The notes under the pieces: generated by a model
Told to the model about the DNA's origin: nothing
What the model saw: only the letters and a program-made list of their open reading frames with translations
The model's database searches: none
NCBI RefSeq assembly: GCF_963662555.1
Contig: NZ_OY759719.1
Coordinates: forward strand, 1,446,985 to 1,510,984
From: Thiomicrorhabdus sp.
GTDB lineage: Bacteria; Pseudomonadota; Gammaproteobacteria; Thiomicrospirales; Thiomicrospiraceae
Length of the DNA stretch: 64,000 nucleotides
Direction of reading: 5' to 3'
Program-made: the position numbers and the translations under genes
Shown here: positions 1 through 64,000 of the stretch, piece after piece
How the letters are laid out: each line of letters opens with the position of its first letter
Numbering within the stretch: the stretch's first letter is position 1

Positions 1-627
1 ACAGAAGGTTCTTGGTCTTTAGGTAAAGGCCATGCAGATTGTTCTGCCAATAATGATTTTCATGTTGTGGCTTATGACTATGGCGTTAAGCGTAACATCC
101 TGCGCATGATTGCCGACCGTGGTTGCAAATTAACCGTTGTGCCAGCAAAAACTCCAGCCGAAGATGTATTAGCCATGAATCCAGATGGCATTTTCTTGTC
201 GAATGGACCTGGTGATCCAGAGCCATGTGATTATGCGATTGAAGCAATTCAAAAAGTGTTAGAAACAGATATCCCAGTATTTGGTATCTGTTTAGGTCAT
301 CAGCTACTTGCTTTAGCGAGCGGAGCAAAAACCGTTAAAATGAAGTTTGGTCATCATGGTGCTAACCACCCTGTACAAGATATGGATTCTAAGAAAGTGA
401 TGATTACTTCTCAGAACCACGGTTTTGCGGTAGATGGAGAGACGCTTCCAGCAAACCTAAAAGCTACACATAAATCATTGTTTGATGGTTCTTTACAAGG
501 TATCTCTCGTACAGATAAATCTGCATTTAGCTTCCAGGGTCACCCTGAAGCGAGTCCTGGTCCGCACGATGTTGCACCTTTATTTGACCAGTTTATTGAT
601 AACATGAAAAACGCAAAAAACGCGTAA
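1..627 (+). CDS. carA: Carbamoyl-phosphate synthase small subunit (3' part)
   Basis: Glutaminase subunit of carbamoyl-phosphate synthetase. It hydrolyses glutamine and passes ammonia to CarB for pyrimidine and arginine synthesis in the cytoplasm. The frame is open from the first base, so the gene is cut by the window edge: 208 residues are present of a usual length near 380, and the N-terminal domain is missing. The class I amidotransferase signature is complete: the oxyanion region [10 protein letters not shown], the nucleophile Cys in FGICLGHQ and the His-Glu pair in [11 protein letters not shown]. carB follows after 19 bp, the usual carAB operon. A GTG at 67 lies inside the domain and is not a real start. 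Confidence 0.97.
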
Positions 628-646
628 CCGACAGTAGGAAGTTAGA

Positions 647-3600
647 ATGCCAAAAAGAAGTGATATACAAAGTATTATGATTATTGGTGCTGGCCCTATT
701 ATTATCGGGCAAGCATGTGAATTTGATTATTCTGGAGTTCAAGCGTGTAAAGCACTTAAAGAAGAGGGCTACCGTGTCATCTTAGTAAACTCTAACCCAG
801 CAACTATTATGACTGACCCTGATATGGCTGATGCAACCTATATCGAGCCAATTGAGTGGAAAACAGTTGAAACGATTATTGCAAAAGAACGTCCAGATGC
901 AATTTTGCCAACCATGGGTGGGCAAACAGCGCTGAACTGTGCTTTAGATTTAGATGAAAAAGGCGTATTAGCCAAATACGGTGTTGAGTTGATTGGTGCG
1001 AATGCCGACGCTATCGATAAAGCTGAAAACCGTGACCGTTTCCGTCAAGCAATGACTAAAATCGGTCTTGATATGCCTAAGTCTGATGTGGCTCACAATA
1101 TGGAAGAAGCTTGGGCTATTCAAGCTGAAGTTGGTTTTCCAACGGTTATCCGCCCATCATTCACTTTAGGTGGTTCTGGTGGTGGTATTGCCTACAACAA
1201 ACAAGAATTTGAACAAATTTGTAAATTTGGTTTGGACCTTTCTCCTACTAAAGAACTTTTGATTGAAGAATCAATTGAAGGTTGGAAAGAGTATGAGATG
1301 GAAGTGGTACGTGACAAAAACGACAACTCTATTATTGTTTGTTCAATCGAAAACTTAGATCCAATGGGTGTACACACTGGTGACTCAATTACTGTTGCAC
1401 CAGCACAGACCTTAACAGATAAAGAATATCAAATCATGCGTAATGCCTCTTTGGCAGTATTGCGTGAGATTGGAGTTGAAACGGGTGGTTCTAACGTTCA
1501 ATTCTCAATCCACCCTGATACAGGGCGTATGATTATTATTGAGATGAACCCACGTGTATCTCGTTCCTCAGCTTTAGCATCGAAAGCAACTGGTTTCCCA
1601 ATTGCTAAAATTGCAGCAAAATTAGCCGTGGGTTACACGCTTGATGAGCTATCTAATGATATTACTAATGGCGCAACACCAGCATCGTTTGAACCAACGA
1701 TTGATTACGTAGTAACAAAAGTTCCTCGTTTCACATTTGAGAAGTTCCCTCAAGCTCAAAACCGTCTATCGACACAGATGAAGTCGGTTGGTGAAGTGAT
1801 GGCGATGGGTCGTAACTTCCAAGAGTCTATTCAAAAAGCATTACGTGGTTTAGAAACCGATAAATCTGGATTTGATGAAATCATGCCATTGGCAACGATG
1901 GAAGAAAAAGAAATCAAAGATAAACTACGTCAAGAATTACGTAATCCAGGAGCTGAGCGTCTTTGGTACGTTGCAGATGCATTCCGCGCAGGTTGGGATC
2001 TAGAAACCGTTTTTGATATTTGTAAAATTGACCCATGGTTCTTAGCACAAATTAAAGAACTGATTGATATGGAAGATGATATCAAACAGCGTGGTTTAGA
2101 TGCATTAGATGAGACTTACCTACGTAATTTAAAACGCAAAGGTTTCTCAGATAACCGTTTGGCTAAGTTGCTTGATACGGATGCAGCGTTTGTTCGTAAG
2201 TTCCGCCATACCTTAAATATTCGTCCAGTATTTAAACGTGTTGATACCTGTGCGGCAGAATTTGAAACGTCTACTGCTTACATGTACTCAACTTATGATG
2301 AAGAGTGTGAAGCAAAACCAACAGATCGTGAAAAAATCATGATTTTAGGTGGTGGTCCAAACCGTATTGGTCAAGGTATTGAGTTTGATTACTGTTGTGT
2401 TCACGCGGCAATGGCTATGCGTGATGATGGTTATGAAACCATTATGGTTAACTGTAACCCTGAAACGGTTTCAACAGATTACGACACTTCTGATCGTCTG
2501 TATTTTGAGCCGTTAACACTTGAAGACGTTCTTGAGATTGTTGAAGTTGAAAAACCTAAGGGTGTCATTGTTCAGTATGGTGGTCAAACACCACTTAAAT
2601 TGGCAGAAGATTTAGAAGCGGCAGGGGTACCAATTGTGGGTACGTCTCCAGAGTCTATCGATTTAGCTGAAGACCGTGAACGTTTCCAAAAAATTCTAAA
2701 TGATAATGACCTACTTCAGCCACCTAACCGTACAGCAACTAATGCTGGTGAAGCGGCGGCTTTAGCAAAAGAAATTGGTTATCCTTTAGTGGTTCGTCCA
2801 TCTTATGTATTAGGTGGTCGAGGTATGGAAATTGTTTATGACGAAGCGAACCTAATGCGTTATATGCAAGCTGCAATTGATGTATCTAATGAATCACCAG
2901 TTTTATTAGACCGTTTCTTAGATGATGCGGTTGAGCTTGATGTAGATGCCATTTGTGATGGTGAGCAAGTCGTAATTGGTGGGATTATGGAACACATTGA
3001 GCAAGCGGGTATTCACTCTGGTGACTCAGCATGTTCATTACCTCCATACAGTATCTCTGATGAAGTGCAAGATCGTATTCGTATTCAAGTTGAAAAGATG
3101 GCATACGCTTTAGGTGTAGTTGGTCTTATGAATACACAGTTTGCGGTTAAGGGTGACGATATCTATGTTCTTGAGGTTAACCCACGTGCATCACGTACGG
3201 TTCCTTTTGTTTCAAAAGCAATTGGTCACCCATTGGCTAAGATTGCGGCTCGTTGTATGGTGGGTCAAAAATTAAAAGACCAAGGCTTTACTTCTGAAGT
3301 AAAACCAGAACATTATTCCGTAAAAGAAGCGGTATTCCCATTCATTAAATTCTTGGGTGTGGATCCAATTCTTGGGCCTGAAATGAAATCAACAGGTGAA
3401 GTTATGGGTGTAGGTACGAGCTTTGCTCAAGCTTACTCAAAAGCTTCATTGGCTGCGGGTACGGTATTACCACGTTCAGGTAAGGCATTTTTATCTGTTC
3501 GTAAAGCAGACCGTGAACGTGTGATTGGTTTAGCGGAGAAATTGATTGCCAAAGGTTTTGAAATTGTTGCAACACGCGGAACTGCGGCTTCTTTAAAAGA

Positions 3601-3862
3601 AGCAGGCGTTGAGTGTGAAGCGGTCAATAAGGTGACTGAAGGTCGTCCAAACATTGTTGACTCAATTATGAACGAAGAGATTGCTTTGATTGTCAATACT
3701 TCTGATGGTTCGGTTAGTATTCAAGATTCATCATCTATTCGTCGTGAAGCTTTAATGCATAAGACATGTTATACAACAACTATTGCGGGTGCTTTTGCAA
3801 TGGTTGCGGCTATGGATCATTTAGATGATCAGCCTGTAACACGTTTACAAGATTTACACTAA
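647..3862 (+). CDS. carB: Carbamoyl-phosphate synthase large subunit
   Basis: Synthetase subunit that makes carbamoyl phosphate from bicarbonate, ammonia delivered by CarA, and two ATP. At 1071 residues it is full length (E. coli has 1073). The two homologous ATP-grasp halves are visible: the first begins with [20 protein letters not shown] and the second, near residue 560, with [20 protein letters not shown]. The C-terminal MGS-like allosteric domain occupies about residues 930-1071 and contains ATRGTAASL and [18 protein letters not shown] ribosome site lies just before the ATG. The gene is co-transcribed with carA, and a strong hairpin terminator follows at 3881-3918. Confidence 0.98.
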
Positions 3863-3880
3863 ATCTAAACGGCTTGTCTT

Positions 3881-3918
3881 AAACGCCAAAGTCTAAGTTA
3901 ATTAGGCTTTGGCGTTTT
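3881..3918 (+). terminator. Rho-independent terminator after carB
   Basis: A long hairpin with arms AAACGCCAAAGTCTAA and TTAGGCTTTGGCGTTT (one mismatch) and a short AT loop, followed by a T-rich tract. It lies between carB and greA, so greA probably has its own promoter. Confidence 0.85.
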
Positions 3919-3962
3919 ACGTTTCTTGTAACCAACAAACATAACAAAAAGGATACGATTTT

Positions 3963-4439
3963 ATGCAAAAACATCCTATGACAAAAGAAGGTGCTGATGC
4001 ACTTCAAGCAGAATTAAATAAGCTTAAAAAAGAAGATAGACCACGTATTACTCAAGCAATAGCTGATGCTCGTGAACATGGCGATTTAAAAGAAAATGCT
4101 GAATACCATGCAGCACGTGAACAGCAAGGTTTAGCAGAAGCCCGAATTAGCCAAATTGAAGCTCAGCTTTCTAATGCTCAAATTATTGATGTCACTAAAT
4201 TAAATCCAGGTGGCAAAATCGTATTTGGTGCAACCGTTACGGTTTTAAATATTGATACTGATGCTGAATTGACTTATAAAATTGTTGGTAATGAAGAGTC
4301 TGACGTTAAAGCGAACAAAATTTCTGTAAACTCGCCAATCGCTCGTGCTTTAATTGGTAAAGAAGAGGGTGACGAGGTGATTGTGCAAGCACCGAGTGGA
4401 AATATTGATTACGAGATTGTTGAAGTTCAATATATCTAA
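3963..4439 (+). CDS. greA: Transcription elongation factor GreA
   Basis: Binds the secondary channel of RNA polymerase and stimulates cleavage of backtracked RNA. At 158 residues it has the exact family length. The N-terminal coiled coil (about residues 1-75) carries the acidic tip in [17 protein letters not shown]. The C-terminal FKBP-like domain ends with [19 protein letters not shown]. It follows carB as in many gammaproteobacteria. A second family member, GreB, is encoded at 51513-51989. An AAAGGA ribosome site precedes the ATG, and the gene ends at a terminator built from two copies of the dispersed palindrome. Confidence 0.97.
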
Positions 4440-4480
4440 ATAGCATTGATTAACGCATTTAGAGTTTTAGCCAATCACAT

Positions 4481-4522
4481 TAACCAGGCCTGGTAAACTT
4501 ACGAGGCCTGGTTTTTTATTTT
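4481..4522 (+). terminator. greA terminator made from a palindrome core plus a partial second copy
   Basis: An exact ACCAGGCCTGGT core at 4483-4494 and a partial copy GAGGCCTGGTT at 4503-4513 pair with each other: AACCAGGCCT with AGGCCTGGTT, plus an inner GTAA/TTAC extension. A run of T follows. The core can also fold on itself, so two alternative hairpins are possible. Confidence 0.8.
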
Positions 4523-4591
4523 TTAAAATAACTTGGTTGAACCAAATAGTTTTATTGCTAAGACATTTTTATAAATAACGGAAAAAAGACC

Positions 4592-5077
4592 ATGAAGTTT
4601 TTTGCAGTTATAAAATCACCTGCTTTTTATTTTGCCTCTAGTCAGGTTTTATATTTAGTTTTAACCACAATGTTAATTACGGTTGGTTATATCGTTACTC
4701 CAGTTTTATTTGACCAATTAAGTTCAAAAATTGCAGGTGATATTGCAGGCATTTTGTTTCAATTTTCTGGCTATATCACATTGGCTTTTTTGGTTTTGCT
4801 TTTGATTTGGCAGTTAACTTTAAAGGTTAAGTTTAGTTTTAGTTGGCCAAATATTTTATCTTTCTCAATAATGTTGATTTTATTGTGGTGGATTAACCCT
4901 TTAATGAGTGAAATTAAAGCGAAAAATCCATTAGGTGTTACTCCTAATTCTGCTGATTGGCCTCTTTTTGCAAGTTTACACGGGGCTTACCAAATAGGCT
5001 ATCTTGTTGTAATTATTATGTTAATTTGGGGTGTGGTAAAGTCTGCAAAAGCCTTGGGATTAAGCATGATTAAGTGA
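4592..5077 (+). CDS. DUF4149-type membrane protein
   Basis: A 161-residue protein with about four hydrophobic segments (roughly residues 15-37, 52-75, 87-103 and 132-150), so an inner-membrane protein. The layout, an early hydrophobic segment with TPVLF and a late SLHGAYQIGYL segment, resembles the DUF4149/TMEM205-like family, which is often found beside greA in gammaproteobacteria. No enzymatic motif is visible and the role is unknown. It is monocistronic here, with a terminator on the greA side and a separate small secreted protein gene downstream. The family call rests on remembered similarity and context. Confidence 0.7.
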   Translation: MKFFAVIKSPAFYFASSQVLYLVLTTMLITVGYIVTPVLFDQLSSKIAGDIAGILFQFSGYITLAFLVLLLIWQLTLKVKFSFSWPNILSFSIMLILLWWINPLMSEIKAKNPLGVTPNSADWPLFASLHGAYQIGYLVVIIMLIWGVVKSAKALGLSMIK

Positions 5078-5195
5078 TAAATAAAGTTTATAAGCATTTC
5101 ATTATTTTCTAATCCAATTGGACTTGCAATTTAGTTTGAAAACAGTCAAAATTGAAGAGTTAAAGCGACAAAATCAAAACTTCGGAGTTTAATTA

Positions 5196-5552
5196 ATGAA
5201 ACAGTTAACACTAAAAGCACTATTCGTTTCTGCAATCGCGGTAATGTCTATGAACACACAAGCAGCAGACGATGTATATAACCAATGTATCGCTGATGCT
5301 GAAAACGTAATTGCAACAGCTAAGAAAGAAGGTTCTACTGCAGCAAAAGCGATTGAGCAAAAAACTGATGTAGCGACTTGCATGGGTGAGCTTTCTAAAA
5401 TTGAAGCAAAATACGGCGATAAAACAATCGCTAAAAACCCATCTTACGTAATGACTCCAGAAGATCGTGCAAAATGGGCTAAATTGTTTGATGCTATTGA
5501 TGCAAAACAATACAAAGGTGTTCCATTTTTACAAGCTTCTTACTACCGTTAA
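5196..5552 (+). CDS. Small secreted hypothetical protein
   Basis: A 118-residue protein that I cannot assign to a family. Residues 1-23 form a clear Sec signal peptide: a KQLTLK basic start, a hydrophobic core and cleavage near TQAA-DD. The mature part is about 95 residues, charged and Lys-rich, and has two cysteines (in YNQCIADA and VATCMGEL) that could form a periplasmic disulfide. The GGAG ribosome site at 5184-5187 is correctly spaced from the ATG. A strong terminator follows directly, so this is a single-gene unit. Confidence 0.8.
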   Translation: MKQLTLKALFVSAIAVMSMNTQAADDVYNQCIADAENVIATAKKEGSTAAKAIEQKTDVATCMGELSKIEAKYGDKTIAKNPSYVMTPEDRAKWAKLFDAIDAKQYKGVPFLQASYYR

Positions 5553-5572
5553 TTTGGTTGTAAGTCTTGTTT

Positions 5573-5601
5573 AAAAAACCGGCTTTATAGCCGGTTTTTT
5601 T
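5573..5601 (+). terminator. Rho-independent terminator
   Basis: Hairpin with AACCGGCT and AGCCGGTT arms around a four-base loop, with an A-run before and a T-run after. It ends the transcript of the small secreted protein gene. Confidence 0.92.
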
Positions 5602-5713
5602 GTTTTTATGATCTAATCGTTTAAACTACCGCATTAAACTTATTATTCAATAATATTTTGAGTAATGATTCATTCCTAAATTTCCTATATTTATCGCATT
5701 ATTAAGAGCCTAT

Positions 5714-6514
5714 ATGTCGCAAAACCTATTTGAATCAGTCTATGCCTGCTTGATGGAAAAAGACTTAAATCGTAAAGTCACGATGCTTTCTCAATTACAA
5801 GAAGATTGGTCTAATGATGTATTTGAACTTTCTCCAACACAAAGCATAGTACGAGTACCTGATGCCGGAAGACCTGAAAAACCAGAGCTGGTTCCACCAA
5901 AAGATTTACCAAAACGTCGTTTAGGTTCTAATGAAGGCCATGCCTCTTTAATGCACTCTATTGCTCATATTGAATTTAATGCGGTTAACTTAGCATTAGA
6001 TGCTATTTACCGTTTTCAAAATATGCCGTACGAATATTATCGTGATTGGCTAGGTGTGGCAGGTGAAGAGTCTTATCATTTTCAGATAGTAAGAGAGCAT
6101 TTAAATAGCCTTGGTTATGAATATGGTGACATGCCAGCACATGATGGTTTATGGATGACAACTTACGAAACCGACCATGATCCATTAATCAGAATGGCTT
6201 TAGTGCCTAGAACCTTAGAAGCCCGTGGGTTAGACGTGACACCGCCAATGATTAGTAAGCTGCGCTCAATTGGTGATAAGCGTGGGGTGGAGATTTTAAA
6301 AATTCTACTGCGGGATGAAATTGGTCATGTTGAGGTTGGAACTCGCTGGTTCCGTTATTTGTGTAAAGAACGTAATTTAAATCCGTTTGATGAGTTTCAA
6401 CATATTATAGAGAACTACTTTCATGGAGATTTACGCGGCCCATTCAATTTTGAAGCACGCCAGCAAGCGGGCTTTTGTGAGCAAGAAATCAGTTGGTTAA
6501 AATCTATTTCTTAA
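5714..6514 (+). CDS. DUF455 ferritin-like diiron protein
   Basis: A 266-residue soluble protein of the DUF455 ferritin-like superfamily. The expected metal-binding helices are visible: SIAHIEFNAVNLALD (about residues 82-96), GEESYHF (about 117-123), RTLEARGLDVTP (about 156-167) and LLRDEIGHVEVGTRWF (about 188-203). Together these supply the E and ExxH ligands of a diiron site. The substrate is unknown; members are sometimes linked to tRNA modification or oxidation chemistry, and nothing here decides that. A methyltransferase gene follows after 44 bp on the same strand and may be co-transcribed. Confidence 0.85.
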   Translation: MSQNLFESVYACLMEKDLNRKVTMLSQLQEDWSNDVFELSPTQSIVRVPDAGRPEKPELVPPKDLPKRRLGSNEGHASLMHSIAHIEFNAVNLALDAIYRFQNMPYEYYRDWLGVAGEESYHFQIVREHLNSLGYEYGDMPAHDGLWMTTYETDHDPLIRMALVPRTLEARGLDVTPPMISKLRSIGDKRGVEILKILLRDEIGHVEVGTRWFRYLCKERNLNPFDEFQHIIENYFHGDLRGPFNFEARQQAGFCEQEISWLKSIS

Positions 6515-6558
6515 ACGATTCATAAGTGATTGATAGACTCTGTATTACACATCTTTAG

Positions 6559-7251
6559 ATGCCTGGTAACAACATGCAAAACTCAGTGATAAAGCTTTCT
6601 GATAAACAGCGATTACGTATTCAAACTCGTCATAAAGTGTCGATAGAACAGCATGGTTATGAACCCCAAGCGTTGTATTGGAGCAATCGTGAGATTCAGG
6701 AAAAGCGTTTTGAACAGCTGATTAAACTTTTACCGCCGCCACAAAAACTAAATCACCAGGCCTGGTCTTTATTAGACGTAGGTTGTGGTTTTGCTGATTT
6801 ACTTAACTATTTAGAAAATCGTGATTATGTACCTCAATATACAGGTGTTGATATCTCTCCTGATATTGTTTTAGCCGCTAAATCCCTTCATCCACAGCAA
6901 ACAATATTACAAGCCGAATTAGCCGATTGTGACTTTATAGAAAGCCAATTTGATTATGTCATGCTCTCTGGTGCTCTTAATGAAGTGGTTGAAACGGAAA
7001 TTGAAGGGACTGCAGACAATCAAGGTGACTACGCTAAATCTGTTATAAAACAGATGTATCTGATTGCTAAAAAGGGGGTTGCTTTTAATTTATTAGACAA
7101 TCGTCATCCTTGGGTAAAAAGCCGTTTTGATTTGCAAAGTTTTATACCCGATGAGATGGTGAATTTTTGTCAATCGTTTGCCGATGAAGTGACCTTAATA
7201 GAGGGCTATTTAGAAAACGACTTTACCCTTTATTTACTTAAAAAGACTTAA
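6559..7251 (+). CDS. Class I SAM-dependent methyltransferase
   Basis: A 230-residue cytoplasmic methyltransferase. Motif I is LLDVGCGFADLLNYL (about residues 73-87), followed by the acidic residue in YTGVDIS (about 95-101) that contacts the SAM ribose. The substrate cannot be told. A start at the internal ATG at 6574 is equally possible, since neither has a strong ribosome site. The palindrome core at 6755-6766 lies in frame and encodes His-Gln-Ala-Trp. The last codons run into a tandem decamer array (7236-7275), so the C-terminus YLLKKT and the stop codon are partly made of repeat sequence. Confidence 0.85.
   Translation: MPGNNMQNSVIKLSDKQRLRIQTRHKVSIEQHGYEPQALYWSNREIQEKRFEQLIKLLPPPQKLNHQAWSLLDVGCGFADLLNYLENRDYVPQYTGVDISPDIVLAAKSLHPQQTILQAELADCDFIESQFDYVMLSGALNEVVETEIEGTADNQGDYAKSVIKQMYLIAKKGVAFNLLDNRHPWVKSRFDLQSFIPDEMVNFCQSFADEVTLIEGYLENDFTLYLLKKT
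6755..6766. repeat. Palindrome core inside the methyltransferase gene
   Basis: Exact ACCAGGCCTGGT, read as (H)QAW in the methyltransferase frame. The flanking bases are not complementary beyond the core. Confidence 0.95.
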
Positions 7252-7275
7252 AAGGGCTTAAAAAGGCTTAAAAAG
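7236..7275 (+). repeat. Four tandem decamers
   Basis: Four head-to-tail copies of (A/G)CTTAAAA(A/G)G. The array overlaps the last five codons of the methyltransferase and runs into the spacer before the ROK kinase gene. Unequal copy number between strains would change the end of the methyltransferase. Confidence 0.9.
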
Positions 7276-7310
7276 GATCAAAAATGTTTAAGGGTTTGGA
7301 GTATTAATAC

Positions 7311-8255
7311 ATGGTACAAATACGTTTTGGCATTGATTTAGGCGGTACCAAAATTGAAATCATAGGCTTATTGGTAAAGCAAAATGATAAACAGGTTACC
7401 TCTGAAACTATTTATCAAAAGCGTATTGCAACACCAAAGGGTGACTATGCAGCCACTCTTAACGCCATTACTGATTTGGTTACCAATGCAGAAGCTGCTC
7501 TTTCTAAAGAGTACCAAAGCTTTTTACCAGGCCTGGTAGGTGTTGGTATTCCTGGAGCAATCTCTTTAAAAACAGGTAAAGTGAAAAATGCCAATTCTGT
7601 TTGGTTGATTGGTGAAGATTTGCAAGGCGATTTGCAAGCAAAACTGAATCGCCCAGTAAAATTAGCGAATGATGCGAACTGTTTTGCACTTTCTGAAGCG
7701 ACAGATGGTGCAGGACAAAATATTAACCAAGCCACTAATATCGTATTTGGTGTGATTATTGGTACGGGTTGTGGCGGCGGAGTGGTCGTTAATGGCCAAA
7801 TCCTCAATGGTATCAATGCCATTGGCGGAGAGTGGGGTCATAACCCGTTGCCTTGGATGACTCAAGATGATATTGCCATGGATTGTTATTGCGGGTTGCA
7901 AGGTTGTAATGAGACGTTTTTGTCCGGTAGTGGTTTTGAAAATCATTATTTTCAACGTACAGGCCTGGTAAAAACGGCCCAGCAAATTGTGGCTTTAAGT
8001 GAGCAGGGTGATAAAGAAGCCGAGCAATTAATGCAAGATTATATTACTTGGTTAGCTAAAGGTCTGGCGAGTGTCATTAACGTAATCGACCCCGATGTAA
8101 TTGTGCTGGGTGGCGGCATGTCAAATATTGATCGCTTATATAGAGATATCCCTAAAATTTGGCAAAAATGGGTATTTAGTGATGTGGTTGATACCAAATT
8201 GCTACCGCCAAAGTTTGGTGACTCTAGTGGGGTTAGAGGGGCGGCTTGGTTGTAA
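7311..8255 (+). CDS. ROK-family sugar kinase (fructokinase/N-acetylglucosamine kinase type)
   Basis: A 314-residue ATP-dependent sugar kinase. The phosphate-binding loop is FGIDLGGTKIEI at the N-terminus, the catalytic Asp lies in LANDANCFALSEA, and a glycine-rich segment GTGCGGGVVVNGQ follows. The ROK zinc site is complete: HNPLPW followed by CYCGLQGCNETF. No adjacent transporter or regulator narrows the substrate between fructose, glucose/mannose and N-acetylglucosamine. An exact palindrome core at 7526-7537 encodes PGLV, and a near copy at 7959-7969 encodes TGLV. The next gene downstream is an atypical pyruvate kinase. Confidence 0.88.
   Translation: MVQIRFGIDLGGTKIEIIGLLVKQNDKQVTSETIYQKRIATPKGDYAATLNAITDLVTNAEAALSKEYQSFLPGLVGVGIPGAISLKTGKVKNANSVWLIGEDLQGDLQAKLNRPVKLANDANCFALSEATDGAGQNINQATNIVFGVIIGTGCGGGVVVNGQILNGINAIGGEWGHNPLPWMTQDDIAMDCYCGLQGCNETFLSGSGFENHYFQRTGLVKTAQQIVALSEQGDKEAEQLMQDYITWLAKGLASVINVIDPDVIVLGGGMSNIDRLYRDIPKIWQKWVFSDVVDTKLLPPKFGDSSGVRGAAWL
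7526..7537. repeat. Palindrome core inside the ROK kinase gene
   Basis: Exact ACCAGGCCTGGT, extended by one pair to TACCAGGCCTGGTA. Read as Pro-Gly-Leu-Val. Confidence 0.95.
7959..7969. repeat. Near copy of the palindrome inside the ROK kinase gene
   Basis: ACAGGCCTGGT lacks one C of the left arm and is read as Thr-Gly-Leu-Val. It is the second copy in the same gene. Confidence 0.7.
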
Positions 8256-8367
8256 AAACTTATTGTTAGTTTCTTTATATTTTGTAACTCTTAAAGTTCA
8301 ACTCCTGTTCATAAAACTTTCATTTTAGACATGTATATTTTTCTTATAAATTAAAGGAAAATAATTC

Positions 8368-9921
8368 ATGTCTAGCTCAGATTTACTCAAAGAATGTTAT
8401 CAACCTTTTTCTTTGCTACAAGAAGATGTCTTAAAATTAAAACAAAATGTGATTGAACAGACTGAAATTGAGAAAGCAAAACTTAATCTCCAAGAAGCAA
8501 CAGAATCCTCTCTTTATAGTATTTTAAATCTAATCAACTACGTTGTGATGCGACGCAATGAACTTCATCCTTTGCAATCAAATTTAGCCCGTGCAGGAAT
8601 CTCTTCACTCGGGCGAGTCGAGCCACATGTTATGAGTAACATTGATTCGGTGTTGAATGTATTATCGATATTAAATACATGCCAGCCATATGAGCAAAAT
8701 AATTTATATTGTGTTGACTATGATGGTGGTTATAAACAGCTAAGATTAAGAGCCGAAAGATTATTTGGTCGCCCGCCTAAAAAGCGTTCTGAGTATATTA
8801 TGGTTACCATGCCTTCTGAGGTTTCAGATTCGGTTGAATTGGTAGAGAGCTATTTGGATGCGGGTATGAATTGTGCACGTATTAACTGTGCACATGACGA
8901 TAAAAAAACTTGGCTGAAGATGATTGAAAATATTAAAAAAGCCGCTGATAAAAATAAACAAGATTGCCGTATTTTAATGGATTTAGCGGGTCATAAAATT
9001 AGAACGGGCCACGTTTATGACCTTAAAGCTAAAAAAACTAAAAAAGCAAAAATCAAAGAAATTAGCGGAGATACTCCTCGTGTCTTTAACGGCGATTTTA
9101 TAGTGCTTTCTAAAGGCTCTGTTATTGAAAACGACATTCTTGAAAATTTTGAACCCTCTAATGTTATTGCTGTGACTTGTACCTATCCGCCAATCATAGA
9201 TATGGTTGAAGTTGGCCAATCAGTTTGGATTGACGATGGCAAAATTGGCACGGTTATCAAAGCCAAAAATAATCATGCAATATTGTTACAAGTTAAACAA
9301 GTTGGCCCTAAAGGCGTGCGTTTAAAAGAAGAAAAAGGGTTAAATTTTCCCGAAACTGATATGAACTTGCCCACTCTCAGTAAAAAAGATTGTCATGATT
9401 TAAAGTTTGTTGCAAAGCATGCTGATATGGTTGGCTTGTCATTTACCGAAGCGGCTGATGATGTGCTTTTTTTGAGAGGGATGTTGGAAGAGCTAGGTAA
9501 TGCTAACTTACCCATTTTGGTAAAAATAGAAACCTCAAAAGGTGTGAGAAATTTACCCGATATTATGCTCAATGCCTTAGCTAAAAATATGGATTTAGGT
9601 GTGATGATTGCACGAGGCGATCTTGCCGTAGAACTTGGTAGTGTGCGTATGGCTGAAATACAAGATGAAATTATTCGCTTATGTGAATCAGCTCATATTC
9701 CTGTTATTTGGGCAACACAGGTTCTGGAAAGCCTTGCTAAACAAGGTGCAATTTCACGGCCAGAAATTAGTGATGCGGCGATGTCACAAAGAGCAGAGTG
9801 TGTCATGCTTAATAAAGGGCCATATATTGCCGAGGCAGTAAAAATTTTGAGTGATGTTTTACAGCGAATGGAAGGGCATCAATTTAAAAGTCACACCCAT
9901 ATGCGTGCATTGCATTGGTAA
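8368..9921 (+). CDS. Atypical pyruvate kinase-like protein
   Basis: 517 residues. About 140 N-terminal residues of unrecognised, largely helical sequence precede a pyruvate-kinase barrel. Visible PK elements: MVTMPSE (145-151) in place of the usual first strand, GMNCARINCAHD, LMDLAGHKIRTG, a B-domain, the catalytic Lys in ILVKIETSKGV and the metal region MIARGDLAVELG, then PVIWATQVLESL. The protein stops soon after the barrel, so the usual C-terminal allosteric domain of about 110 residues is absent. The normal SGETA segment reads NKGPY. It may be an unregulated pyruvate kinase or a divergent paralogue with another phosphotransfer role. Its stop lies 5 bp from the stop of the convergent VIT gene. 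Confidence 0.82.
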   Translation: MSSSDLLKECYQPFSLLQEDVLKLKQNVIEQTEIEKAKLNLQEATESSLYSILNLINYVVMRRNELHPLQSNLARAGISSLGRVEPHVMSNIDSVLNVLSILNTCQPYEQNNLYCVDYDGGYKQLRLRAERLFGRPPKKRSEYIMVTMPSEVSDSVELVESYLDAGMNCARINCAHDDKKTWLKMIENIKKAADKNKQDCRILMDLAGHKIRTGHVYDLKAKKTKKAKIKEISGDTPRVFNGDFIVLSKGSVIENDILENFEPSNVIAVTCTYPPIIDMVEVGQSVWIDDGKIGTVIKAKNNHAILLQVKQVGPKGVRLKEEKGLNFPETDMNLPTLSKKDCHDLKFVAKHADMVGLSFTEAADDVLFLRGMLEELGNANLPILVKIETSKGVRNLPDIMLNALAKNMDLGVMIARGDLAVELGSVRMAEIQDEIIRLCESAHIPVIWATQVLESLAKQGAISRPEISDAAMSQRAECVMLNKGPYIAEAVKILSDVLQRMEGHQFKSHTHMRALHW

Positions 9922-9926
9922 TTAGA

Positions 9927-10679
9927 TTAAATACCAAATAATTCTCTGAGCATATAGCCCGTTAAATACGCCAAACCAGCAGCAGTGCCGCCCGTTAATA
10001 AAGTACTTAAACCAGAGTAAATCATGGGTTTGGTAAACACTAGGCTTTTTAATAAGCCAATGGTAAAAAACATGATTGCCGCTAAAATCGTACTGAATAA
10101 AAACTGCTGATAAACATCAAGTAATGGAATTAAAAAAGGAATGAGTGGAATTGCCCCGACCACTAAAAAAGCGGCGAAAGTAGTTAAAGCAGCCTTAATA
10201 GGCTCTGGAGCTTGCGTTTGGATGCCATGCTCTTCAATCATCATGGTATCAATCCAAAGGGTTTTATTTTGGGTAATAGTTTGTACAATTTTTTCAAGCG
10301 TTTGGCCTTCAAACCCTTTACGTTGAAATATTTGCCTAATCTCCTCTCGCTCTCCTTCAGGTATTTGCTGAATATGTTTAGCTTCAGTTTGACGAACGCT
10401 TTCAACAAAATCTTGTTGAGCTTTATTCGCTTCATAATTACTAACCGCCATACTAAAACCATCAGCAAACAGATTGGCAAAACCCAAAATTAACGCGGTG
10501 GTAGCAGAAAACCCAGCACCAATTGTTCCAGCGATAATGGCAAATGTAGTTACACAGCCATCAATAGCCCCTAAGACAGCATCAGAAATATTTTGGGTTT
10601 TTTGAGGTGAATTTAACCTTTTTGCAATAACTTCTGGACGGTGTTCAAATTCAAGACGTTCTTGAGGGCTTTTTTTCAT
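9927..10679 (-). CDS. VIT1/CCC1-family metal transporter
   Basis: A 250-residue inner-membrane protein of the VIT/CCC1 family, whose members move Fe2+ or Mn2+. The first helices carry SDAVLGAIDGCVTTFAIIAG and the Asp/Met-rich second helix GFANLFADGFSMAVSNYEA, both typical of the family. A hydrophilic, charged segment (about residues 85-155) with many Glu follows, where family members hold a cytoplasmic metal-binding region. About three more transmembrane helices complete the protein. Direction of transport and metal are not determined. It is convergent with the pyruvate kinase-like gene. Confidence 0.85.
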   Translation of the reverse strand: MKKSPQERLEFEHRPEVIAKRLNSPQKTQNISDAVLGAIDGCVTTFAIIAGTIGAGFSATTALILGFANLFADGFSMAVSNYEANKAQQDFVESVRQTEAKHIQQIPEGEREEIRQIFQRKGFEGQTLEKIVQTITQNKTLWIDTMMIEEHGIQTQAPEPIKAALTTFAAFLVVGAIPLIPFLIPLLDVYQQFLFSTILAAIMFFTIGLLKSLVFTKPMIYSGLSTLLTGGTAAGLAYLTGYMLRELFGI

Positions 10680-10769
10680 TTTATTTTATTTCCAAGCAAT
10701 AGAATCAATAGCTAACAGTTACTAAGAATAATTAAGAGTAATAAGAGTTAATAAATGTAATGATCTAGA

Positions 10770-11228
10770 TCAGATTTTATTAGGTTTATTTTGGGTTAAA
10801 TATCTATCAAGTTGATTAGCAAACGCTTGTCTATCAGCTTGATTTAATGCATTTGGGCCACCAGTATCTACGCCACTATTTCGTAAACCTTCCATAAAGT
10901 CACGCATTGTTAACCGTGCTTTAATATTCGCTTCTGTATATAACTCACCTCTAGGGCTTAATACAATGGCTCCTTTTTCAATGGCTTCAGCTGCTAGCGG
11001 AATGTCGCTACTTATCACCAAATCACCTTTTTCACATTGAGCCACGATTTTATTGTCCGCAACATCAAAGCCGTGAGGCACTTGCTGAAATTTTATCCAA
11101 GGAGAAGGTTGTATACGCATGGTATGGTTTGCTACTAAGGTGGTTAGAGTTTCGCTTCTTGTTGCAGCCCTAAATATGATTTCTTTTATAACCGCAGGAC
11201 AAGCGTCGGCATCAACCCAAATATTCAT
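10770..11228 (-). CDS. yaiI: YaiI/YqxD family protein (DUF188)
   Basis: A 152-residue member of the UPF0178/DUF188 family, length as expected. The N-terminal [20 protein letters not shown] and the central acidic [17 protein letters not shown] give the PIN-like acidic pattern. The C-terminal [20 protein letters not shown] is the family hallmark. Nuclease activity is suspected from the fold, but the role is unknown. It is transcribed away from the RNA helicase gene; the divergent spacer holds one of the insert-bearing palindromes. Confidence 0.9.
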
Positions 11229-11309
11229 AACTTTTCTTTCATGTTTAATAAAAAAACTATCTTAGCATACGCGGATTCATTGCAAGCTAATAGGCTTTAA
11301 ATTTTACGA

Positions 11310-11361
11310 TTACCCTATGTTCATTTGTACACTCGGTCACAGGGCATACCAGGCCTGGTAA
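11310..11361 (+). repeat. Insert-bearing palindrome, copy A (upstream of the helicase gene)
   Basis: A 52-bp element of the form TTACCCTATG, then 18 variable bases, then CACAGGGCATA running into an exact palindrome core at 11348-11359. The CCCT and AGGG parts can pair. It matches copy B at 12981-13033 at both ends but not in the middle, and lies in the same orientation. Confidence 0.9.
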
Positions 11362-11506
11362 TTTGTTTTTTAAATAACTGATTGGAAATATCAGCAAGTA
11401 TTCGAATGGCTTTATGTAGGCTGTTAAGGTAAGCTACTCGCTCAATTTAATTCTGGCAAATATCGTAGACTTTTACTTTTCTTTGCCAATAAGCAAAGAG
11501 CGATAT

Positions 11507-12835
11507 ATGGAATTTTCATCTTTAGGTTTATCTGAACCTATTTTACAAGCAGTAACTGAACAAGGTTACACCAAAGCCTCACCTATTCAAGAAAAAGCGA
11601 TACCAGCTATTTTAGAAGGTCGTGATGTTATGGCCGCAGCTCAAACAGGTACTGGTAAAACGGCTGGTTTTACCTTACCCATGTTAGAGCGATTATTAAA
11701 AGGCGACCGCCCTCAGAGTAACCAAGCAAGAGCGTTGGTGTTAACGCCAACTCGTGAGCTTGCGGCCCAGGTTCAAGAGAGCGTTTATCAGTACAGCAAA
11801 CATACCGCTTTGCGTTCAGATGTGGTGTTTGGTGGCGTTAAAATTAACCCGCAAATGCAGCGTTTAAGACGTGGGGTAGACGTGTTAGTTGCCACGCCAG
11901 GTCGTTTATTAGATTTGCATAGCCAAAATGCCATTAAGTTTAATCAGCTTGAAGTTTTAGTATTAGATGAAGCCGATAGAATGTTGGATATGGGTTTTAT
12001 TCATGACTTAAAACGTATTATGAAATTACTGCCTAAAAATCGTCAAACCTTATTGTTTTCAGCGACGTTTTCAACAGAAATTAGAGAATTGGCAAAGGGG
12101 TTTGTACATAATCCGGTAGAAGTTTCTGTTACCCCTCCAAATAGTACAGTTAAAAAAATTGAACAGTGGATTTATGCGGTAGATAAAGGCCATAAAACCA
12201 AATTACTGATTGATCTGATTGTAGATAATAATTGGGAACAGGTATTGGTTTTTAGTAAAACCAAACATGGTGCCAATAAAATTACCAAACAGTTAAATGC
12301 CATTGGCATTACGGCATCACCTATTCACGGGAATAAAAGCCAGTCTGCTAGAACAAAAGCCTTAGCCGACTTTAAATCAGGTGCGATTCGTGTATTAGTT
12401 GCAACCGATATTGCAGCCCGTGGTTTGGATATTGATCAACTGCCGCACGTTGTTAATTATGATTTACCTAATGTGCCAGAAGATTATGTACATCGTATAG
12501 GTAGAACAGGGCGTGCCGGTGCGAGTGGTGAAGCGATCTCTTTAGTATGTTCTGAAGAAGATAAGTTACTGTTTGATATTGAACGATTAATTGGTGAGCT
12601 ATTAGAACGCAGAACCATTGAAGGTTATGTGCCAACGCACCCGCTTAAGCAATCTAGACTTAACCCAAAACCAAAGAAACCTAAAAAGCCTAAAAAACCA
12701 AAAGTAAATCATCAAGATGGTCAACGTTCTGGTGAAAACCGTACAGGCCACAATACAGGTCAAAATACGCGAACTAATCATGGAAATAAACCTGGTAGCA
12801 GGCGTGGTGGTCAGTCAAATACGACTAAATCCTAA
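11507..12835 (+). CDS. rhlE: DEAD-box RNA helicase, RhlE type
   Basis: An ATP-dependent RNA helicase of about 442 residues. Motifs in order: Q motif [14 protein letters not shown], motif [11 protein letters not shown], Ia [40 protein letters not shown] and [12 protein letters not shown]. The C-terminus (about the last 60 residues) is a basic, low-complexity tail rich in KPK and later Asn/Gly/Arg, likely RNA-binding. I chose ATG 11507 because AAAGAG lies 7 bp upstream; a TTG at 11483 would add eight residues and lacks such a site. The gene is bracketed by two copies of an insert-bearing palindrome (11310-11361 and 12981-13033). Confidence 0.93.
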
Positions 12836-12980
12836 GTAAATTGTGAGGTAAATGCGGTTTAGTAAAATTATTGATAATATTGTTTTACTATAAATTTCTT
12901 ACTAAAACGTATTACTAAAATGTATTACTAAAAATTTTTAATCATACTTTTTAAAATCAAAGAATAAGTCAAAATAGAAT

Positions 12981-13033
12981 TTACCCTATGCTCGCATTGT
13001 ATTAATGGCCACAGGGCATACCAGGCCTGGTAA
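12981..13033 (+). repeat. Insert-bearing palindrome, copy B (downstream of the helicase gene)
   Basis: A 53-bp relative of copy A: TTACCCTATG, 19 variable bases, CACAGGGCATA, then the core at 13020-13031. Its outermost arms, GAATTTACC on the left and GGTAAATTC on the right, are exact reverse complements. The extra sequence therefore looks like an insertion inside one arm of an ordinary palindrome. Confidence 0.9.
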
Positions 13034-13078
13034 ATTCAAAAAGACATTTTCTAGTAATTAGAATAGAGCTTAGTCATT

Positions 13079-13411
13079 ATGCAAAATATTGAAACTTTAG
13101 AAGAGTTGGATGTTTTAAAACAATCTGAAGATGCGTTACTCATTTTATTTGGCGGTAAAGAGTGCAATGTCTGCCATTCAATCAAACCTAAGTTAATTGA
13201 ACTAATGGCCGAGAATTACCCAAAAGTAAAATTGGTGTATGTCGATTGCCATGTGGTAACTGAAATTTGTTCACAAAATGGCGTGTTTACTTTGCCAACA
13301 TTACAGGTATTTTTTACTGGTCAGCGATTTATAGAAGAAGTCAGAAGTTTTAGTTTGCAGAAAGTAATACAAGATATAGCAAGACCATACTCAATGGTCT
13401 TCTCTGATTAG
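13079..13411 (+). CDS. Thioredoxin-like protein with CNVC active site
   Basis: A 110-residue single thioredoxin-fold protein. The active site is CNVC (in FGGKECNVCHSIKP, about residues 26-39), not the WCGPC of a standard thioredoxin. The cis-proline region is present as FTLPTLQVFF. No signal peptide is present, so it is cytoplasmic. Its electron donor and target are unknown; family members of this shape are often labelled thioredoxin family protein. The stop codon lies within the left arm of a 111-bp imperfect palindrome (13405-13515). Confidence 0.85.
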   Translation: MQNIETLEELDVLKQSEDALLILFGGKECNVCHSIKPKLIELMAENYPKVKLVYVDCHVVTEICSQNGVFTLPTLQVFFTGQRFIEEVRSFSLQKVIQDIARPYSMVFSD

Positions 13412-13515
13412 GCTTCCTAAAGCAGGCCATTTCTGCGTTAAAGAAACGTTCATTTACTTATAGTAAACTTCACGTTCCTTTGCCTTGAACTGACCTACTT
13501 TTGAAAGCCTAATCA
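13405..13515. repeat. 111-bp imperfect palindrome (REP/MITE-like)
   Basis: Outer arms TGATTAGGCTT and AAGCCTAATCA are exact reverse complements. Inside, AAAGCAGGCCATTTC pairs with most of the right part, and a central arm pair AACGT..TTTAC / GTAAA..ACGTT closes on the loop TTATA. It lies between the convergent thioredoxin-like and SDR genes and overlaps the thioredoxin-like stop codon. I see no coding capacity. It may also act as a bidirectional terminator. Confidence 0.75.
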
Positions 13516-13546
13516 CTTCGTGGTTCAATAAATAAAATCAGTAAAA

Positions 13547-14422
13547 CTAACGCTTTCCGTCTCCACCTGCTTTAATCAATAAAATATCCAACCATCGGGT
13601 TGGTAAAAAGCGTTTTAGATAGGCAAAAACAATGGTTGGTACAGTTACTCTATAGCGAATTTTAGCCCGTTTATGCCGTAATGCGTGTACTACACATTTG
13701 CTTACGGCTTCTGGTCCTAAGGTAAATGGGGCGCTTGGTCCAACTGTTTCTAAGCGGGCTACCATTGCTTGGTATTTTGCTTTATGTGCACTTTCTTCAA
13801 CCTTAATCCATCGTTTAAATTGCTCAAATGCATTTTTTCTAAAGTCTGAAAGTATTGGGCCTGGTTCAATTAGGCTAACTTGAATATTATCTTGCTTTAC
13901 CTCAATTCTTAAAGTATCTGCAAAACCTTCAATGGCAAACTTACTGGCGTTATAAGCTCCACGATACTGCATTGCGGCGAAACCTAAAATAGAGCTGTTA
14001 TAGATAATTTTTCCGTGGCCTTGTTTACGCATGATTTTAACCACTTTATTGGTTAACTCTTGGGTACCAAAGACATTGGTTCTAAACTGATATTCCATCG
14101 CTTCACGGGTTAAATCTTCTACCGCACCAGGTAAACCAAAAGCTCCATTATTAAATAGGGCATCAATTTTTCCATCGGTTTCCGTTAAGATTTGTTGTAT
14201 CGAAAAATCAATACATACACTACAAGCTAAATCTAATTGAAAGCAGGTAATGCCTTCTTTATTTAAACGGCTTACGTCCTCTTGTTTTCTACAAGTGGCA
14301 ATAACGTTATAACCTAAATCTTTTAAAGCATGAGCAGTATGGTAACCAATGCCTGTTGAACAGCCAGTAATAACAATGGTGCTAGGTGGTAAAAGTTGGG
14401 TAATTAATGTGTTTTGTGACAT
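13547..14422 (-). CDS. Short-chain dehydrogenase/reductase (SDR)
   Basis: A 291-residue NAD(P)-dependent oxidoreductase of the classical SDR type. The Rossmann glycine motif is TGCSTGIGYHTA near residue 19. The catalytic Ser lies in IIYNSSILGF, and the YxxxK pair in GAYNASKFAIEGFADTLR about 15 residues later. The basic residue in ATCRK after the second strand suggests NADP preference. A C-terminal extension RVTVPTIVFAYLKRFLPTRW resembles SDRs with a membrane-associating tail. The substrate is unknown. It is oriented away from the thioredoxin-like gene and may follow the trx and fumC genes on the same strand. Confidence 0.88.
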   Translation of the reverse strand: MSQNTLITQLLPPSTIVITGCSTGIGYHTAHALKDLGYNVIATCRKQEDVSRLNKEGITCFQLDLACSVCIDFSIQQILTETDGKIDALFNNGAFGLPGAVEDLTREAMEYQFRTNVFGTQELTNKVVKIMRKQGHGKIIYNSSILGFAAMQYRGAYNASKFAIEGFADTLRIEVKQDNIQVSLIEPGPILSDFRKNAFEQFKRWIKVEESAHKAKYQAMVARLETVGPSAPFTLGPEAVSKCVVHALRHKRAKIRYRVTVPTIVFAYLKRFLPTRWLDILLIKAGGDGKR

Positions 14423-14536
14423 GTAAATTCCGTATGCTTGTAGCGTTAAAACGTTTACATGATTATAGGAGATTTATGAATTTGAAGTGCTTATTTATGG
14501 TTGGTTTTTGGGAGGTGATATATAAGTTGTATCAGT

Positions 14537-14563
14537 AGGGTGCAGATATAGAAAATGCACCCT
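14537..14563. terminator. Hairpin downstream of the thioredoxin gene
   Basis: Arms AGGGTGCA and TGCACCCT around an 11-base loop. It lies between the minus-strand thioredoxin gene and the SDR gene. The T-tract on the minus strand is poor, so termination may be partial. Confidence 0.5.
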
Positions 14564-14583
14564 AAAAGGCGAAAAGTTAAGAA

Positions 14584-14958
14584 TTAACCTTCTTGTTTAG
14601 CTTGTTGTTCTGCTAGGTCAGCATGGACTTTTTCCATGTCTAGTTCTAAAAGTTGACCAATCCCTTCTTCTAAGGCACTTCCTGGAATTGCACCAGGGTT
14701 TGAGAAAACAACAATTTTTTCACGCATAAAGACTAAAGTAGGAATTGAACGAACTTGGAACATGCCAGCTAATTGCTCTTCTTCTTCCACATTGACTTTA
14801 CAAAAAGCGATGTCTGGATACTTATCAGAGATCTCTTCAAATACTGGACCAAATTGTTTACAAGGACCACACCATTCTGCCCAGAAATCGAAAATAACGA
14901 TGTCATTATTGGCAATGGTTTCTTCAAATTGTTCGGTTTTTAAATTAATTACGGCCAT
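14584..14958 (-). CDS. Thioredoxin family protein (WCGPC)
   Basis: A 124-residue cytoplasmic thioredoxin. The canonical redox site is WAEWCGPCKQF (about residues 26-36), and the cis-proline lies in RSIPTLVFM. It is some 15 residues longer than E. coli TrxA because of an Ala/Glu/Lys-rich helical tail (VHADLAEQQAKQEG). It acts as a general dithiol reductant with thioredoxin reductase, which is not in this window. It lies downstream of fumC on the same strand, with a small hairpin in the 66-bp spacer. I leave the symbol blank because TrxA and secondary thioredoxins cannot be told apart here. Confidence 0.9.
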   Translation of the reverse strand: MAVINLKTEQFEETIANNDIVIFDFWAEWCGPCKQFGPVFEEISDKYPDIAFCKVNVEEEEQLAGMFQVRSIPTLVFMREKIVVFSNPGAIPGSALEEGIGQLLELDMEKVHADLAEQQAKQEG

Positions 14959-14989
14959 GGTTTTTCCTTTTTAGTGAAAATGAGACTAA

Positions 14990-15012
14990 GCCTTTGTATC
15001 AAGAACAAAGGC
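14990..15012. terminator. Hairpin between fumC and the thioredoxin gene
   Basis: Arms GCCTTTGT and ACAAAGGC with a seven-base loop, without a clear T-run on the minus strand. It may attenuate read-through from fumC or protect the fumC 3' end. Confidence 0.45.
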
Positions 15013-15024
15013 CTAAAAGGGGGA

Positions 15025-16428
15025 TTAAATTGATGGGTTACCACCTTCGGTTAATAGAGCAGGGTTAAGGTACTGTTTTAATGTGGCTTCGTCTAAATCG
15101 GTCATGTCTAAAGCTACTTCTAACACAGGGCGACCAGAGGCATAAGCCTCTTTAGCAATAGCCGCACCTTTTTCATAACCTACTACCGTATTTAATGCGG
15201 TAACTAAAATTGGGTTAACATCAAGTGCTTTTTGAATATTTGCCGTATTCACGGTAAAGCCTTTAATTGCCATGTCAGCAAGCTGAATAGAGCTTGATGC
15301 TGCAATTTCTATGCTTTGTAATAGGTTATAAGCAATCATTGGTAACATAACATTTAACTGAAAATTACCTGACTGAGCACCAACGGTGATTGCAGTATGG
15401 TTACCCATGATCTGTGCAGCAACCATTGCCACAGCTTCTGGAATTACCGGATTTACTTTACCTGGCATGATTGAGCTACCTGGCTGTAATGCCGGTAGTT
15501 GAATTTCTCCCAGGCCAGCTAAAGGGCCTGAGTTCATCCAACGTAAATCATTGGCGATTTTCATTAGACTTGCGGCAAGGACATTTAATTGACCACTTAA
15601 TTCAAGTGCCGTATCTTGCGAGCTTAAGCCAATAAATAGATTTTCCATTGGCTCAAAATGAATGGCAGTAATTGTGGCTAAGTTTGCAGAAACTAAACGT
15701 CCAAATTCTGGATCAGCATTTACGCCAGTACCAACAGCTGTACCACCTTGAGGCAACATTTGAATACGTTTTTGAGTATCTTTTAAACGAGCAATATTGT
15801 CATTAATTTGGGCTTTCCATGCACCTAGTTCTTGGCTGATTTTAACTGGCATAGCATCCATTAAATGAGTGCGACCGGTTTTCACGACATCTTTTAACTC
15901 ATTCTCACGGTCATCAATGACTTCAACTAAATGAAGAAGAGCAGGCATTAAAGTCTCTTCTAAAGCAATTGCCGCAGCTACATGAATGGCGGTTGGCATC
16001 ACATCATTAGAACTTTGGCTCATATTGATATCGTCATTTGGATGAACATCAATACCTGTAAGTTGTTTGGCTATGGTTGAAAGAACTTCATTGGCATTCA
16101 TATTGGTACTTGTACCAGAACCCGTTTGAAAAATATCAATTGGAAAATGATCGTAATAATCACCCTGAATAACTTCTTTAGCTGCAGTTTGAATAGCATC
16201 GGCTTTTTCTTCACTTAATAAACCAAGCTCCTGGTTGCTGTCAGAACAGGCAAATTTGACATAGCACAATGCTTGAATAAAGCTCTTTGGCATTGGGATT
16301 CCGCTAATCGGGAAGTTATTAATAGCACGTTGAGTTTGTGCACCATAAAGAGCATTTTTTGGCACGTTTAAACTGCCCATGCTGTCTTTTTCAATACGAG
16401 TTTCGGTTGTGGAGATTGGTAGTGACAT
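15025..16428 (-). CDS. fumC: Fumarate hydratase, class II
   Basis: Converts fumarate to L-malate in the TCA cycle without an iron-sulfur cluster. At 467 residues it has the family length. The lyase signature GSSIMPGKVNPVIPE is present near residue 317, with the catalytic Ser at its start. Other substrate-binding regions are TGSGTSTNMNANEV (about 97-110), SQSSNDVMPTAIH (about 137-149) and GRTHLMDAMPV (about 184-194). It is likely transcribed with the thioredoxin gene below it. It is divergent from the hybrid kinase gene across a 177-bp spacer. Confidence 0.97.
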   Translation of the reverse strand: MSLPISTTETRIEKDSMGSLNVPKNALYGAQTQRAINNFPISGIPMPKSFIQALCYVKFACSDSNQELGLLSEEKADAIQTAAKEVIQGDYYDHFPIDIFQTGSGTSTNMNANEVLSTIAKQLTGIDVHPNDDINMSQSSNDVMPTAIHVAAAIALEETLMPALLHLVEVIDDRENELKDVVKTGRTHLMDAMPVKISQELGAWKAQINDNIARLKDTQKRIQMLPQGGTAVGTGVNADPEFGRLVSANLATITAIHFEPMENLFIGLSSQDTALELSGQLNVLAASLMKIANDLRWMNSGPLAGLGEIQLPALQPGSSIMPGKVNPVIPEAVAMVAAQIMGNHTAITVGAQSGNFQLNVMLPMIAYNLLQSIEIAASSSIQLADMAIKGFTVNTANIQKALDVNPILVTALNTVVGYEKGAAIAKEAYASGRPVLEVALDMTDLDEATLKQYLNPALLTEGGNPSI

Positions 16429-16605
16429 AGTTAAGGATTCTTGTTAGGCCTAATGTTTAGTAACCGCAGAGTTTTAGTAAACAAAATTTACGGGTTGGGA
16501 GTGATGAAAGTGTTTATTCGTGGTTAAATAAACGCAGTCAATTTAATGCCAATTATTCTAGCATTTTTGAATTAAAAATACAGACCAGCTATTAAGTGAA
16601 AAGAG

Positions 16606-18738
16606 ATGACTATTCCACAACCCATATTAGCCAATGAAATGTTTCACCAGAATTTATGGTGGTCTTACGCCAAAGAAGGTGATAAAGAAGTTTTGCATAT
16701 TTCTTATGGATTACAACAATATCTAGGCCGACCAGTGGCAGTGGTGGAAGATATTATGGGTGAATACGCAACCCAATTACTTAGACTTAAAATAGCAGAG
16801 GCATTGGCTTCAAAAAAATCAACCAATAAAGATTTTGATATGCGTTTTGTTGCCAGTTATGAAACGCTTAAAGGCAAAAAAACTTTTCAACACCAATTAC
16901 GGGTTTTAGAAATTAATGGCGATAAAGTTGTTTGGTGTCAGTGTATTGATGTCTCAGAATTGGCTGCTTTAGAGCGAGAGATGGTTGATGCTCAAGGGCG
17001 TTTGTCTTTACAGCAGGTGGTGGAAAGAGAACAGTATATTAATGATAAAAACCGTTTTGTACATGACTCTTATGATAAGCAATCTCGGTTTTTAGCGATG
17101 CTCAGTCATGAATTGCGATCACCTCTGTTAGGTATTAGTAGCCTAGTGAAACGTTTAAGAAATGAAGTAGATGCCTCTCCAGAAGTATTAAATATGCTGA
17201 AAACCATTCATATGACGGCTGAGCAATCGACCTATCTTGTGAATGATATTTTGACCTACTCACAAACCGAATATGACGGTATTACCTTACATCCTTCAGA
17301 AGTTTCGTTATCTGAACTGCTTGAGAGTGTAAAACAGCTAACCAAATCGATTGGTTCTGATAAAAATTTGGTTATTTCTCTTGTATATCTGGGTAAGCAT
17401 GATTATGTCATGGTGGATGGTGTTCGTTTAACCCAAATACTTATTAACCTTATTGTAAATGGTATTAAATTTACTCAGTATGGCGGAGTTAATATTGAAG
17501 TAAATGAGACTCAAGAAGGGTTGTTTGTTTTTAAAATTACCGATTCTGGTGAGGGTATTCCAGAAAGTAGGCTCAATAGAATTTTTGAACCCTTTGCTCA
17601 ACTAGAAGCTGAGGGGCCATACACTAGAAATAACACCTATTTAGGAGCAGGGCTTGGATTGTTTGTGGTTAAGCAGTTAGTTGAGCTTATGCAAGGGACT
17701 ATTCAGGTAACTTCCAATGTGGGTGTGGGAACCACTTTTGAATTTAGTTTGCAATTGCCGTGTATTCATAAAGACAAGCAAAAATCATTGTTAAAATCAC
17801 CGCACACTAATAAGGATGTAACCAATTTAACCAAAATAAAAATTAACCCCAAACCTGCTACAAAGAAAGAAGAACCGCTACCAGAAGAAGATAAAATCGC
17901 TAATGGCGAGAATTATAAAGTGTTGATTGCTGATGACTCTAAAATTAACCGTATGGTTTTGGCTGGTTACTTGGCTGAACTAAATTGTGATGTGGTTGAG
18001 GCCAAAGATGGGCGAGAAGCGTGGGATTTATTTCAAAAATCTGAATTTGATTATGTGTTATTGGATATTCAAATGCCTTTTATGGATGGCTTGCAGGTAA
18101 GTAAAAATATTCAATCCCTTTATGACGAGGGCAAATTACCAAATTTAAAAGGTGTGTTTGCCATAACCGCTGGTGGTGATTCATCAGGATTTATGGACGA
18201 AAACGAGCATCATGAGGGTATTGGTTTTGATCAATGGTTGGTGAAGCCTGTTGGTAAAAATCAGATTATTACCTTACTTGACAAAAATTACCGTCAGCCT
18301 CAAGCAATTGAATCACCAGATCCGTTGGGTGAAGTGATTCAAAGCCCGTTGGCAAAAAATGAGTTTAGTGAATCAGTAGATGTTGAAGAAGATTTTTTAC
18401 ATAGTTTGAGCGATATCCCTGAACAATTTCATCATTTATTTGAAGCCTTTATAAAAGAGATGAATTCAGGTTTAGAGAAAATTGAACAGGACAATCTACA
18501 AAATGAAGTAGAAGAGATTAAAAAGCTAGCGCATTATTTGAAAGGTAATTGCATGTTATTTCAATTATCAGGCCTAGTTAAATTATTCAAACTGATTGAA
18601 ACCATACAGCAAGACGCAAAGCAAAATATAATAAATAAACAACAACGCTTGAAAAAAACAGAAAAGGCCTTACTTAAGATAGTATTAATTGTTAAAAGTC
18701 TTGAGAAGTCTGGCTCGATTAGTCATAATAACAGTTAA
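16606..18738 (+). CDS. Cytoplasmic hybrid histidine kinase with receiver and Hpt domains
   Basis: A 710-residue multi-domain phosphorelay protein without transmembrane segments. The order is: an N-terminal PAS-like sensing region (about 1-120), a short coiled coil, HisKA with phospho-accepting His168 in LAMLSHELRSPLLG, and an HATPase domain with NLIVNGIKF, DSGEGIPESRL and GAGLGLFVVKQL. A receiver follows (about 445-560) with the Asp in YVLLDIQMPFMDG. The C-terminal Hpt-like domain has the His in KLAHYLKGNCMLFQ. The signal is not identifiable. The NarL-type regulator 57 bp downstream is the obvious partner. The Hpt segment contains a one-mismatch palindrome relative, read as SGLV. Confidence 0.92.
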   Translation: MTIPQPILANEMFHQNLWWSYAKEGDKEVLHISYGLQQYLGRPVAVVEDIMGEYATQLLRLKIAEALASKKSTNKDFDMRFVASYETLKGKKTFQHQLRVLEINGDKVVWCQCIDVSELAALEREMVDAQGRLSLQQVVEREQYINDKNRFVHDSYDKQSRFLAMLSHELRSPLLGISSLVKRLRNEVDASPEVLNMLKTIHMTAEQSTYLVNDILTYSQTEYDGITLHPSEVSLSELLESVKQLTKSIGSDKNLVISLVYLGKHDYVMVDGVRLTQILINLIVNGIKFTQYGGVNIEVNETQEGLFVFKITDSGEGIPESRLNRIFEPFAQLEAEGPYTRNNTYLGAGLGLFVVKQLVELMQGTIQVTSNVGVGTTFEFSLQLPCIHKDKQKSLLKSPHTNKDVTNLTKIKINPKPATKKEEPLPEEDKIANGENYKVLIADDSKINRMVLAGYLAELNCDVVEAKDGREAWDLFQKSEFDYVLLDIQMPFMDGLQVSKNIQSLYDEGKLPNLKGVFAITAGGDSSGFMDENEHHEGIGFDQWLVKPVGKNQIITLLDKNYRQPQAIESPDPLGEVIQSPLAKNEFSESVDVEEDFLHSLSDIPEQFHHLFEAFIKEMNSGLEKIEQDNLQNEVEEIKKLAHYLKGNCMLFQLSGLVKLFKLIETIQQDAKQNIINKQQRLKKTEKALLKIVLIVKSLEKSGSISHNNS

Positions 18739-18795
18739 CAAGAAATAAATATCCTTATATTCTAAGTAAAATTAACAGGTTAGGTAGAGACGACT

Positions 18796-19443
18796 ATGTC
18801 TGAAAAAATTAGTGTTTTATTAGCTGAAGACCATGCACTAGTACGAGCTGGCTTCAAATCTATCATTGAAGGTGAAGCTGACTTTGAAGTGGTTGCAGAA
18901 GCTGAAGATGGTTTAGAATGTTTAGAATTGATTCGAGCTAAAACGCCTAATGTTGTTTTGCTTGATTTATCAATGCCTAAATTAAGTGGTGTAAACGCGA
19001 TTACCCACATTCAAAAAAGATATTCTGATACTAAAATTATTGTCCTTACTGCGGCTGAAACAACCAATGTATGGCGTGAAGTGTTGGAAATGGGAATCCA
19101 AGGGTTGGCGATGAAGTCAATCTCTCCAAAAGAATTGGTTTCTGGAATTCGTCAGGTAATGAATGGTGAAACATTTATTCATTCTGAAATCCAACCAATC
19201 CTAGAAGCAGAAGGTGGTCTTGTTAATAAACGTTTATCAGTACGTGAAAAACAAGTTGTAAAACTGGTTGCAGAAGGGTTTAAAACTAAAGATATCGCTG
19301 AAAAATTAGAAATTAGTGATAGAACAGTTTCTAAACACCGCGAAAATTTAATGACCAAAATGGGTATGACTTCAACGGCTGAGTTAACTAACTATGCCAA
19401 CGAGTCTGGTTTAACCAAAGTAGGTTTAGAAGAGATTGAATAA
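18796..19443 (+). CDS. NarL/FixJ-family response regulator
   Basis: A 215-residue DNA-binding response regulator. The receiver (1-120) has the acidic pair in LLAEDHALVRAGF, the phospho-accepting Asp in VVLLDLSMPKLSG and the switch Thr in IIVLTAAET. The LuxR-type HTH (about 148-205) reads LSVREKQVVKLVAEGFKTKD and then ISDRTVSKHRENLMTKMGM. It sits 57 bp after the hybrid kinase gene, with which it very likely forms a phosphorelay. Target genes are unknown. A strong terminator at 19482-19509 closes the unit. Confidence 0.93.
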   Translation: MSEKISVLLAEDHALVRAGFKSIIEGEADFEVVAEAEDGLECLELIRAKTPNVVLLDLSMPKLSGVNAITHIQKRYSDTKIIVLTAAETTNVWREVLEMGIQGLAMKSISPKELVSGIRQVMNGETFIHSEIQPILEAEGGLVNKRLSVREKQVVKLVAEGFKTKDIAEKLEISDRTVSKHRENLMTKMGMTSTAELTNYANESGLTKVGLEEIE

Positions 19444-19481
19444 TCTACCATCATATAGATAGTATTCATTTTCTAGATAAC

Positions 19482-19509
19482 AAAAAAGGCGTTTAAAACG
19501 CCTTTTTTT
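19482..19509. terminator. Bidirectional terminator
   Basis: Hairpin with AGGCGTTT and AAACGCCT arms, flanked by an A-run and a T-run. It serves both the response-regulator gene (+) and the convergent DUF5610 gene (-). Confidence 0.92.
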
Positions 19510-19543
19510 ATATCTGTAATTTCTGTCTGTCATTATTTATTGA

Positions 19544-20284
19544 CTAGTTTGTTGTAGTCTCTTTATTATCATTATCCGTTTCTGTGGACATCGACTCTGA
19601 AGTGTTTTCAGTATTCGGTTCTTCAGTTGGAGTAATACCTAAATATTGATTTTTAAAGTTTACCATTCCATCTTGCACTAGTTTATAGGTAGATTCTATG
19701 TTGGTTGCAATATCACCTTGCAATACATTTAAATCTCCAAGAATACCTTTGGCTTCATCAAATCCTTGGGTTAAACCACCACCTACAACTTCCATAAATT
19801 TATTCATTAAAGCTTCACCCTGGAGATCTGGATGTGCTTTTTGAAAACCACCCAAAAAAGCAGTTGCACCATCAACAATCCTTTTAGCCGTGTTCTCTGG
19901 TGTCCAGTAATCCATGCCGCCTTGTTGTTTTAAAGCTTGCTCACTAATCGGTTTTGGAACACTACCATTTTGAGTTTCAGATACTGAATCCTGTGGCTTA
20001 TCTTGTGGGGTTAGCAACTCGTTGAGTTTTGCAATGGCAGCCTGATAGGTCAGTTTTAAAGAGCTAGATTGTGCCGACTGACCATCACCAAAAAGATGGG
20101 CAACTAAACTGGCTTGTCTTTCATTACGAATTGTCATTTTAGTTGCATCTAGGGTTGGTTGTTCTGCCGATTGAGCAACACGACTATGTTGGTTTGCTTT
20201 GGTGGAAGCTATATCCGCATTGGGCAGCGATGCATGTTTTTGATAAGCTTGGATAGAGCCTAAGTTTTTTGTGTCGATAGCCAT
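19544..20284 (-). CDS. DUF5610-domain protein
   Basis: A 246-residue protein of unknown function. The conserved part (about residues 125-215) reads MDYWTPENTAKRIVDGATAF, then VGGGLTQGFDEAKGILGDL, a pattern I recognise as DUF5610. The N-terminal third is low complexity and Gln/Ser-rich, and the C-terminal 30 residues are Thr/Glu/Asn-rich, so both ends look disordered. There is no signal peptide or membrane segment. It is a single-gene unit, convergent with the response regulator and divergent from prfB. Confidence 0.75.
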   Translation of the reverse strand: MAIDTKNLGSIQAYQKHASLPNADIASTKANQHSRVAQSAEQPTLDATKMTIRNERQASLVAHLFGDGQSAQSSSLKLTYQAAIAKLNELLTPQDKPQDSVSETQNGSVPKPISEQALKQQGGMDYWTPENTAKRIVDGATAFLGGFQKAHPDLQGEALMNKFMEVVGGGLTQGFDEAKGILGDLNVLQGDIATNIESTYKLVQDGMVNFKNQYLGITPTEEPNTENTSESMSTETDNDNKETTTN

Positions 20285-20617
20285 AATGGAAGCCTTTTTC
20301 TGGTCAAGAAATCAAAAGTAAATGTGAGCCAAATGTTTCTATCAAAGTTAACCCCAGCATTTTTAAATGCTTAACTATTATGATACTTAACTATTATTTT
20401 AGGGCAAAACTTACAGAGGCTCATTTTTTAAATAGAGTTTGTAATTTATGTAACGGCTAAATCGACGTTATCTTGAGTAGATATTTAAAAATAATGTTTA
20501 AAATGAATAAAGTAAGCGTTTTATATTGCTGAGATTGCAGAGAATTACAACAGGATTCAATGAATCCTGGTATTATTTGCGGCTTATTCAAAAAGTAAAA
20601 AGTATGGACAAATTAGC
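20285..20617. other. Spacer between the DUF5610 gene and prfB
   Basis: 333 bp without an ORF that I believe. It is AT-rich with a few short direct repeats (CTTAACTATTAT, twice near 20370-20400). It holds a 19-bp palindrome at 20551-20569 in the prfB leader. It must contain the promoters of both divergent genes, but I could not fix them. Confidence 0.5.
20551..20569. promoter_or_regulatory. Palindrome in the prfB leader
   Basis: CAGGATTCA and TGAATCCTG are exact reverse complements around one central A, 48 bp before the prfB start. It could be an operator or an mRNA hairpin. There is no T-run, so it is not a terminator. Confidence 0.45.
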
Positions 20618-21713
20618 ATGGAATTAAATCCTGTTTACAATCGAATTCAAGACTACCAAGAACGTAGCGAAATTCTTAGGGGGTATCTTTGACTATGATG
20701 TTAAGGCCGAACGTTTAGAAGAAGTCTCTAAAGAGTTAGAAGACCCTAATATCTGGAATAAACCTCAAGAAGCCCAAGCATTGGGTAAAGAGAAGTCTCA
20801 ACTAGAAAATATTGTTTCAACCATTGATGATTTAACATTAGGAACGGAATCTGCTAAAGAGTTACTAGAAATGGCTGAGATGGATTCAGATCAAGAGATG
20901 GTTGATGAAGTCATTGCTGAACTAGACCGTTTAGGAGAGCGTTTAGATAAGCTTGAATTTCAACGCATGTTCTCTGGTGAACTAGATCCTAATAATGCCT
21001 ATTTAGAAATACAGTCGGGTTCTGGTGGTACAGAAGCTCAAGATTGGGCAAATATGATCCTTAGAATGTATTTGCGTTGGTCTGATCGTCACGGCTTTAA
21101 AGCAGAAATTACAGAGATCTCTGCCGGTGATGTAGCGGGAATTAAAGGAGCTACTGTTCATATTCAAGGTGATTACGCTTATGGCTGGTTAAGAACTGAA
21201 TTGGGGGTGCATCGTTTAGTTCGTAAGTCACCGTTTGATTCAAATGCCAAACGCCATACCTCGTTTGCTTCGGTATTTATTTCACCTGAAATTGATGACA
21301 GTTTTGAGATTGATATTAACCCTGCAGACTTACGTATAGATGTTTATCGTGCCAGTGGAGCAGGTGGTCAGCACGTTAACAAAACTGAATCGGCGGTGCG
21401 TATTACCCACTTACCAACCAATACGGTTACCCAGTGTCAAAACGGTCGTTCTCAACATCAAAACAAAGCTGAAGCTATGAAGCAGCTTCGTGCAAAACTG
21501 TATGAGTTAGAGATGTTAAGCCGAAGTGCTGAAAAACAAGAGCTAGAAGACACTAAATCAGATATTGGCTGGGGGAGTCAAATTCGCTCTTATGTCTTAG
21601 ATTCTGGTCGTATTAAAGATTTAAGAACTGGCGTTGAGTCAGGCAATACACAAGGTGTTTTGGATGGTGATCTTGATCAATTCATAGTGGCTAGTTTAAA
21701 GTCTGGCGTATAA
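20618..21713 (+). CDS. prfB: Peptide chain release factor 2, with programmed +1 frameshift
   Basis: RF2 recognises UGA and UAA stop codons and triggers peptide release. The gene is in two frames: codons from ATG 20618 run 24 residues to an in-frame TGA at 20690-20692, and the main frame resumes at GAC 20691. The site CTTAGGGGGTATCTTTGAC contains the internal Shine-Dalgarno AGGGGG and the slippery CTT-TGA-C seen in E. coli, so RF2 autoregulates its own synthesis. The joined product is about 364 residues (E. coli 365). The anticodon-like SPF tripeptide ([10 protein letters not shown]) and the catalytic GGQ ([13 protein letters not shown]) are intact. A caller that ignores frameshifts would begin too late. 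Confidence 0.97.
20675..20693 (+). promoter_or_regulatory. RF2 programmed frameshift signal
   Basis: AGGGGG acts as an internal Shine-Dalgarno three bases upstream of CTT TGA C, where the ribosome shifts +1 when RF2 is scarce. The spacing is the one known to work in E. coli prfB. Confidence 0.95.
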
Positions 21714-21832
21714 ATTTTTACAGTTCAATTGTATTGTTCTAAATATTGGAATTAAAAGCGATTTTGCTAGAGTTTAATGAGCTAAACGCTTAAAATGACC
21801 TTATATTTCAAATTATATTTTGTTTTAAATTT

Positions 21833-21869
21833 ACCAGGCCTGGTTAATTCACAAATTACCAGGCCTGGT
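21833..21869. repeat. Double palindrome between prfB and lysS
   Basis: Two exact ACCAGGCCTGGT cores at 21833-21844 and 21858-21869, separated by 13 bases. Each can fold alone, or the left arm of one can pair with the right arm of the other. The position after prfB and before lysS fits a terminator, although the T-run after the second copy is broken by a G. Confidence 0.85.
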
Positions 21870-21904
21870 TGTTTTAAAGCGTTAAGTTTTAAGAGAGAAA
21901 GTTG

Positions 21905-23416
21905 ATGTCGGAAACACAAAACAACGCACCAGAAGTCGATGAAAATAAAATTATTGCTGAGCGTCGAGCCAAACTAAATGCTCTTAGAGAAGAAGGGCAT
22001 TCTTATCCAAATACATTTCGCCGTACTAATGATGCTGCTGAGTTACACGCTAAATTTGACGAAATGAGCAAAGAAGAGTTGGCTGAAGCTGAACCAGTAA
22101 GAGTTAAGATTGCTGGTCGTATGATGTTGCGTCGTATTATGGGTAAAGCGAGTTTTGCCACTTTACAAGATCCAACAGGGCGTATTCAAGTTTATGTCAC
22201 ACGAGATGAATTGCCAGAAGGTTTTTACAACACCCAGTTTAAAAAATGGGATTTAGGCGATATCGTTGGTGCTGAAGGTTATCTGTTTAAAACGAATACG
22301 GGTGAACTTTCTATTCATGTTGAACACATTGAATTAGTGACTAAATCAATTCGTCCTCTGCCTGATAAGTTCCACGGTTTACAAGATCAAGAGATGCGTT
22401 ATCGTCAGCGTTATGTTGATTTAATTGTAAACCAAGAGAGCCGTGACACCTTTATGTTACGTTCTAAAATTGTTCAGCATGTGCGTAACTTCTTAATCCG
22501 TAAAGAATTTATGGAAGTTGAAACGCCAATGATGCATGTTATTCCTGGTGGGGCTACAGCTAAGCCGTTTAACACGCATCATAACGCTTTAGATATGCCT
22601 TTATATTTGCGTATTGCTCCAGAGCTTTACCTAAAACGTTTGGTTGTGGGTGGTTTTGAGCGAGTGTTTGAAATTAACCGTTCTTTCCGTAATGAAGGTT
22701 TATCAACTCGTCATAACCCAGAATTTACCATGGTTGAGTTTTATGCCGCTTATACGGATTATCACCAACTTATGGATTACACTGAAGAGTTATTAAAAGA
22801 GCTTGCTGAATTAGCGGTTGGATCTACTAAAGTACCTTATCAAGGTCAAGAATTTGATTTTGGTAAACCATTTGCACGTTTAAGTATGAAAGACGCTATT
22901 CTTCAATACAATGACGGTGTGACTGCAGAACAGCTAGATACCATCGAAGCGGCAACCGCTTTAGCAGAATCACTTAAAATTCATGTTAAAGAAGGTTATG
23001 GTTTAGGTAAGATTATTACTGAAATCTTTGAAGAAACCGTTGAAGAGAAGTTAATGGATCCAACTTTCATTACTGAATACCCAGCTGAAGTTTCACCTTT
23101 AGCTCGTCGTAATGATGAAAATCCATTTATCACAGACCGTTTTGAATTGTTTATTGGTGGTCGTGAATTAGCTAATGGCTTTAATGAGTTAAATGATGCA
23201 GAAGATCAAGCTGAGCGTTTTAAAGCTCAAGTAGAAGCTAAAGATGCCGGTGATGATGAAGCGATGCATTATGATGAAGATTATATTACCGCTTTAGAGC
23301 ATGGTATGCCGCCAACAGCGGGTGAGGGTATTGGTATTGACCGTTTAGTTATGTTGTTTACCGATTCGGCTTCTATTCGTGATGTTCTATTGTTCCCTCA
23401 TATGCGTCAACACTAA
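21905..23416 (+). CDS. lysS: Lysyl-tRNA synthetase, class II
   Basis: Charges tRNA-Lys with lysine. The product is 503 residues, the usual bacterial length. The N-terminal OB-fold anticodon-binding domain (about 60-150) holds [20 protein letters not shown]. The class II motifs follow: motif 1 around [18 protein letters not shown], motif 2 [20 protein letters not shown] and motif 3 [13 protein letters not shown] near the C-terminus. I take ATG 21905 rather than the TTG three bases earlier; a GAGA-rich ribosome site lies just upstream. prfB-lysS is a common gene pair. A strong terminator follows. Confidence 0.97.
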
Positions 23417-23456
23417 TTAAATTTTAAACTCCACTTTAAGTTTATTTTAGTTAAAT

Positions 23457-23496
23457 AAAAACCCCATATACCAAGTAGGTATATGGGGTTTTTTAT
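23457..23496. terminator. Bidirectional terminator between lysS and ygfZ
   Basis: Perfect hairpin with ACCCCATATACC and GGTATATGGGGT arms and a five-base loop, flanked by A- and T-runs. It separates two convergent genes. Confidence 0.93.
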
Positions 23497-23535
23497 ATCC
23501 AGTAGATTATTAAAGTCTAAGCAGAACTTTATTTA

Positions 23536-24621
23536 TTACTCATCTTCAGTAATGGAATAAGGTAACGGTTCAATAATCGCTTCTTTGCCAGATTCAGTCA
23601 TTAGATCGCCTTCTGCCGATTCAAGTGATTTTAAGGTGGCAATGGCAAGACAAAGTGTGCCATTTAAAACATCTGGATTAGAACTCACTACCGTCAATTT
23701 ATAAGACTTATCCGCATTATCTTTTAAGGTTAAGGTATCGCCTGCGTTTAAGGTCAGATCCTCATCTAAATGAAGACGTAACATGCGCTTGGTGACTTTA
23801 CCGCGGTAATGAATACGAGCAATAATTTCTTGCCCAGGAAAACAACCTTTCTTGAAGTTGATTGCATCAAACTTATCTAGGTTAAAGAATTGAGCAATAA
23901 ATTGAGCACTGGTTGCTACTGTGACTTCTGGTACACCTGCGGCAATATTGAGTAGTCTCCAGTCATAGTTATTGGTTACATCACTATTGTCACGAATTCT
24001 TTTCCAAGCTTGGATCATTTGTTCTGCAGGACCAAATAGAGCGTATCTGTGATAAGGGCCTGGTACTTTAATCACTAATACATCTTCAATACCTTCAAGC
24101 TCGGCTAAACCTGATTCAAAAACTTCTTTTACTTTGGTGCTTAAACGGCGTTGAATATCTAAATCTGCAAATTCGCCAGCAAAACCGATTTGAATCAATT
24201 CATCTGAGACTTCGGTTAATTGAACATCAGAACGCAAAACAAACATGGTTAAACGTTTTAAAATAGCTTCTCTTAAAGAACCATCAAAATTAAGATAATA
24301 ATCACCTTGATATTTAAAAACTAAAAAGTTAGCTAATACTTGACCTTGAGGGTCACAGTAGGCAGAAAACTGAGCTTTATTGTCACTGACTTCAGCAAGA
24401 TCACTGGTTAATTGAGCCTGTAAGAAAGTAAAGGCTTCACTACCAGCAACCTTAATTAAAGCTTGCTCAGTGAGGCTAGTGACAATAGGACCATTTTTGA
24501 CTAAATAACGTTCTAGTTCTGGCTGACCAAAACTGCAAATTTTGCCAGTGTCGTCAAATTGAGCATTCTGGCTGGTTAAAAAATCTGACCAAATTGGGCT
24601 TAAAGTGCTTTGTGCTGCCAT
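23536..24621 (-). CDS. ygfZ: Folate-binding Fe-S assembly protein YgfZ
   Basis: A 361-residue GcvT-like, tetrahydrofolate-binding protein that helps assembly or repair of certain iron-sulfur enzymes. The family signature KGCFPGQEIIARIHYRG, with its conserved Cys, is present near residue 260. The N-terminal half contains the GcvT-like folate site (FLQAQLTSDLAEV), and the C-terminal barrel includes GDTLTLKDN. It is a little longer than E. coli YgfZ (326 residues). It is a single gene, convergent with lysS and divergent from cheW. Confidence 0.92.
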   Translation of the reverse strand: MAAQSTLSPIWSDFLTSQNAQFDDTGKICSFGQPELERYLVKNGPIVTSLTEQALIKVAGSEAFTFLQAQLTSDLAEVSDNKAQFSAYCDPQGQVLANFLVFKYQGDYYLNFDGSLREAILKRLTMFVLRSDVQLTEVSDELIQIGFAGEFADLDIQRRLSTKVKEVFESGLAELEGIEDVLVIKVPGPYHRYALFGPAEQMIQAWKRIRDNSDVTNNYDWRLLNIAAGVPEVTVATSAQFIAQFFNLDKFDAINFKKGCFPGQEIIARIHYRGKVTKRMLRLHLDEDLTLNAGDTLTLKDNADKSYKLTVVSSNPDVLNGTLCLAIATLKSLESAEGDLMTESGKEAIIEPLPYSITEDE

Positions 24622-24950
24622 TTTTTATCCTTAAATTTATTTTTAAGCAGATGATACCTTACTCAATTAAAATAACAAAATATCTTGGCGTATTTCTTGC
24701 GTGTAAAATTAACGTTAACTGATTAGTGGCTAAAATCCTAATATGATGCATGCCAAATTAGTCGTTTATTGCCAGTTTGTATGAGTTTTAACATAAATAA
24801 AACCTTGGCAATGAGGTGTAATTTGGGGTGAAGAACTGACTTTTAAGTAAAAGGCAGTAGCGTGTTTTATGATGTGTGATGGATGTTAAACACTATGAGA
24901 ATATTTTTTTCTGGTATTAACCAGCTGATTTTGCAAAACGGAGGCCGTTT
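24622..24950. other. Spacer between ygfZ and cheW
   Basis: 329 bp, AT-rich and non-coding. It must carry divergent promoters for ygfZ and cheW. I looked for a flagellar sigma-28 box (TAAA, 15 bases, GCCGATAA) and did not find a convincing one. The GGAG of the cheW ribosome site closes the region. Confidence 0.45.
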
Positions 24951-25508
24951 GTGTCGAGTACTAAGCAAGAATTTTTAACTTTTATCATTGGTAAAGAGGA
25001 ATTTGCCGTTGAAATTCTTCGCGTTCAAGAAATTCGTGGTTGGGAGAGACCTAACCCACTGCCGAATGTACCTAGCTATATTAAAGGGGTGGTCGATCTT
25101 CGTGGGACGGTGGTACCCATTATTGATTTGCGTGAGAAGTTTCATCTTAACGCGAATTATGATGGAACAACAGTGGTGATTGTTGTTCATATCCTGACTT
25201 CTCAAGGTGAAAGAATTGTTGGTTTAGTGGTTGATGCAGTATCAGATGTTCATCAATTTGATGTTAGTAACTTGCAAGCACCACCAGATATTTCTGATTC
25301 AATTGATAGCCAATATATTTTGGGTTTAACAACGATTAAAGATAGTCAAGGTCAGAGTAGTGCGGCTCGAATGGGAACAGCAAATGAAATAGCTGTATCT
25401 GAAAAGGGGCGCATGGTGATTGTGGTAGATGTAGACAAGTTAGCTTCTGAAAATATCATTAAAGATGTTGTAATGAAGGCGGACAGTATGCCAACAGGAA
25501 ATGGCTGA
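24951..25508 (+). CDS. cheW: Chemotaxis coupling protein CheW
   Basis: Adaptor linking chemoreceptors to the histidine kinase CheA. The CheW fold is clear: FIIGKEEFAVEILRVQEI, then PLPNVPSYIKGVVDLRGTVV, then PIIDLREKF and VGLVVDAVSDVHQFD. At 185 residues it is about 20 longer than E. coli CheW because of an Ala/Gly/Ser insert near 130-150. The start is GTG 24951, supported by GGAG seven bases upstream. It stands alone, away from any che operon in this window, so it may be an accessory coupling protein. A strong terminator follows. Confidence 0.93.
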   Translation: MSSTKQEFLTFIIGKEEFAVEILRVQEIRGWERPNPLPNVPSYIKGVVDLRGTVVPIIDLREKFHLNANYDGTTVVIVVHILTSQGERIVGLVVDAVSDVHQFDVSNLQAPPDISDSIDSQYILGLTTIKDSQGQSSAARMGTANEIAVSEKGRMVIVVDVDKLASENIIKDVVMKADSMPTGNG

Positions 25509-25540
25509 TTGTTTTGTTAATATTGACACATCGTATAACG

Positions 25541-25576
25541 AAAAAAGCCGATTCAAATTAGAATCGGCTTTTTTAT
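25541..25576. terminator. Bidirectional terminator between cheW and queD
   Basis: Hairpin with AGCCGATTC and GAATCGGCT arms and a six-base AT loop, flanked by A-run and T-run. Confidence 0.93.
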
Positions 25577-25595
25577 GTAAGTTACTTTGATTAAT

Positions 25596-25973
25596 TTACT
25601 CTGAATAAGTGACGCAATTACGATCGTTTTCCCAAACAGTGAGGCTGTGCATTTTAACCTCTGGGCTTTGAATGCGATTTTCTATCTCTTTATAGATGTA
25701 AACGGCTATATTTTCTGCAGTAGGGTTTACCGTTTTGAAGTGAGGGTGATCATTTAAAAACGTGTGATCTAACTCTTTAACCACTTCTTTAGCATGGCGT
25801 TTAATTTCTTTAAAATCAATGACCATACCAATTTCATTCAACTGAGTGCCTGACACTTGTACTTCAATTTTCCAGTTATGGCCATGCAGTTTTGCACAGT
25901 CGCCTGGATAACCTCTTAGGCTATGAGCAGAGGCGAAATCAAGTAGAGTTTTTAATACAAACGTTTGTGCCAT
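25596..25973 (-). CDS. queD: 6-carboxytetrahydropterin synthase
   Basis: Converts dihydroneopterin triphosphate to 6-carboxytetrahydropterin in queuosine precursor (preQ0) synthesis. The length of 125 residues fits. Zinc ligands are His in ASAHSL and the two His in LHGHNW. The catalytic Cys lies just before, in GYPGDCAKLHGHN. The late DHTFLND and WENDRNCVTY segments also match the family. No other queuosine gene is nearby. It may be read from a promoter in the 260-bp spacer before ispA, which contains a tandem ATTTAAATAATGTT-like repeat near 26020-26047. Confidence 0.93.
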   Translation of the reverse strand: MAQTFVLKTLLDFASAHSLRGYPGDCAKLHGHNWKIEVQVSGTQLNEIGMVIDFKEIKRHAKEVVKELDHTFLNDHPHFKTVNPTAENIAVYIYKEIENRIQSPEVKMHSLTVWENDRNCVTYSE

Positions 25974-26233
25974 AGTAAATCACTTTTTCTATTTGGTTGA
26001 ATTCTGAATTTGGCGTTATTTAAATAATGTTATCTAAATAATGTTTACGCTAAGAGATGCTTAAGTATATTGTATCTCAAGTAGCTATTTATTTTTCGCT
26101 AGCTCAGAAGGGGGACAGATTATAACCAAAACTATTTACTAATAAAAGCTAACTTTTTGAAAAGCTAAGATTTTTGTTTTAAATATAAAGTTGTCCAAAG
26201 TCTAACCGTAAAGAGTAAATATAAAATTTAACC

Positions 26234-27121
26234 TTAATGTTTTCTCTGGGCAATATAGTCTATTAATTGAGTTAAAAAAGGACTGTTAAAGTTTAGTTCT
26301 TTTACGATGTTTTTGGCTTCAGAGATGAGTGAATCTCGGTATGCTTTAGCCTGTTCAAGCCCCAGTAGTTTTGGGTAAGTTGATTTATCAAGTTGTAAAT
26401 CACTGCCTTGCGGTTTGCCAAGAGTTTCAGTGTTACCCTCGATATCTAAAATATCATCCTGAACTTGAAAAGCCAAACCAATTAATTCTCCCAATTTTTG
26501 CAGGCCTGGTTTGATTTGTTGGTATTGCTCTGATTGCACCGCACCAAGCAATAAAGCACATTGAATCAGTGCTCCGGTTTTTAAACCATGCAGATTTTTA
26601 AGTTGCTCGGTTGAGATTGACTTACCTTCCGATTCTATATCTAACACTTGGCCACCAATCATTCCAAGCGGGCCGCTGGCTTTACTTAATAAAGAGATCA
26701 TTTCTAAGGCATGTTTGGCTTGTAACAGTGAGTCTTCACTTAATATTTGAAATGCTAAGGTTTGCTGCGCATCGCCCACTAAAATGGCAGTAGCTTCATC
26801 ATATTTAATATGGCAAGTTGGTTGTCCACGACGTAAATCATCATTATCCATTGCGGGTAAATCGTCATGAACTAATGAGTAACTATGTATCAGTTCAATG
26901 GCACAGGCGGCACTATCGATTTGATTCAATGGAATACCAAGGGCGTCAGCAACAGCATAACTTAAAGCAGGGCGTAAACGTTTACCTTGATTTAGCGTTG
27001 CGTATTGAATGGCTTCAAATAAGCTTTGGTTAGAGTTAATTTGAGGTTTACAAAAATAAGACAGGTTTTTTATTAGAGCTTGATTTACTCGGTCTTGAAA
27101 AAAAGTAAGTTGAGTTTGCAA
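26234..27121 (-). CDS. ispA: Farnesyl diphosphate synthase
   Basis: Condenses isopentenyl diphosphate with dimethylallyl and geranyl diphosphate to farnesyl diphosphate for quinone and undecaprenyl synthesis. The length of 295 residues is typical. The first Asp-rich motif is DDLPAMDNDDLRRG (about 87-100), and the second is QVQDDILDIEG (about 218-228). The upstream GKRLRPAL segment binds the allylic diphosphate. Its start lies only about 13 bp from the terminator of the peroxiredoxin gene, so its promoter must overlap or lie close to that hairpin. A near copy of the palindrome (26501-26510) is in frame and encodes PGL. Confidence 0.93.
   Translation of the reverse strand: MQTQLTFFQDRVNQALIKNLSYFCKPQINSNQSLFEAIQYATLNQGKRLRPALSYAVADALGIPLNQIDSAACAIELIHSYSLVHDDLPAMDNDDLRRGQPTCHIKYDEATAILVGDAQQTLAFQILSEDSLLQAKHALEMISLLSKASGPLGMIGGQVLDIESEGKSISTEQLKNLHGLKTGALIQCALLLGAVQSEQYQQIKPGLQKLGELIGLAFQVQDDILDIEGNTETLGKPQGSDLQLDKSTYPKLLGLEQAKAYRDSLISEAKNIVKELNFNSPFLTQLIDYIAQRKH
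26501..26510. repeat. Near copy of the palindrome in ispA
   Basis: CAGGCCTGGT retains 10 of 12 bases; the left arm begins GC rather than AC. It encodes Pro-Gly-Leu on the minus strand. Confidence 0.65.
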
Positions 27122-27133
27122 AAGTTTTCTCCA

Positions 27134-27166
27134 TAAAAAAAGCCGTCTATTGACGGCCTCTTTTTA
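27134..27166 (-). terminator. Terminator of the peroxiredoxin gene
   Basis: Hairpin GCCGTC-TATT-GACGGC with an A-run at 27135-27141, which is a T-run on the minus strand. It lies directly before the ispA start. Confidence 0.85.
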
Positions 27167-27167
27167 G

Positions 27168-27203
27168 AGTGTGATTGAAGTCTTTAAAGAAAACAATCAC
27201 ACT
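27168..27203. other. Hairpin between peroxiredoxin and ispA genes
   Basis: Arms AGTGTGATTG and CAATCACACT enclose a 16-base loop that contains the palindrome TCTTTAAAGA. It stands next to the terminator and may be a 3'-UTR stabilising structure or an operator. Confidence 0.55.
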
Positions 27204-27292
27204 TTGAGTGCGATAAATATTGTAGCTATTTTAACGGTTAATTGAGTTTAAATAAACTCATTAAGGCCGTTGCTAACATTTATCTCAACGAA

Positions 27293-27895
27293 TTATAGTT
27301 CGTCAGAATGCTCACTTAGGTACTCAGCAACACCGTCTGGAGTATCTTTCATTCCAGCATCACCTTTGTTCCAACCAGCAGGACAAACTTCACCAACTTC
27401 TTCATGGAACTGAAGTGCTTCAACCATACGAACCATTTCATCAACGTTACGACCTAGAGGAAGATCGTTAACTACTTGGTGACGAACAACACCGTCAGTG
27501 TCAATTAAGAATGCACCACGAAGTGCTACGTTACCTGGGTGAACAATGCCGTATGCTTCCATAATAGAACCACCTAAGTCAGCAACTAGAGGGAACTTAA
27601 CTGGACCAAGACCACCTTGGTTTACTGGAGTATTACGCCAAGCGTTATGAGTGAACTGAGAATCAACAGAAATACCAACTACTTCAGTACCTAGTTCTTT
27701 AAATCTTTCAACACGGTGATCAAATGCTAAGATTTCAGAAGGACAAACAAAAGTAAAATCTAGCGGATAGAAAAACACAACTGCGTATTTACCAGCAATG
27801 TGGCTTTTTAGGTTAAAGTCATCAACAATAGAACCGTCTGCTAAGACTGCTGCTGAAGTAAAATCTGGAGCCTGTTTTGTTACAAGAACTGACAT
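27293..27895 (-). CDS. Typical 2-Cys peroxiredoxin (AhpC/TSA family)
   Basis: Reduces hydrogen peroxide and organic hydroperoxides with thioredoxin-type reductants. The product is 200 residues. The peroxidatic Cys lies in FYPLDFTFVCPSEILAF, and the resolving Cys in EVCPAGWNKG near the C-terminus, both with normal context. I chose the ATG at 27895 because AAGG lies nine bases before it, while that same AAGG directly abuts the ATG three codons upstream (27904). MSVLVTKQAPDF is also the common family start. It is transcribed toward ispA but ends at its own terminator. Confidence 0.93.
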   Translation of the reverse strand: MSVLVTKQAPDFTSAAVLADGSIVDDFNLKSHIAGKYAVVFFYPLDFTFVCPSEILAFDHRVERFKELGTEVVGISVDSQFTHNAWRNTPVNQGGLGPVKFPLVADLGGSIMEAYGIVHPGNVALRGAFLIDTDGVVRHQVVNDLPLGRNVDEMVRMVEALQFHEEVGEVCPAGWNKGDAGMKDTPDGVAEYLSEHSDEL

Positions 27896-27999
27896 AGTTT
27901 TCATCCTTATTTAAGTAAATGATTCTGATTAAATTAACTGAAATAGTATAGTCAATTACGGTGGCTTATTCTAGTGAATAACCAACAATTTTGTTTTTT

Positions 28000-28011
28000 A
28001 CCAGGCCTGTA
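28000..28011. repeat. Damaged palindrome upstream of the peroxiredoxin gene
   Basis: ACCAGGCCTGTAAAAA with TTTTT on the left: one G is missing from the right arm, but the outer TTTTTAC/GTAAAAA arms still pair. It lies between divergent genes, where a terminator is not expected. Confidence 0.7.
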
Positions 28012-28198
28012 AAAAGGTTTGATTCAAGTTTGTCTTCAAACAAAGAGAATTCATTGCATTAAAGCTTTGAGATTAGCTGGCCGATAAAGTTATTGATAAG
28101 ATAAAAAATGACTCATTCTTTTTTTAGGAATTTGTGTAATGATTTATTTTTAAGTTGTAATACTTTGTTACGTTTCAATTTTTGATTAGGTATATTTT

Positions 28199-28831
28199 AT
28201 GTTTATTGTTTACAGCCCTGAAGGGCAGAGCTTTATTGGTGCATTGCAAAACTTACCTGCACTAAAAGTTGATCCTGCTAAACGTATAAATAGAATTGAA
28301 GAGACAGAGCTTGAAGGCTTAAAAGTTGATATTAAAAATCGTCAAGATAGTAGTAAAAAAGAAAATAGTGCTTTAAATGCCTATAAGGTAAATCAACAAA
28401 GCTCACAGCGAAAAATTATCGTTAAAGTTGCTGAAATAATGAGTTCCCCAGTGATTACGGTAGAAAGTAATAGCTCGTTAGAAGAAGCTTGGCTTTTAAT
28501 GCAAAAACACAAGATTAAACATTTGCCAGTTTTAAATAATGGTGAATTGGTTGCTATGTGTTCACAAGCTAATTTATTAACAAGAATGATTGTGAGTTCG
28601 TCTGGTGAGTTGGAAGGCGTTAAACCTGAAAAGGTAAGTGATGTCATGAAGCCAGAGGTAATTACTACTTCTCATGAAACAGATATTAGGCATATTGCTT
28701 TAGCGTTAACTGAGTATCAAATTGATGTATTGGTAATTATGAATGAATATCAAAAGATCTTAGGTATTGTTACTGAGAGTGATTTAATCAGTCGTTTAGC
28801 CCAAGAACCTCCCATCGAACTTTATACTTAA
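28199..28831 (+). CDS. CBS-domain pair protein
   Basis: A 210-residue cytoplasmic protein. The N-terminal 75 residues are not recognised and contain a Lys/Gln-rich linker. Two CBS domains follow: the first from VAEIMSSPVITVESNSSLEE to NLLTRMIV, the second from VSDVMKPEVITTSHETDI to LGIVTESDLISRL. Such pairs bind adenine nucleotides or SAM and act as energy or ligand sensors; the ligand here is unknown. It is a single gene with its own start after an AT-rich leader, convergent with nadB across an insert-bearing palindrome. Confidence 0.88.
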   Translation: MFIVYSPEGQSFIGALQNLPALKVDPAKRINRIEETELEGLKVDIKNRQDSSKKENSALNAYKVNQQSSQRKIIVKVAEIMSSPVITVESNSSLEEAWLLMQKHKIKHLPVLNNGELVAMCSQANLLTRMIVSSSGELEGVKPEKVSDVMKPEVITTSHETDIRHIALALTEYQIDVLVIMNEYQKILGIVTESDLISRLAQEPPIELYT

Positions 28832-28878
28832 TTTAACTTGTGTAATTTTAAATTTGGATTTTCAAATTGCATTTTTTT

Positions 28879-28926
28879 CAAATTTACCAGGCCTTTATAC
28901 CCCCCTTGCGGGGTGTGGTAAATTTG
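28879..28926. terminator. Insert-bearing palindrome between the CBS gene and nadB
   Basis: The left arm CAAATTTACCAGGCCT (28879-28894) and right arm TGGTAAATTTG (28916-28926) belong to one palindrome, split by about 21 bases that hold their own hairpin (CCCC-CCTTG-CGGGG). Outer TTCAAATTTACCA pairs fully with TGGTAAATTTGAA. It lies between convergent genes, so a bidirectional terminator role is likely. The insert shares ACCCCGCAAG (minus strand, 28905-28914) with the variant at 62599. Confidence 0.8.
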
Positions 28927-28962
28927 AATTTTATTGTGAGGTATTGATGAAGCTAATATTGA

Positions 28963-30588
28963 TTAATTCGTTTTGGGTTTTAAGATAGTTGGTTTGGGTA
29001 TTTTATGAATATGCGGGTAGTCTAAGTTATAGTGCAAACCACGGCTTTCTTTACGGCGTTGAGCACTGATTACCATCAGCTCGGCAACCAGCACTAAGTT
29101 TCTTAGTTCTAGTAAGTCACGCGTTAAAGTATGTTGATGGTAATATTCATCGACTTCTTTTTGTAAGTTTTTAATACGTTGACGAGCACGTTTTAAGCGT
29201 TTATTAGTTCTAACGATGCCGACATAATCCCACATAACTCGGCGAAGTTCATCCCAATCATGGCTTACTAAAACTTTTTCTTTTGGTTCAGTTGTACCGC
29301 TGCTATCCCACGGTCTTACCGGTTCGCGGGTAAACTCGTGAGTTGCAAACTCCTTACTAATGCTTTTTTGTGCCATCTTGGCAAAAACCAAACCTTCCGC
29401 TAAAGAATTACTGGCTAAACGGTTGGCTCCATGCAGTCCTGTGTAGGCGGTTTCACCTATGGCATATAAACCGTTTAAATTGGTTTTACCTTCTAAGTCA
29501 GTTACAACTCCGCCACAAGTATAGTGAGCCGCTGGCACAACCGGTATTTGTTCTTTAGTGATATCTATCCCCACTTTTTTACAACGTTCGTAAATAGTTG
29601 GGAAATGGTTTTGAATGAATTCAGCGGGTTGATGTGTGATGTCTAAATACACACAATCAATACCATGAATTTTCATCTCTTGGTCAATAGCTCGAGCCAC
29701 AATATCTCTAGGAGCTAAATCGGCTCTTTCATCGTATTTATGCATAAACGCTTCACCATTTGGCAAACGAAGAATTCCTCCTTCACCACGAACCGCTTCA
29801 CTAATTAAAAAAGAGCGGTCTTTAGGATGAAACAGACATGTTGGATGAAATTGATTAAATTCCATATTACCAACATTACAGCCAGCACGCCAAGCCATAG
29901 CAATTCCGTCACCCGTTGAGGTATCAGGATTGCTGGTATATAAGTAGGCTTTGCTGGCACCTCCAGTGGCTAAAACGGTAAACAGAGATGAGATGGTGTA
30001 AATACTGTTATCTTCTTGGTTGAGTACATAAGCCCCAATGCAACGATTACGTTTTTGATTTTTGATTAAATCAATAGTCATGTGATCTGGTAGTAATCTA
30101 ATATTTTTATGACTTTTAACCTTATCAATTAAGGTCTTTAATACCGATTGTCCAGTATGGTCCGCAGCGTGAATCACTCGTCTGTGGCTGTGACCGCCTT
30201 CTTGGGTAAGATGAAATGGAAACTCATTTTTTGACTTATCTTGATCATTGTTTTCAATGTGATCAATACTAAAAGGTACGCCAAGCTCAATCAGTTCTTG
30301 AATAGATTCGGCGGCATGAGATGCCACAATCGCTACCGCTTTAGGGTCACTTAATCCCGCACCTGCATTTTGAGTGTCTTCTATATGAGCTTGTATGCTA
30401 TCAAATGGGCCTAAAACGCCAGCAATACCACCTTGTGCATAATTGGTACTGCCTTCTGATAGTGAGCCTTTGGCTAGAATCGTAATGCGGTGTTCTTCAG
30501 CCAGTTTTAAAGCAATGGAGAGTCCTGCAATACCGCTTCCAATAACAAGGATGTCAGTATCATGATTTGAGCTATTTTCTGAAAACAA
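28963..30588 (-). CDS. nadB: L-aspartate oxidase
   Basis: Flavoenzyme that oxidises L-aspartate to iminoaspartate, the first step of de novo NAD synthesis. At 541 residues it matches E. coli (540). The FAD dinucleotide motif is DILVIGSGIAGLSIALKLAE at residues 12-31. Active-site segments are STNYAQGGIAGV, FNQFHPTCLF, SEAVRGEGGIL, AARAID-like VARAIDQEM, HYTCGGV and GETAYTGLHGANRLASNSL. Its divergent neighbour is rseC; the usual rpoE-rseA-rseB block between the two is absent. Confidence 0.96.
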   Translation of the reverse strand: MFSENSSNHDTDILVIGSGIAGLSIALKLAEEHRITILAKGSLSEGSTNYAQGGIAGVLGPFDSIQAHIEDTQNAGAGLSDPKAVAIVASHAAESIQELIELGVPFSIDHIENNDQDKSKNEFPFHLTQEGGHSHRRVIHAADHTGQSVLKTLIDKVKSHKNIRLLPDHMTIDLIKNQKRNRCIGAYVLNQEDNSIYTISSLFTVLATGGASKAYLYTSNPDTSTGDGIAMAWRAGCNVGNMEFNQFHPTCLFHPKDRSFLISEAVRGEGGILRLPNGEAFMHKYDERADLAPRDIVARAIDQEMKIHGIDCVYLDITHQPAEFIQNHFPTIYERCKKVGIDITKEQIPVVPAAHYTCGGVVTDLEGKTNLNGLYAIGETAYTGLHGANRLASNSLAEGLVFAKMAQKSISKEFATHEFTREPVRPWDSSGTTEPKEKVLVSHDWDELRRVMWDYVGIVRTNKRLKRARQRIKNLQKEVDEYYHQHTLTRDLLELRNLVLVAELMVISAQRRKESRGLHYNLDYPHIHKIPKPTILKPKTN

Positions 30589-30994
30589 ATTTATTCCTTA
30601 AGTAAGTAATATGCAGGAGTTAAGAGCTAAGCCAAAAGTCTAGATTTTTAAATGTAGGGTTACGTTTTTTATTAGTCATTTTTTATCTACTAAACATAAC
30701 ATTTATTTTTACTTCACTTATTATACTGGGCTGTAGAGTGATCTAAAAAAGATATTTTACTCAAACATTATAAAATACCGTTGTTAATGCTCATACAATG
30801 AACTTTACTTTAAAAATGAAAATCTCTGCATTCATCTTTTGTAAGGCTCTTTTATGATTAGGATTTCACATAATATTGAAACTTGAGGTAATATTCCTTA
30901 AATTAAGTATAAAGTGTTCAAGTAAAGCGGGTGCTAGATTTGTACAATATTTGCCAATAGAAGAGATCATTTAAAAAAGGACTAGAATAAACTA
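30589..30994. other. Spacer between nadB and rseC
   Basis: 406 bp, very AT-rich, with no credible ORF on either strand. In many gammaproteobacteria rpoE, rseA and rseB lie here. I see no remnant of them. A GAACTT at about 30800 resembles a sigma-E -35 box but lacks a good -10 partner. Confidence 0.6.
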
Positions 30995-31474
30995 ATGGAA
31001 AATCAAACTGGCCGAATATTGCGAGAGCAAGGCGTTGTGGTTGCCATTGAGGGGCAAGAGGTTTTAGTAGAAACCCAAAGAACAACTGGATGTTCGGGGT
31101 GTGCTTCTGCATCTGGCTGCGGTACTTCGGCCTTATCTAAGTTGTTTTCTGGTACCAGTAAAAAACCGATTAGAGTAAAGAAAAGCCTTTCCTGCCAAGT
31201 TGGAGACTCTGTTGAGTTAGTATTGGATGAGTCACGATTGCTCCAACATTCATTTATGGCTTATGGTTTACCATTAATTGGACTATTTGTTTTTTCAATT
31301 ACCTTTTCAAGCCTAGCTGTGCATGTTTTGCAGCTACCTGGTCAAGCAGATTTAGCGGCAATTTTAGGCGGTGCGTTTGGATTATATTGTGGTTGGTGGA
31401 TAACCCGTAAAATCTATAAGCCTGTTATGCCGGAGTTAAGTAAAGTCTTAGAGCCTTCGCAAGCTGTTATTTGA
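30995..31474 (+). CDS. rseC: SoxR-reducing/RseC-family protein
   Basis: A 159-residue inner-membrane protein of the RseC/MucC family, linked to sigma-E regulation and, as RsxC-partner RseC, to SoxR reduction. A soluble N-terminal part with the Cys motif TTGCSGCASASGCGTS (about residues 30-45) is followed by two transmembrane helices (about 84-105 and 113-133) with a short loop. The order rseC, degP-like protease, lepA is the conserved one, but rpoE, rseA and rseB are missing upstream. So either the sigma-E genes sit elsewhere in this genome or rseC works without them. Confidence 0.9.
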   Translation: MENQTGRILREQGVVVAIEGQEVLVETQRTTGCSGCASASGCGTSALSKLFSGTSKKPIRVKKSLSCQVGDSVELVLDESRLLQHSFMAYGLPLIGLFVFSITFSSLAVHVLQLPGQADLAAILGGAFGLYCGWWITRKIYKPVMPELSKVLEPSQAVI

Positions 31475-31640
31475 TTTTAATAAAGTAGGGTTTGCTTGAT
31501 TGATTTAGATTCATTATAGGTTTTCTTAGCGGCCTGATATGTATAGCAATGAGTTTTAACAACAATAGGTCTTAAATAATAGGTTTTAATAATTTAAGTG
31601 ATGCAGCTTTTAAAAGATGCTTATAGGGAGTCATTTAACT

Positions 31641-33089
31641 ATGAAAAAAACATCCATATTTTTTAGTGTCATTATCAGTGCCTGGATGGTGTTTCAGCCA
31701 GTTACCAGTTTTGCCGCTAGTCCTAATAAATACGGCTTGCCTGATTTTAGTCAGTTAGTCGCCGATACGAATCAAAGTGTTGTTAATATCAGCACAACCA
31801 AAAAAATTGATCGTCAAGCTATGGCAGAACAATTTAAGGGGATGCCAGAAGAGATGTTACGTCATTTCTTTGGTTTGCCGCAGTTTAGAAACGATCCAAA
31901 TGGAAACCCGAACCCGAACTCAGACCCTAAAAAAGCTCCAAAGCAAGAAACTCATTCATTAGGTTCAGGTTTTATTATTAGTGAAGATGGCTATATTTTA
32001 ACTAATAACCATGTCATAGATGGTGCCGACGAAATTATCGTTAGAATGCGTAATCGCCAAGAGTTAAAAGCTAAAGTGATTGGTACAGACCCTCGTACAG
32101 ATGTGGCTCTAATTAAAATTGATGCACATAATTTACCTTTTGCCAAAATTGGTAAATCAAGTGACCTAAAAGTAGGGCAGTGGGTATTGGCTATAGGTGA
32201 ACCATTTGGTTTAGATTTTACAGCTACACACGGAATTATTAGTGCTTTAGGACGTGCTTTACCAGAAGATACTTATGTTCCTTTTATTCAGTCTGATGTT
32301 CCGATTAATCCAGGTAACTCAGGTGGGCCGCTGTTTAATTTAAATGGTGAGGTCGTTGGTATTAATTCACAAATTTACAGCAAAACAGGCGGTTCCATGG
32401 GGCTGTCATTTTCAATTCCAATTGATATTGCTATGAATGTGGTGAATCAGTTAAAGACCAACGGTAAAGTTGCACGTGGTTATTTAGGTGTGCAAATTCA
32501 AGAAGTCACTAATGATTTAGCCCAGTCTTTTGGCTTGTCTAAACCTGAAGGTGCCTTGGTAGGGCAAACTTATCCAGATACGGCTGCCGCTAAAGCGGGT
32601 ATTCAACCAGGTGATATTATTCTTGAATTTGATGGTAAACCAATTAAAAAATCTGCGGATTTACCGCCGATAGTTGGTATGACATCGCTAAAAAAATCAG
32701 TAAAAGTGAAAGTGTTACGCCAAGGTAAAACAATCTATTTTACAGTGCATTTAAACTCACTTGATCAAGCTGAAGAGTACACACAAAACTCAAAAGCTCA
32801 ACCTGATAAAAATAACCGTTTAGGTGCTCTTGTTAAAGAGTTGGATAGTGAATCACTTAAAGCTCTCAATTTACCGTTTGGAGTTATGGTTACTGATGTT
32901 CTAGGTGGAGCGGCAGAAAAAGCAGGTTTGCGCAGTGGTGATATTATTGTCACTATTGATTTTAAACCAGTTAAAAGTATAAAAGGTTTGAAAAAATTAA
33001 TGAAAACCTTGCCAAAAAATCGTTCTTTACCGGTACGAGTTGTTCGTAATAAACGTTCATTGTTCTTACCGTTAGTACTAGATAAGTAA
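31641..33089 (+). CDS. degP: Periplasmic serine protease DegP/MucD (Do family)
   Basis: Periplasmic protease and chaperone for misfolded envelope proteins. The product is 482 residues with a signal peptide (about 1-24, cleavage near SFA-AS). The catalytic triad is His in LTNNHVIDGADE, Asp in DPRTDVALIKID and Ser in GNSGGPLF. Two PDZ domains follow, the first around ARGYLGVQIQEV and AAKAGIQPGDIILEFDG, the second around AAEKAGLRSGDIIVTIDF. I chose ATG 31641, ten bases after AGGGAG, over the in-frame ATG at 31617, which lacks a site and would spoil the signal peptide. It lies between rseC and lepA, as in Pseudomonas mucD. Confidence 0.95.
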   Translation: MKKTSIFFSVIISAWMVFQPVTSFAASPNKYGLPDFSQLVADTNQSVVNISTTKKIDRQAMAEQFKGMPEEMLRHFFGLPQFRNDPNGNPNPNSDPKKAPKQETHSLGSGFIISEDGYILTNNHVIDGADEIIVRMRNRQELKAKVIGTDPRTDVALIKIDAHNLPFAKIGKSSDLKVGQWVLAIGEPFGLDFTATHGIISALGRALPEDTYVPFIQSDVPINPGNSGGPLFNLNGEVVGINSQIYSKTGGSMGLSFSIPIDIAMNVVNQLKTNGKVARGYLGVQIQEVTNDLAQSFGLSKPEGALVGQTYPDTAAAKAGIQPGDIILEFDGKPIKKSADLPPIVGMTSLKKSVKVKVLRQGKTIYFTVHLNSLDQAEEYTQNSKAQPDKNNRLGALVKELDSESLKALNLPFGVMVTDVLGGAAEKAGLRSGDIIVTIDFKPVKSIKGLKKLMKTLPKNRSLPVRVVRNKRSLFLPLVLDK

Positions 33090-33285
33090 CTTTTTAAAGG
33101 GTTATAAAATACAAATAAATAAAACGGCAGGGTATTTAGCTTTAAATTTAGATTAAGCAAATGAATCAAGGTGATTTATCAATGCGAAATTGCTTTAATT
33201 AGCGTAAAATATCCGCCATTCATTGGTAACCAGAACAGCGTTGTTTACATCTTTTAAAAAATTAGGTAGATAATTGTTGTTTAAG

Positions 33286-33310
33286 AAGGGGCTGTGGCCC
33301 CTTTTTTTTA
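33286..33310 (+). terminator. Hairpin terminator upstream of lepA
   Basis: AAGGGGC-TGTG-GCCCCTT followed by a long T-run, 68 bp before the lepA start. It probably ends the degP transcript, about 200 bases after its stop; it could also attenuate a lepA leader. Confidence 0.85.
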
Positions 33311-33377
33311 TATTTTTTATTTCATTTGCTTAAAGATTTGAAGCAGGTGAAACGTTTATCATTAAGTTGGAGCTTAA

Positions 33378-35183
33378 ATGTCAGACAGTTTAAAACATAT
33401 TCGAAATTTTTCGATTATTGCGCACATTGACCACGGTAAATCGACCATTGCAGATCGTTTTATTCACTTATGTGGTGGCTTAACTGATCGTGAGATGCAA
33501 GCTCAAGTTCTAGATTCGATGGATATCGAAAAAGAACGCGGCATTACTATTAAGGCACAAAGTGTCACCTTAAACTACAAGGCTGATAATGGTGAGACCT
33601 ATCAATTAAACTTTATCGATACTCCAGGCCACGTTGACTTCTCTTATGAAGTTTCTCGTTCTTTAGCGGCATGTGAAGGTGCTTTGCTAGTGGTTGATGC
33701 TTCTCAGGGTGTAGAGGCTCAAACTGTAGCTAACTGTTACACCGCTATTGAGCAAGGTTTAGAAGTTTTGGTTGTTCTTAATAAAATTGATTTGCCAGCT
33801 GCCGACCCTGATCGTGTTATTGAAGAGATTGAAGAAATTATTGGTGTTGAAGCTGTCGATGCCGTTCATGCTAGTGCAAAATCGGGTATTGGTATTCGTG
33901 AAACATTAGAAGATATTGTTTTAAAGATTCCGCCGCCAGAAGGTGATACCGATGCTCCTCTAAAAGCTTTAATTATCGATTCTTGGTTTGATAACTATTT
34001 AGGTGTTGTCTCTTTAGTAAGAGTGATAGATGGCAAAATTGGTAAAAAAACCAAGATGAAAGTGATGTCAACTAAAGAGGAATATTTGGTTGATGATGTT
34101 GGTATCTTTACGCCAAAAAGAACCTCAAAGCCCTTTTTATCTGCGGGTGAAGTAGGTTACGTTATCTCGGGTATTAAAGATATCGACGGAGCACCTGTTG
34201 GTGATACATTATGTGATGCTGCACGTGAAGATGTAGAAGCTCTTCCTGGTTTTAAACCAGCACAGCCACGCGTTTTTGCAGGCTTGTTCCCTGTGACTTC
34301 TGAGCAATATGAAGACCTACGAGAAGCACTACGTAAACTACGTTTAAATGATGCGGCTTTGCACTTTGAACCAGAAACCTCAGAAGCATTAGGTTTTGGT
34401 TTCCGTTGTGGTTTCTTAGGCATGTTGCATATGGAAATCATTCAAGAGCGTCTTGAACGTGAATATGACATTGATCTGATTACAACTGCACCAACGGTTA
34501 TTTATGAAGTCTTAACCAAAGCAGGTAATGTTATTACTATTGATAACCCTTCAGAATTACCTGATGCAGGGCTTATTCAAGAAATTCGTGAACCGATTAT
34601 TCAGGCGAATATCTTGGTGCCAAATGAGTATGTTGGTGCGGTAATGAAACTGTGCATTGAAAAACGTGGTGTGCAAAAAGACATGCAATATTCAGGTGGT
34701 CAAGTATCAATTAATTATGAGCTACCGCTTAATGAAGTGGTGCTAGATTTCTTTGACCGCTTAAAATCATGCAGCCGTGGTTACGCCTCGATGGATTATG
34801 AATTTAAGCGTTTCCAAGCCGATGACTTGACTCGTATTGATTTCATGATTAATAGCGAAAAGGTCGATGCTTTGGCCTTAATTGCACACAGAAGTTTTGC
34901 GGTACAAAGAGGTAAAGTCATCATTGAAAAATTACGTGAAGTCATTCCGCGTCAAATGTTTGATGTTGCCATTCAAGCGGCGATTGGCGGTAAAATTATT
35001 GGCCGTTCAAATGTTAAAGCCCTACGTAAAAACGTAACCGCTAAGTGTTATGGTGGTGATGTTTCACGTAAAAAGAAACTTCTGCAAAAGCAGAAAGAGG
35101 GTAAAAAACGCATGAAATCAATAGGTAGTGTAGAATTGCCACAGGAAGCCTTCTTGGCCATTTTAGACACAGGAGAGTCTTAA
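33378..35183 (+). CDS. lepA: Elongation factor 4 (LepA)
   Basis: Ribosome-associated GTPase (EF4) acting on stalled or back-translocating ribosomes. At 601 residues it matches the family (about 599). The GTPase motifs are G1 [11 protein letters not shown]3 DTPGHVDF and G4 NKIDLPAAD. The C-terminal EF4-specific domain is complete, with [18 protein letters not shown] near the end. An AGTTGGAG ribosome site precedes the ATG. lepB starts 2 bp after the stop, so the two are translationally coupled, and the run continues through rnc. Confidence 0.97.
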
Positions 35184-35185
35184 TT

Positions 35186-35956
35186 ATGAGTTTTGAGTTA
35201 ATCTTAGTGATTGTAACGGCAATCACGGGTGTAATTGCCTACGTAGATCGTGTAGTTTGGCGTCCTAAGAGACTGTCTGCAATGATGCCTGAAAAAGAGC
35301 CAATATTGGTTGAATATGCGCGCTCTTTATTTCCTGTTTTTTTAGTGGTATTGGTTTTACGTTCTTTTATTATTGAACCGTTTAGAATTCCTTCAGGTTC
35401 AATGTATCCAACATTACAAATAGGTGATTTTATTGCCGTTAATAAGTTTGCTTACGGAATTAAATTACCGGTATTACAAACTAAAATCATTCCTATCTCA
35501 GAACCTCAGCGTGGCGATGTTGTGGTCTTTAAATACCCAAATGATCCAGATGTTGATTACATCAAACGTGTTATTGGTTTACCAGGCGATAAAATTACCT
35601 ACATTGATAGAACACTTTTTATTAACGGTAAAGTTGTGCCGCAAAAATACATTGGTAAATACCATGGCACAGAATCAAGTGCCATTATGAATGGTGCCTC
35701 AGTGGTTCAAGAAACGTTTGATGATGGTAATATTCACCAAATCCTTTTAGATATGGATAAGTCTTCTGCTGATATGAAGACGGTTACCGTACCTGAAGGT
35801 CATTATTTTATGATGGGTGACAACCGTGATCACAGTAACGACAGTCGTTTTTGGGGCTTTGTTCCTGAGAAAAACCTAAAAGGTAAAGCTTTTGGTATCT
35901 GGATGAACTGGGATGATGGTTTACACCTAAACAGACTTGGAACAGGGATTCACTAA
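35186..35956 (+). CDS. lepB: Signal peptidase I
   Basis: Inner-membrane protease that removes signal peptides from exported proteins. The product is 256 residues. Two N-terminal hydrophobic segments (about 2-19 and 50-68) anchor it. The catalytic Ser lies in PSGSMYPTLQIGDF, and the catalytic Lys in DVDYIKRVIGLPGD. The late box GDNRDHSNDSRFWGFVP is typical. lepA ends 2 bp before it and rnc begins immediately after its stop, in the usual lepA-lepB-rnc-era order. Confidence 0.96.
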   Translation: MSFELILVIVTAITGVIAYVDRVVWRPKRLSAMMPEKEPILVEYARSLFPVFLVVLVLRSFIIEPFRIPSGSMYPTLQIGDFIAVNKFAYGIKLPVLQTKIIPISEPQRGDVVVFKYPNDPDVDYIKRVIGLPGDKITYIDRTLFINGKVVPQKYIGKYHGTESSAIMNGASVVQETFDDGNIHQILLDMDKSSADMKTVTVPEGHYFMMGDNRDHSNDSRFWGFVPEKNLKGKAFGIWMNWDDGLHLNRLGTGIH

Positions 35957-35957
35957 C

Positions 35958-36668
35958 ATGGCTAAGTCAAACGCTAAACTCTCTGTTGAACGCATGGCAA
36001 AATTACAGCAACTATCTAAAAAATTGGGTTACCAATATAACGATATTGCTTTATTACAGCATGCTCTTACCCACCGCAGTATGGGGGCAACCAACAATGA
36101 ACGTTTGGAATTTTTAGGCGATAGCTTAGTAAACTTTATGATTGCTGATGTTTTATTTCATCAGTTTAATCGTTTGCCAGAAGGTGATATGAGTCGTGTG
36201 CGTGCTCATTTAGTTAAAGGTGATACTTTAGCCGTTATTGGTAAAGAGTATGATTTAAGTGACTACCTCGTACTTGGGCCAGGTGAATTAAAAAGCGGTG
36301 GCTTTAGAAGAAACTCCATTATTGCCGATTCGGTTGAAGCGATTATTGCCTCTGTCTATGAAGATGGTGGTTTAGACGTTTGTAGAGAATTAGTCATGCG
36401 TTTTTATAAAAAACGCCTTGAAGAGTTAGACCCTAAAAAAGTGGGTAAAGATCCTAAAACACGTCTGCAAGAATATCTGCAATCACATAACGAAGATTTA
36501 CCAGAATACAGCATTATCAGCGTAAACGGTGCGGCACATGCCCAAGAGTTTACGGTCTCTTGTTATGTAGGTAAATTAAATTCAAAATTTGAAGCAAACG
36601 CCTCAAACCGCAGAAAAGCTGAACAAAAAGCCGCAGAGATTGCATTAGAAGCACTGGGCGAACTATAG
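35958..36668 (+). CDS. rnc: Ribonuclease III
   Basis: Double-strand-specific endoribonuclease that processes rRNA precursors and some mRNAs. The product is 236 residues. The catalytic signature NERLEFLGDSLVNFM is followed by the acidic DSVEAIIASVYEDGG region. The C-terminal dsRNA-binding domain begins near KTRLQEYLQ and ends with NRRKAEQKAAEIALEAL. I chose ATG 35958, one base after the lepB stop; a longer frame starting at 35937 would overlap lepB. A 28-bp palindrome with a T-tract follows the gene. Confidence 0.96.
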   Translation: MAKSNAKLSVERMAKLQQLSKKLGYQYNDIALLQHALTHRSMGATNNERLEFLGDSLVNFMIADVLFHQFNRLPEGDMSRVRAHLVKGDTLAVIGKEYDLSDYLVLGPGELKSGGFRRNSIIADSVEAIIASVYEDGGLDVCRELVMRFYKKRLEELDPKKVGKDPKTRLQEYLQSHNEDLPEYSIISVNGAAHAQEFTVSCYVGKLNSKFEANASNRRKAEQKAAEIALEALGEL

Positions 36669-36708
36669 TTATCTTCAGCTGTTTTTGCTGGCTATTTCAG
36701 AAACAATT

Positions 36709-36742
36709 AAGCTTTTACCAGGCCTGGTAAAAGCTTTTATTT
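36709..36742. terminator. 28-bp palindrome terminator after rnc
   Basis: A perfect 28-bp palindrome (36709-36736): the core ACCAGGCCTGGT at 36717-36728 is extended by AAGCTTTT on the left and AAAAGCTT on the right, then TTTATTT. It lies between rnc and era and should at least partly separate them. Confidence 0.85.
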
Positions 36743-36799
36743 ACCGCACTTTATAAATTATAATAAATCATCTAATAGTATGATTATATTGAGAAAAAA

Positions 36800-37774
36800 A
36801 TGTCAGATAACGAATTATCTTTAGAAAAAATCCTAGCAGGTTCTGCTGAACAAGATGCAGAAGCGGTTACAGATTACCAAGCTGGCTTTGCCGCGGTAAT
36901 TGGTCGTCCAAATGTGGGTAAATCCACAATTATGAACGAGATGCTAGGTCAAAAACTCAGTATTACTTCTCATAAACCACAAACCACTCGCCACCGTATT
37001 CACGGTATTTACACCACGCCAGAACACCAAATTATTTATGTGGATACTCCAGGTATGCATTTGGGCGGTGAAAAGTCGATTAACGAATACATGAACCGCA
37101 CAGCCAATAGTGCATTTGCAGATGTGGACGTCATTTTATTTGTGGTAGAAGCAGGGCGTTGGACCAAAGAAGATGCCGCAGTCGCTAAAAAGCTAGAAGG
37201 TATTGATACGCCAGTTGTGGTTTTGATGAATAAAATCGATAACTACAAAAACAAAGAAGACCTGTTTCCGTTTATGCAAAAAGTTGGCGAAAACGTCAAG
37301 ATGGATACCTTAATCCCCATTTCTGCTTACAAGAAAAACGGCTTGGATTTGATTAAAAAAGAAGTGCTTAAATATCTTCCGCATCAAGAAAAAATCTTTC
37401 CAGAAGAATATGTTACCGATCGTTCGCAACGTTTTTTAGCTGCAGAAATTATTCGTGAAAAGCTAATGCGTACTTTGGGTGAAGAAGTGCCTTATGGTTC
37501 AACGGTTGAAATTGAACAGTTTAAATACGATAAAGAAGAAGACCGTTGGTTTATTAATGCCTTAATTTTGGTTGAAAGAAAAGGCCAAAAACAGATTGTT
37601 ATTGGTAAAAAGGGAGCTCTCATTAAAGAGATGGGAATACAGGCTCGTAAAGATTTGATAGCACTGCTAGATGGTCGTGTGCATCTAGAGCTTTGGGTTA
37701 AAGTCAAAGAAAACTGGTCTGATGATGCTCGTGCCTTAGCCAGTTTGGGGTATGACGATAATTATTCAAGTTAA
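36800..37774 (+). CDS. era: GTPase Era
   Basis: Essential GTPase that binds 16S rRNA and supports 30S subunit assembly. The product is 324 residues, about 23 longer than E. coli Era owing to an acidic N-terminal extension (1-27). The G motifs are GRPNVGKS (35-42), the T/SxxKPQTTRHRI switch, DTPGMHLGG and MNKIDNYKN. The C-terminal KH RNA-binding domain contains VIGKKGALIKEMGIQAR. recO begins 28 bp downstream. Confidence 0.96.
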   Translation: MSDNELSLEKILAGSAEQDAEAVTDYQAGFAAVIGRPNVGKSTIMNEMLGQKLSITSHKPQTTRHRIHGIYTTPEHQIIYVDTPGMHLGGEKSINEYMNRTANSAFADVDVILFVVEAGRWTKEDAAVAKKLEGIDTPVVVLMNKIDNYKNKEDLFPFMQKVGENVKMDTLIPISAYKKNGLDLIKKEVLKYLPHQEKIFPEEYVTDRSQRFLAAEIIREKLMRTLGEEVPYGSTVEIEQFKYDKEEDRWFINALILVERKGQKQIVIGKKGALIKEMGIQARKDLIALLDGRVHLELWVKVKENWSDDARALASLGYDDNYSS

Positions 37775-37802
37775 TATTGTCTTAGATTAGGTTTTCTGAG
37801 TT

Positions 37803-38522
37803 ATGGAGATAGAACAGTCTGCTTTTGTTCTGCATTCTCGACCTTACAGAGAAACCAGTGCCTTAGTAACTTTTTTTACCCCTGAATACGGCAAAATGAA
37901 TGGCGTAGTGCGTGGGGTAAGAGGTGGTCGCAAAACCTCATCTCAAAAAACGGCACTGTTACAACCGTTTCAAAAACTCACTATTCAGTGGAGAGAAAAA
38001 CCCAATAATCGTTCTGATTTAGTTAGTATTCAACAGATAGAAATGGCTCCACTTCGTTTTCCCTTAATGGCTGAAGCTAATATTTGCGGGTTATATATCA
38101 ATGAATTGTTATACCGCTTACTGTTTCCGCAGGTTGCCACTGAAACACTTTTTGAAATCTATCAGCAAACTTTGTATGAATTACTTGCAGCTAAACAACG
38201 TTCTGACCAGGCCTGGTCATTAAGGCAATTTGAATACCAACTGCTTACAGAAATGGGACATGGTATTCAATGCGATACAGATATGAATCAACAAGCTATT
38301 TTGCCAGATCAGGATTACTATTTTTACCCACAACATGGTGCGGTATTAGCCACTTTAGACAGTCAAAAACAAGGTGTGCCCATAAAAGGACAATGTTTGT
38401 TAGCACTTCAAGATATGCTTTATTGCGAAGCTTGTTTGCCAGATTTAAAACGCTTATTTAGAAGCGTATTAAGCATTTATTTAGGCAATAAGCCGATAAT
38501 GACTCGCGAACTTTTTAAGTAA
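37803..38522 (+). CDS. recO: DNA repair protein RecO
   Basis: Helps RecR load RecA onto SSB-coated gaps in recombinational repair. The product is 239 residues. The N-terminal OB-fold region reads AFVLHSRPYRETSALVTFFT, followed by GVVRGVRGGRK and a central helical region with NELLYRLLFPQ. It lies in the conserved rnc-era-recO-pdxJ run. The exact palindrome core at 38206-38217 falls in frame and encodes Gln-Ala-Trp within the helical domain. Confidence 0.94.
   Translation: MEIEQSAFVLHSRPYRETSALVTFFTPEYGKMNGVVRGVRGGRKTSSQKTALLQPFQKLTIQWREKPNNRSDLVSIQQIEMAPLRFPLMAEANICGLYINELLYRLLFPQVATETLFEIYQQTLYELLAAKQRSDQAWSLRQFEYQLLTEMGHGIQCDTDMNQQAILPDQDYYFYPQHGAVLATLDSQKQGVPIKGQCLLALQDMLYCEACLPDLKRLFRSVLSIYLGNKPIMTRELFK
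38206..38217. repeat. Palindrome core inside recO
   Basis: Exact ACCAGGCCTGGT, extended by two pairs to TGACCAGGCCTGGTCA. It is read as (D)QAW in RecO. Confidence 0.95.
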
Positions 38523-38563
38523 ACTCTTTTTTTCTGTCTAATACAGTTTTTTTCAATGATATT

Positions 38564-38580
38564 TCACCGTTAAACGGTGA
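38564..38580. other. Small hairpin between recO and pdxJ
   Basis: TCACCGT and ACGGTGA around a three-base loop. The following tract is A/T-mixed without a T-run, so a terminator role is doubtful. Confidence 0.45.
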
Positions 38581-38662
38581 TAATAAGTCACTTAATTTTA
38601 TTGAGACCTCACTCATTTAAAGGTCTTAACATGTTTATTCACGCTATTTTCAAGGAAAAGTA

Positions 38663-39430
38663 ATGAATCCAATTTACCTAGGTTTAAATATTGATCACGT
38701 TGCCACTTTACGCCAAGCTCGAGGGACTCGCTATCCAGACCCTATCAAAGCAGCGTTAGATGCCGAAATGGCAGGTGCAGACAGTATTACATTGCACCTA
38801 CGTGAAGATAGACGCCATATTCAAGATGAGGATGTGGTTAAAATCTCAGCGATGCGTCAAACCAAAGTAAACCTTGAAATGGCGGCCACTGAAGAGATGG
38901 TGCAAATTGCCATTAAGCAACAACCTGAAGATGTGTGCTTAGTACCAGAAAAACGTGAAGAGCTGACCACTGAAGGTGGTTTAGATGTGGCAGGACAAAA
39001 AGCTTGGTTAACCGATGTTTGTGCTCGTTTAGCTCAAGCGGGTTGCCGTGTATCTTTGTTTATTGATCCAGATGAAACACAAATTGAAGCTGCTAAAGAA
39101 GTGGGGGCACCAGTAATTGAACTGCATACTGGAACTTACGCTGAATTAGAAAATCCAGCAGAAATTGCTGCAGAAATCGCCCGTATTCAACACGCGGCAG
39201 AATACGCAAATCGTTTAGGTTTAGTGGTTAATGCTGGGCATGGTTTGCATTATCACAATGTTCAACCAATAGCGGCAATGAAAGAGATTGAAGAGCTTAA
39301 TATTGGGCACGCTATTATTGCTCAAGCCATCTACTCAGGTTTGCCAGAGGCTGTGAGAGAGATGAAACGTTTAATGATTGAAGCTCGTCAGCAAGCGTAT
39401 TTAAATGATTCTAGTTCAACTGATGCATAG
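38663..39430 (+). CDS. pdxJ: Pyridoxine 5'-phosphate synthase
   Basis: Condenses 3-amino-2-oxopropyl phosphate with deoxyxylulose 5-phosphate to pyridoxine 5'-phosphate, the last step of de novo vitamin B6 synthesis. The product is 255 residues. The start [20 protein letters not shown] holds the conserved His and Arg. [28 protein letters not shown] and [14 protein letters not shown] are further family blocks. AAGGAAAAG provides a good ribosome site. acpS starts 9 bp after the stop, the common pdxJ-acpS pair. Confidence 0.97.
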
Positions 39431-39439
39431 GCTGTTGCG

Positions 39440-39823
39440 ATGATAGTTGGCGTGGGTACAGATATTGTTGATGTAGAACGTATTGAAAAAGTCTATAAAA
39501 AGCAGGGTGATTCCTTTGCTCAACGATTGCTTTCAGAAGCTGAGTTACATGAGTTTACCAATCAACTTTATCCAGAACGATTTTTAGCCAAACGTTGGGC
39601 GCTAAAAGAAGCGGTATCTAAAGCCTTGGGTACCGGTATTTCTCAAGGTGTTCGCTTTAAAGATATGACGGTTGCTCACAAAGAGAGTGGTCAGCCGGTT
39701 TTAGTCTTAGCGGGCTCAACCTTAGAAAAATCCAATGAGTTGGGTATTACTGACTGGGCGATAAGCATTAGTGACGAAAAGCATCACACTGTTGCTTTTG
39801 TGGTCGCAGAACAGCGAACTTAG
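39440..39823 (+). CDS. acpS: Holo-[acyl-carrier-protein] synthase
   Basis: Transfers the phosphopantetheine arm from CoA to apo-ACP for fatty acid synthesis. The product is 127 residues, the family length. The metal-binding Asp lies in GVGTDIVDVERIEKV, and the CoA-binding Glu/Lys in RFLAKRWALKEAVSKALGTG. It ends the lepA-to-acpS run; the DUF445 gene follows after 55 bp with its own ribosome site. Confidence 0.96.
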   Translation: MIVGVGTDIVDVERIEKVYKKQGDSFAQRLLSEAELHEFTNQLYPERFLAKRWALKEAVSKALGTGISQGVRFKDMTVAHKESGQPVLVLAGSTLEKSNELGITDWAISISDEKHHTVAFVVAEQRT

Positions 39824-39878
39824 TAATATAAATTTAATTACGAATAAACCATTCAACAGATATTAGGAGTTTTTTAGC

Positions 39879-40592
39879 ATGAATAAATCGCTTGTTACTA
39901 ACTTAACAGCAGTAATTCTTATCGTTTTAGGTTACGTTTTAGAGAATACGTTTCTTTTAATGATGGGAATTTTTGCTTTGTCTGGAGCTTTAACCAACTG
40001 GTTAGCGATCTATATGTTATTTGAAAAAGTACCAGGCCTGGTAGGTTCTGGTGTGATTCCTAACCGTTTTGAAGAGTTTAAAACAGCCATTAAATCTTTA
40101 ATGATGGAACAGTTTTTTACTCAAGAAAATATAGATAAGTTTGTTTCTAACAGTGCTCAAAATTCAAAATTCGAGTTAAAACCTATTATAGAAAAAGTCG
40201 ATTTAACCCCTTCTTATGAACGTCTGGTTGAAGTGATTATGAACTCATCATTTGGTTCAATGTTAGGGATGTTTGGTGGGGCAGATGCATTAACACCGTT
40301 AAAAGAACCGTTTTTAACCAATATGCAGAGTTCATTAATCGAAATGACGCAAACCGATGAATTTCACCAAATGCTTCAAGAAGAGCTAGATCAACCCGAT
40401 GTTATGGCAGATATTCAAGCCAAAGTTGCCGAAATCATTGATGCTCGTTTAGAAGAGCTAACGCCTCAGTTGGTTAAAGAGATGGTGCAAAAAATGATTA
40501 AAGAGCATCTTGGATGGTTAGTTGTTTGGGGTGGTGTATTTGGTGCTTTAATTGGCCTAATCACTACTGCACTTATGATGATGCCGTTATAA
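39879..40592 (+). CDS. DUF445-family membrane protein
   Basis: A 237-residue protein with transmembrane helices at both ends (about 8-38 and 213-235) and a soluble helical middle, the arrangement of DUF445/YheB-type proteins. The early GALTNWLAIYMLFEKVPG followed by GVIPNRFEEFKTAI is the family signature. The function is unknown. An exact palindrome core (40031-40042) lies inside that signature and encodes PGLV. The gene ends at a near-perfect 34-bp palindrome terminator. Confidence 0.85.
   Translation: MNKSLVTNLTAVILIVLGYVLENTFLLMMGIFALSGALTNWLAIYMLFEKVPGLVGSGVIPNRFEEFKTAIKSLMMEQFFTQENIDKFVSNSAQNSKFELKPIIEKVDLTPSYERLVEVIMNSSFGSMLGMFGGADALTPLKEPFLTNMQSSLIEMTQTDEFHQMLQEELDQPDVMADIQAKVAEIIDARLEELTPQLVKEMVQKMIKEHLGWLVVWGGVFGALIGLITTALMMMPL
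40031..40042. repeat. Palindrome core inside the DUF445 gene
   Basis: Exact ACCAGGCCTGGT, extended to TACCAGGCCTGGTA, read as Pro-Gly-Leu-Val. Confidence 0.95.
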
Positions 40593-40616
40593 CACTTCAA
40601 AACCGATTCGTATCTC

Positions 40617-40656
40617 AAAGCTAAATTACCAGGCCTGGTAGTTTAGCTTTTTGTAT
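40617..40656. terminator. Palindrome terminator after the DUF445 gene
   Basis: Core at 40628-40639 with outer arms AAAGCTAAATT and AGTTTAGCTTT (one mismatch), about 34 bp in all, followed by a T-rich stretch. Confidence 0.85.
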
Positions 40657-40704
40657 TTATATTCACACCATCATATATTTTAATTTTTAAAAAAGACTCT
40701 GCTT

Positions 40705-41613
40705 ATGGTCATGACAGCATTTCCAATTTGGGCGTTACTCTTAAGTGGTTTAGCCATGGTTTTTCCGCAACTATTTGTGGATTTGAAATCATGGATTGTC
40801 CCTTTACTAATGCTGGTTATGCTCGGTATGGGGTTAACGCTTAAGTGGCAAGACTTTCAGCAGGTTTGGCAGCATCGGTTTGTGGTGGCTTTAGGTGTTG
40901 CCATCCAATTTTTGGTTATGCCATTTGCCGCTTGGCTGCTCTCTATGTTATTTGGGCTCTCTTTAGAGCTCACCATTGGCATGATGTTAGTAGGTGCAAC
41001 CGCAGGAGGTACCGCTTCTAATGTCATTGCGTATTTGGCAAAAGGTGATGTTGCTTTATCAGTTAGCATGACACTAATTTCTACTTTAGCCGCTGTTTTT
41101 TTATTGCCGTTATTAACATGGTTGTATATTGGCCAAAAAGTGGATGTGCCAGTGATGTCTATGTTGATGATGTTACTAAAGTTGATTGTGTTGCCGATTT
41201 TAATGGGCATGGCAATTAATCATTTTTGGCATGCTAAACTACAAAAAGTGTTGCCTTTGTTTCCGCTGTTTTCTATGGCTGTGATTTTATTAATTATTGC
41301 TATAGTGGTAGCGTTAAATGCTAATAATATTGAAACCGTTGCCTGGACGGTGATTGCGGCGGTGATATTGCACAATTTAATTGGTATGACCTCTGGATAC
41401 TATTTAGCCAGAAAGTTTGGTTACGATTCTGTAATTGCCAGAACGGTTGCAATAGAAGTGGGTATGCAAAACTCAGGCTTAAGTGTGGCTTTAGCCCTTA
41501 AATATTTTACCGCCGCTAGTGCTTTGCCAGGGGCGGTGTTTAGTATTTGGCATAATATTTCAGGATCGGTTTTTGCCAGTTATTGGCAAAAGAAAGATAA
41601 GTCACCTAAGTAA
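40705..41613 (+). CDS. Bile acid:sodium symporter (BASS) family transporter
   Basis: A 302-residue inner-membrane protein with about nine to ten hydrophobic helices. Family segments are VMLGMGLTLKWQDF near residue 40, GATAGGTASNVIAYLAKGDV near 95-115 and VGMQNSGLSVALALKYF near 255-272; the last two line the substrate and sodium sites in BASS proteins. The substrate, an organic anion, cannot be predicted. It is flanked by two palindrome sites, so it is probably transcribed separately from the DUF445 gene and nnrS. Confidence 0.88.
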   Translation: MVMTAFPIWALLLSGLAMVFPQLFVDLKSWIVPLLMLVMLGMGLTLKWQDFQQVWQHRFVVALGVAIQFLVMPFAAWLLSMLFGLSLELTIGMMLVGATAGGTASNVIAYLAKGDVALSVSMTLISTLAAVFLLPLLTWLYIGQKVDVPVMSMLMMLLKLIVLPILMGMAINHFWHAKLQKVLPLFPLFSMAVILLIIAIVVALNANNIETVAWTVIAAVILHNLIGMTSGYYLARKFGYDSVIARTVAIEVGMQNSGLSVALALKYFTAASALPGAVFSIWHNISGSVFASYWQKKDKSPK

Positions 41614-41693
41614 TCATTTAATGAGTCAACTAGTCAACTAGCGACAGCAGCCTTATTTTTGAGATAACTAAATCTTACTTATAAAAGAGAATT

Positions 41694-41705
41694 ACCAGGC
41701 CTGGT
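41694..41705. repeat. Palindrome between the BASS transporter gene and nnrS
   Basis: Exact core; arms TT/AA extend it to TTACCAGGCCTGGTAA, followed by AAATTTTAAA. It probably acts as a terminator of the transporter gene. A short tandem AGTCAACT lies upstream near 41626-41642. Confidence 0.85.
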
Positions 41706-41753
41706 AAAATTTTAAAAATTTAAACCTCATTGGCTTAAAGGCTTTACAGAATT

Positions 41754-42926
41754 ATGTATTTTTTTGACCGAGCTTTCCGTTCATTTTTTCTTGGTGGAGC
41801 GATCTTTGCCACCATTTCCATGCTTGTTTGGTGGCTTAATTATCCTGTACTAAATGCAAGCTTAAAGCTAACCAGTTTTTCAGGTATTTCTCCTATTTAT
41901 TGGCATGGTCATGAGATGGTTTTTGGTTACGCCTTGGCAACGGTAACGGGTTTTTTACTTACCGCAGTAATGAACTGGACGGGTTTAAACTCAGCTTCTG
42001 GTAAGTGGTTGGCGGGTTTATTTGTTTTATGGTTATTAGCACGTTTTGGTTATTTGGTTGATCTACCTATCCAATACATTGCCATTGCTGATATCGGCTT
42101 TACCATAGGTCTATTTTTACACTTCTTTATACCCGTGTATAAAACCAAACAGTGGAAACAAGCTGGTTTAGCCGTTAAATTCTTTTTGCTAATTTTCGCT
42201 AATACTCTCTATTATTCAGGTGCGTTAGGCTTACTGCAAAAAGGCGAGTACTGGGGCATGATAGCTGGGCTGTTTTTGGTCTTGGCCATTAATTTAACTA
42301 TGATGCGTCGCTTGATTCCGTTTTTTACCGAGAAAGCTTTAGGATTGCCAGAAAAAGTGAATGAAAAATGGCTTGATGCATCAGCAGTAGGCGGCTTTTT
42401 AGGGTTAATGATTGTCGTAATGTTTGCACCCAACCATTGGCTAATCACTGTTATAGCATTTCCGCTTGGGTTTATTCATAGCTGGCGTTGGTTAAAATGG
42501 TATCACCCTAAAATCTGGAAAATCACACTACTTTGGCCGTTACATGTCTCTTATGCCTTTATGATTTTAGGGATGTTTTTGTATGGGTTTGTTGGCTTGA
42601 AAATGGTCAGTGAGTCTTTAGCCATTCACGCTTTAGCCGCTGGTGGTATCGGTTTATTGTGCTCATCAATGATGGCGAGAATCTCTTTAGGACATACCAA
42701 TAGAAATGTATTTGAACCTCCTAAAATAGTCGTTGCAGTATTTGCTTTGTTAACGATTACCGCTATTGTTAGAGTTATTTTACCGTTGGTAGATGCCAGT
42801 CACTATGTTTTATGGATGCATCTCAGCCAATGGGGTTGGGCGATAAGTTTTGCCATTTTAACCATTGTCTATTGGTCAATTTTAACTAAGCCGAGTCCTA
42901 TAAAAGATAGCGGAATCAGGCTGTGA
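41754..42926 (+). CDS. nnrS: NnrS-family heme/copper membrane protein
   Basis: A 390-residue inner-membrane protein with about twelve hydrophobic helices. NnrS proteins contain heme and copper and protect against or respond to nitric oxide. The N-terminal FRSFFLGGAIFA and the His-rich ISPIYWHGHEMVFGYALAT (about 45-63) are diagnostic, as are MMRRLIPFFTEKALG and the late ALAAGGIGLLCSSMMARISL. No denitrification genes are present in this window. It is convergent with yeeE across a hairpin. Confidence 0.92.
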   Translation: MYFFDRAFRSFFLGGAIFATISMLVWWLNYPVLNASLKLTSFSGISPIYWHGHEMVFGYALATVTGFLLTAVMNWTGLNSASGKWLAGLFVLWLLARFGYLVDLPIQYIAIADIGFTIGLFLHFFIPVYKTKQWKQAGLAVKFFLLIFANTLYYSGALGLLQKGEYWGMIAGLFLVLAINLTMMRRLIPFFTEKALGLPEKVNEKWLDASAVGGFLGLMIVVMFAPNHWLITVIAFPLGFIHSWRWLKWYHPKIWKITLLWPLHVSYAFMILGMFLYGFVGLKMVSESLAIHALAAGGIGLLCSSMMARISLGHTNRNVFEPPKIVVAVFALLTITAIVRVILPLVDASHYVLWMHLSQWGWAISFAILTIVYWSILTKPSPIKDSGIRL

Positions 42927-42937
42927 TATTTAATGTT

Positions 42938-42987
42938 ATAGATTATGGGTTCATTATTTGAATTCATTATTTAAATTCATAATCTAT
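42938..42987. terminator. Hairpin between nnrS and yeeE
   Basis: Arms ATAGATTATG and CATAATCTAT enclose about 30 bases that hold two copies of TTCATTATTT. It lies between convergent genes; no strong T-run, so termination would be imperfect. Confidence 0.55.
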
Positions 42988-42996
42988 TACTCATCA

Positions 42997-44151
42997 TTAA
43001 GTCTTAATATTAAAAACTTGTTTTCTAATCATTAAACCTAACATATTGCCAAATAACGCAAACACTAACCATACCCATCCGTGTAAACTGCCAGAGGCAA
43101 TACCGCTAAAAAAAGCCCCAATATTACAGCCAGAAGCCATAACCGCACCAAACCCCATAATGGTACCGCCAATCATACTCGCGGCTAAGGCTTTTGCACT
43201 AATCTTTACCTTTATTCTTGGGTGAATTAGTGAGGCAATAAAAGCCCCTAAAATGACGCCTATCGTTGTTAAACTCACGGTGTTTTCAAACAGTCCTTGA
43301 TTCATTCGGGTACTGTTTTCCATGGTGTAATCCCAAAATGTCCAATCAATAGAAAGACCAAATAAATCAATTAAGCTCGTTCCCCAATACGGAAAAACTG
43401 AACTAATAGACCAAGGTGTACCTGATATAAACAGCAGCGAAGCATTTAAAAATGCCAAGCTGATGGCTGCGGCTAAAAACGGGTGTGTCTTTAAAAAATG
43501 CTGTTTAGCGATTAAAGGTTGATAATCTTGATGATGGCGTTGCTCTAAACGTTTTAATAACAGATACAAAAATGCCAATAAAAGCAGTTGAATCAATAAA
43601 CCTAACGCCCAACCAAACTGACGTTGAAAAGCAAAGGGTTCAAAAACAGGTAATTGATTCCAGTCAGCAAAAGTCATGGCTGCCAAGCTGCCGCCAATAA
43701 TCATAAACAGTAGGGTAGAGAACGACATAGCCTGTAACTGGCCCACTCGGTTAAGTGTACCTGAGGTGCATCCACAGCCAATTTGCATGCCTATTCCAAA
43801 AATAAATGCCCCTAATGGTATGGCTAAACTCAATGGGCGAATAAACCCAGTAAAGGTTTGCTCGTGCCAAGCTTGTAGGGCTAAAAGCGGGGCAAACAAG
43901 AGTATCGCTATAGCTAACAACCAAATAATTGATCGCATACCTGCGGTGCGTTTTTCTGTAATAGAAGAGCGAAAACTACTGCTAAAACCAAACTGAAAGT
44001 AATTTAAACTAGCACCCAAAAGAGCACCAATTAATATTAAATTAAAGGTGAATAGTTGGCTATTTTGCATAACGTTATTTAGAGCAAACACCCATAATGG
44101 TGACGTTAAAAGCAAAATGTAGAGAAAAAATTTTGTGCGATTCATAAACAT
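42997..44151 (-). CDS. YeeE/YedE-family sulfur-compound transporter
   Basis: A 384-residue inner-membrane protein with about ten helices. The two pseudo-symmetric halves carry the Cys motifs of this family: GIGMQIGCGCTSGTLNRVG in the first half and AVMASGCNIGAFFSGIASGS in the second. In characterised members (the TsuA type) these cysteines conduct thiosulfate into the cell. This suits a sulfur-oxidising or sulfur-assimilating bacterium, but the substrate here is inferred. It lies downstream of the HlyD gene on the same strand, separated by a 28-bp palindrome. Confidence 0.9.
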   Translation of the reverse strand: MFMNRTKFFLYILLLTSPLWVFALNNVMQNSQLFTFNLILIGALLGASLNYFQFGFSSSFRSSITEKRTAGMRSIIWLLAIAILLFAPLLALQAWHEQTFTGFIRPLSLAIPLGAFIFGIGMQIGCGCTSGTLNRVGQLQAMSFSTLLFMIIGGSLAAMTFADWNQLPVFEPFAFQRQFGWALGLLIQLLLLAFLYLLLKRLEQRHHQDYQPLIAKQHFLKTHPFLAAAISLAFLNASLLFISGTPWSISSVFPYWGTSLIDLFGLSIDWTFWDYTMENSTRMNQGLFENTVSLTTIGVILGAFIASLIHPRIKVKISAKALAASMIGGTIMGFGAVMASGCNIGAFFSGIASGSLHGWVWLVFALFGNMLGLMIRKQVFNIKT

Positions 44152-44283
44152 ATCCCAAGATTGATAAAGATATGTTAATAAGTTTTGTTTATTAAGTATA
44201 ATTAATAAAACTAATGGCTATATTGGTTATAACCACTGTTTTAAAGATCGTTATGCCCATTGTTATTTGTAGGTTCAAAGTAG

Positions 44284-44318
44284 AAAAGTAATTTACCAGG
44301 CCTGGTAAATTACTATTT
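44284..44318. terminator. 28-bp palindrome between the HlyD gene and yeeE
   Basis: A perfect 28-bp palindrome (44287-44314): AGTAATTT and AAATTACT arms around the core at 44295-44306. After one A-A mismatch, AAA/TTT pairs follow. It probably ends the exporter operon. Confidence 0.85.
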
Positions 44319-44342
44319 TAAAAGAGACGTTAATCTTTTTGA

Positions 44343-45566
44343 TTAATTATTGATACGTGTTTTTGTGGTTTTGTTGTTTTCAACAGCATCACTAGGGTGA
44401 TTAATAATGGATTCACCTTCTACCAGGCCTGATAAAATTTGCACACTTAAACCATTGCGTTGACCAACTTTTACCTCTTGTCTTATTGCGGTGTTATTTA
44501 CATTTTTAAATACCGCCCAGCCATCTTTGTAGCGAAATAAAGCACTGGAAGGAATTTGTAATACATCGTCTTGTTGCCACAGAATAAATTGAGCTTCCAC
44601 GCGGTAACCATCACCCAAACGTTGCCACTCTTGTGTTGCAGAGGTAAAGTCACATATCACCCATACACGTTGTTCTTCTACTCCTAAAGCTGAAACTTTG
44701 GTAAAACCAACTGGTTCAATCACTCTTACAACACCCTCTAAAGGTTGTAAACCTCCCCAGCGGTCAAATAATACTTTCATACCTGGTTTGATTTTAACGG
44801 CGTCGGCAGATAGTACATCAACTTCTACTTCTAATGCAGTTGGATCACCCACCTCCAATAATGCTTCGCCAGTGATAACAGGGCCTTCACATTTACGAGC
44901 GACTTTTAAAATTTTGCCATTAATAGGTGAATTAACAGGTACACGCTCTAGGTTATTATTGTGGGGTTGCGCAGCGGAATAGTTGAGAATCGTCTTGGCT
45001 GATTGCAGTTCAAATTGAGCCACCTCAACCGCAAAAGTAGCCGAGCGTTGTTGGCTTTGTGTTGTCAGTGCAGCAGTTTTTGTTTCATCAAAGGCTTCTT
45101 GAGAAATTAAGCCTTTGGCTAAAAGCGGTTTATATCGTTTGAGTTTATCACTAGCCAGTTTAGCATTGGCTTTTGCTAAAACCACTTGCTGTTTGGCCGC
45201 TTGCAGAGCAGAATTGGCAACCGACACTTGAGCTTGTGCTTGAGCTCGGCTTCTGGCATCCAATACTTGAGATTCTAATGGGCTGATATTAAGTAGATTT
45301 TGGCCTTGAGTTACGGTGTCACCCACTTTTAAATGCATACGACAAGTCATTCCATTAATGGGCGAGGTAATCACATAACGGTCAATGACTCGAGTTCGGC
45401 CATCTTCTTGAATGCTGACGGTAAGCGGAGCTTTTTTAACTTTAACAACCTCTACCATAATTGGTTTTGGCCAAAAACCCCAGATTAGCATTGCGATAAT
45501 CAAAATGAGAGTAACCAGAATACCTGGGTGTTTAAGTAGGGTTGAATTTTTAAATGGGTTATTCAT
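44343..45566 (-). CDS. HlyD/RND-type periplasmic adaptor
   Basis: A 407-residue membrane-fusion protein. One N-terminal transmembrane helix (about residues 14-31) anchors it; the lipoyl-like half (VITSPINGMTCRMHLKVGDT, then VNSPINGKILKVARK) surrounds a coiled-coil hairpin (about 95-190), and beta-barrel domains follow. It should link the ABC permease to an outer-membrane channel, not encoded here. It is the last of three genes read ATPase, permease, adaptor. A near copy of the palindrome (44421-44432) lies in frame and encodes SGLV. Confidence 0.9.
   Translation of the reverse strand: MNNPFKNSTLLKHPGILVTLILIIAMLIWGFWPKPIMVEVVKVKKAPLTVSIQEDGRTRVIDRYVITSPINGMTCRMHLKVGDTVTQGQNLLNISPLESQVLDARSRAQAQAQVSVANSALQAAKQQVVLAKANAKLASDKLKRYKPLLAKGLISQEAFDETKTAALTTQSQQRSATFAVEVAQFELQSAKTILNYSAAQPHNNNLERVPVNSPINGKILKVARKCEGPVITGEALLEVGDPTALEVEVDVLSADAVKIKPGMKVLFDRWGGLQPLEGVVRVIEPVGFTKVSALGVEEQRVWVICDFTSATQEWQRLGDGYRVEAQFILWQQDDVLQIPSSALFRYKDGWAVFKNVNNTAIRQEVKVGQRNGLSVQILSGLVEGESIINHPSDAVENNKTTKTRINN
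44421..44432. repeat. Near copy of the palindrome in the HlyD gene
   Basis: TACCAGGCCTGA: one mismatch in the right arm (ACCAGGCCTGAT). It encodes Ser-Gly-Leu-Val on the minus strand. Confidence 0.7.
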
Positions 45567-45637
45567 AGTTAAACTCTTAATTTTTGCTGTAGATCGTTTG
45601 GATATTGACCGTTTTGTTTTTTAATCTTTATCTTTAT

Positions 45638-48025
45638 TTATTCTTTGGCTTTTAATACCGATACCATATCAAGCTGTCCAAGATTTCGCCATATCATAAA
45701 ACCAGAAAGTAGCGATGAAGCTAAAACCACAAGTGCGGCTTTGGCATAGACATCGTTTTCTAGAATAAGTGGAATTCGATACAGATCACTATTAAATTGG
45801 AAGGCCAAATATCCACACAATAGATAACCAATCACAAAACCAAGTGGAATCGCCAAAAGGGTTAATAAAGCTTGCTCACCCAATAAAATATAGGCAATTT
45901 CTGAACGATGAAATCCTAATACTCTTAAACTAGCCAGTTCTCTACTGCGTTCAGATAACGCAATTCGCATACTGTTATAAACTACCCCAAAAGCGATGCT
46001 TGCCCCTAGTAAGGTTGAGATAAAACTAAAGAATAAAATGGTATCATCCATGGTTTCATAAAAACCTTCAATGGCTGATTTTTGCTGTACTACGCCCGCA
46101 ATTCTAGGCATGTTTTTTAACTGGTTATACACCGATTTTTGGTACTTTTCATCCACTTGTAAATAAGCACCAGAAATGACATTTCCTTCTTTTAATAAGC
46201 GGTTTAGGGTGCGGCGTTGCATATAAACATTTAAACCCAAATATTGTTTTACTGTACCAATAATGGGGACATGAATAGTGGGGCGATTGCCTTCTAAAAC
46301 TTCAATTGTCAGAATATCGCCCACTTTAATATGTAACTGTTGAGATAGGTAATCGGTAATAATCACGCCTTCTTGCGGTACGCTGATTTTATTGAGCTTG
46401 CTATCTAATAAATCCGTTAAAAAAGACTTAGGCTCAACGCCACTGATTGAGCTACGATATGAACGGTGTTCAAATTTGAGGTTAGCCGGCACATTTCTAA
46501 AGCCTTCTGCCAATTCAACGCCTTTAATGCTTTTTAAAGAGTACAGCGATTTGGTTGCGGTAGGTTCTGCATACAAAGCCATTAAATCTTCATGTTGGCT
46601 CATATTGTATTGCACATCAACCATTTCATTAATGGCACCTTCCTGGAAACCACTAACCATCATAATGCCGCATGCCATACTAATGCCGAGTGTGGTTAAT
46701 AATGATTTAATCGGGCGGCGTTCAATGTGTCGCAAAATCATTCTAGACGGTTGAGAAAACTGATTTTGTAAGCCAAAACGTTCTATAAATGTGGGGTGAT
46801 AGCTGGCCGGAGCCTGGGCTCGCATGCCTTGAGCAGGTGGTAACTTTATCGCTTTATAAACGGCATGCAACGTGCCCATTAAAGCCACTGCAAAACTCAC
46901 TAACACGGCTGAAGCAATCACATGCGGTTGCACTATATAATTCATATAGGGCAGGCTGTACACATCCATATAGAGTTGGCTCATGCCTTTGCCCATCCAA
47001 ATGCCCAAGGCTGTACCTATAATAATCCCCAAAGAGACAATCATTAATACCAATTTACTGTAATGAATGCCAACCGCAAGATTGCTGTAACCAAAGGCTT
47101 TAAGTACTGCGATTTGTTCTCGTTCAAGCGAAATTAAACGGCTAATAACCACATTCAGTAAAAAAGCAGCAACCCCAAAAAAGATAATGGGAAATAGGGT
47201 GGCCATGTTTTTGAGTTGTTTTAACTCTTCCGTTAAAAAGCGATTTGAAAGTTGATCTTTACGTGCGTAAGCACCTATACCGCCATACGGTTTGAGTATT
47301 TGGTCAAGGCGGTCAATAACATCTTGTGTATTGGCCCCTTTTAGCAAGGTTAAGGTGACGTTATTAAAGGCGCCTTGCATATCATAAGCACTGGCTAAAG
47401 GCGCTCGTGCCATCCACATTACCCCATAGCTTTTATAGTCTGGAAACATCGCACCAGGAGCAATTTGATAAATATATTCCGGAGAAAGCCCAGTACCTAT
47501 AATGGTTAAACTTTTACTACGTCCATTAATATTGGCTCTGATTTTATCGCCAGCTTTTAATTTGTGAGCATCGGCAAACTCTTCACTGAGAATGATTTCA
47601 TCATCATGACCAGGTTCAATAACCCGTCCATCACGTAGATAGATTTGATTAAGTAAGCCACGTGGATTATCGCTAGTACCAGTAATACTATTATCAGGCA
47701 GAGAGATTAAATGTCCGCTTACAGGGTCGTTATAACCCGCAATCTCTAAATTTACGTAACTCACCACACGGGTTTCTACCTTATCAACGCCTGGTATTTC
47801 TGCAATACGTTTAGCAACCGAGAGAGGGGCGCGTTTTAGTGATGAAAAAACATCTGCAAAATGGTGATCCTGATAATAGCTAGCACGGCTTTGATAGAGT
47901 GAATCATAGGTACTTAACGACATAATAAAAATGGCCACACCACTCACAATCACCATAGCAATAGCTAAGGCTTGCATACGCATCTTCCAAAGTTCTCGCC
48001 ACAATTTAATATCAATTGCATTCAT
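45638..48025 (-). CDS. ABC transporter permease with duplicated FtsX domains
   Basis: A 795-residue inner-membrane protein. One N-terminal helix (about 16-37) is followed by a large periplasmic domain, then a first FtsX block with helices near 275-300, 325-350 and 370-390 (FGYSNLAVGIHYSKLVLMI). A second N-terminal-type helix near 440 precedes another periplasmic domain. The final FtsX block (about 670-790) contains SRELASLRVLGFHRSEIAYI. This LolE/YbbP-like architecture fits lipoprotein, lipid or peptide export. It lies between its ATPase and adaptor genes. Substrate is unknown. Confidence 0.9.
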   Translation of the reverse strand: MNAIDIKLWRELWKMRMQALAIAMVIVSGVAIFIMSLSTYDSLYQSRASYYQDHHFADVFSSLKRAPLSVAKRIAEIPGVDKVETRVVSYVNLEIAGYNDPVSGHLISLPDNSITGTSDNPRGLLNQIYLRDGRVIEPGHDDEIILSEEFADAHKLKAGDKIRANINGRSKSLTIIGTGLSPEYIYQIAPGAMFPDYKSYGVMWMARAPLASAYDMQGAFNNVTLTLLKGANTQDVIDRLDQILKPYGGIGAYARKDQLSNRFLTEELKQLKNMATLFPIIFFGVAAFLLNVVISRLISLEREQIAVLKAFGYSNLAVGIHYSKLVLMIVSLGIIIGTALGIWMGKGMSQLYMDVYSLPYMNYIVQPHVIASAVLVSFAVALMGTLHAVYKAIKLPPAQGMRAQAPASYHPTFIERFGLQNQFSQPSRMILRHIERRPIKSLLTTLGISMACGIMMVSGFQEGAINEMVDVQYNMSQHEDLMALYAEPTATKSLYSLKSIKGVELAEGFRNVPANLKFEHRSYRSSISGVEPKSFLTDLLDSKLNKISVPQEGVIITDYLSQQLHIKVGDILTIEVLEGNRPTIHVPIIGTVKQYLGLNVYMQRRTLNRLLKEGNVISGAYLQVDEKYQKSVYNQLKNMPRIAGVVQQKSAIEGFYETMDDTILFFSFISTLLGASIAFGVVYNSMRIALSERSRELASLRVLGFHRSEIAYILLGEQALLTLLAIPLGFVIGYLLCGYLAFQFNSDLYRIPLILENDVYAKAALVVLASSLLSGFMIWRNLGQLDMVSVLKAKE

Positions 48026-48133
48026 AAAGTTATGTTGCTCATTAATGTGTTGTTAATGAATATATCGCTGATTATTGTTTTGTGCATTATTGTCTTGTCA
48101 TTTTTATCTGCAATGCAAAGGGAGCTAAGTCAG

Positions 48134-48159
48134 TTTGTTATTACTGTTTGTTATTACTG
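48134..48159 (+). repeat. Two tandem 13-mers
   Basis: TTTGTTATTACTG occurs twice head to tail, then TTTGCTAAC, in the 156-bp spacer between the ATPase and permease genes. Confidence 0.9.
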
Positions 48160-48181
48160 TTTGCTAACTCTTATCAAGCCA

Positions 48182-48949
48182 TTACCAGGTTAATTTTTGG
48201 GGATCAATTCGTGTTTCGTTGGTGTAACTTTTGATAATTTGTCCATCTGATAAGCTAATCACTCTATCGGCCATTTCAGCAATGCCGGCATTATGGGTAA
48301 TGACTGCGGTGGTAGTACCTAATTCTTGGTTCACACGTTGTAACGCTTCTAACACTTTTATTCCAGTTTGAGAATCCAAAGCTCCCGTGGGTTCATCGCA
48401 TAATAAGACATCAGGGTTTTTAGCAATAGCACGGGCAATGGCTACACGTTGTTGTTCGCCACCAGAAAGTTGAGCAGGAAAGTGATTTAATCTTTCACCT
48501 AATCCAACAATCTCTAAAGCCTCTTCAGGTGTCATTGGATTTTTAGCAATTTCAGTGACTACCGCCACATTTTCTCGAGCAGTTAAACTGGGAATAAGAT
48601 TATAAAATTGAAAAACAAACCCCACATTATAGCGACGGTATTCAGTCAGTTCATGCTCACTGGCTTTACTTAAATCGATGGTTTGAATAGTTTGGGTGAC
48701 TTTATCTGAATTATGATAAAGCACCGTACCAGATGAGGGCGTATCTAAACCACCCAAAATATTGAGTAGGGTTGATTTACCGCTACCAGAAGCCCCAAGC
48801 AAAACCGTTAATTCACCTTGATAAAGCTTTAGATTGATTCCGCGTAATGCATGCACATCAACCTCACCCATTTGGTAAACTTTGGTGATGTTTTCTACTT
48901 CAAAAACCGTATTGTCCGCGTCGGCTGAAAGGGCTACTTTTGATTGCAT
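48182..48949 (-). CDS. ABC transporter ATP-binding protein (MacB/LolD type)
   Basis: A 255-residue cytoplasmic ATPase that drives the adjacent permease. Walker A is GASGSGKST, the signature [15 protein letters not shown], Walker [13 protein letters not shown], and the switch His lies in [11 protein letters not shown]. The Q-loop [20 protein letters not shown] is the form common in LolD/MacB ATPases. An N-terminal extension of about 15 residues is present. It is the first gene of the ATPase-permease-adaptor unit; a 156-bp spacer with a tandem repeat separates it from the permease gene. Confidence 0.93.
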
Positions 48950-49040
48950 AATCTAATCACGTCTTAACTATTTCACATTTGAGCTATTTTATAAAAATGC
49001 CATCAGTGTAGCCAATGTGTAAATTGATATTTTGGGCTAA

Positions 49041-49079
49041 CTTGATGGTTTAATTTGATGGTTTAACTTGATGAGTTAA
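49041..49079 (+). repeat. Three tandem 13-mers
   Basis: Copies CTTGATGGTTTAA, TTTGATGGTTTAA and CTTGATGAGTTAA lie head to tail upstream of the ABC ATPase gene, where they could affect its promoter. Confidence 0.85.
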
Positions 49080-49187
49080 CGTTAAGTATATATGAGACGA
49101 GTCAAACTAAGGGGGATTGTTTATTTATAAATTAATGTAAATCAAGAGATTGGCAAGGATTGGTAAGGCCTGTGTAAAATAGAATTA

Positions 49188-49199
49188 CCAGGCCTGGTA
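49188..49199. repeat. Palindrome downstream of the calcium-loop protein gene
   Basis: Exact core with TT/AA arms (TTACCAGGCCTGGTAA), preceded 17 bp away by a decayed relative. It lies between two minus-strand genes, downstream of the calcium-loop gene. Confidence 0.9.
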
Positions 49200-49256
49200 A
49201 AATGAACAAAGCTTAATTGAATCTAGTTCATATTTCAGCTAAGCATAATTTTAAAT

Positions 49257-50387
49257 TTAAACCACTAAATCAATCTGCTGAATGGTTCCCGCTTGCCCGG
49301 TTTCATGCAGAAAAACACCTGAACTTTTAACTTGACCGTGTTGCTGATTGTTAGAGTCGTTAAGTGCAAATTCAGTTTGTATGTTTTGTAGATTAATCGC
49401 CCCAACATTTAACTCCAATAAACCAGATAATTGATCAAAACCGTTTGGATTCTTTTGCCAAATTTGCAGTTGGCTGAAAATACTGTCATTCTCATCAATC
49501 CAACCATTACCATCCTCGTCATACTGACTGAGTTCGCTAAATCCATTACCTGTTAAAGCTCCAAACAGCTCAGAACCATCATTAATAACGCCATCTTGGT
49601 TTTTATCTAAAGCCAAGAAGCCAGAATTACTGTCAACAAATGAGATGTTATCTTTTTGACCATCTGCATCTAAATCAAATGCAAATTTATCCACGGTCAA
49701 AGAAGTTGGTTGGCCATTTAAATTAATCACTAAGGGGTCTTTAAAGATGGCTCCTTGTTGTTTTTCAAAGCTAAATTGCTGACTAAACTGGCGTGACATG
49801 CTGGAACTTAAATCAAAATTGATTGAGCGGCCATCTTCGGTAGTTACATTACCACTTGCTTGAAAATGGCTGTGCTCTTCTTCATGAAACATCTCTTTCC
49901 ATGACCAACGTTGTCCACTAGTGGGTGGTGCTGTATTGATGCTTGAGTTTTTAGCCTGTTGTGGTGCAAAGGTTGAAGTGTCGTTACTCTGTTTTGGCGA
50001 ATCGTTATAACCATACACCTCTAGTCTGAATTTTTTGCCTGTTAATCGCTCCAATAACGCTTCTATCGCAGCAATCATTTTTTGTAAATTAGGGGGCAGT
50101 TGGCTTCTTGGTCCTGAAGATTTACCATCAACCTGATTTAGATTGTTCAACCCTTGTGTTTCTTGCTGTGCTAAAGGCGTGCGGCTATTAAGTTGCCGTT
50201 GGTGATTTTCTAAGGCACTGGGTTGAATAGAGAGCGTTTTGGTATTTTGCTGAGTCTGTGTAAAGTTCATCGATTGTCGTGTAGCAAGTTGACCGTTAAT
50301 AAACGTCTCATGTACACGTTCACTTTGTCTTTGCTGCAAAAAATGATGTTGCGATTGCAATTGTATATTCTGGTCTTGTATTCTCAT
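49257..50387 (-). CDS. Protein with tandem calcium-loop (EF-hand-like) motifs
   Basis: A 376-residue protein of unknown function with no signal peptide that I can see. The N-terminal 150 residues are Gln-rich and low complexity. The C-terminal half has Asp-rich loops in the EF-hand/dockerin style: FDLDADGQKDNISFVD, DKNQDGVINDGSELFG and DEDGNGWIDENDSIF. This block (about residues 225-345) resembles domains attached to VCBS or RTX-type surface proteins in proteobacteria. Calcium binding is probable; secretion would need a C-terminal type I signal, which is not obvious. It is a single-gene unit. Confidence 0.7.
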   Translation of the reverse strand: MRIQDQNIQLQSQHHFLQQRQSERVHETFINGQLATRQSMNFTQTQQNTKTLSIQPSALENHQRQLNSRTPLAQQETQGLNNLNQVDGKSSGPRSQLPPNLQKMIAAIEALLERLTGKKFRLEVYGYNDSPKQSNDTSTFAPQQAKNSSINTAPPTSGQRWSWKEMFHEEEHSHFQASGNVTTEDGRSINFDLSSSMSRQFSQQFSFEKQQGAIFKDPLVINLNGQPTSLTVDKFAFDLDADGQKDNISFVDSNSGFLALDKNQDGVINDGSELFGALTGNGFSELSQYDEDGNGWIDENDSIFSQLQIWQKNPNGFDQLSGLLELNVGAINLQNIQTEFALNDSNNQQHGQVKSSGVFLHETGQAGTIQQIDLVV

Positions 50388-50796
50388 GAACCTATCCTGT
50401 TTTATATTGTGGATTAAAGGTTCCCTTGATTAATTTGTTATTATTTTTGGTTATATTTTTTTATATTTTTTTATATTTTTATAAATAGATATAACGGCAA
50501 CATATTAAAAACTTTAGAAAAAAATTAATAATATAAAATGATTAGAGTCGTAATTGTTTAAGCATTCTATTGTTTGATTAGGTGTTTAAGTATTTGTTTA
50601 ATATGTCTCCATAAAGGTTTACCAGCCAGAAGTAAATCAATATAAAAGCCACTTCATCTGCAATAATAAATGCAGTATTAATGCCTGTAGATTTAGCTAA
50701 GCTATAATTAAATAGTGAAGTAGCAAATACGGTTATTCATATCACGCTAGATAAGCCAATTAAAATATATTCAATCAAATAGTTAGGGTAGCTTTA
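50388..50796. other. Spacer holding a decayed gene
   Basis: 409 bp. The first 180 bp are extremely AT-rich, with a TTATATTTTT motif repeated three times near 50450-50480. The rest (50578-50793) reads on the minus strand as an interrupted membrane-protein frame. Confidence 0.6.
50578..50793 (-). pseudogene. Probable remnant of a small membrane-protein gene
   Basis: One minus-strand frame of about 71 codons is broken by a single in-frame TGA. It reads SYPNYLIEYILIGLSSVI, stop, then ITVFATSLFNYSLAKSTG, continuing through GINTAFIIADEVAFILIYFW to a TAA at 50578. The text is hydrophobic and membrane-like and lacks a Met start, whereas random sequence this AT-rich should contain about six stops. 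It fits the C-terminal remnant of an inner-membrane protein. I do not recognise the family, and a chance frame cannot be excluded. Confidence 0.4.
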
Positions 50797-51456
50797 ATGA
50801 AATCTAAAAATCAATTTTGTACTTTACCAGGCCTGGTAAATTCTGTTTTTAGTCTTTTATTATTCAGTATTTTACTGTTTAGCGTTATCTCTCTTACTGC
50901 ATGTAGCCGTGCTAAATTGCCGGCCTTACAACAAGGTGATGTGATTGTTGCTTTTGGTGACAGCCTAACAGCTGGCTATGGAGTTGATAAAAAGTACAGT
51001 TATCCAAATGTATTAGCTGATATGACAGGATTAAAAGTAATCAATGAAGGGGTTTCAGGAGAGACTACCATTCAAGGTTTGCAGCGTTTAGCCAATGTTT
51101 TAGAGAAATATTCACCCAAACTCGTTATTTTGTTAGAAGGCGGTAATGATGTACTTCAAAAAGTCCCTGAGTTACAAATCAAAGCCAATCTAGCCAAGAT
51201 GATTCAAATCATTCAAAATAGCGGTTCAGCGGTTTTATTGGTAGGAGTTCCTGAGAAAAAACTGTTTGGCAGTTCATTAGAATTATATGCAGAATTAGCC
51301 AACGAATTTAACATACCACTAGAAGATGATATTGTGGCAAACCTTATGAAAAGGTTATCCATGAAGTCAGACTACGTGCATTTTAATCAGCAAGGTTACC
51401 AAGCCATGGCAGACGCAATTTATAAACAATTACAAAGCAGTGGTGCGATTAATTAG
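50797..51456 (+). CDS. GDSL-type esterase (TesA/arylesterase-like) lipoprotein
   Basis: A 219-residue SGNH hydrolase related to TesA. The blocks are FGDSLTAGYGV (catalytic Ser), GVSGETTIQGLQRL (oxyanion Gly), LEGGNDVLQ (Asn) and SDYVHFNQQGY (Asp and His). It probably hydrolyses acyl or aryl esters. The N-terminal hydrophobic stretch ends in a lipobox, SLTAC (Cys about residue 36), so I expect an envelope lipoprotein, unlike soluble periplasmic TesA. A palindrome core at 50826-50837 encodes PGLV within the signal-peptide region. greB follows on the same strand. Confidence 0.9.
   Translation: MKSKNQFCTLPGLVNSVFSLLLFSILLFSVISLTACSRAKLPALQQGDVIVAFGDSLTAGYGVDKKYSYPNVLADMTGLKVINEGVSGETTIQGLQRLANVLEKYSPKLVILLEGGNDVLQKVPELQIKANLAKMIQIIQNSGSAVLLVGVPEKKLFGSSLELYAELANEFNIPLEDDIVANLMKRLSMKSDYVHFNQQGYQAMADAIYKQLQSSGAIN
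50826..50837. repeat. Palindrome core in the signal peptide of the GDSL lipoprotein
   Basis: Exact ACCAGGCCTGGT with TT/AA arms, read as Pro-Gly-Leu-Val ten codons into the gene. It is unusually close to the start codon and could form a hairpin in the translated leader. Confidence 0.95.
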
Positions 51457-51512
51457 AAATCCTATTTGACTTTTAAAGCTCTCCAAAGCTAAACGGAAAA
51501 TAACAAAGAAAC

Positions 51513-51989
51513 ATGAAAACCAAACTAATCACCAAACAAGGTTTTAAAAAACTCCAAGCTGAACTGGACGAACTTTGGCGTAAAGAACGTCCAGAAGTCA
51601 CCAAAATTGTCACCTGGGCAGCCAGTCTTGGAGACAGGTCGGAGAATGCAGACTACCAATACAATAAACGTCGTTTAAGAGAAATCGATCGCCGAGTACG
51701 CTTTTTAAGAAGATTCTTAGAAGAAGTAAAAATTGTTGAATACCATCCACAACAAGAAGGCAAAATCTTTTTTGGTGCTTGGGTAGAGCTGGAAGACGAA
51801 GAGGGCACAACACTTAAAATCAAAATCGTTGGTCCAGAAGAGATTTACGGTGCAAAAGACTATATCTCGATAGATTCTCCCATGGCCAGAGCCTGCATTG
51901 GCAAAACCGTTGATGATGAAGTGGTTGTAAATATACCAACGGGCAAAAAAACTTGGTTTGTGAATGCGATTAGTTATAACCAAGAATAA
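51513..51989 (+). CDS. greB: Transcription elongation factor GreB
   Basis: Stimulates cleavage of long backtracked RNA by RNA polymerase. The product is 158 residues. It is GreB rather than a second GreA because of the basic patch in the coiled coil (YNKRRLREIDRRVRFLRRFL) and the SLGDRSENADYQ tip. The C-terminal domain ends with SPMARACIGKTVDDEVVVNI. Both Gre factors are therefore encoded in this window, 47 kb apart. A 24-bp palindrome lies downstream. Confidence 0.95.
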   Translation: MKTKLITKQGFKKLQAELDELWRKERPEVTKIVTWAASLGDRSENADYQYNKRRLREIDRRVRFLRRFLEEVKIVEYHPQQEGKIFFGAWVELEDEEGTTLKIKIVGPEEIYGAKDYISIDSPMARACIGKTVDDEVVVNIPTGKKTWFVNAISYNQE

Positions 51990-52082
51990 TGATTTAACCC
52001 ACCTAAAATAAGTTTGAATTTATTAAAATCAAATCAAACCATTTTTAAGCTTCTAAGAACTCAAATATTTCAATTCAAAAAG

Positions 52083-52106
52083 CAATTTACCAGGCCTGGT
52101 AAATTG
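52083..52106. terminator. 24-bp palindrome after greB
   Basis: A perfect 24-bp palindrome: CAATTT and AAATTG arms around the core at 52089-52100. It lies 94 bp after greB; no long T-run follows, so it may terminate weakly. Confidence 0.7.
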
Positions 52107-52204
52107 TGAATTTGTAAAAAGTTACGCTACGGCTTTAACAACCTTTCAACATAGATATATTAAAGTTATTGGCGATAATGCCGTATAAACTATGGATTAA
52201 TATA

Positions 52205-52218
52205 TTTGATATATCAAA
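52205..52218. promoter_or_regulatory. 14-bp AT palindrome before the GGDEF-EAL gene
   Basis: TTTGATATATCAAA is a perfect palindrome 112 bp before the start codon. Its shape resembles a dimeric-repressor operator; no binding protein can be named. Confidence 0.35.
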
Positions 52219-52329
52219 CTTAAATTGATTAGATAAACTCTATATTCAAAACATTTCAATTGATAATTAATATTTAGCCACTACTATAAGCAAGCTTATG
52301 CATAAGCGACTTCAATAAGCAGAGATTTA

Positions 52330-54594
52330 ATGAAAAGAAATATTTGGACAGTTTATTATTTAATACTTTTTTTTAGCATCATTGGATTGCTCGGATTAGC
52401 TTATGCGAAACATTCGGAACTACACCAAAAACTGTGTGCACAGCAAGTTGCTTCGTTAAAACTCATCACTAAAAGTATTGAATCGAGTCTAACTGAAAAT
52501 GAATTACTTCTTGATATTTTAGGTTCGCGTTTACTTGAAAATGATTTATATACCGATACTGAAAAAACTCATTATCTATTAAAAAAAATGCTGGCTACTA
52601 AACCAAGTTTAGTGGGTTTTGGTCTTCTAGATATTAAAGGAAACTTTATTGCCGTCAGTGGCAATCTTGATGTCTCTCATTTACCAAACCTACTTAAAAT
52701 CCCTGATACTAAAGAAGACTTTAACGCCACTCTTAACAGTAACAAAATGGTCATAGGACGAACCTATTTTTTCAGCGGTGCTAATGATTGGGTGATACCT
52801 CTAAGAAAAACTTTGCGTGACCAGAACGGTAAACCGATTGCTGTCATGGCGACAGGTTTAAAAGTAAAAGATCTAGCTAAGGTAAATGGTTTACCTCAAC
52901 AGAATGAATTAAGACTTGCTATGATTAATGCTCGGAGCAAATATCGAGTTTATGTCAATGATATTGATGAAAGTTTTTTTCATAAAGCTTATGAAAACGC
53001 TATTACAGACGATGATTTAAAATCAATAAACGAGGTGATGGTTGATAAGTACGGGTTTACTCTTAAAGAAATCAAATTGAAGTTACCTGATACTGCCGTT
53101 AGCGGGGAAGCAATAGATACCTTAACTAAAGAGCCTGTAATTGGTTCTTTAATATACAATTCAAAATATGATCTTTGGATTACTCTAAAGCAGGCTGATT
53201 CATTTTTAAGAAATGATTTTGTACATTATCTTGAAGTTTATCTTTTAATATTTTTGATTGTTCATCTTATATTTATTTGGCTAGTAAAACGTATTCATGA
53301 TAACGAAGCCTCATCCTTAAATAAACTTCAGTATCAAGCTGATCACGATCCTTTAACAGGATTATATAATCGATACTATCTTGAAAAAGAGTTTCCCAAA
53401 CTACTAACCGAACAAGCCAACGATATTAGTTTGCTGTTTGTTGATTTAGATAATTTTAAGCATATTAATGATACTTTTGGGCATACTGCGGGCGACAAGC
53501 TTCTTCTTCAAGTAACACAAAGACTTAAAACATTTTCGTCATATGCTCAATACATTATTCGCTTTGGTGGTGATGAGTTTGTTGTGGTTATGAAAAATCA
53601 AACACAACATGACTTTAATATCGCAAAACAAATTATTGAGACAATTAGCGTCAGTTATTTAATTGATGGCATTAATTTCACTATTGGTGCAAGTATTGGT
53701 ATTGCTAGGGATAAAGGGAATAGCTGTACTTTAAGCAATTTATTGAGCCATGCTGACTTAGCTCTATATGAGGCAAAAAACTACAAAAATTGGGTAGAGG
53801 TTTTTTCTGAAAATTTGCAGTTAAAATCACAAAAACGATCCGCTATTGAGCACCACTTGAGAACGGCCATAGAGAATAATGAAATTTATCTAAACTACCA
53901 ACCACAAGTAAATAAAGATGGAGAACTGCATGGGGTTGAGTGCCTTGTTCGTTGGCAGAGCCCTAATTTAGGATTTGTGCCACCTAATGAATTTATTCCC
54001 ATTGCCGAAGAAATTGGCCTTATGCCATTACTAGGGCAACGTATTACAAACCTTGCATTAACGGAAATTGGGATGCTTCAAGAAAAATTAAATGGTCGTT
54101 TTCAAATATCCATTAACGTCTCCATTAAACAGTTTATGCAAGAAAACTTTTTTGAAGAATTCATTTCTTGTGTACAAAAAAGTCGTATTCCATTTAAGTA
54201 CATCACGCTTGAAATTACTGAATCGCTTCTTATTGAGGATATCGATTTTATTCTTTCAATGCTTCACCAATTCCGTCGAAAAGACATCTCTATTTCATTA
54301 GATGACTTTGGAACGGGGTATTCATCTCTTAGTCTATTAAGACAACTTCCTATTCAAGAGCTTAAAATTGACAAAGCTTTTGTAGACGATATTTTAGATG
54401 ACTCAAAAGATGCTACTTTAGTGAAGAATATCATCAATATCGGAAATGAATTTGGTATGCATACCTTAGCGGAAGGTGTTGAAACAAAAGAACAAGTTGA
54501 GCAATTAACTCATTTTGAATGTGACTTATATCAAGGTTACTTTTTCTCTAAACCAATCAATATAAAAGACCTAGAAGCTTTTATTAAAAAATAG
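52330..54594 (+). CDS. Membrane GGDEF-EAL cyclic-di-GMP protein
   Basis: A 754-residue sensor that can make and degrade cyclic-di-GMP. Transmembrane helices near 7-25 and 298-317 flank a periplasmic sensing region. The GGDEF domain (about 335-490) has an intact RFGGDEF site but lacks the usual upstream RxxD inhibitory motif. The EAL domain (about 500-754) has ECLVRW in place of EALVRW, while its other catalytic parts (NVSIKQF, EITES, DDFGTGYSS, LAEGVE, QGYFFSKP) are intact. So both activities are possible, with a phosphodiesterase bias plausible. No operon partner is present. Confidence 0.92.
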   Translation: MKRNIWTVYYLILFFSIIGLLGLAYAKHSELHQKLCAQQVASLKLITKSIESSLTENELLLDILGSRLLENDLYTDTEKTHYLLKKMLATKPSLVGFGLLDIKGNFIAVSGNLDVSHLPNLLKIPDTKEDFNATLNSNKMVIGRTYFFSGANDWVIPLRKTLRDQNGKPIAVMATGLKVKDLAKVNGLPQQNELRLAMINARSKYRVYVNDIDESFFHKAYENAITDDDLKSINEVMVDKYGFTLKEIKLKLPDTAVSGEAIDTLTKEPVIGSLIYNSKYDLWITLKQADSFLRNDFVHYLEVYLLIFLIVHLIFIWLVKRIHDNEASSLNKLQYQADHDPLTGLYNRYYLEKEFPKLLTEQANDISLLFVDLDNFKHINDTFGHTAGDKLLLQVTQRLKTFSSYAQYIIRFGGDEFVVVMKNQTQHDFNIAKQIIETISVSYLIDGINFTIGASIGIARDKGNSCTLSNLLSHADLALYEAKNYKNWVEVFSENLQLKSQKRSAIEHHLRTAIENNEIYLNYQPQVNKDGELHGVECLVRWQSPNLGFVPPNEFIPIAEEIGLMPLLGQRITNLALTEIGMLQEKLNGRFQISINVSIKQFMQENFFEEFISCVQKSRIPFKYITLEITESLLIEDIDFILSMLHQFRRKDISISLDDFGTGYSSLSLLRQLPIQELKIDKAFVDDILDDSKDATLVKNIINIGNEFGMHTLAEGVETKEQVEQLTHFECDLYQGYFFSKPINIKDLEAFIKK

Positions 54595-54625
54595 CCTATA
54601 TAACAGGAATTAGATCAATCGAGTC

Positions 54626-54657
54626 TGACCCCATTGAGGTTTGACCCCATTGAGGTT
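54626..54657 (+). repeat. Two tandem 16-mers
   Basis: TGACCCCATTGAGGTT occurs twice head to tail directly after the GGDEF-EAL gene. A GAGTCTGACCCC string of this type is common next to REP-associated transposase remnants, which is a recollection rather than something seen here. Confidence 0.9.
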
Positions 54658-54672
54658 TTGAAAGTAAATTAT

Positions 54673-54708
54673 TAAACCCAATTTACCAGGCCTGGTAAAT
54701 TGGGTTTA
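54673..54708. terminator. 36-bp perfect palindrome, the longest in the window
   Basis: TAAACCCAATTT and AAATTGGGTTTA arms around the core at 54685-54696. It lies between convergent genes, as expected of a bidirectional terminator. Confidence 0.85.
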
Positions 54709-54710
54709 GA

Positions 54711-54750
54711 TATTGATAGGTATTGATAGGTATTGATAGATATTGATAGA
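54711..54750 (+). repeat. Four tandem decamers
   Basis: TATTGATAGG twice and TATTGATAGA twice, directly after the 36-bp palindrome. This is the second four-copy decamer array in the window. Confidence 0.93.
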
Positions 54751-54796
54751 TTTGTTCTTTTAAGCAGAGTAGTTTGCATGGATATGCGTCTGTAGC

Positions 54797-55288
54797 TTAT
54801 TCGCTCTTTTCTGGATACCAGGCAGATTTTTCTGCTTTTTTGTATAGTTCTCTAAAGGTATCGTGTATGTCCTTTATCCAATCTTGATCTTTGGCTTTTG
54901 CACAGCCGCCTAGTCTATTTAGGTTTTTCTTAAAATCAATTTCTAATGCCTCTTTTTCGGCACGTGCATCTGGGTTAATAAATTCTTCTATGAAGTTATT
55001 GGCGGTGATGCTGTATTTGGTGATGTACAAACGATTCACTTTGTTAAAGTTTCTGGCAACGCTTATGCCACGACAACGCGTATTGTAAAAGTCTAGCTGT
55101 AACGCTTTTATGACTAAATCTGAATGTAATTGAAGTTCTGGCTGCTCAATGTTATTGGTTTCGGCTGTTTCACTAGTCTCATTAGCGAAAGTATTTACTG
55201 AAAACAGACTGAAAGAGGGGATGAAAACAGCTATAAGCAGTAATTTGTTTATTGTTTTAAATACGTTTTTTAGTTTGTAAGTAACCAT
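54797..55288 (-). CDS. Small secreted hypothetical protein
   Basis: A 163-residue protein that I cannot assign. The N-terminus has basic residues, then a hydrophobic core (about 17-31) and a possible cleavage site after NTFA-NE (about residue 36), so it is likely exported. The mature part is helical, Lys/Glu-rich, and has two cysteines (in TRCRGIS and GGCAKAK). A disulfide is possible. It is the last gene before the 36-bp palindrome, convergent with the GGDEF-EAL gene. Confidence 0.7.
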   Translation of the reverse strand: MVTYKLKNVFKTINKLLLIAVFIPSFSLFSVNTFANETSETAETNNIEQPELQLHSDLVIKALQLDFYNTRCRGISVARNFNKVNRLYITKYSITANNFIEEFINPDARAEKEALEIDFKKNLNRLGGCAKAKDQDWIKDIHDTFRELYKKAEKSAWYPEKSE

Positions 55289-55415
55289 ATAATTTCCAAT
55301 AAGGGCTCATTGTAAAATCCTGAGTAACATTAGTTTACTGGATATGCAGGGTGTTTTGAAAGCGAATAGAGATTGAGTGAGTCTTAAGAGTTTTGATTTA
55401 TGTTTTTTATAGACT

Positions 55416-55453
55416 AAAAAGCCTCAAGCAACTGGGTTGTTTGAGGCTTTTTG
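55416..55453. terminator. Terminator after the 128-residue protein gene
   Basis: Long hairpin with AAGCCTCAA-GCAAC and GTTGT-TTGAGGCTT arms. A-run on the left and T-run on the right allow both directions; it closes the minus-strand transcript of the 128-residue protein. Confidence 0.92.
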
Positions 55454-55476
55454 TATTTTCTTGGTGGGCTTTTGAA

Positions 55477-55863
55477 CTATTTTACTAGTTGTTTTACCCA
55501 AGCTTCCATCGTGTCGTTAGCGATAGGGTTTGGAGCTTCCATAAAGTTCACGATAAAACGGTCACCCATATCGGTTACACCAATTGAACGTGGACGAACA
55601 GCTACTGGATCCGCAGACGGTAGTTGAAAACCAAAACAAAGAACTAGGTTTTGTGCATCTACAATGCCTTCACCAATTTCACCATTAATGCTTTTTGTGT
55701 GGCTAAAGTGATCAAAACGAGCGATGTTAACCGCTTTAGGATCTGCTTCTACTTGTGCGTGTAAGAAGTCTAAGATAGCTGGTACTGAATCAAATTTAGA
55801 CTCTGCTTTAGTGAATTCAAGAGTAAAAATTGGGTATTTTTCTTTAAACATTTTTTGTTGCAT
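55477..55863 (-). CDS. Conserved hypothetical protein next to the SQR-like gene
   Basis: A 128-residue soluble protein without signal peptide or membrane segment. I cannot name its family confidently. It reads as a compact alpha/beta protein: YPIFTLEFTKAESKFDSV, then HFSHTKSINGEIGEGI, a strand NLVLCFGFQLPSA and FIVNFMEAPNPIANDTMEAW near the end. One Cys is present. It lies directly downstream of the SQR-like flavoprotein on the same strand, so a sulfur or quinone metabolic link is plausible but is only context. Confidence 0.65.
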   Translation of the reverse strand: MQQKMFKEKYPIFTLEFTKAESKFDSVPAILDFLHAQVEADPKAVNIARFDHFSHTKSINGEIGEGIVDAQNLVLCFGFQLPSADPVAVRPRSIGVTDMGDRFIVNFMEAPNPIANDTMEAWVKQLVK

Positions 55864-55887
55864 GTTGTTTTCCTTAATGTAGCAAAG

Positions 55888-55927
55888 CTAACTTAGCCAA
55901 TAAAGCGGGCTTTACTGGCTAAGTTAG
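55888..55927. other. Long hairpin between the SQR-like and the 128-residue protein genes
   Basis: Arms CTAACTTAGCCA and TGGCTAAGTTAG, then inner TAAAG/CTTTA around a CGGG loop. On the minus strand no T-run follows, so it is more likely an intercistronic processing or stabilising structure than a full terminator. Confidence 0.75.
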
Positions 55928-56005
55928 AGTTTTGTTTTTATAAAAGATGAATTGTTTGTAACTAAAAAATTTAGTCACAAACTGTAATAGTTTTTGTTGT
56001 TGATC

Positions 56006-57130
56006 TTATCGGTACTGGCGAAGATACATCCATTCAAACAGACGTTTACCAATATGCAGTAAACGGCAAGGAGGAAGTAGAGTAGTGCCTTTTTCTGTAC
56101 GTTTAATCAAGATACCGTGGGTTAATGTATCTACAATACAAATTAACTCATGCTTGAATTCTTCAAAGTTGGTTTGACCATTGAGTGATTTCACAAGATT
56201 TCTTGATGCAGTGACCGCTTGGATATCCGCAGCATGTGCTTGTTTTGCTTGCCAGTCAGGGCCAGGGAAACTACCTGCATCACCAGCAACGTATACATTG
56301 TTGTAACCTTCAACTTGAGCAAACATATTGGCTACAATCATGCCACCTTCTGATTTAGGCAATTCAGAGTTTGCTAACCAAGCAGGCCCTGTCATTCCTG
56401 GCATAAACAGGATTAAATCGGCATCAAATTCTCCACCTTCGGTTTTGACTTTATTTGCTTCAAAACCAACCATTTTGTTACCTAAATGAGTTTCAATGCC
56501 TTTTTTAGCCATCATTTTGACGAGATTGCCAGGCACTTTTGGCCCAAGGCGTTTACCTGGTTCTGGAGCAGGGTTAAAGAATATAATTTTAAATTTATCA
56601 CGACGACCTTGGCGACGAAGCAGGTTGTCTATACCAAATAAAAACTCAAACATTGGTCCACCACGCATAGCAGAAGGTTCTTTAGGATTGCCTCCAAAAC
56701 CGATCGCAATGGTTCCGCCACTCATTCCATTTAGACGTTCTTTAATTTTATTTGCGGCATCAATTCCTTCACAAGGCGTAATGGCATGTTCGATGCCAGG
56801 TAGTTTCTTTATAAAACGACCGCCTGTGGCAATAATTAAACCATCATTATGGTATTCACCTTCAGAGGTCACTACGGTACGACCATCATTAATCACATTT
56901 TCAACACTCGCTTGAATAAATTGAACTTTTTGACGATTGAAAAAATTATGTAAATCAATGCGAAGATCTTCACCTTTACGAAGTCCTGACGGCACCCAGA
57001 TTAAACTTGGGTAATATAAAAAAGACTCTTGAGGAGCAATAACGGTAATGTTTGCTAAGGGTGCATTTTTACGAGTTTCTTTAATTGCCGTAAGAGCGGC
57101 AAATCCTGTGCCTAAAATCGTTATGTTCAT
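56006..57130 (-). CDS. FAD-dependent oxidoreductase, sulfide:quinone reductase-like
   Basis: A 374-residue flavoprotein of the SQR/NDH-2 superfamily. The FAD motif is ITILGTGFAALTAIKETR at the N-terminus, with ATGGRFIKK after it and the second FAD motif NVYVAGDAGSFPGPDWQ near 285-300. Cysteines at 120, 331 and 355 are in places where SQR enzymes carry redox cysteines, but the third SQR cysteine is not seen. The C-terminal GKRLFEWMYL is typical of membrane-surface quinone reductases. I chose ATG 57130; the frame extends upstream, but MNITILGTG is the family start. It may oxidise sulfide, but that is not proven. Confidence 0.8.
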   Translation of the reverse strand: MNITILGTGFAALTAIKETRKNAPLANITVIAPQESFLYYPSLIWVPSGLRKGEDLRIDLHNFFNRQKVQFIQASVENVINDGRTVVTSEGEYHNDGLIIATGGRFIKKLPGIEHAITPCEGIDAANKIKERLNGMSGGTIAIGFGGNPKEPSAMRGGPMFEFLFGIDNLLRRQGRRDKFKIIFFNPAPEPGKRLGPKVPGNLVKMMAKKGIETHLGNKMVGFEANKVKTEGGEFDADLILFMPGMTGPAWLANSELPKSEGGMIVANMFAQVEGYNNVYVAGDAGSFPGPDWQAKQAHAADIQAVTASRNLVKSLNGQTNFEEFKHELICIVDTLTHGILIKRTEKGTTLLPPCRLLHIGKRLFEWMYLRQYR

Positions 57131-57380
57131 GAGTGATAATCCATTAGTAATTTTTGACCTATTATAAGATAGTCTTATGGTCTTGTATTGTGAATTTGAT
57201 TTAAATTTATGAATGAATGATAACAAAAAAAACTTATGATCAAGTTGGTTTAAATCCTTGTTTAAAGTGGTGTATTTACAAGTTACTTTAACAGTGAAAG
57301 CTAATTAAAAACTATATTAAGTTTTAATTAATTAAAATTAAATCAATTGGTTAGCTTATACTTTTAATGAATTTTATAAC

Positions 57381-58436
57381 TTATTTTCTCCCTTGAAGTC
57401 CACCTGTATGCAGTAAAACAACTTTTGAACCTCTAGGAATATTTTGTTTTTTGAGCTGGTCATAAAATGCAAATAGCATTTTTGATGTGTACACGGGATC
57501 TAGCAAAATACCAAACTCTTCTTCAAATTCTTGTTGAAATTTTTCACCAGTTTTAGATTTTTTTGCATAACCGCCATCGTGATATTGGCTAAGTAGTTGC
57601 CAGTTTTTTTGATTTAAATCGGGATGTAAATCAGGCTCGATGTTGTTATCAAAATCAGGTTTTTCATTATCTGAACTAGTTAACGATAAACTAACTAACG
57701 ATAAACTAGCTAACCAATTTTCGATTTGCGGAATTAAATATTCAGCTTGTTTTAAAACGGCAACGCCTATTACTTTTTTGGTTTGGATTTTATCTGTTTG
57801 AGGTATTCGGTTGGCAAAGTAACTAAGTCCAGTAAAAGTTCCACCAGTTCCAACTGAGCAAAATAGGTGTGTCCAATTTGGGCATTGTTGTTGAATGTCT
57901 TGCATCAACTCATCAAAGCCTAAGATGGCAAGGTCGTTAGTGCCGCCTTCTGGCAGGATATAGCTATTTGGGTATTGGCTTTGTAGTGCGTCTAAATAGT
58001 TTTGCGAATCTTTATTACGATAAGTTTGTCGGTCAATAAATTCAAATTGCATCCCGTTCTGTTGGGCCGTTTTTAAGGTATGGCTCCATTTTTGTGGGTT
58101 TTGAGCCAGTTCTTGACCACGAATAATACCAATGCTTTTAAAGCCATAACTATTTGCGGCGGCTGCGGTTGCGGCAATGTGGTTTGAGAAAGCACCACCA
58201 AAAGTAATTAGGGTTGATTTACCTAATTTCTGGGCTTGTTCTAGATTGTATTTTAATTTATGCCACTTATTACCTTGAATGGTTGGGTGATTTAAATCAT
58301 CACGTTTCATCCAAACCTCAACACCAAATTTTGAGTATAAGTCTGAATATAAAGGAGTCAAAGGGCTGCAATAGTGCTTTTTATGTGCTTTCATTGGGGT
58401 AAGTTTGGTACAATTTACGCGCCGTTTTTTTGGCAT
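57381..58436 (-). CDS. PLP-dependent ACC deaminase/D-cysteine desulfhydrase-family protein
   Basis: A 351-residue fold-type II PLP enzyme. The PLP-binding Lys lies in IQGNKWHKLKYNL, the phosphate-binding glycine loop near VGTGGTFTGLSYF, and the nearby ITFGGAFSNHIAATAAAA block is shared by ACC deaminase and D-cysteine desulfhydrase. Which activity it has cannot be read from sequence by eye; desulfhydrase would release sulfide. A start at the internal Met (MKAHKKHYC, about codon 15) is also possible, because neither Met has a clear ribosome site. A central insert (about 245-270) is Ser/Asp/Asn-rich. Confidence 0.83.
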   Translation of the reverse strand: MPKKRRVNCTKLTPMKAHKKHYCSPLTPLYSDLYSKFGVEVWMKRDDLNHPTIQGNKWHKLKYNLEQAQKLGKSTLITFGGAFSNHIAATAAAANSYGFKSIGIIRGQELAQNPQKWSHTLKTAQQNGMQFEFIDRQTYRNKDSQNYLDALQSQYPNSYILPEGGTNDLAILGFDELMQDIQQQCPNWTHLFCSVGTGGTFTGLSYFANRIPQTDKIQTKKVIGVAVLKQAEYLIPQIENWLASLSLVSLSLTSSDNEKPDFDNNIEPDLHPDLNQKNWQLLSQYHDGGYAKKSKTGEKFQQEFEEEFGILLDPVYTSKMLFAFYDQLKKQNIPRGSKVVLLHTGGLQGRK

Positions 58437-58593
58437 TTAAAATAATGAAAAAATGAATCATTCGATTGATTATCTATTGTATCGAATCGGTTGCATTAGC
58501 ATGACCTGATTTTTGGTGTTTAGCTCGGTATTTTTATAGGTTTGATTAATACTAATAACTAAATATTGAATACTGAGTTTGGTGAGGAAACAG

Positions 58594-59811
58594 ATGGAAC
58601 AGTTAACAACAAGTTTGGACGTATTGTTTATTTTATTAGGTGCAATACTTGTCCTATTTATGCACGCAGGATTTGCTTTTTTAGAAGTAGGTACCGTGCA
58701 ACATAAAAACCAAGTGAACGCTTTGGTTAAAATAATGAGTGATTTAGGGGTTTCTACCGTTGCTTATTTTTTTGTAGGTTATGGCGTCGCTTACGGTGTC
58801 TTTTTAGGGTTTAACATTGACGGGCAGCTTACTCAGGCAATGACTGAGAAATCGGGTTATGAGTTGGTTAAGTTTTTCTTTTTAATGACTTTTGCAGCAG
58901 CTATACCAGCCATTGTTTCTGGTGGTATTGCAGAACGTGCACGTTTTTACCCTGTATTGATGTCTACCTTTTTAATCGTGGCATTTATATATCCGTTTTT
59001 TGAAGGGATTTCTTGGAACGGTAACTTTGGTATACAAGCTTGGTTAGAACAAAAATTTGGTGCCGGCTTTCATGACTTTGCAGGTAGTGTTGTAGTGCAC
59101 GGTGTAGGGGGTTGGATTGCATTGGCCGCGATTATGGTTTTAGGTGCTCGTCATAATCGATATGATAAAAACGGTAAAATTCGCCATGTTCATCCACCGT
59201 CAAGTATCCCATTTTTAGCTTTAGGAGCTTGGATTTTAACCGTGGGTTGGTTTGGTTTTAATGTGATGTCTGCACAGTCTATTGAAGGAATTCAAGGTTT
59301 GGTGGCTATGAACTCACTAATGGCAATGGTAGGAGGTATTTTAGCGGCTACCTTTGTAGGCGACAAAGATCCAGGTTTTGTTCACAACGGACCTTTAGCA
59401 GGCCTGGTAGCGATTTGCGCCGGATCAGATATTGTTAGCCCTTTAGGAGCATTGGTAATTGGCTTAGTGGCAGGTGCTTTGTTTGTTAAAGCGTTTACTT
59501 GGACTCAGAAAACCTTAAAAATTGATGATGTTTTAGGGGTTTGGCCTTTACATGGTTTAGTTGGTGTATGGGGTGGAATAGCCGCAGGTATCTTTGGCTC
59601 TGAATCCTTAGGTGGTTTAGGCGGGGTTTCAATCGTTTCTCAGCTTATTGGGATAGTTATTGGAGTTGCAGTTGCTTTTATTGGTGGATATTTAGTTTAC
59701 CTGTTAGTTAATAAAGTCTTGCCAATCCGTATGAGTGAAGACGAGCAGTACCAAGGTGCGGATTTAACAATTCATAAAATTCATGCTAATCCGCCACGTG
59801 AAGATTATTAA
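58594..59811 (+). CDS. amt: Ammonium transporter
   Basis: A 405-residue Amt-family channel with about eleven transmembrane helices. The pore His pair is in FHDFAGSVVVHGVGGW and VWPLHGLVGVWGGI, and the extracellular gate includes GGIAERARFYPVL. The start is ATG 58594, preceded by GAGGAAA; a longer frame from 58579 lacks a site. No glnK gene lies next to it in this window, which is unusual since amt and glnK are often paired. A near copy of the palindrome (59399-59408) is in frame and encodes AGLV. A terminator follows. Confidence 0.95.
   Translation: MEQLTTSLDVLFILLGAILVLFMHAGFAFLEVGTVQHKNQVNALVKIMSDLGVSTVAYFFVGYGVAYGVFLGFNIDGQLTQAMTEKSGYELVKFFFLMTFAAAIPAIVSGGIAERARFYPVLMSTFLIVAFIYPFFEGISWNGNFGIQAWLEQKFGAGFHDFAGSVVVHGVGGWIALAAIMVLGARHNRYDKNGKIRHVHPPSSIPFLALGAWILTVGWFGFNVMSAQSIEGIQGLVAMNSLMAMVGGILAATFVGDKDPGFVHNGPLAGLVAICAGSDIVSPLGALVIGLVAGALFVKAFTWTQKTLKIDDVLGVWPLHGLVGVWGGIAAGIFGSESLGGLGGVSIVSQLIGIVIGVAVAFIGGYLVYLLVNKVLPIRMSEDEQYQGADLTIHKIHANPPREDY
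59399..59408. repeat. Near copy of the palindrome in amt
   Basis: GCAGGCCTGGTAG retains CAGGCCTGGT and is read as Ala-Gly-Leu-Val. Confidence 0.65.
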
Positions 59812-59881
59812 GTGAAGATATATAAATATATACAGTCACGAATATTAAGCGATTAATTCGTTTTAAAATGTGTTTTGTTAC

Positions 59882-59913
59882 AAAAAGCTCGCACTGTGTT
59901 GCGGGCTTTTTTG
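59882..59913 (+). terminator. Rho-independent terminator after amt
   Basis: Arms AAAAAGCTCGCA and TGCGGGCTTTTTT (one mismatch) with a six-base loop and a T-run. Confidence 0.85.
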
Positions 59914-60033
59914 TTATAGTGATACTCATAATAAATGACACTTATCTTATGGCTGATTATTTACATTAATCCTTTGCAAAAAACCTACTTTTAGATAAGT
60001 AAAATAATAATAAAAAGAAGTTGAATTAACTCT

Positions 60034-62421
60034 ATGCAAAAACTATCCGTCCAACAGTTGTATCGTTATACCGATTTAAGCCAGTTTGAATTTAAACTAG
60101 ACAAAACCAAAGGTAAAGACGCTGAAATCTTAGATTTTATGCAGTACTTTCATCCAAGAGCGTACCAATCCCTTAATTTTGGATTGCATATGAAACGCAA
60201 TCACAACCATATTTTTATTATGGGTGAGCCGGGTATTGGTCGTATAGGCATGACTAAAGCGATGTTAAAGCAGTCTGCTCAACAAAAAGAGATACCTGAT
60301 GATATCGTCTTAGTCTCAGACTTTAGCGAATCCAATAAAACCCAATATTTGCACTTTGAAGCAGGTGTGGGTATTGAGTTTAAAACGGCCGTTGAATCAT
60401 TTGTTACTCAGCTAAGAACTCAGCTTCCGGTGTTGTTTGATGGGCATGCTTACCAGCTGCGTAGTCAAATGCTAGAAAACGAACTTAATCAAAAGCAAGA
60501 AGCGGTTTTAGAACCCGCATTTGAACTTGCCGAAGAACTAAGTATCGCCATTACTCAAACAGAAAATAGTTTTGTTTTAGCAGCAATTGTGGACGATAAA
60601 CCTTATCGTGCGGCAGAGTTAAAAAACTTTGATGAAGCCACGCAAAAACACTTTATTGAAGCGTTTGATAAGGTTGAAGAAGCCTTAAATAAAGGTTTGA
60701 CGCACTTCCCATTTTTACAGCATGAATATATGGATGCGGGTAAAAAGCTTAACACTAAAGTTGCAAATGAGCATTTAGAGCCACTTATTCAAACCTTGAA
60801 AATGGAGTTTGCAAAAACACCAGAAATCGTGGCATATTTGGATTCATTGCAAAAAAGTATTGTGTCTAAATTGCATCTGTTTTGGGATCAAAATTCTGAT
60901 GAAGTGACTTCAAGCAATCAGTCAAGTATGGATGAATTGTTGTCTGAGCAACAAGGATTGTCAATTTTTGAAGTGAATCTATTAGTTGATCATAGAGACT
61001 TGAAACACGCTCCTATTATCTATGAGCAAAATGCTTCAATGCCTAAGCTATTTGGTTACACAATCAATTCAGCGGCGGCAACTGCAACCGATACGGTTAG
61101 CTTAGCTATGAGCCATCAGGCTGGTTTACTGCAAAAAGCCAATGGTGGTTATTTGATTTTAAATATTCAGTCTTTATTAAAAGATCCTGAGATTTGGTCA
61201 AGTTTAAAAGCGGCCTTAATGAGTAAAAAGTTAAGTTTTGAAGTGCCGTCTTCTAGTAGCGTTGCTCCTTACCATCTGCCTGATTTTCCACTTAATTTAA
61301 CTTTAGTATTAGTGGGTCAAGCAACACATTTTTATGCTTTGCAAGAGATAGACGCACAGTTTAGCCGTTTGTTTAAAGTTCAAGTAGAGTTTGAGGTAGA
61401 GCTTTCAAGAACTCCTGAACATGAATTGACTTTAGCCAGACAGCTTGCCTCTGAAATTATGGACTGGGATGATCTACCTGTAGAGATATCAGCCTATGAG
61501 CGGTTAATTGAACATGCATCACGTATGGCAGAAGATGAAAGTCGTTTATACAGTAATAAAGCCATATTGCGTGATGTCTTAGCTGAAGCCAATGCCTTTG
61601 CTCGTGCTAAAGGTGAAGATTCTGTGAATCGTCAAACCATAGAAGACACAATCTTACAGCGCGAGTTTCATACCGGATTAATGGAAGAGTATTACCACCG
61701 TGCTATTACAGAACAGCAGGTATTGATTCTTACCGAAGGTGAGCACGTTGGTATGGTTAATGGCTTAACGGTTTTAACCGTTGGTAAACAATCATTTGGT
61801 CAACCCGTGCGTATTACCGCCCAAGCTTCTGCAGGTGATGAAGGGGTTGTGGATATTGAACGTGAAGTAGAAATGGCTGGGCCGATTCACTCAAAAGGTA
61901 TGTTGATTTTATCTGGCTACTTACGCGGACGTTATATGAAAAAGCGGGCGTTAGGTTTTAGTGGCTCAATTGTTATGGAACAGTCATATAACGGAGTTGA
62001 GGGTGATTCAGCCTCTTCAGCAGAACTTTTGGCGTTAATTTCTTCGATTGCTCAATTACCAATGAGACAGGATATCGCTGTTACAGGTTCAATCAATCAG
62101 TTTGGTGAAATTCAACCGATTGGTGGTGTAAATGAGAAGATTGAAGGCTTCTACAAGATTTGCCAACAACGTGGTTTAACGGGTACGCAAGGGGTGATTG
62201 TTCCACAATCAAATGCCAGCCACTTAATGTTAAATACGGAAGTGAGAAATGCGGTAGAAAATGGTAGTTTTCATATTTATACCATGAGCCACATTGATGA
62301 CGCTATTACCCTGTTTACGGGTGTTAAAGCTGGTAAAATGACCAAGAAAGGGCATTTTACTAAAAACAGTGTTAACGATAGAGTGTTAAAAGCCTTAGAA
62401 GCAATGAATGAAAAATCTTAA
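60034..62421 (+). CDS. Lon-related ATP-dependent protease (LonB/YcbZ-like)
   Basis: A 795-residue cytoplasmic protease. The nucleotide-binding segment reads MGEPGIGRIGMTKAML near residue 63, which matches the degenerate GxxGxGR loop of AAA_32 Lon-like proteins rather than a canonical GKS loop. A long helical insert (about 130-300) follows, and then the second AAA core. The Lon peptidase domain at the C-terminus has catalytic Ser659 in EGDSASSAELL and Lys702 in IGGVNEKIEGF, so proteolysis should be intact. Substrates are unknown. Confidence 0.9.
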   Translation: MQKLSVQQLYRYTDLSQFEFKLDKTKGKDAEILDFMQYFHPRAYQSLNFGLHMKRNHNHIFIMGEPGIGRIGMTKAMLKQSAQQKEIPDDIVLVSDFSESNKTQYLHFEAGVGIEFKTAVESFVTQLRTQLPVLFDGHAYQLRSQMLENELNQKQEAVLEPAFELAEELSIAITQTENSFVLAAIVDDKPYRAAELKNFDEATQKHFIEAFDKVEEALNKGLTHFPFLQHEYMDAGKKLNTKVANEHLEPLIQTLKMEFAKTPEIVAYLDSLQKSIVSKLHLFWDQNSDEVTSSNQSSMDELLSEQQGLSIFEVNLLVDHRDLKHAPIIYEQNASMPKLFGYTINSAAATATDTVSLAMSHQAGLLQKANGGYLILNIQSLLKDPEIWSSLKAALMSKKLSFEVPSSSSVAPYHLPDFPLNLTLVLVGQATHFYALQEIDAQFSRLFKVQVEFEVELSRTPEHELTLARQLASEIMDWDDLPVEISAYERLIEHASRMAEDESRLYSNKAILRDVLAEANAFARAKGEDSVNRQTIEDTILQREFHTGLMEEYYHRAITEQQVLILTEGEHVGMVNGLTVLTVGKQSFGQPVRITAQASAGDEGVVDIEREVEMAGPIHSKGMLILSGYLRGRYMKKRALGFSGSIVMEQSYNGVEGDSASSAELLALISSIAQLPMRQDIAVTGSINQFGEIQPIGGVNEKIEGFYKICQQRGLTGTQGVIVPQSNASHLMLNTEVRNAVENGSFHIYTMSHIDDAITLFTGVKAGKMTKKGHFTKNSVNDRVLKALEAMNEKS

Positions 62422-62471
62422 TCTTGAGTGAATCTCAATTTGATTTTTCATGCTATTAAAAAATAAAAGTG

Positions 62472-62518
62472 AAGTAACCCCATGATTGGTTGTGCAATAT
62501 TTGCGGGTTACTTTATTT
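62472..62518 (+). terminator. Hairpin after the Lon-like gene
   Basis: AAGTAACCC and GGGTTACTT arms with a loop of about 24 bases and TTATTT after it. It is a plausible terminator with an unusually long loop. Confidence 0.6.
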
Positions 62519-62598
62519 GATGTGTTTGTAAACTGTTTAGTTTTATGCTTTTTCTATTTATGTTTTAGCTGTAATTAACAAATGAAAAGAAATGTGCC

Positions 62599-62633
62599 TA
62601 ACCCCGCAAGCTGTGGATTTACAGGCCTGGTAA
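62599..62633. repeat. Insert-bearing palindrome between the Lon-like and HAD genes
   Basis: ACCCCGCAAG (62601-62610), 12 bases, then ACAGGCCTGGTAA. The order and spacing match the minus-strand reading of 28879-28926, so it appears to be a decayed member of the same variant. Confidence 0.65.
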
Positions 62634-62675
62634 TTTTTATTTGCTTGATTGTCTTAAGTTTACCTAATAAACCCC

Positions 62676-62713
62676 ATCTAAAATTTATCTAAAACATATC
62701 TAAAATTTATCTT
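62676..62713 (+). repeat. Tandem ATCTAAAATTTATCT repeat
   Basis: ATCTAAAATTTATCT occurs twice, separated by AAAACAT, and runs into the 3' end of the HAD phosphatase gene. Confidence 0.8.
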
Positions 62714-63360
62714 AAGCTGATGCACGGCCAATTTTTCTGTCTGGCAATGGCAAGCAATTTGTCATCACCATCAACGACGACAGGGTGATCTACTATTTCT
62801 AGTAGAGGTAAATCATTAAAAGAGTCCGAGTAGAAAAAGCTACCTTCTAAAGTTTCATTTTCTTGTTTTAGCCATTCATTTAAGCGTGTGACTTTGCCTT
62901 TTTGAAAAGTCGGAACACCTGCTATTTCACCAGTGTAACGTCCATTAACTATTTCACCTTCAGTGCCTAACAACTCAGTAATTCCATAACGCTCACCAAT
63001 AGGGCGGGTAACAAAGGTGTTGGTGGCGGTAATTATCATCACTCGGTCACCTTTGGCTTTGTGCTCTTCAACTAAAGCCAGGGCTTTTGGCAACACAATC
63101 GGTTCTATAAAGGTTTGCATAAACTCTTTATGCCATTTGGCTAACGTTTCGGCACTCTGTTCACCCAATGGTTTAAGGGCAAAGCGTTGGTAGGCAATAA
63201 TGTCTAAAGTACCTGCTTTGTAGTCTTCATAAAACTGAGCATTTTGTTTGGCAAATTCTTTGGCATCTACATGACCATTTTTTACTAAAAACTCTCCCCA
63301 AAGAAAATCACTGTCATTGCCTATTAATGTGTTGTCTAAATCAAAGATTGCCAGAGCCAT
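62707..63360 (-). CDS. HAD-IB family phosphatase
   Basis: A 217-residue hydrolase of the HAD superfamily. Motif I is FDLDNTLIGNDS with the nucleophile Asp7 and acid Asp9, motif II is the Thr in VMIITATN, motif III the Lys in FQKGKVTRL, and motif IV SDSFNDLPLL. The C1-type helical cap (about 16-85) resembles phosphoserine phosphatase-like SerB relatives. It is usually found beside rppH in gammaproteobacteria, as here across a MITE-like insertion. Candidate substrates are small phosphomonoesters. Confidence 0.9.
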   Translation of the reverse strand: MALAIFDLDNTLIGNDSDFLWGEFLVKNGHVDAKEFAKQNAQFYEDYKAGTLDIIAYQRFALKPLGEQSAETLAKWHKEFMQTFIEPIVLPKALALVEEHKAKGDRVMIITATNTFVTRPIGERYGITELLGTEGEIVNGRYTGEIAGVPTFQKGKVTRLNEWLKQENETLEGSFFYSDSFNDLPLLEIVDHPVVVDGDDKLLAIARQKNWPCISLR

Positions 63361-63381
63361 AAAGTTCTCGATATTGTGGTT

Positions 63382-63547
63382 TTAAGAGACCTTTGCACGA
63401 ATCTGGAGGAAAGAAAAATGTGAAAAAATCCTACGGGTTGAGGCCTAAAATGCAGTTAATAGCTAGCTATTGACAAGTTTTAGAACGAAAAGCAGTAGGA
63501 TTTTAGCCATTTTTACTCATTTATGATCTCGTGCAAAGGTCTCTTAA
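63382..63547. mobile_element. MITE-like element upstream of rppH
   Basis: A 166-bp element bounded by 19-bp perfect inverted repeats: TTAAGAGACCTTTGCACGA at 63382-63400 and its reverse complement at 63529-63547. The terminal TTAA probably includes the target site. Inside, AAAATCCTAC and GTAGGATTTT form a second inverted pair, and both ends carry an AAAAATG string, so the element is nearly one long hairpin. No transposase is encoded. The GAGACCTTTGCACGA ends resemble those of IS5-group elements as I remember them, so this may be a non-autonomous derivative. Confidence 0.85.
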
Positions 63548-63728
63548 GTAAAATAATTGCGGTGCTAATCGTAATCTAAACCATTTATACAAACAAGCAA
63601 ACACTATGTAAATTGTGTTTGCAAACCCAAAATAGTAATTAAATATGAACAAACCAGTGAATTTGGATTGAAAAAACCACAAATTTTAGGCACTATTAAA
63701 CAAATAAAAATTTTAGGCTAAGGTTCTC

Positions 63729-64000
63729 ATGATAGATTCAGATGGATATCGGCCAAATGTCGGTATCATAATTGTAAATAAAGAGGGCAAGCTTTTTTGG
63801 GGAAAACGCATTCAACAAGATGCATGGCAGTTTCCACAAGGTGGTATTCGTGAAAACGAAACACCACAACAAGCCGTCTTTAGAGAGTTAAAAGAAGAGG
63901 TGGGTTTAGACCCATCTGATGTACGTGTTTTAGGCAGAACACAAGATTGGATTAGTTATGATTTGCCCAAACACCTTATTAGGCATTACAGCCAGCCCGT
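63729..64000 (+). CDS. rppH: RNA pyrophosphohydrolase (5' part)
   Basis: Removes pyrophosphate from 5' triphosphate mRNA ends and so triggers RNase E-dependent decay. The first 90 residues are present and the gene runs off the window. The Nudix box is complete at residues 38-60: the glycines of PQGG, then Glu44, and the REL-KEE-VGL core. The N-terminal [16 protein letters not shown] is characteristic of RppH. The gene is separated from the HAD phosphatase gene by a MITE-like element. Confidence 0.96.

What the first reader, a model, noticed from the sequence alone, without database searches (positions are those of the whole stretch)
4483..54696. A dispersed 12-bp perfect palindrome ACCAGGCCTGGT occurs 17 times in 64 kb
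Exact copies start at 4483, 6755, 7526, 11348, 13020, 21833, 21858, 36717, 38206, 40031, 40628, 41694, 44295, 49188, 50826, 52089 and 54685. At this base composition a 12-mer of this sequence is expected about 0.001-0.004 times, so the excess is several thousand-fold. About ten near copies exist (for example 4503, 7959, 26501, 28000, 44421, 59399 and 62621). Twelve exact copies are intergenic, although most of the window is coding. I know of no described element with this core. Models include an uptake sequence for natural transformation (as in Neisseria or Pasteurellaceae), a HIP1-like iterated palindrome, or a nucleoid-protein site.
Basis: seen in the sequence. Interest (0 to 1): 0.88.

Follow-up and report, generated by a model that had tools for sequence, protein, structure and literature searches.

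The report
Palindromic uptake-like sequence in Thiomicrorhabdus
A 12-base palindrome is scattered hundreds of times over the chromosome of a marine sulfur-oxidising bacterium, and its relatives carry their own dialects of it, some with a direction; it looks like the 'own DNA' tags that some bacteria prefer when taking up DNA, though uptake has not been tested.

Summary
In detail: 17 exact copies in the window, 488 in the closed 2.70-Mb genome (reversed control 0). The organism is a Thiomicrorhabdus or close kin. Copies are randomly spaced, occur in every gene context and are densest between genes, above all convergent ones. Genic copies share A/T flanks; copies behind genes gain extra dyad symmetry, as hairpins would; genic and divergent copies do not. 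Of 62 family genomes, 32 are rich in the core CAGGCCTG with differing flanks, one has 1,025 copies of ACCGGCCGGT instead, five carry oriented, non-palindromic forms whose close pairs are inverted (13 of 13, four genomes sampled), 24 have none of these. This is the anatomy of DNA uptake sequences. Against it: uptake untested, no receptor found, ComEC does not track the element, a T-rich tail does not mark gene-end copies, and a true palindrome is not known to me among uptake sequences. Two methyltransferase families do not track it, and uniform spacing argues against origin/terminus-patterned sites. Best reading: an uptake-type element in a further bacterial family, 0.6.

The parts
4483..4494 (.). 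exact 12-mer, intergenic, behind greA, tandem genes; a 1-mismatch copy follows at 4501
4501..4512 (.). 1-mismatch copy ACGAGGCCTGGT
6755..6766 (.). exact 12-mer inside methyltransferase-like ORF 6559-7251
7526..7537 (.). exact 12-mer inside ORF 7311-8255 (peptide LPGLV)
11348..11359 (.). exact 12-mer, intergenic, between divergent ORFs
13020..13031 (.). exact 12-mer, intergenic, between tandem ORFs
21833..21844 (.). exact 12-mer, intergenic, first of two copies 25 bases apart
21858..21869 (.). exact 12-mer, intergenic, second of the pair
36717..36728 (.). exact 12-mer between rnc and era; 28-base perfect palindrome, terminator-like on both strands; AGGCCT is kept in the rnc-era gap of some relatives
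38206..38217 (.). exact 12-mer inside recO; the core lies at the corresponding place in 14 of 15 core-rich genomes examined (this one counted)
40031..40042 (.). exact 12-mer inside ORF 39879-40592; core at the same place in 9 of 15 core-rich genomes examined (this one counted)
40628..40639 (.). exact 12-mer, intergenic, terminator-like stem of 15 pairs on the + strand, the strand of the gene before it
41694..41705 (.). exact 12-mer, intergenic, 16-base palindrome
44295..44306 (.). exact 12-mer, intergenic, 28-base palindrome, terminator-like on the - strand behind ORF 44343-45566 (-)
44422..44433 (.). 1-mismatch copy inside ORF 44343-45566
49187..49198 (.). exact 12-mer, intergenic, 16-base palindrome
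50826..50837 (.). exact 12-mer near the start of ORF 50797-51456
52089..52100 (.). exact 12-mer, intergenic, 24-base palindrome, terminator-like on the - strand although both neighbours are on +
54685..54696 (.). exact 12-mer between convergent ORFs, 36-base perfect palindrome (not listed by the terminator scan)
59397..59408 (.). 1-mismatch copy AGCAGGCCTGGT inside ORF 58579-59811

Best explanation
The palindrome is this species' form of a DNA-uptake-type sequence: a short tag that builds up over the chromosome because a DNA receptor of natural transformation prefers DNA that carries it, so that tagged alleles are taken up and recombined more often (molecular drive). The DNA-level element is about 22 bp: A/T arm, half-site ACCAGG, dyad, mirror half-site, mirror A/T arm. 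Being a palindrome it would be read alike from either strand. Copies behind genes were in addition built into hairpins, probably terminators. SHOWN here: excess, random spacing, context, A/T flanks also in genic copies, extra dyad only behind genes, dialects including oriented ones with inverted pairs, lack of all these forms in other relatives. INFERRED: receptor preference, uptake, drive, and termination.
For: 488 exact copies and 904 of the core, reversed controls 0 and 1. Per 20 kb over 40 stretches: 12-mer mean 3.80, variance 3.45; core 7.03 and 7.00; no positional trend, with approximate stretch positions. 103 of 169 exact copies intergenic although 87.7% is coding by my caller; per kb 1.50 convergent, 1.02 tandem, 0.61 divergent, 0.087 genic. 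Contiguous complementarity beyond the 12-mer: genic 1.05 (shuffled 0.81, max 1.23), divergent 1.87 (1.79, max 2.67), tandem 2.94 (1.97, max 2.31), convergent 4.00 (2.68, max 3.42). Dialects: core-rich 32 of 62 genomes with differing flanks; ACCGGCCGGT 1,025 copies in G023, at most 15 in the other 61; oriented forms in 5 of 62 genomes, 157-372 matches each, at most 5 in the other 57, reversed controls at most 2. In four of these five, 140 kb sampled each, 13 of 13 close pairs are inverted, 1.3 pairs of any orientation expected, and densities run convergent or tandem above divergent above genic, as for the palindrome. For Neisseriaceae DUS, dialects that follow phylogeny, a kept CTG core and inverted pairs at terminators are described (PMC3630211, passages). 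ComEC is in 56 of 62 genomes, G000 included.
Against: No uptake experiment, and two searches for transformation in Thiomicrorhabdus and Hydrogenovibrio listed 1 and 2 papers, none on it by title or start of abstract and none opened; Thiomicrospira was not searched so. ComEC does not separate carriers: 20 of 24 genomes without any element form have it. PF12019 (GspH/FimT) is found in 3 of 62 genomes, all without the element; no receptor candidate emerged. The palindrome has no hidden direction in G000 and G023 (z 0.5 and 0.1), unlike uptake sequences known to me. A T-rich tail does not mark gene-end copies: 27% tandem, 33% convergent, 27% divergent, 17% genic. One core per about 3 kb is sparser than in Neisseria or Haemophilus (recalled). 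Oriented copies of G082 are slightly unbalanced (131 and 176, p 0.012).
Confidence: 0.6

Rival explanations
1. Binding site of an intracellular dimeric DNA-binding protein that organises the chromosome, kept by selection at several hundred sites.
For: True dyad without direction in G000 and G023; A/T flanks also in coding copies; some sites held at the same place across species, for example recO in 14 of 15 core-rich genomes examined.
Against: No regional pattern: dispersion index 0.91 and 1.00, Rayleigh p 0.75 and 0.98; five relatives have oriented, non-palindromic forms; 24 of 62 family genomes lack all forms found.
Confidence: 0.17
2. A HIP1-like iterated palindrome kept through an orphan DNA methyltransferase or an unknown replication or repair process.
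For: Iterated palindrome, genic and intergenic, lineage-restricted, like HIP1 in cyanobacteria (PMC4390886, start of abstract and passages).
Against: PF00145 and PF01555 are both absent from 13 of 32 core-rich genomes, G000 among them; other methyltransferase families were not searched. HIP1 is described as one fixed octamer, with a longer form in two cyanobacteria, whereas this has dialects and oriented forms.
Confidence: 0.12
3. A Chi-like recombination signal.
For: Dispersed, frequent, sequence-specific, with oriented forms in relatives.
Against: Whole-genome strand counts balanced in 4 of 5 oriented carriers (bias per replichore not tested), preference for intergenic and convergent sites, palindromic in most carriers; Chi is oriented and mostly in coding DNA (recalled).
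Confidence: 0.05
4. Only an intrinsic transcription terminator with a favoured stem sequence.
For: 4 of 10 exact copies in window 36000-55500 overlap terminator-like hairpins, 3 of the 4 on the strand of the gene before them; extra dyad behind genes.
Against: 66 of 169 exact copies are inside genes and 15 between divergent genes, with the same A/T flanks but no extra dyad; T-rich tails are no commoner behind genes than between divergent genes.
Confidence: 0.04
5. A dispersed mobile repeat (REP, MITE) or a local accident.
For: Short, palindromic, mostly intergenic.
Against: No shared sequence beyond about 22 bp, dialects across species, coding copies in three frames, 488 copies genome-wide.
Confidence: 0.02

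Closest known systems
DNA uptake sequences (DUS) of Neisseriaceae
   Same: Short, dispersed, dialects that follow phylogeny, inverted pairs at terminators, intragenic copies common (PMC3630211, passages)
   Different: DUS is non-palindromic (recalled) and its receptor ComP is known (abstract starts); here the main form is a palindrome with A/T arms on both sides, the family is Thiomicrospiraceae, and uptake and receptor are unknown
Uptake signal sequences (USS) of Pasteurellaceae
   Same: Oriented forms with an A/T tract on one side (G021, G082, G083, G087) resemble USS layout (recalled); inverted USS pairs as terminators (PMC5217627, passage)
   Different: Core AAGTGCGGT in Haemophilus; palindromic forms here; the proposed USS receptor ComN/PpdA (PMC12616744, abstract) was not tested here
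HIP1 of cyanobacteria
   Same: Highly iterated palindrome, lineage-restricted
   Different: No match in G000 to the two methyltransferase families searched; dialects and non-palindromic forms; hairpins behind genes
SlmA, MatP, Noc or ParB sites (recalled)
   Same: Short palindromes bound by dimers
   Different: Those are fewer and patterned around origin or terminus; here density is uniform

Membership tests
DNA uptake sequence (DUS/USS) | Hundreds of copies, far above chance, dispersed over the chromosome | tested here: met
   488 exact, 904 core, reversed controls 0 and 1; random spacing
DNA uptake sequence (DUS/USS) | Dialects in related species | tested here: met
DNA uptake sequence (DUS/USS) | Inverted pairs or hairpins behind genes | tested here: met
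   Oriented forms: 13 of 13 close pairs inverted in four sampled genomes; palindrome: extra dyad behind genes only, but no commoner T-rich tail there than between divergent genes. Termination not assayed
DNA uptake sequence (DUS/USS) | Non-palindromic, oriented core | tested here: not met
   Not met in the window's genome and G023; met in G021, G082, G083, G087 and by pattern count in G004
DNA uptake sequence (DUS/USS) | Raises uptake or transformation | not testable with these tools
   needs an uptake assay
DNA uptake sequence (DUS/USS) | Competence machinery with a specific receptor | tested here: inconclusive
   ComEC in 56 of 62 genomes but not tracking the element; no receptor found
HIP1-type iterated palindrome | Matching orphan DNA methyltransferase | tested here: not met
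   PF00145 and PF01555 both absent from 13 of 32 core-rich genomes, G000 among them; other methyltransferase families not searched
Intrinsic terminator (as sole nature) | Located behind genes, paired stem, T-rich tail | tested here: not met
   66 of 169 copies genic; a subset only fits
Chi or KOPS | Strand bias along the replichore | tested here: inconclusive
   Whole-genome strand counts balanced in 4 of 5 oriented carriers, G082 slightly skewed; bias per replichore not tested
Origin- or terminus-patterned nucleoid sites | Non-uniform density along the chromosome | tested here: not met
Dispersed mobile repeat | Shared sequence beyond the core | tested here: not met

The most novel reading that the evidence does not exclude
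Thiomicrospiraceae have their own system of DNA self-recognition tags, separate from those of Neisseriaceae and Pasteurellaceae, whose tag exists both as perfect palindromes readable from either strand and as oriented forms, so that the change between directional and symmetric recognition can be followed inside one genus; the A/T-tract plus poly-C elements of one clade without the palindrome may be a further dialect.
Probability: 0.5. Interest if true: 0.9.

Novelty: new variant of a known kind. Interest (0 to 1): 0.82.

Why it matters
Uptake sequences are known to me from two bacterial families (also the two named in the abstract start of PMC7811141). A third, in free-living sulfur oxidisers and with palindromic, oriented and absent states inside one genus, would give a natural series for asking how tag and receptor change together, whether drive alone builds the tags, and how a symmetric tag is recognised. 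It would also give a marker of DNA exchange in these bacteria and perhaps a practical way to transform them.

Tried and rejected
Methyltransferase partner: PF00145 and PF01555 do not track the element. FimT/GspH as receptor: 3 of 62 genomes, all without the element. Pilins of G000 in the sampled third: 12 pattern hits, 9 of them scanned against NCBIfam, most matching only by the N-terminal domain, plus type II secretion pseudopilins; no candidate singled out. ComEC as discriminator: no. Hidden direction of the palindrome: none in G000 or G023; faint and unproven in G025 and G005 (z 1.9 and 1.8). Rfam and tRNA scans of the window: nothing. Viral contigs: 36 stretches with TACCAGGCCTGGTA, one copy each; 6 of the 36 stretches have 2 to 7 copies of the core, not followed up. 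Search for other motifs in 17 of the 24 genomes without the element, 14-40 kb each: nothing strong except the poly-C tracts reported below; the other 7 were not sampled for this (G001 only 3.5 kb), so rarer dialects may be missed. Literature: 10 searches, with shorter motif strings, matched 100 papers, 15 listed, none of the 15 on this subject by title; the other 85 were not seen.
Full report
WHAT WAS CHECKED. The 12-mer ACCAGGCCTGGT occurs 17 times exactly in the window, as reported (one coordinate off by one), and 27 times with up to two mismatches against 1.08 expected. The window lies in a closed genome of 2,696,250 bases; there the 12-mer occurs 488 times, the reversed control 0 times. 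The best Era matches that bear a genus name are Thiomicrorhabdus, 89-90% identity, so the organism is a Thiomicrorhabdus or very near it; its own record is unnamed.

DISTRIBUTION IN THE GENOME. In 40 spread 20-kb stretches the 12-mer count has mean 3.80 and variance 3.45, that of the core CAGGCCTG 7.03 and 7.00: a random scatter. There is no trend along the chromosome (with approximate stretch positions). In 864 kb including the window, 103 of 169 exact copies are intergenic, five times the share of intergenic DNA; per kb, convergent gaps hold 1.50, tandem 1.02, divergent 0.61 and genes 0.087 (home-made gene calls, 87.7% coding). Within genes, core copies are spread evenly, while the 66 exact 12-mers lean somewhat to the first part (35 of 66 in the first 40%). 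They read as xPGLV, TRPG or xQAWx.

ANATOMY. The extended consensus is close to AATTTACCAGGCCTGGTAAATT. The A/T flanks are present in genic copies too, where the two flanks are not more complementary to each other than re-paired flanks. In tandem and convergent gaps they are more complementary than in any of 200 re-pairings; between divergent genes they are not. So a DNA-level element of about 22 bp exists everywhere, and copies behind genes in addition look like hairpins. A T-rich tail, however, is found after 27% of tandem, 33% of convergent, 27% of divergent and 17% of genic copies, so the terminator role is inferred from the dyad, not from the tail. In window 36000-55500, 4 of 10 exact copies overlap terminator-like sites (23 sites found, 15.0 expected with sd 4.1), 3 of the 4 on the strand of the gene before them; the copy at 54685, a 36-base perfect palindrome, was not among them.

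CONSERVATION OF SITES. Stretches holding lepA to recO were fetched from 20 relatives. With G000, 15 of the 21 genomes are core-rich. The recO copy stands at the corresponding place (offset 391-427 from the match start) in 14 of 15 core-rich and 1 of 6 core-poor genomes; the copy in the ORF at 39879 in 9 of 15. Intergenic copies stay in the same gap in some relatives, but outer arms differ between species, both arms together, as in AAAAATGAGCAGGCCTGCTCATTTTT of G008.

DIALECTS. Over 62 family genomes, CAGGCCTG is abundant (236-1,173 copies, reversed controls at most 28) in 32 and low (at most 74) in 30. Named genomes counted: Thiomicrorhabdus arctica 522, T. chilensis 900, Thiomicrospira microaerophila 909, Thiomicrospira sp. 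WB1 668, Hydrogenovibrio sp. SC-1 479. Of the 37 family genomes counted for the full 12-mer, five are core-rich but hold only 6-38 copies of it (G002, G005, G008, G018, G025); in the samples read, G or A often replaces C beside the core in G005, G008, G018 and G025 (G002 gave 4 copies only). In 21 genomes of other families of the class the 12-mer occurs 0 or 1 times. One core-poor genome, G023, has 1,025 copies of ACCGGCCGGT; the other 61 have at most 15. Five more carry an oriented form: AANYYRMCAGGYYGGG matches 157-372 times in G004, G021, G082, G083 and G087 and at most 5 times in the other 57, reversed controls at most 2. Consensus AAAATCTgCCAGGCTGGG (G082), AAAATCTgCCAGGTTGGG (G083, G087), about AAacTcAACAGGCCGGGT (G021); G004 was only counted. 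In 140 kb from each of these four, the 13 close pairs are all inverted and 21-31 bases apart, against 1.3 pairs of any orientation expected; densities run convergent or tandem above divergent above genic in each. Strand counts over the genomes are balanced in four of five, slightly skewed in G082. 24 of 62 genomes show none of these forms. On a LepA tree of 32 genomes the CAGGCCTG-rich state needs at least 5 changes, 3 of them forced by well-supported branches.

CANDIDATE PARTNERS. ComEC is in 56 of 62 genomes and in 20 of the 24 without the element. PF00145 and PF01555 methyltransferases are each in 24 of 62 and both absent from 13 of 32 core-rich genomes, G000 among them. PF12019 is in 3 of 62, none with the element. 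No receptor is proposed.

INTERPRETATION. Random dispersion, tolerance of genes but preference for gaps, dialects, oriented forms with an A/T tract in relatives, and inverted pairs behind genes are together the anatomy known for uptake sequences; for Neisseriaceae, dialects following phylogeny, a kept CTG core and inverted pairs at terminators are described (PMC3630211, passages). The element differs in being a true palindrome in the window's genome: an orientation-finding test found no hidden direction. Hence the membership row on orientation is marked not met, and the claim is that it works like an uptake sequence, not that it is proven to be one. The main rival is a dimeric chromosome-organising protein: symmetry and some conserved sites favour it, uniform spacing and the oriented forms count against it.

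LIMITS. Gene calls are crude. Genomes without the element were sampled by 14-40 kb, 17 of 24 of them. Completeness of some relatives is 79-88%. Uptake, binding and termination are not assayed. Papers: PMC4390886, PMC1852404, PMC5217627, PMC6501319 and PMC3630211 were seen as passages, PMC12616744 as abstract and outline, others as listings; none was read whole.

Noticed in passing
L100, L002, L226, L219, L220, L156, L164, L165, L168 (genomes G017, G012, G022, G028, G001): Dispersed C7-C12 tracts preceded by an A/T tract, 25-89 per 100 kb (G001 from 3.5 kb only) against 0-3.6 in 19 other genomes compared; 36 of 48 lie in genes. Four of the five carriers group on the LepA tree (the fifth, G022, was not in it). 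Possibly a further dialect, possibly unrelated.
   Followed up: partly
L103:500-3400: K-mers repeated every 405 bases: a tandem array in G000.
   Followed up: no
L210-L211 (G083): Strongly repeated local k-mers such as CCACAGCGG, 34 copies in 40 kb, probably a repetitive gene.
   Followed up: no
L267-L302: 36 viral stretches with one TACCAGGCCTGGTA each; one of them has 7 copies of the core CAGGCCTG and may come from a host of this family.
   Followed up: no
window 28880-28920: A half-decayed copy, TTTACCAGGCCTTTATACC, beside a short C/G-rich inverted repeat.
   Followed up: no
window 8368-9921: A 517-aa ORF whose residues 144-482 match the pyruvate kinase barrel, with a long N-terminal extension.
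   Followed up: no
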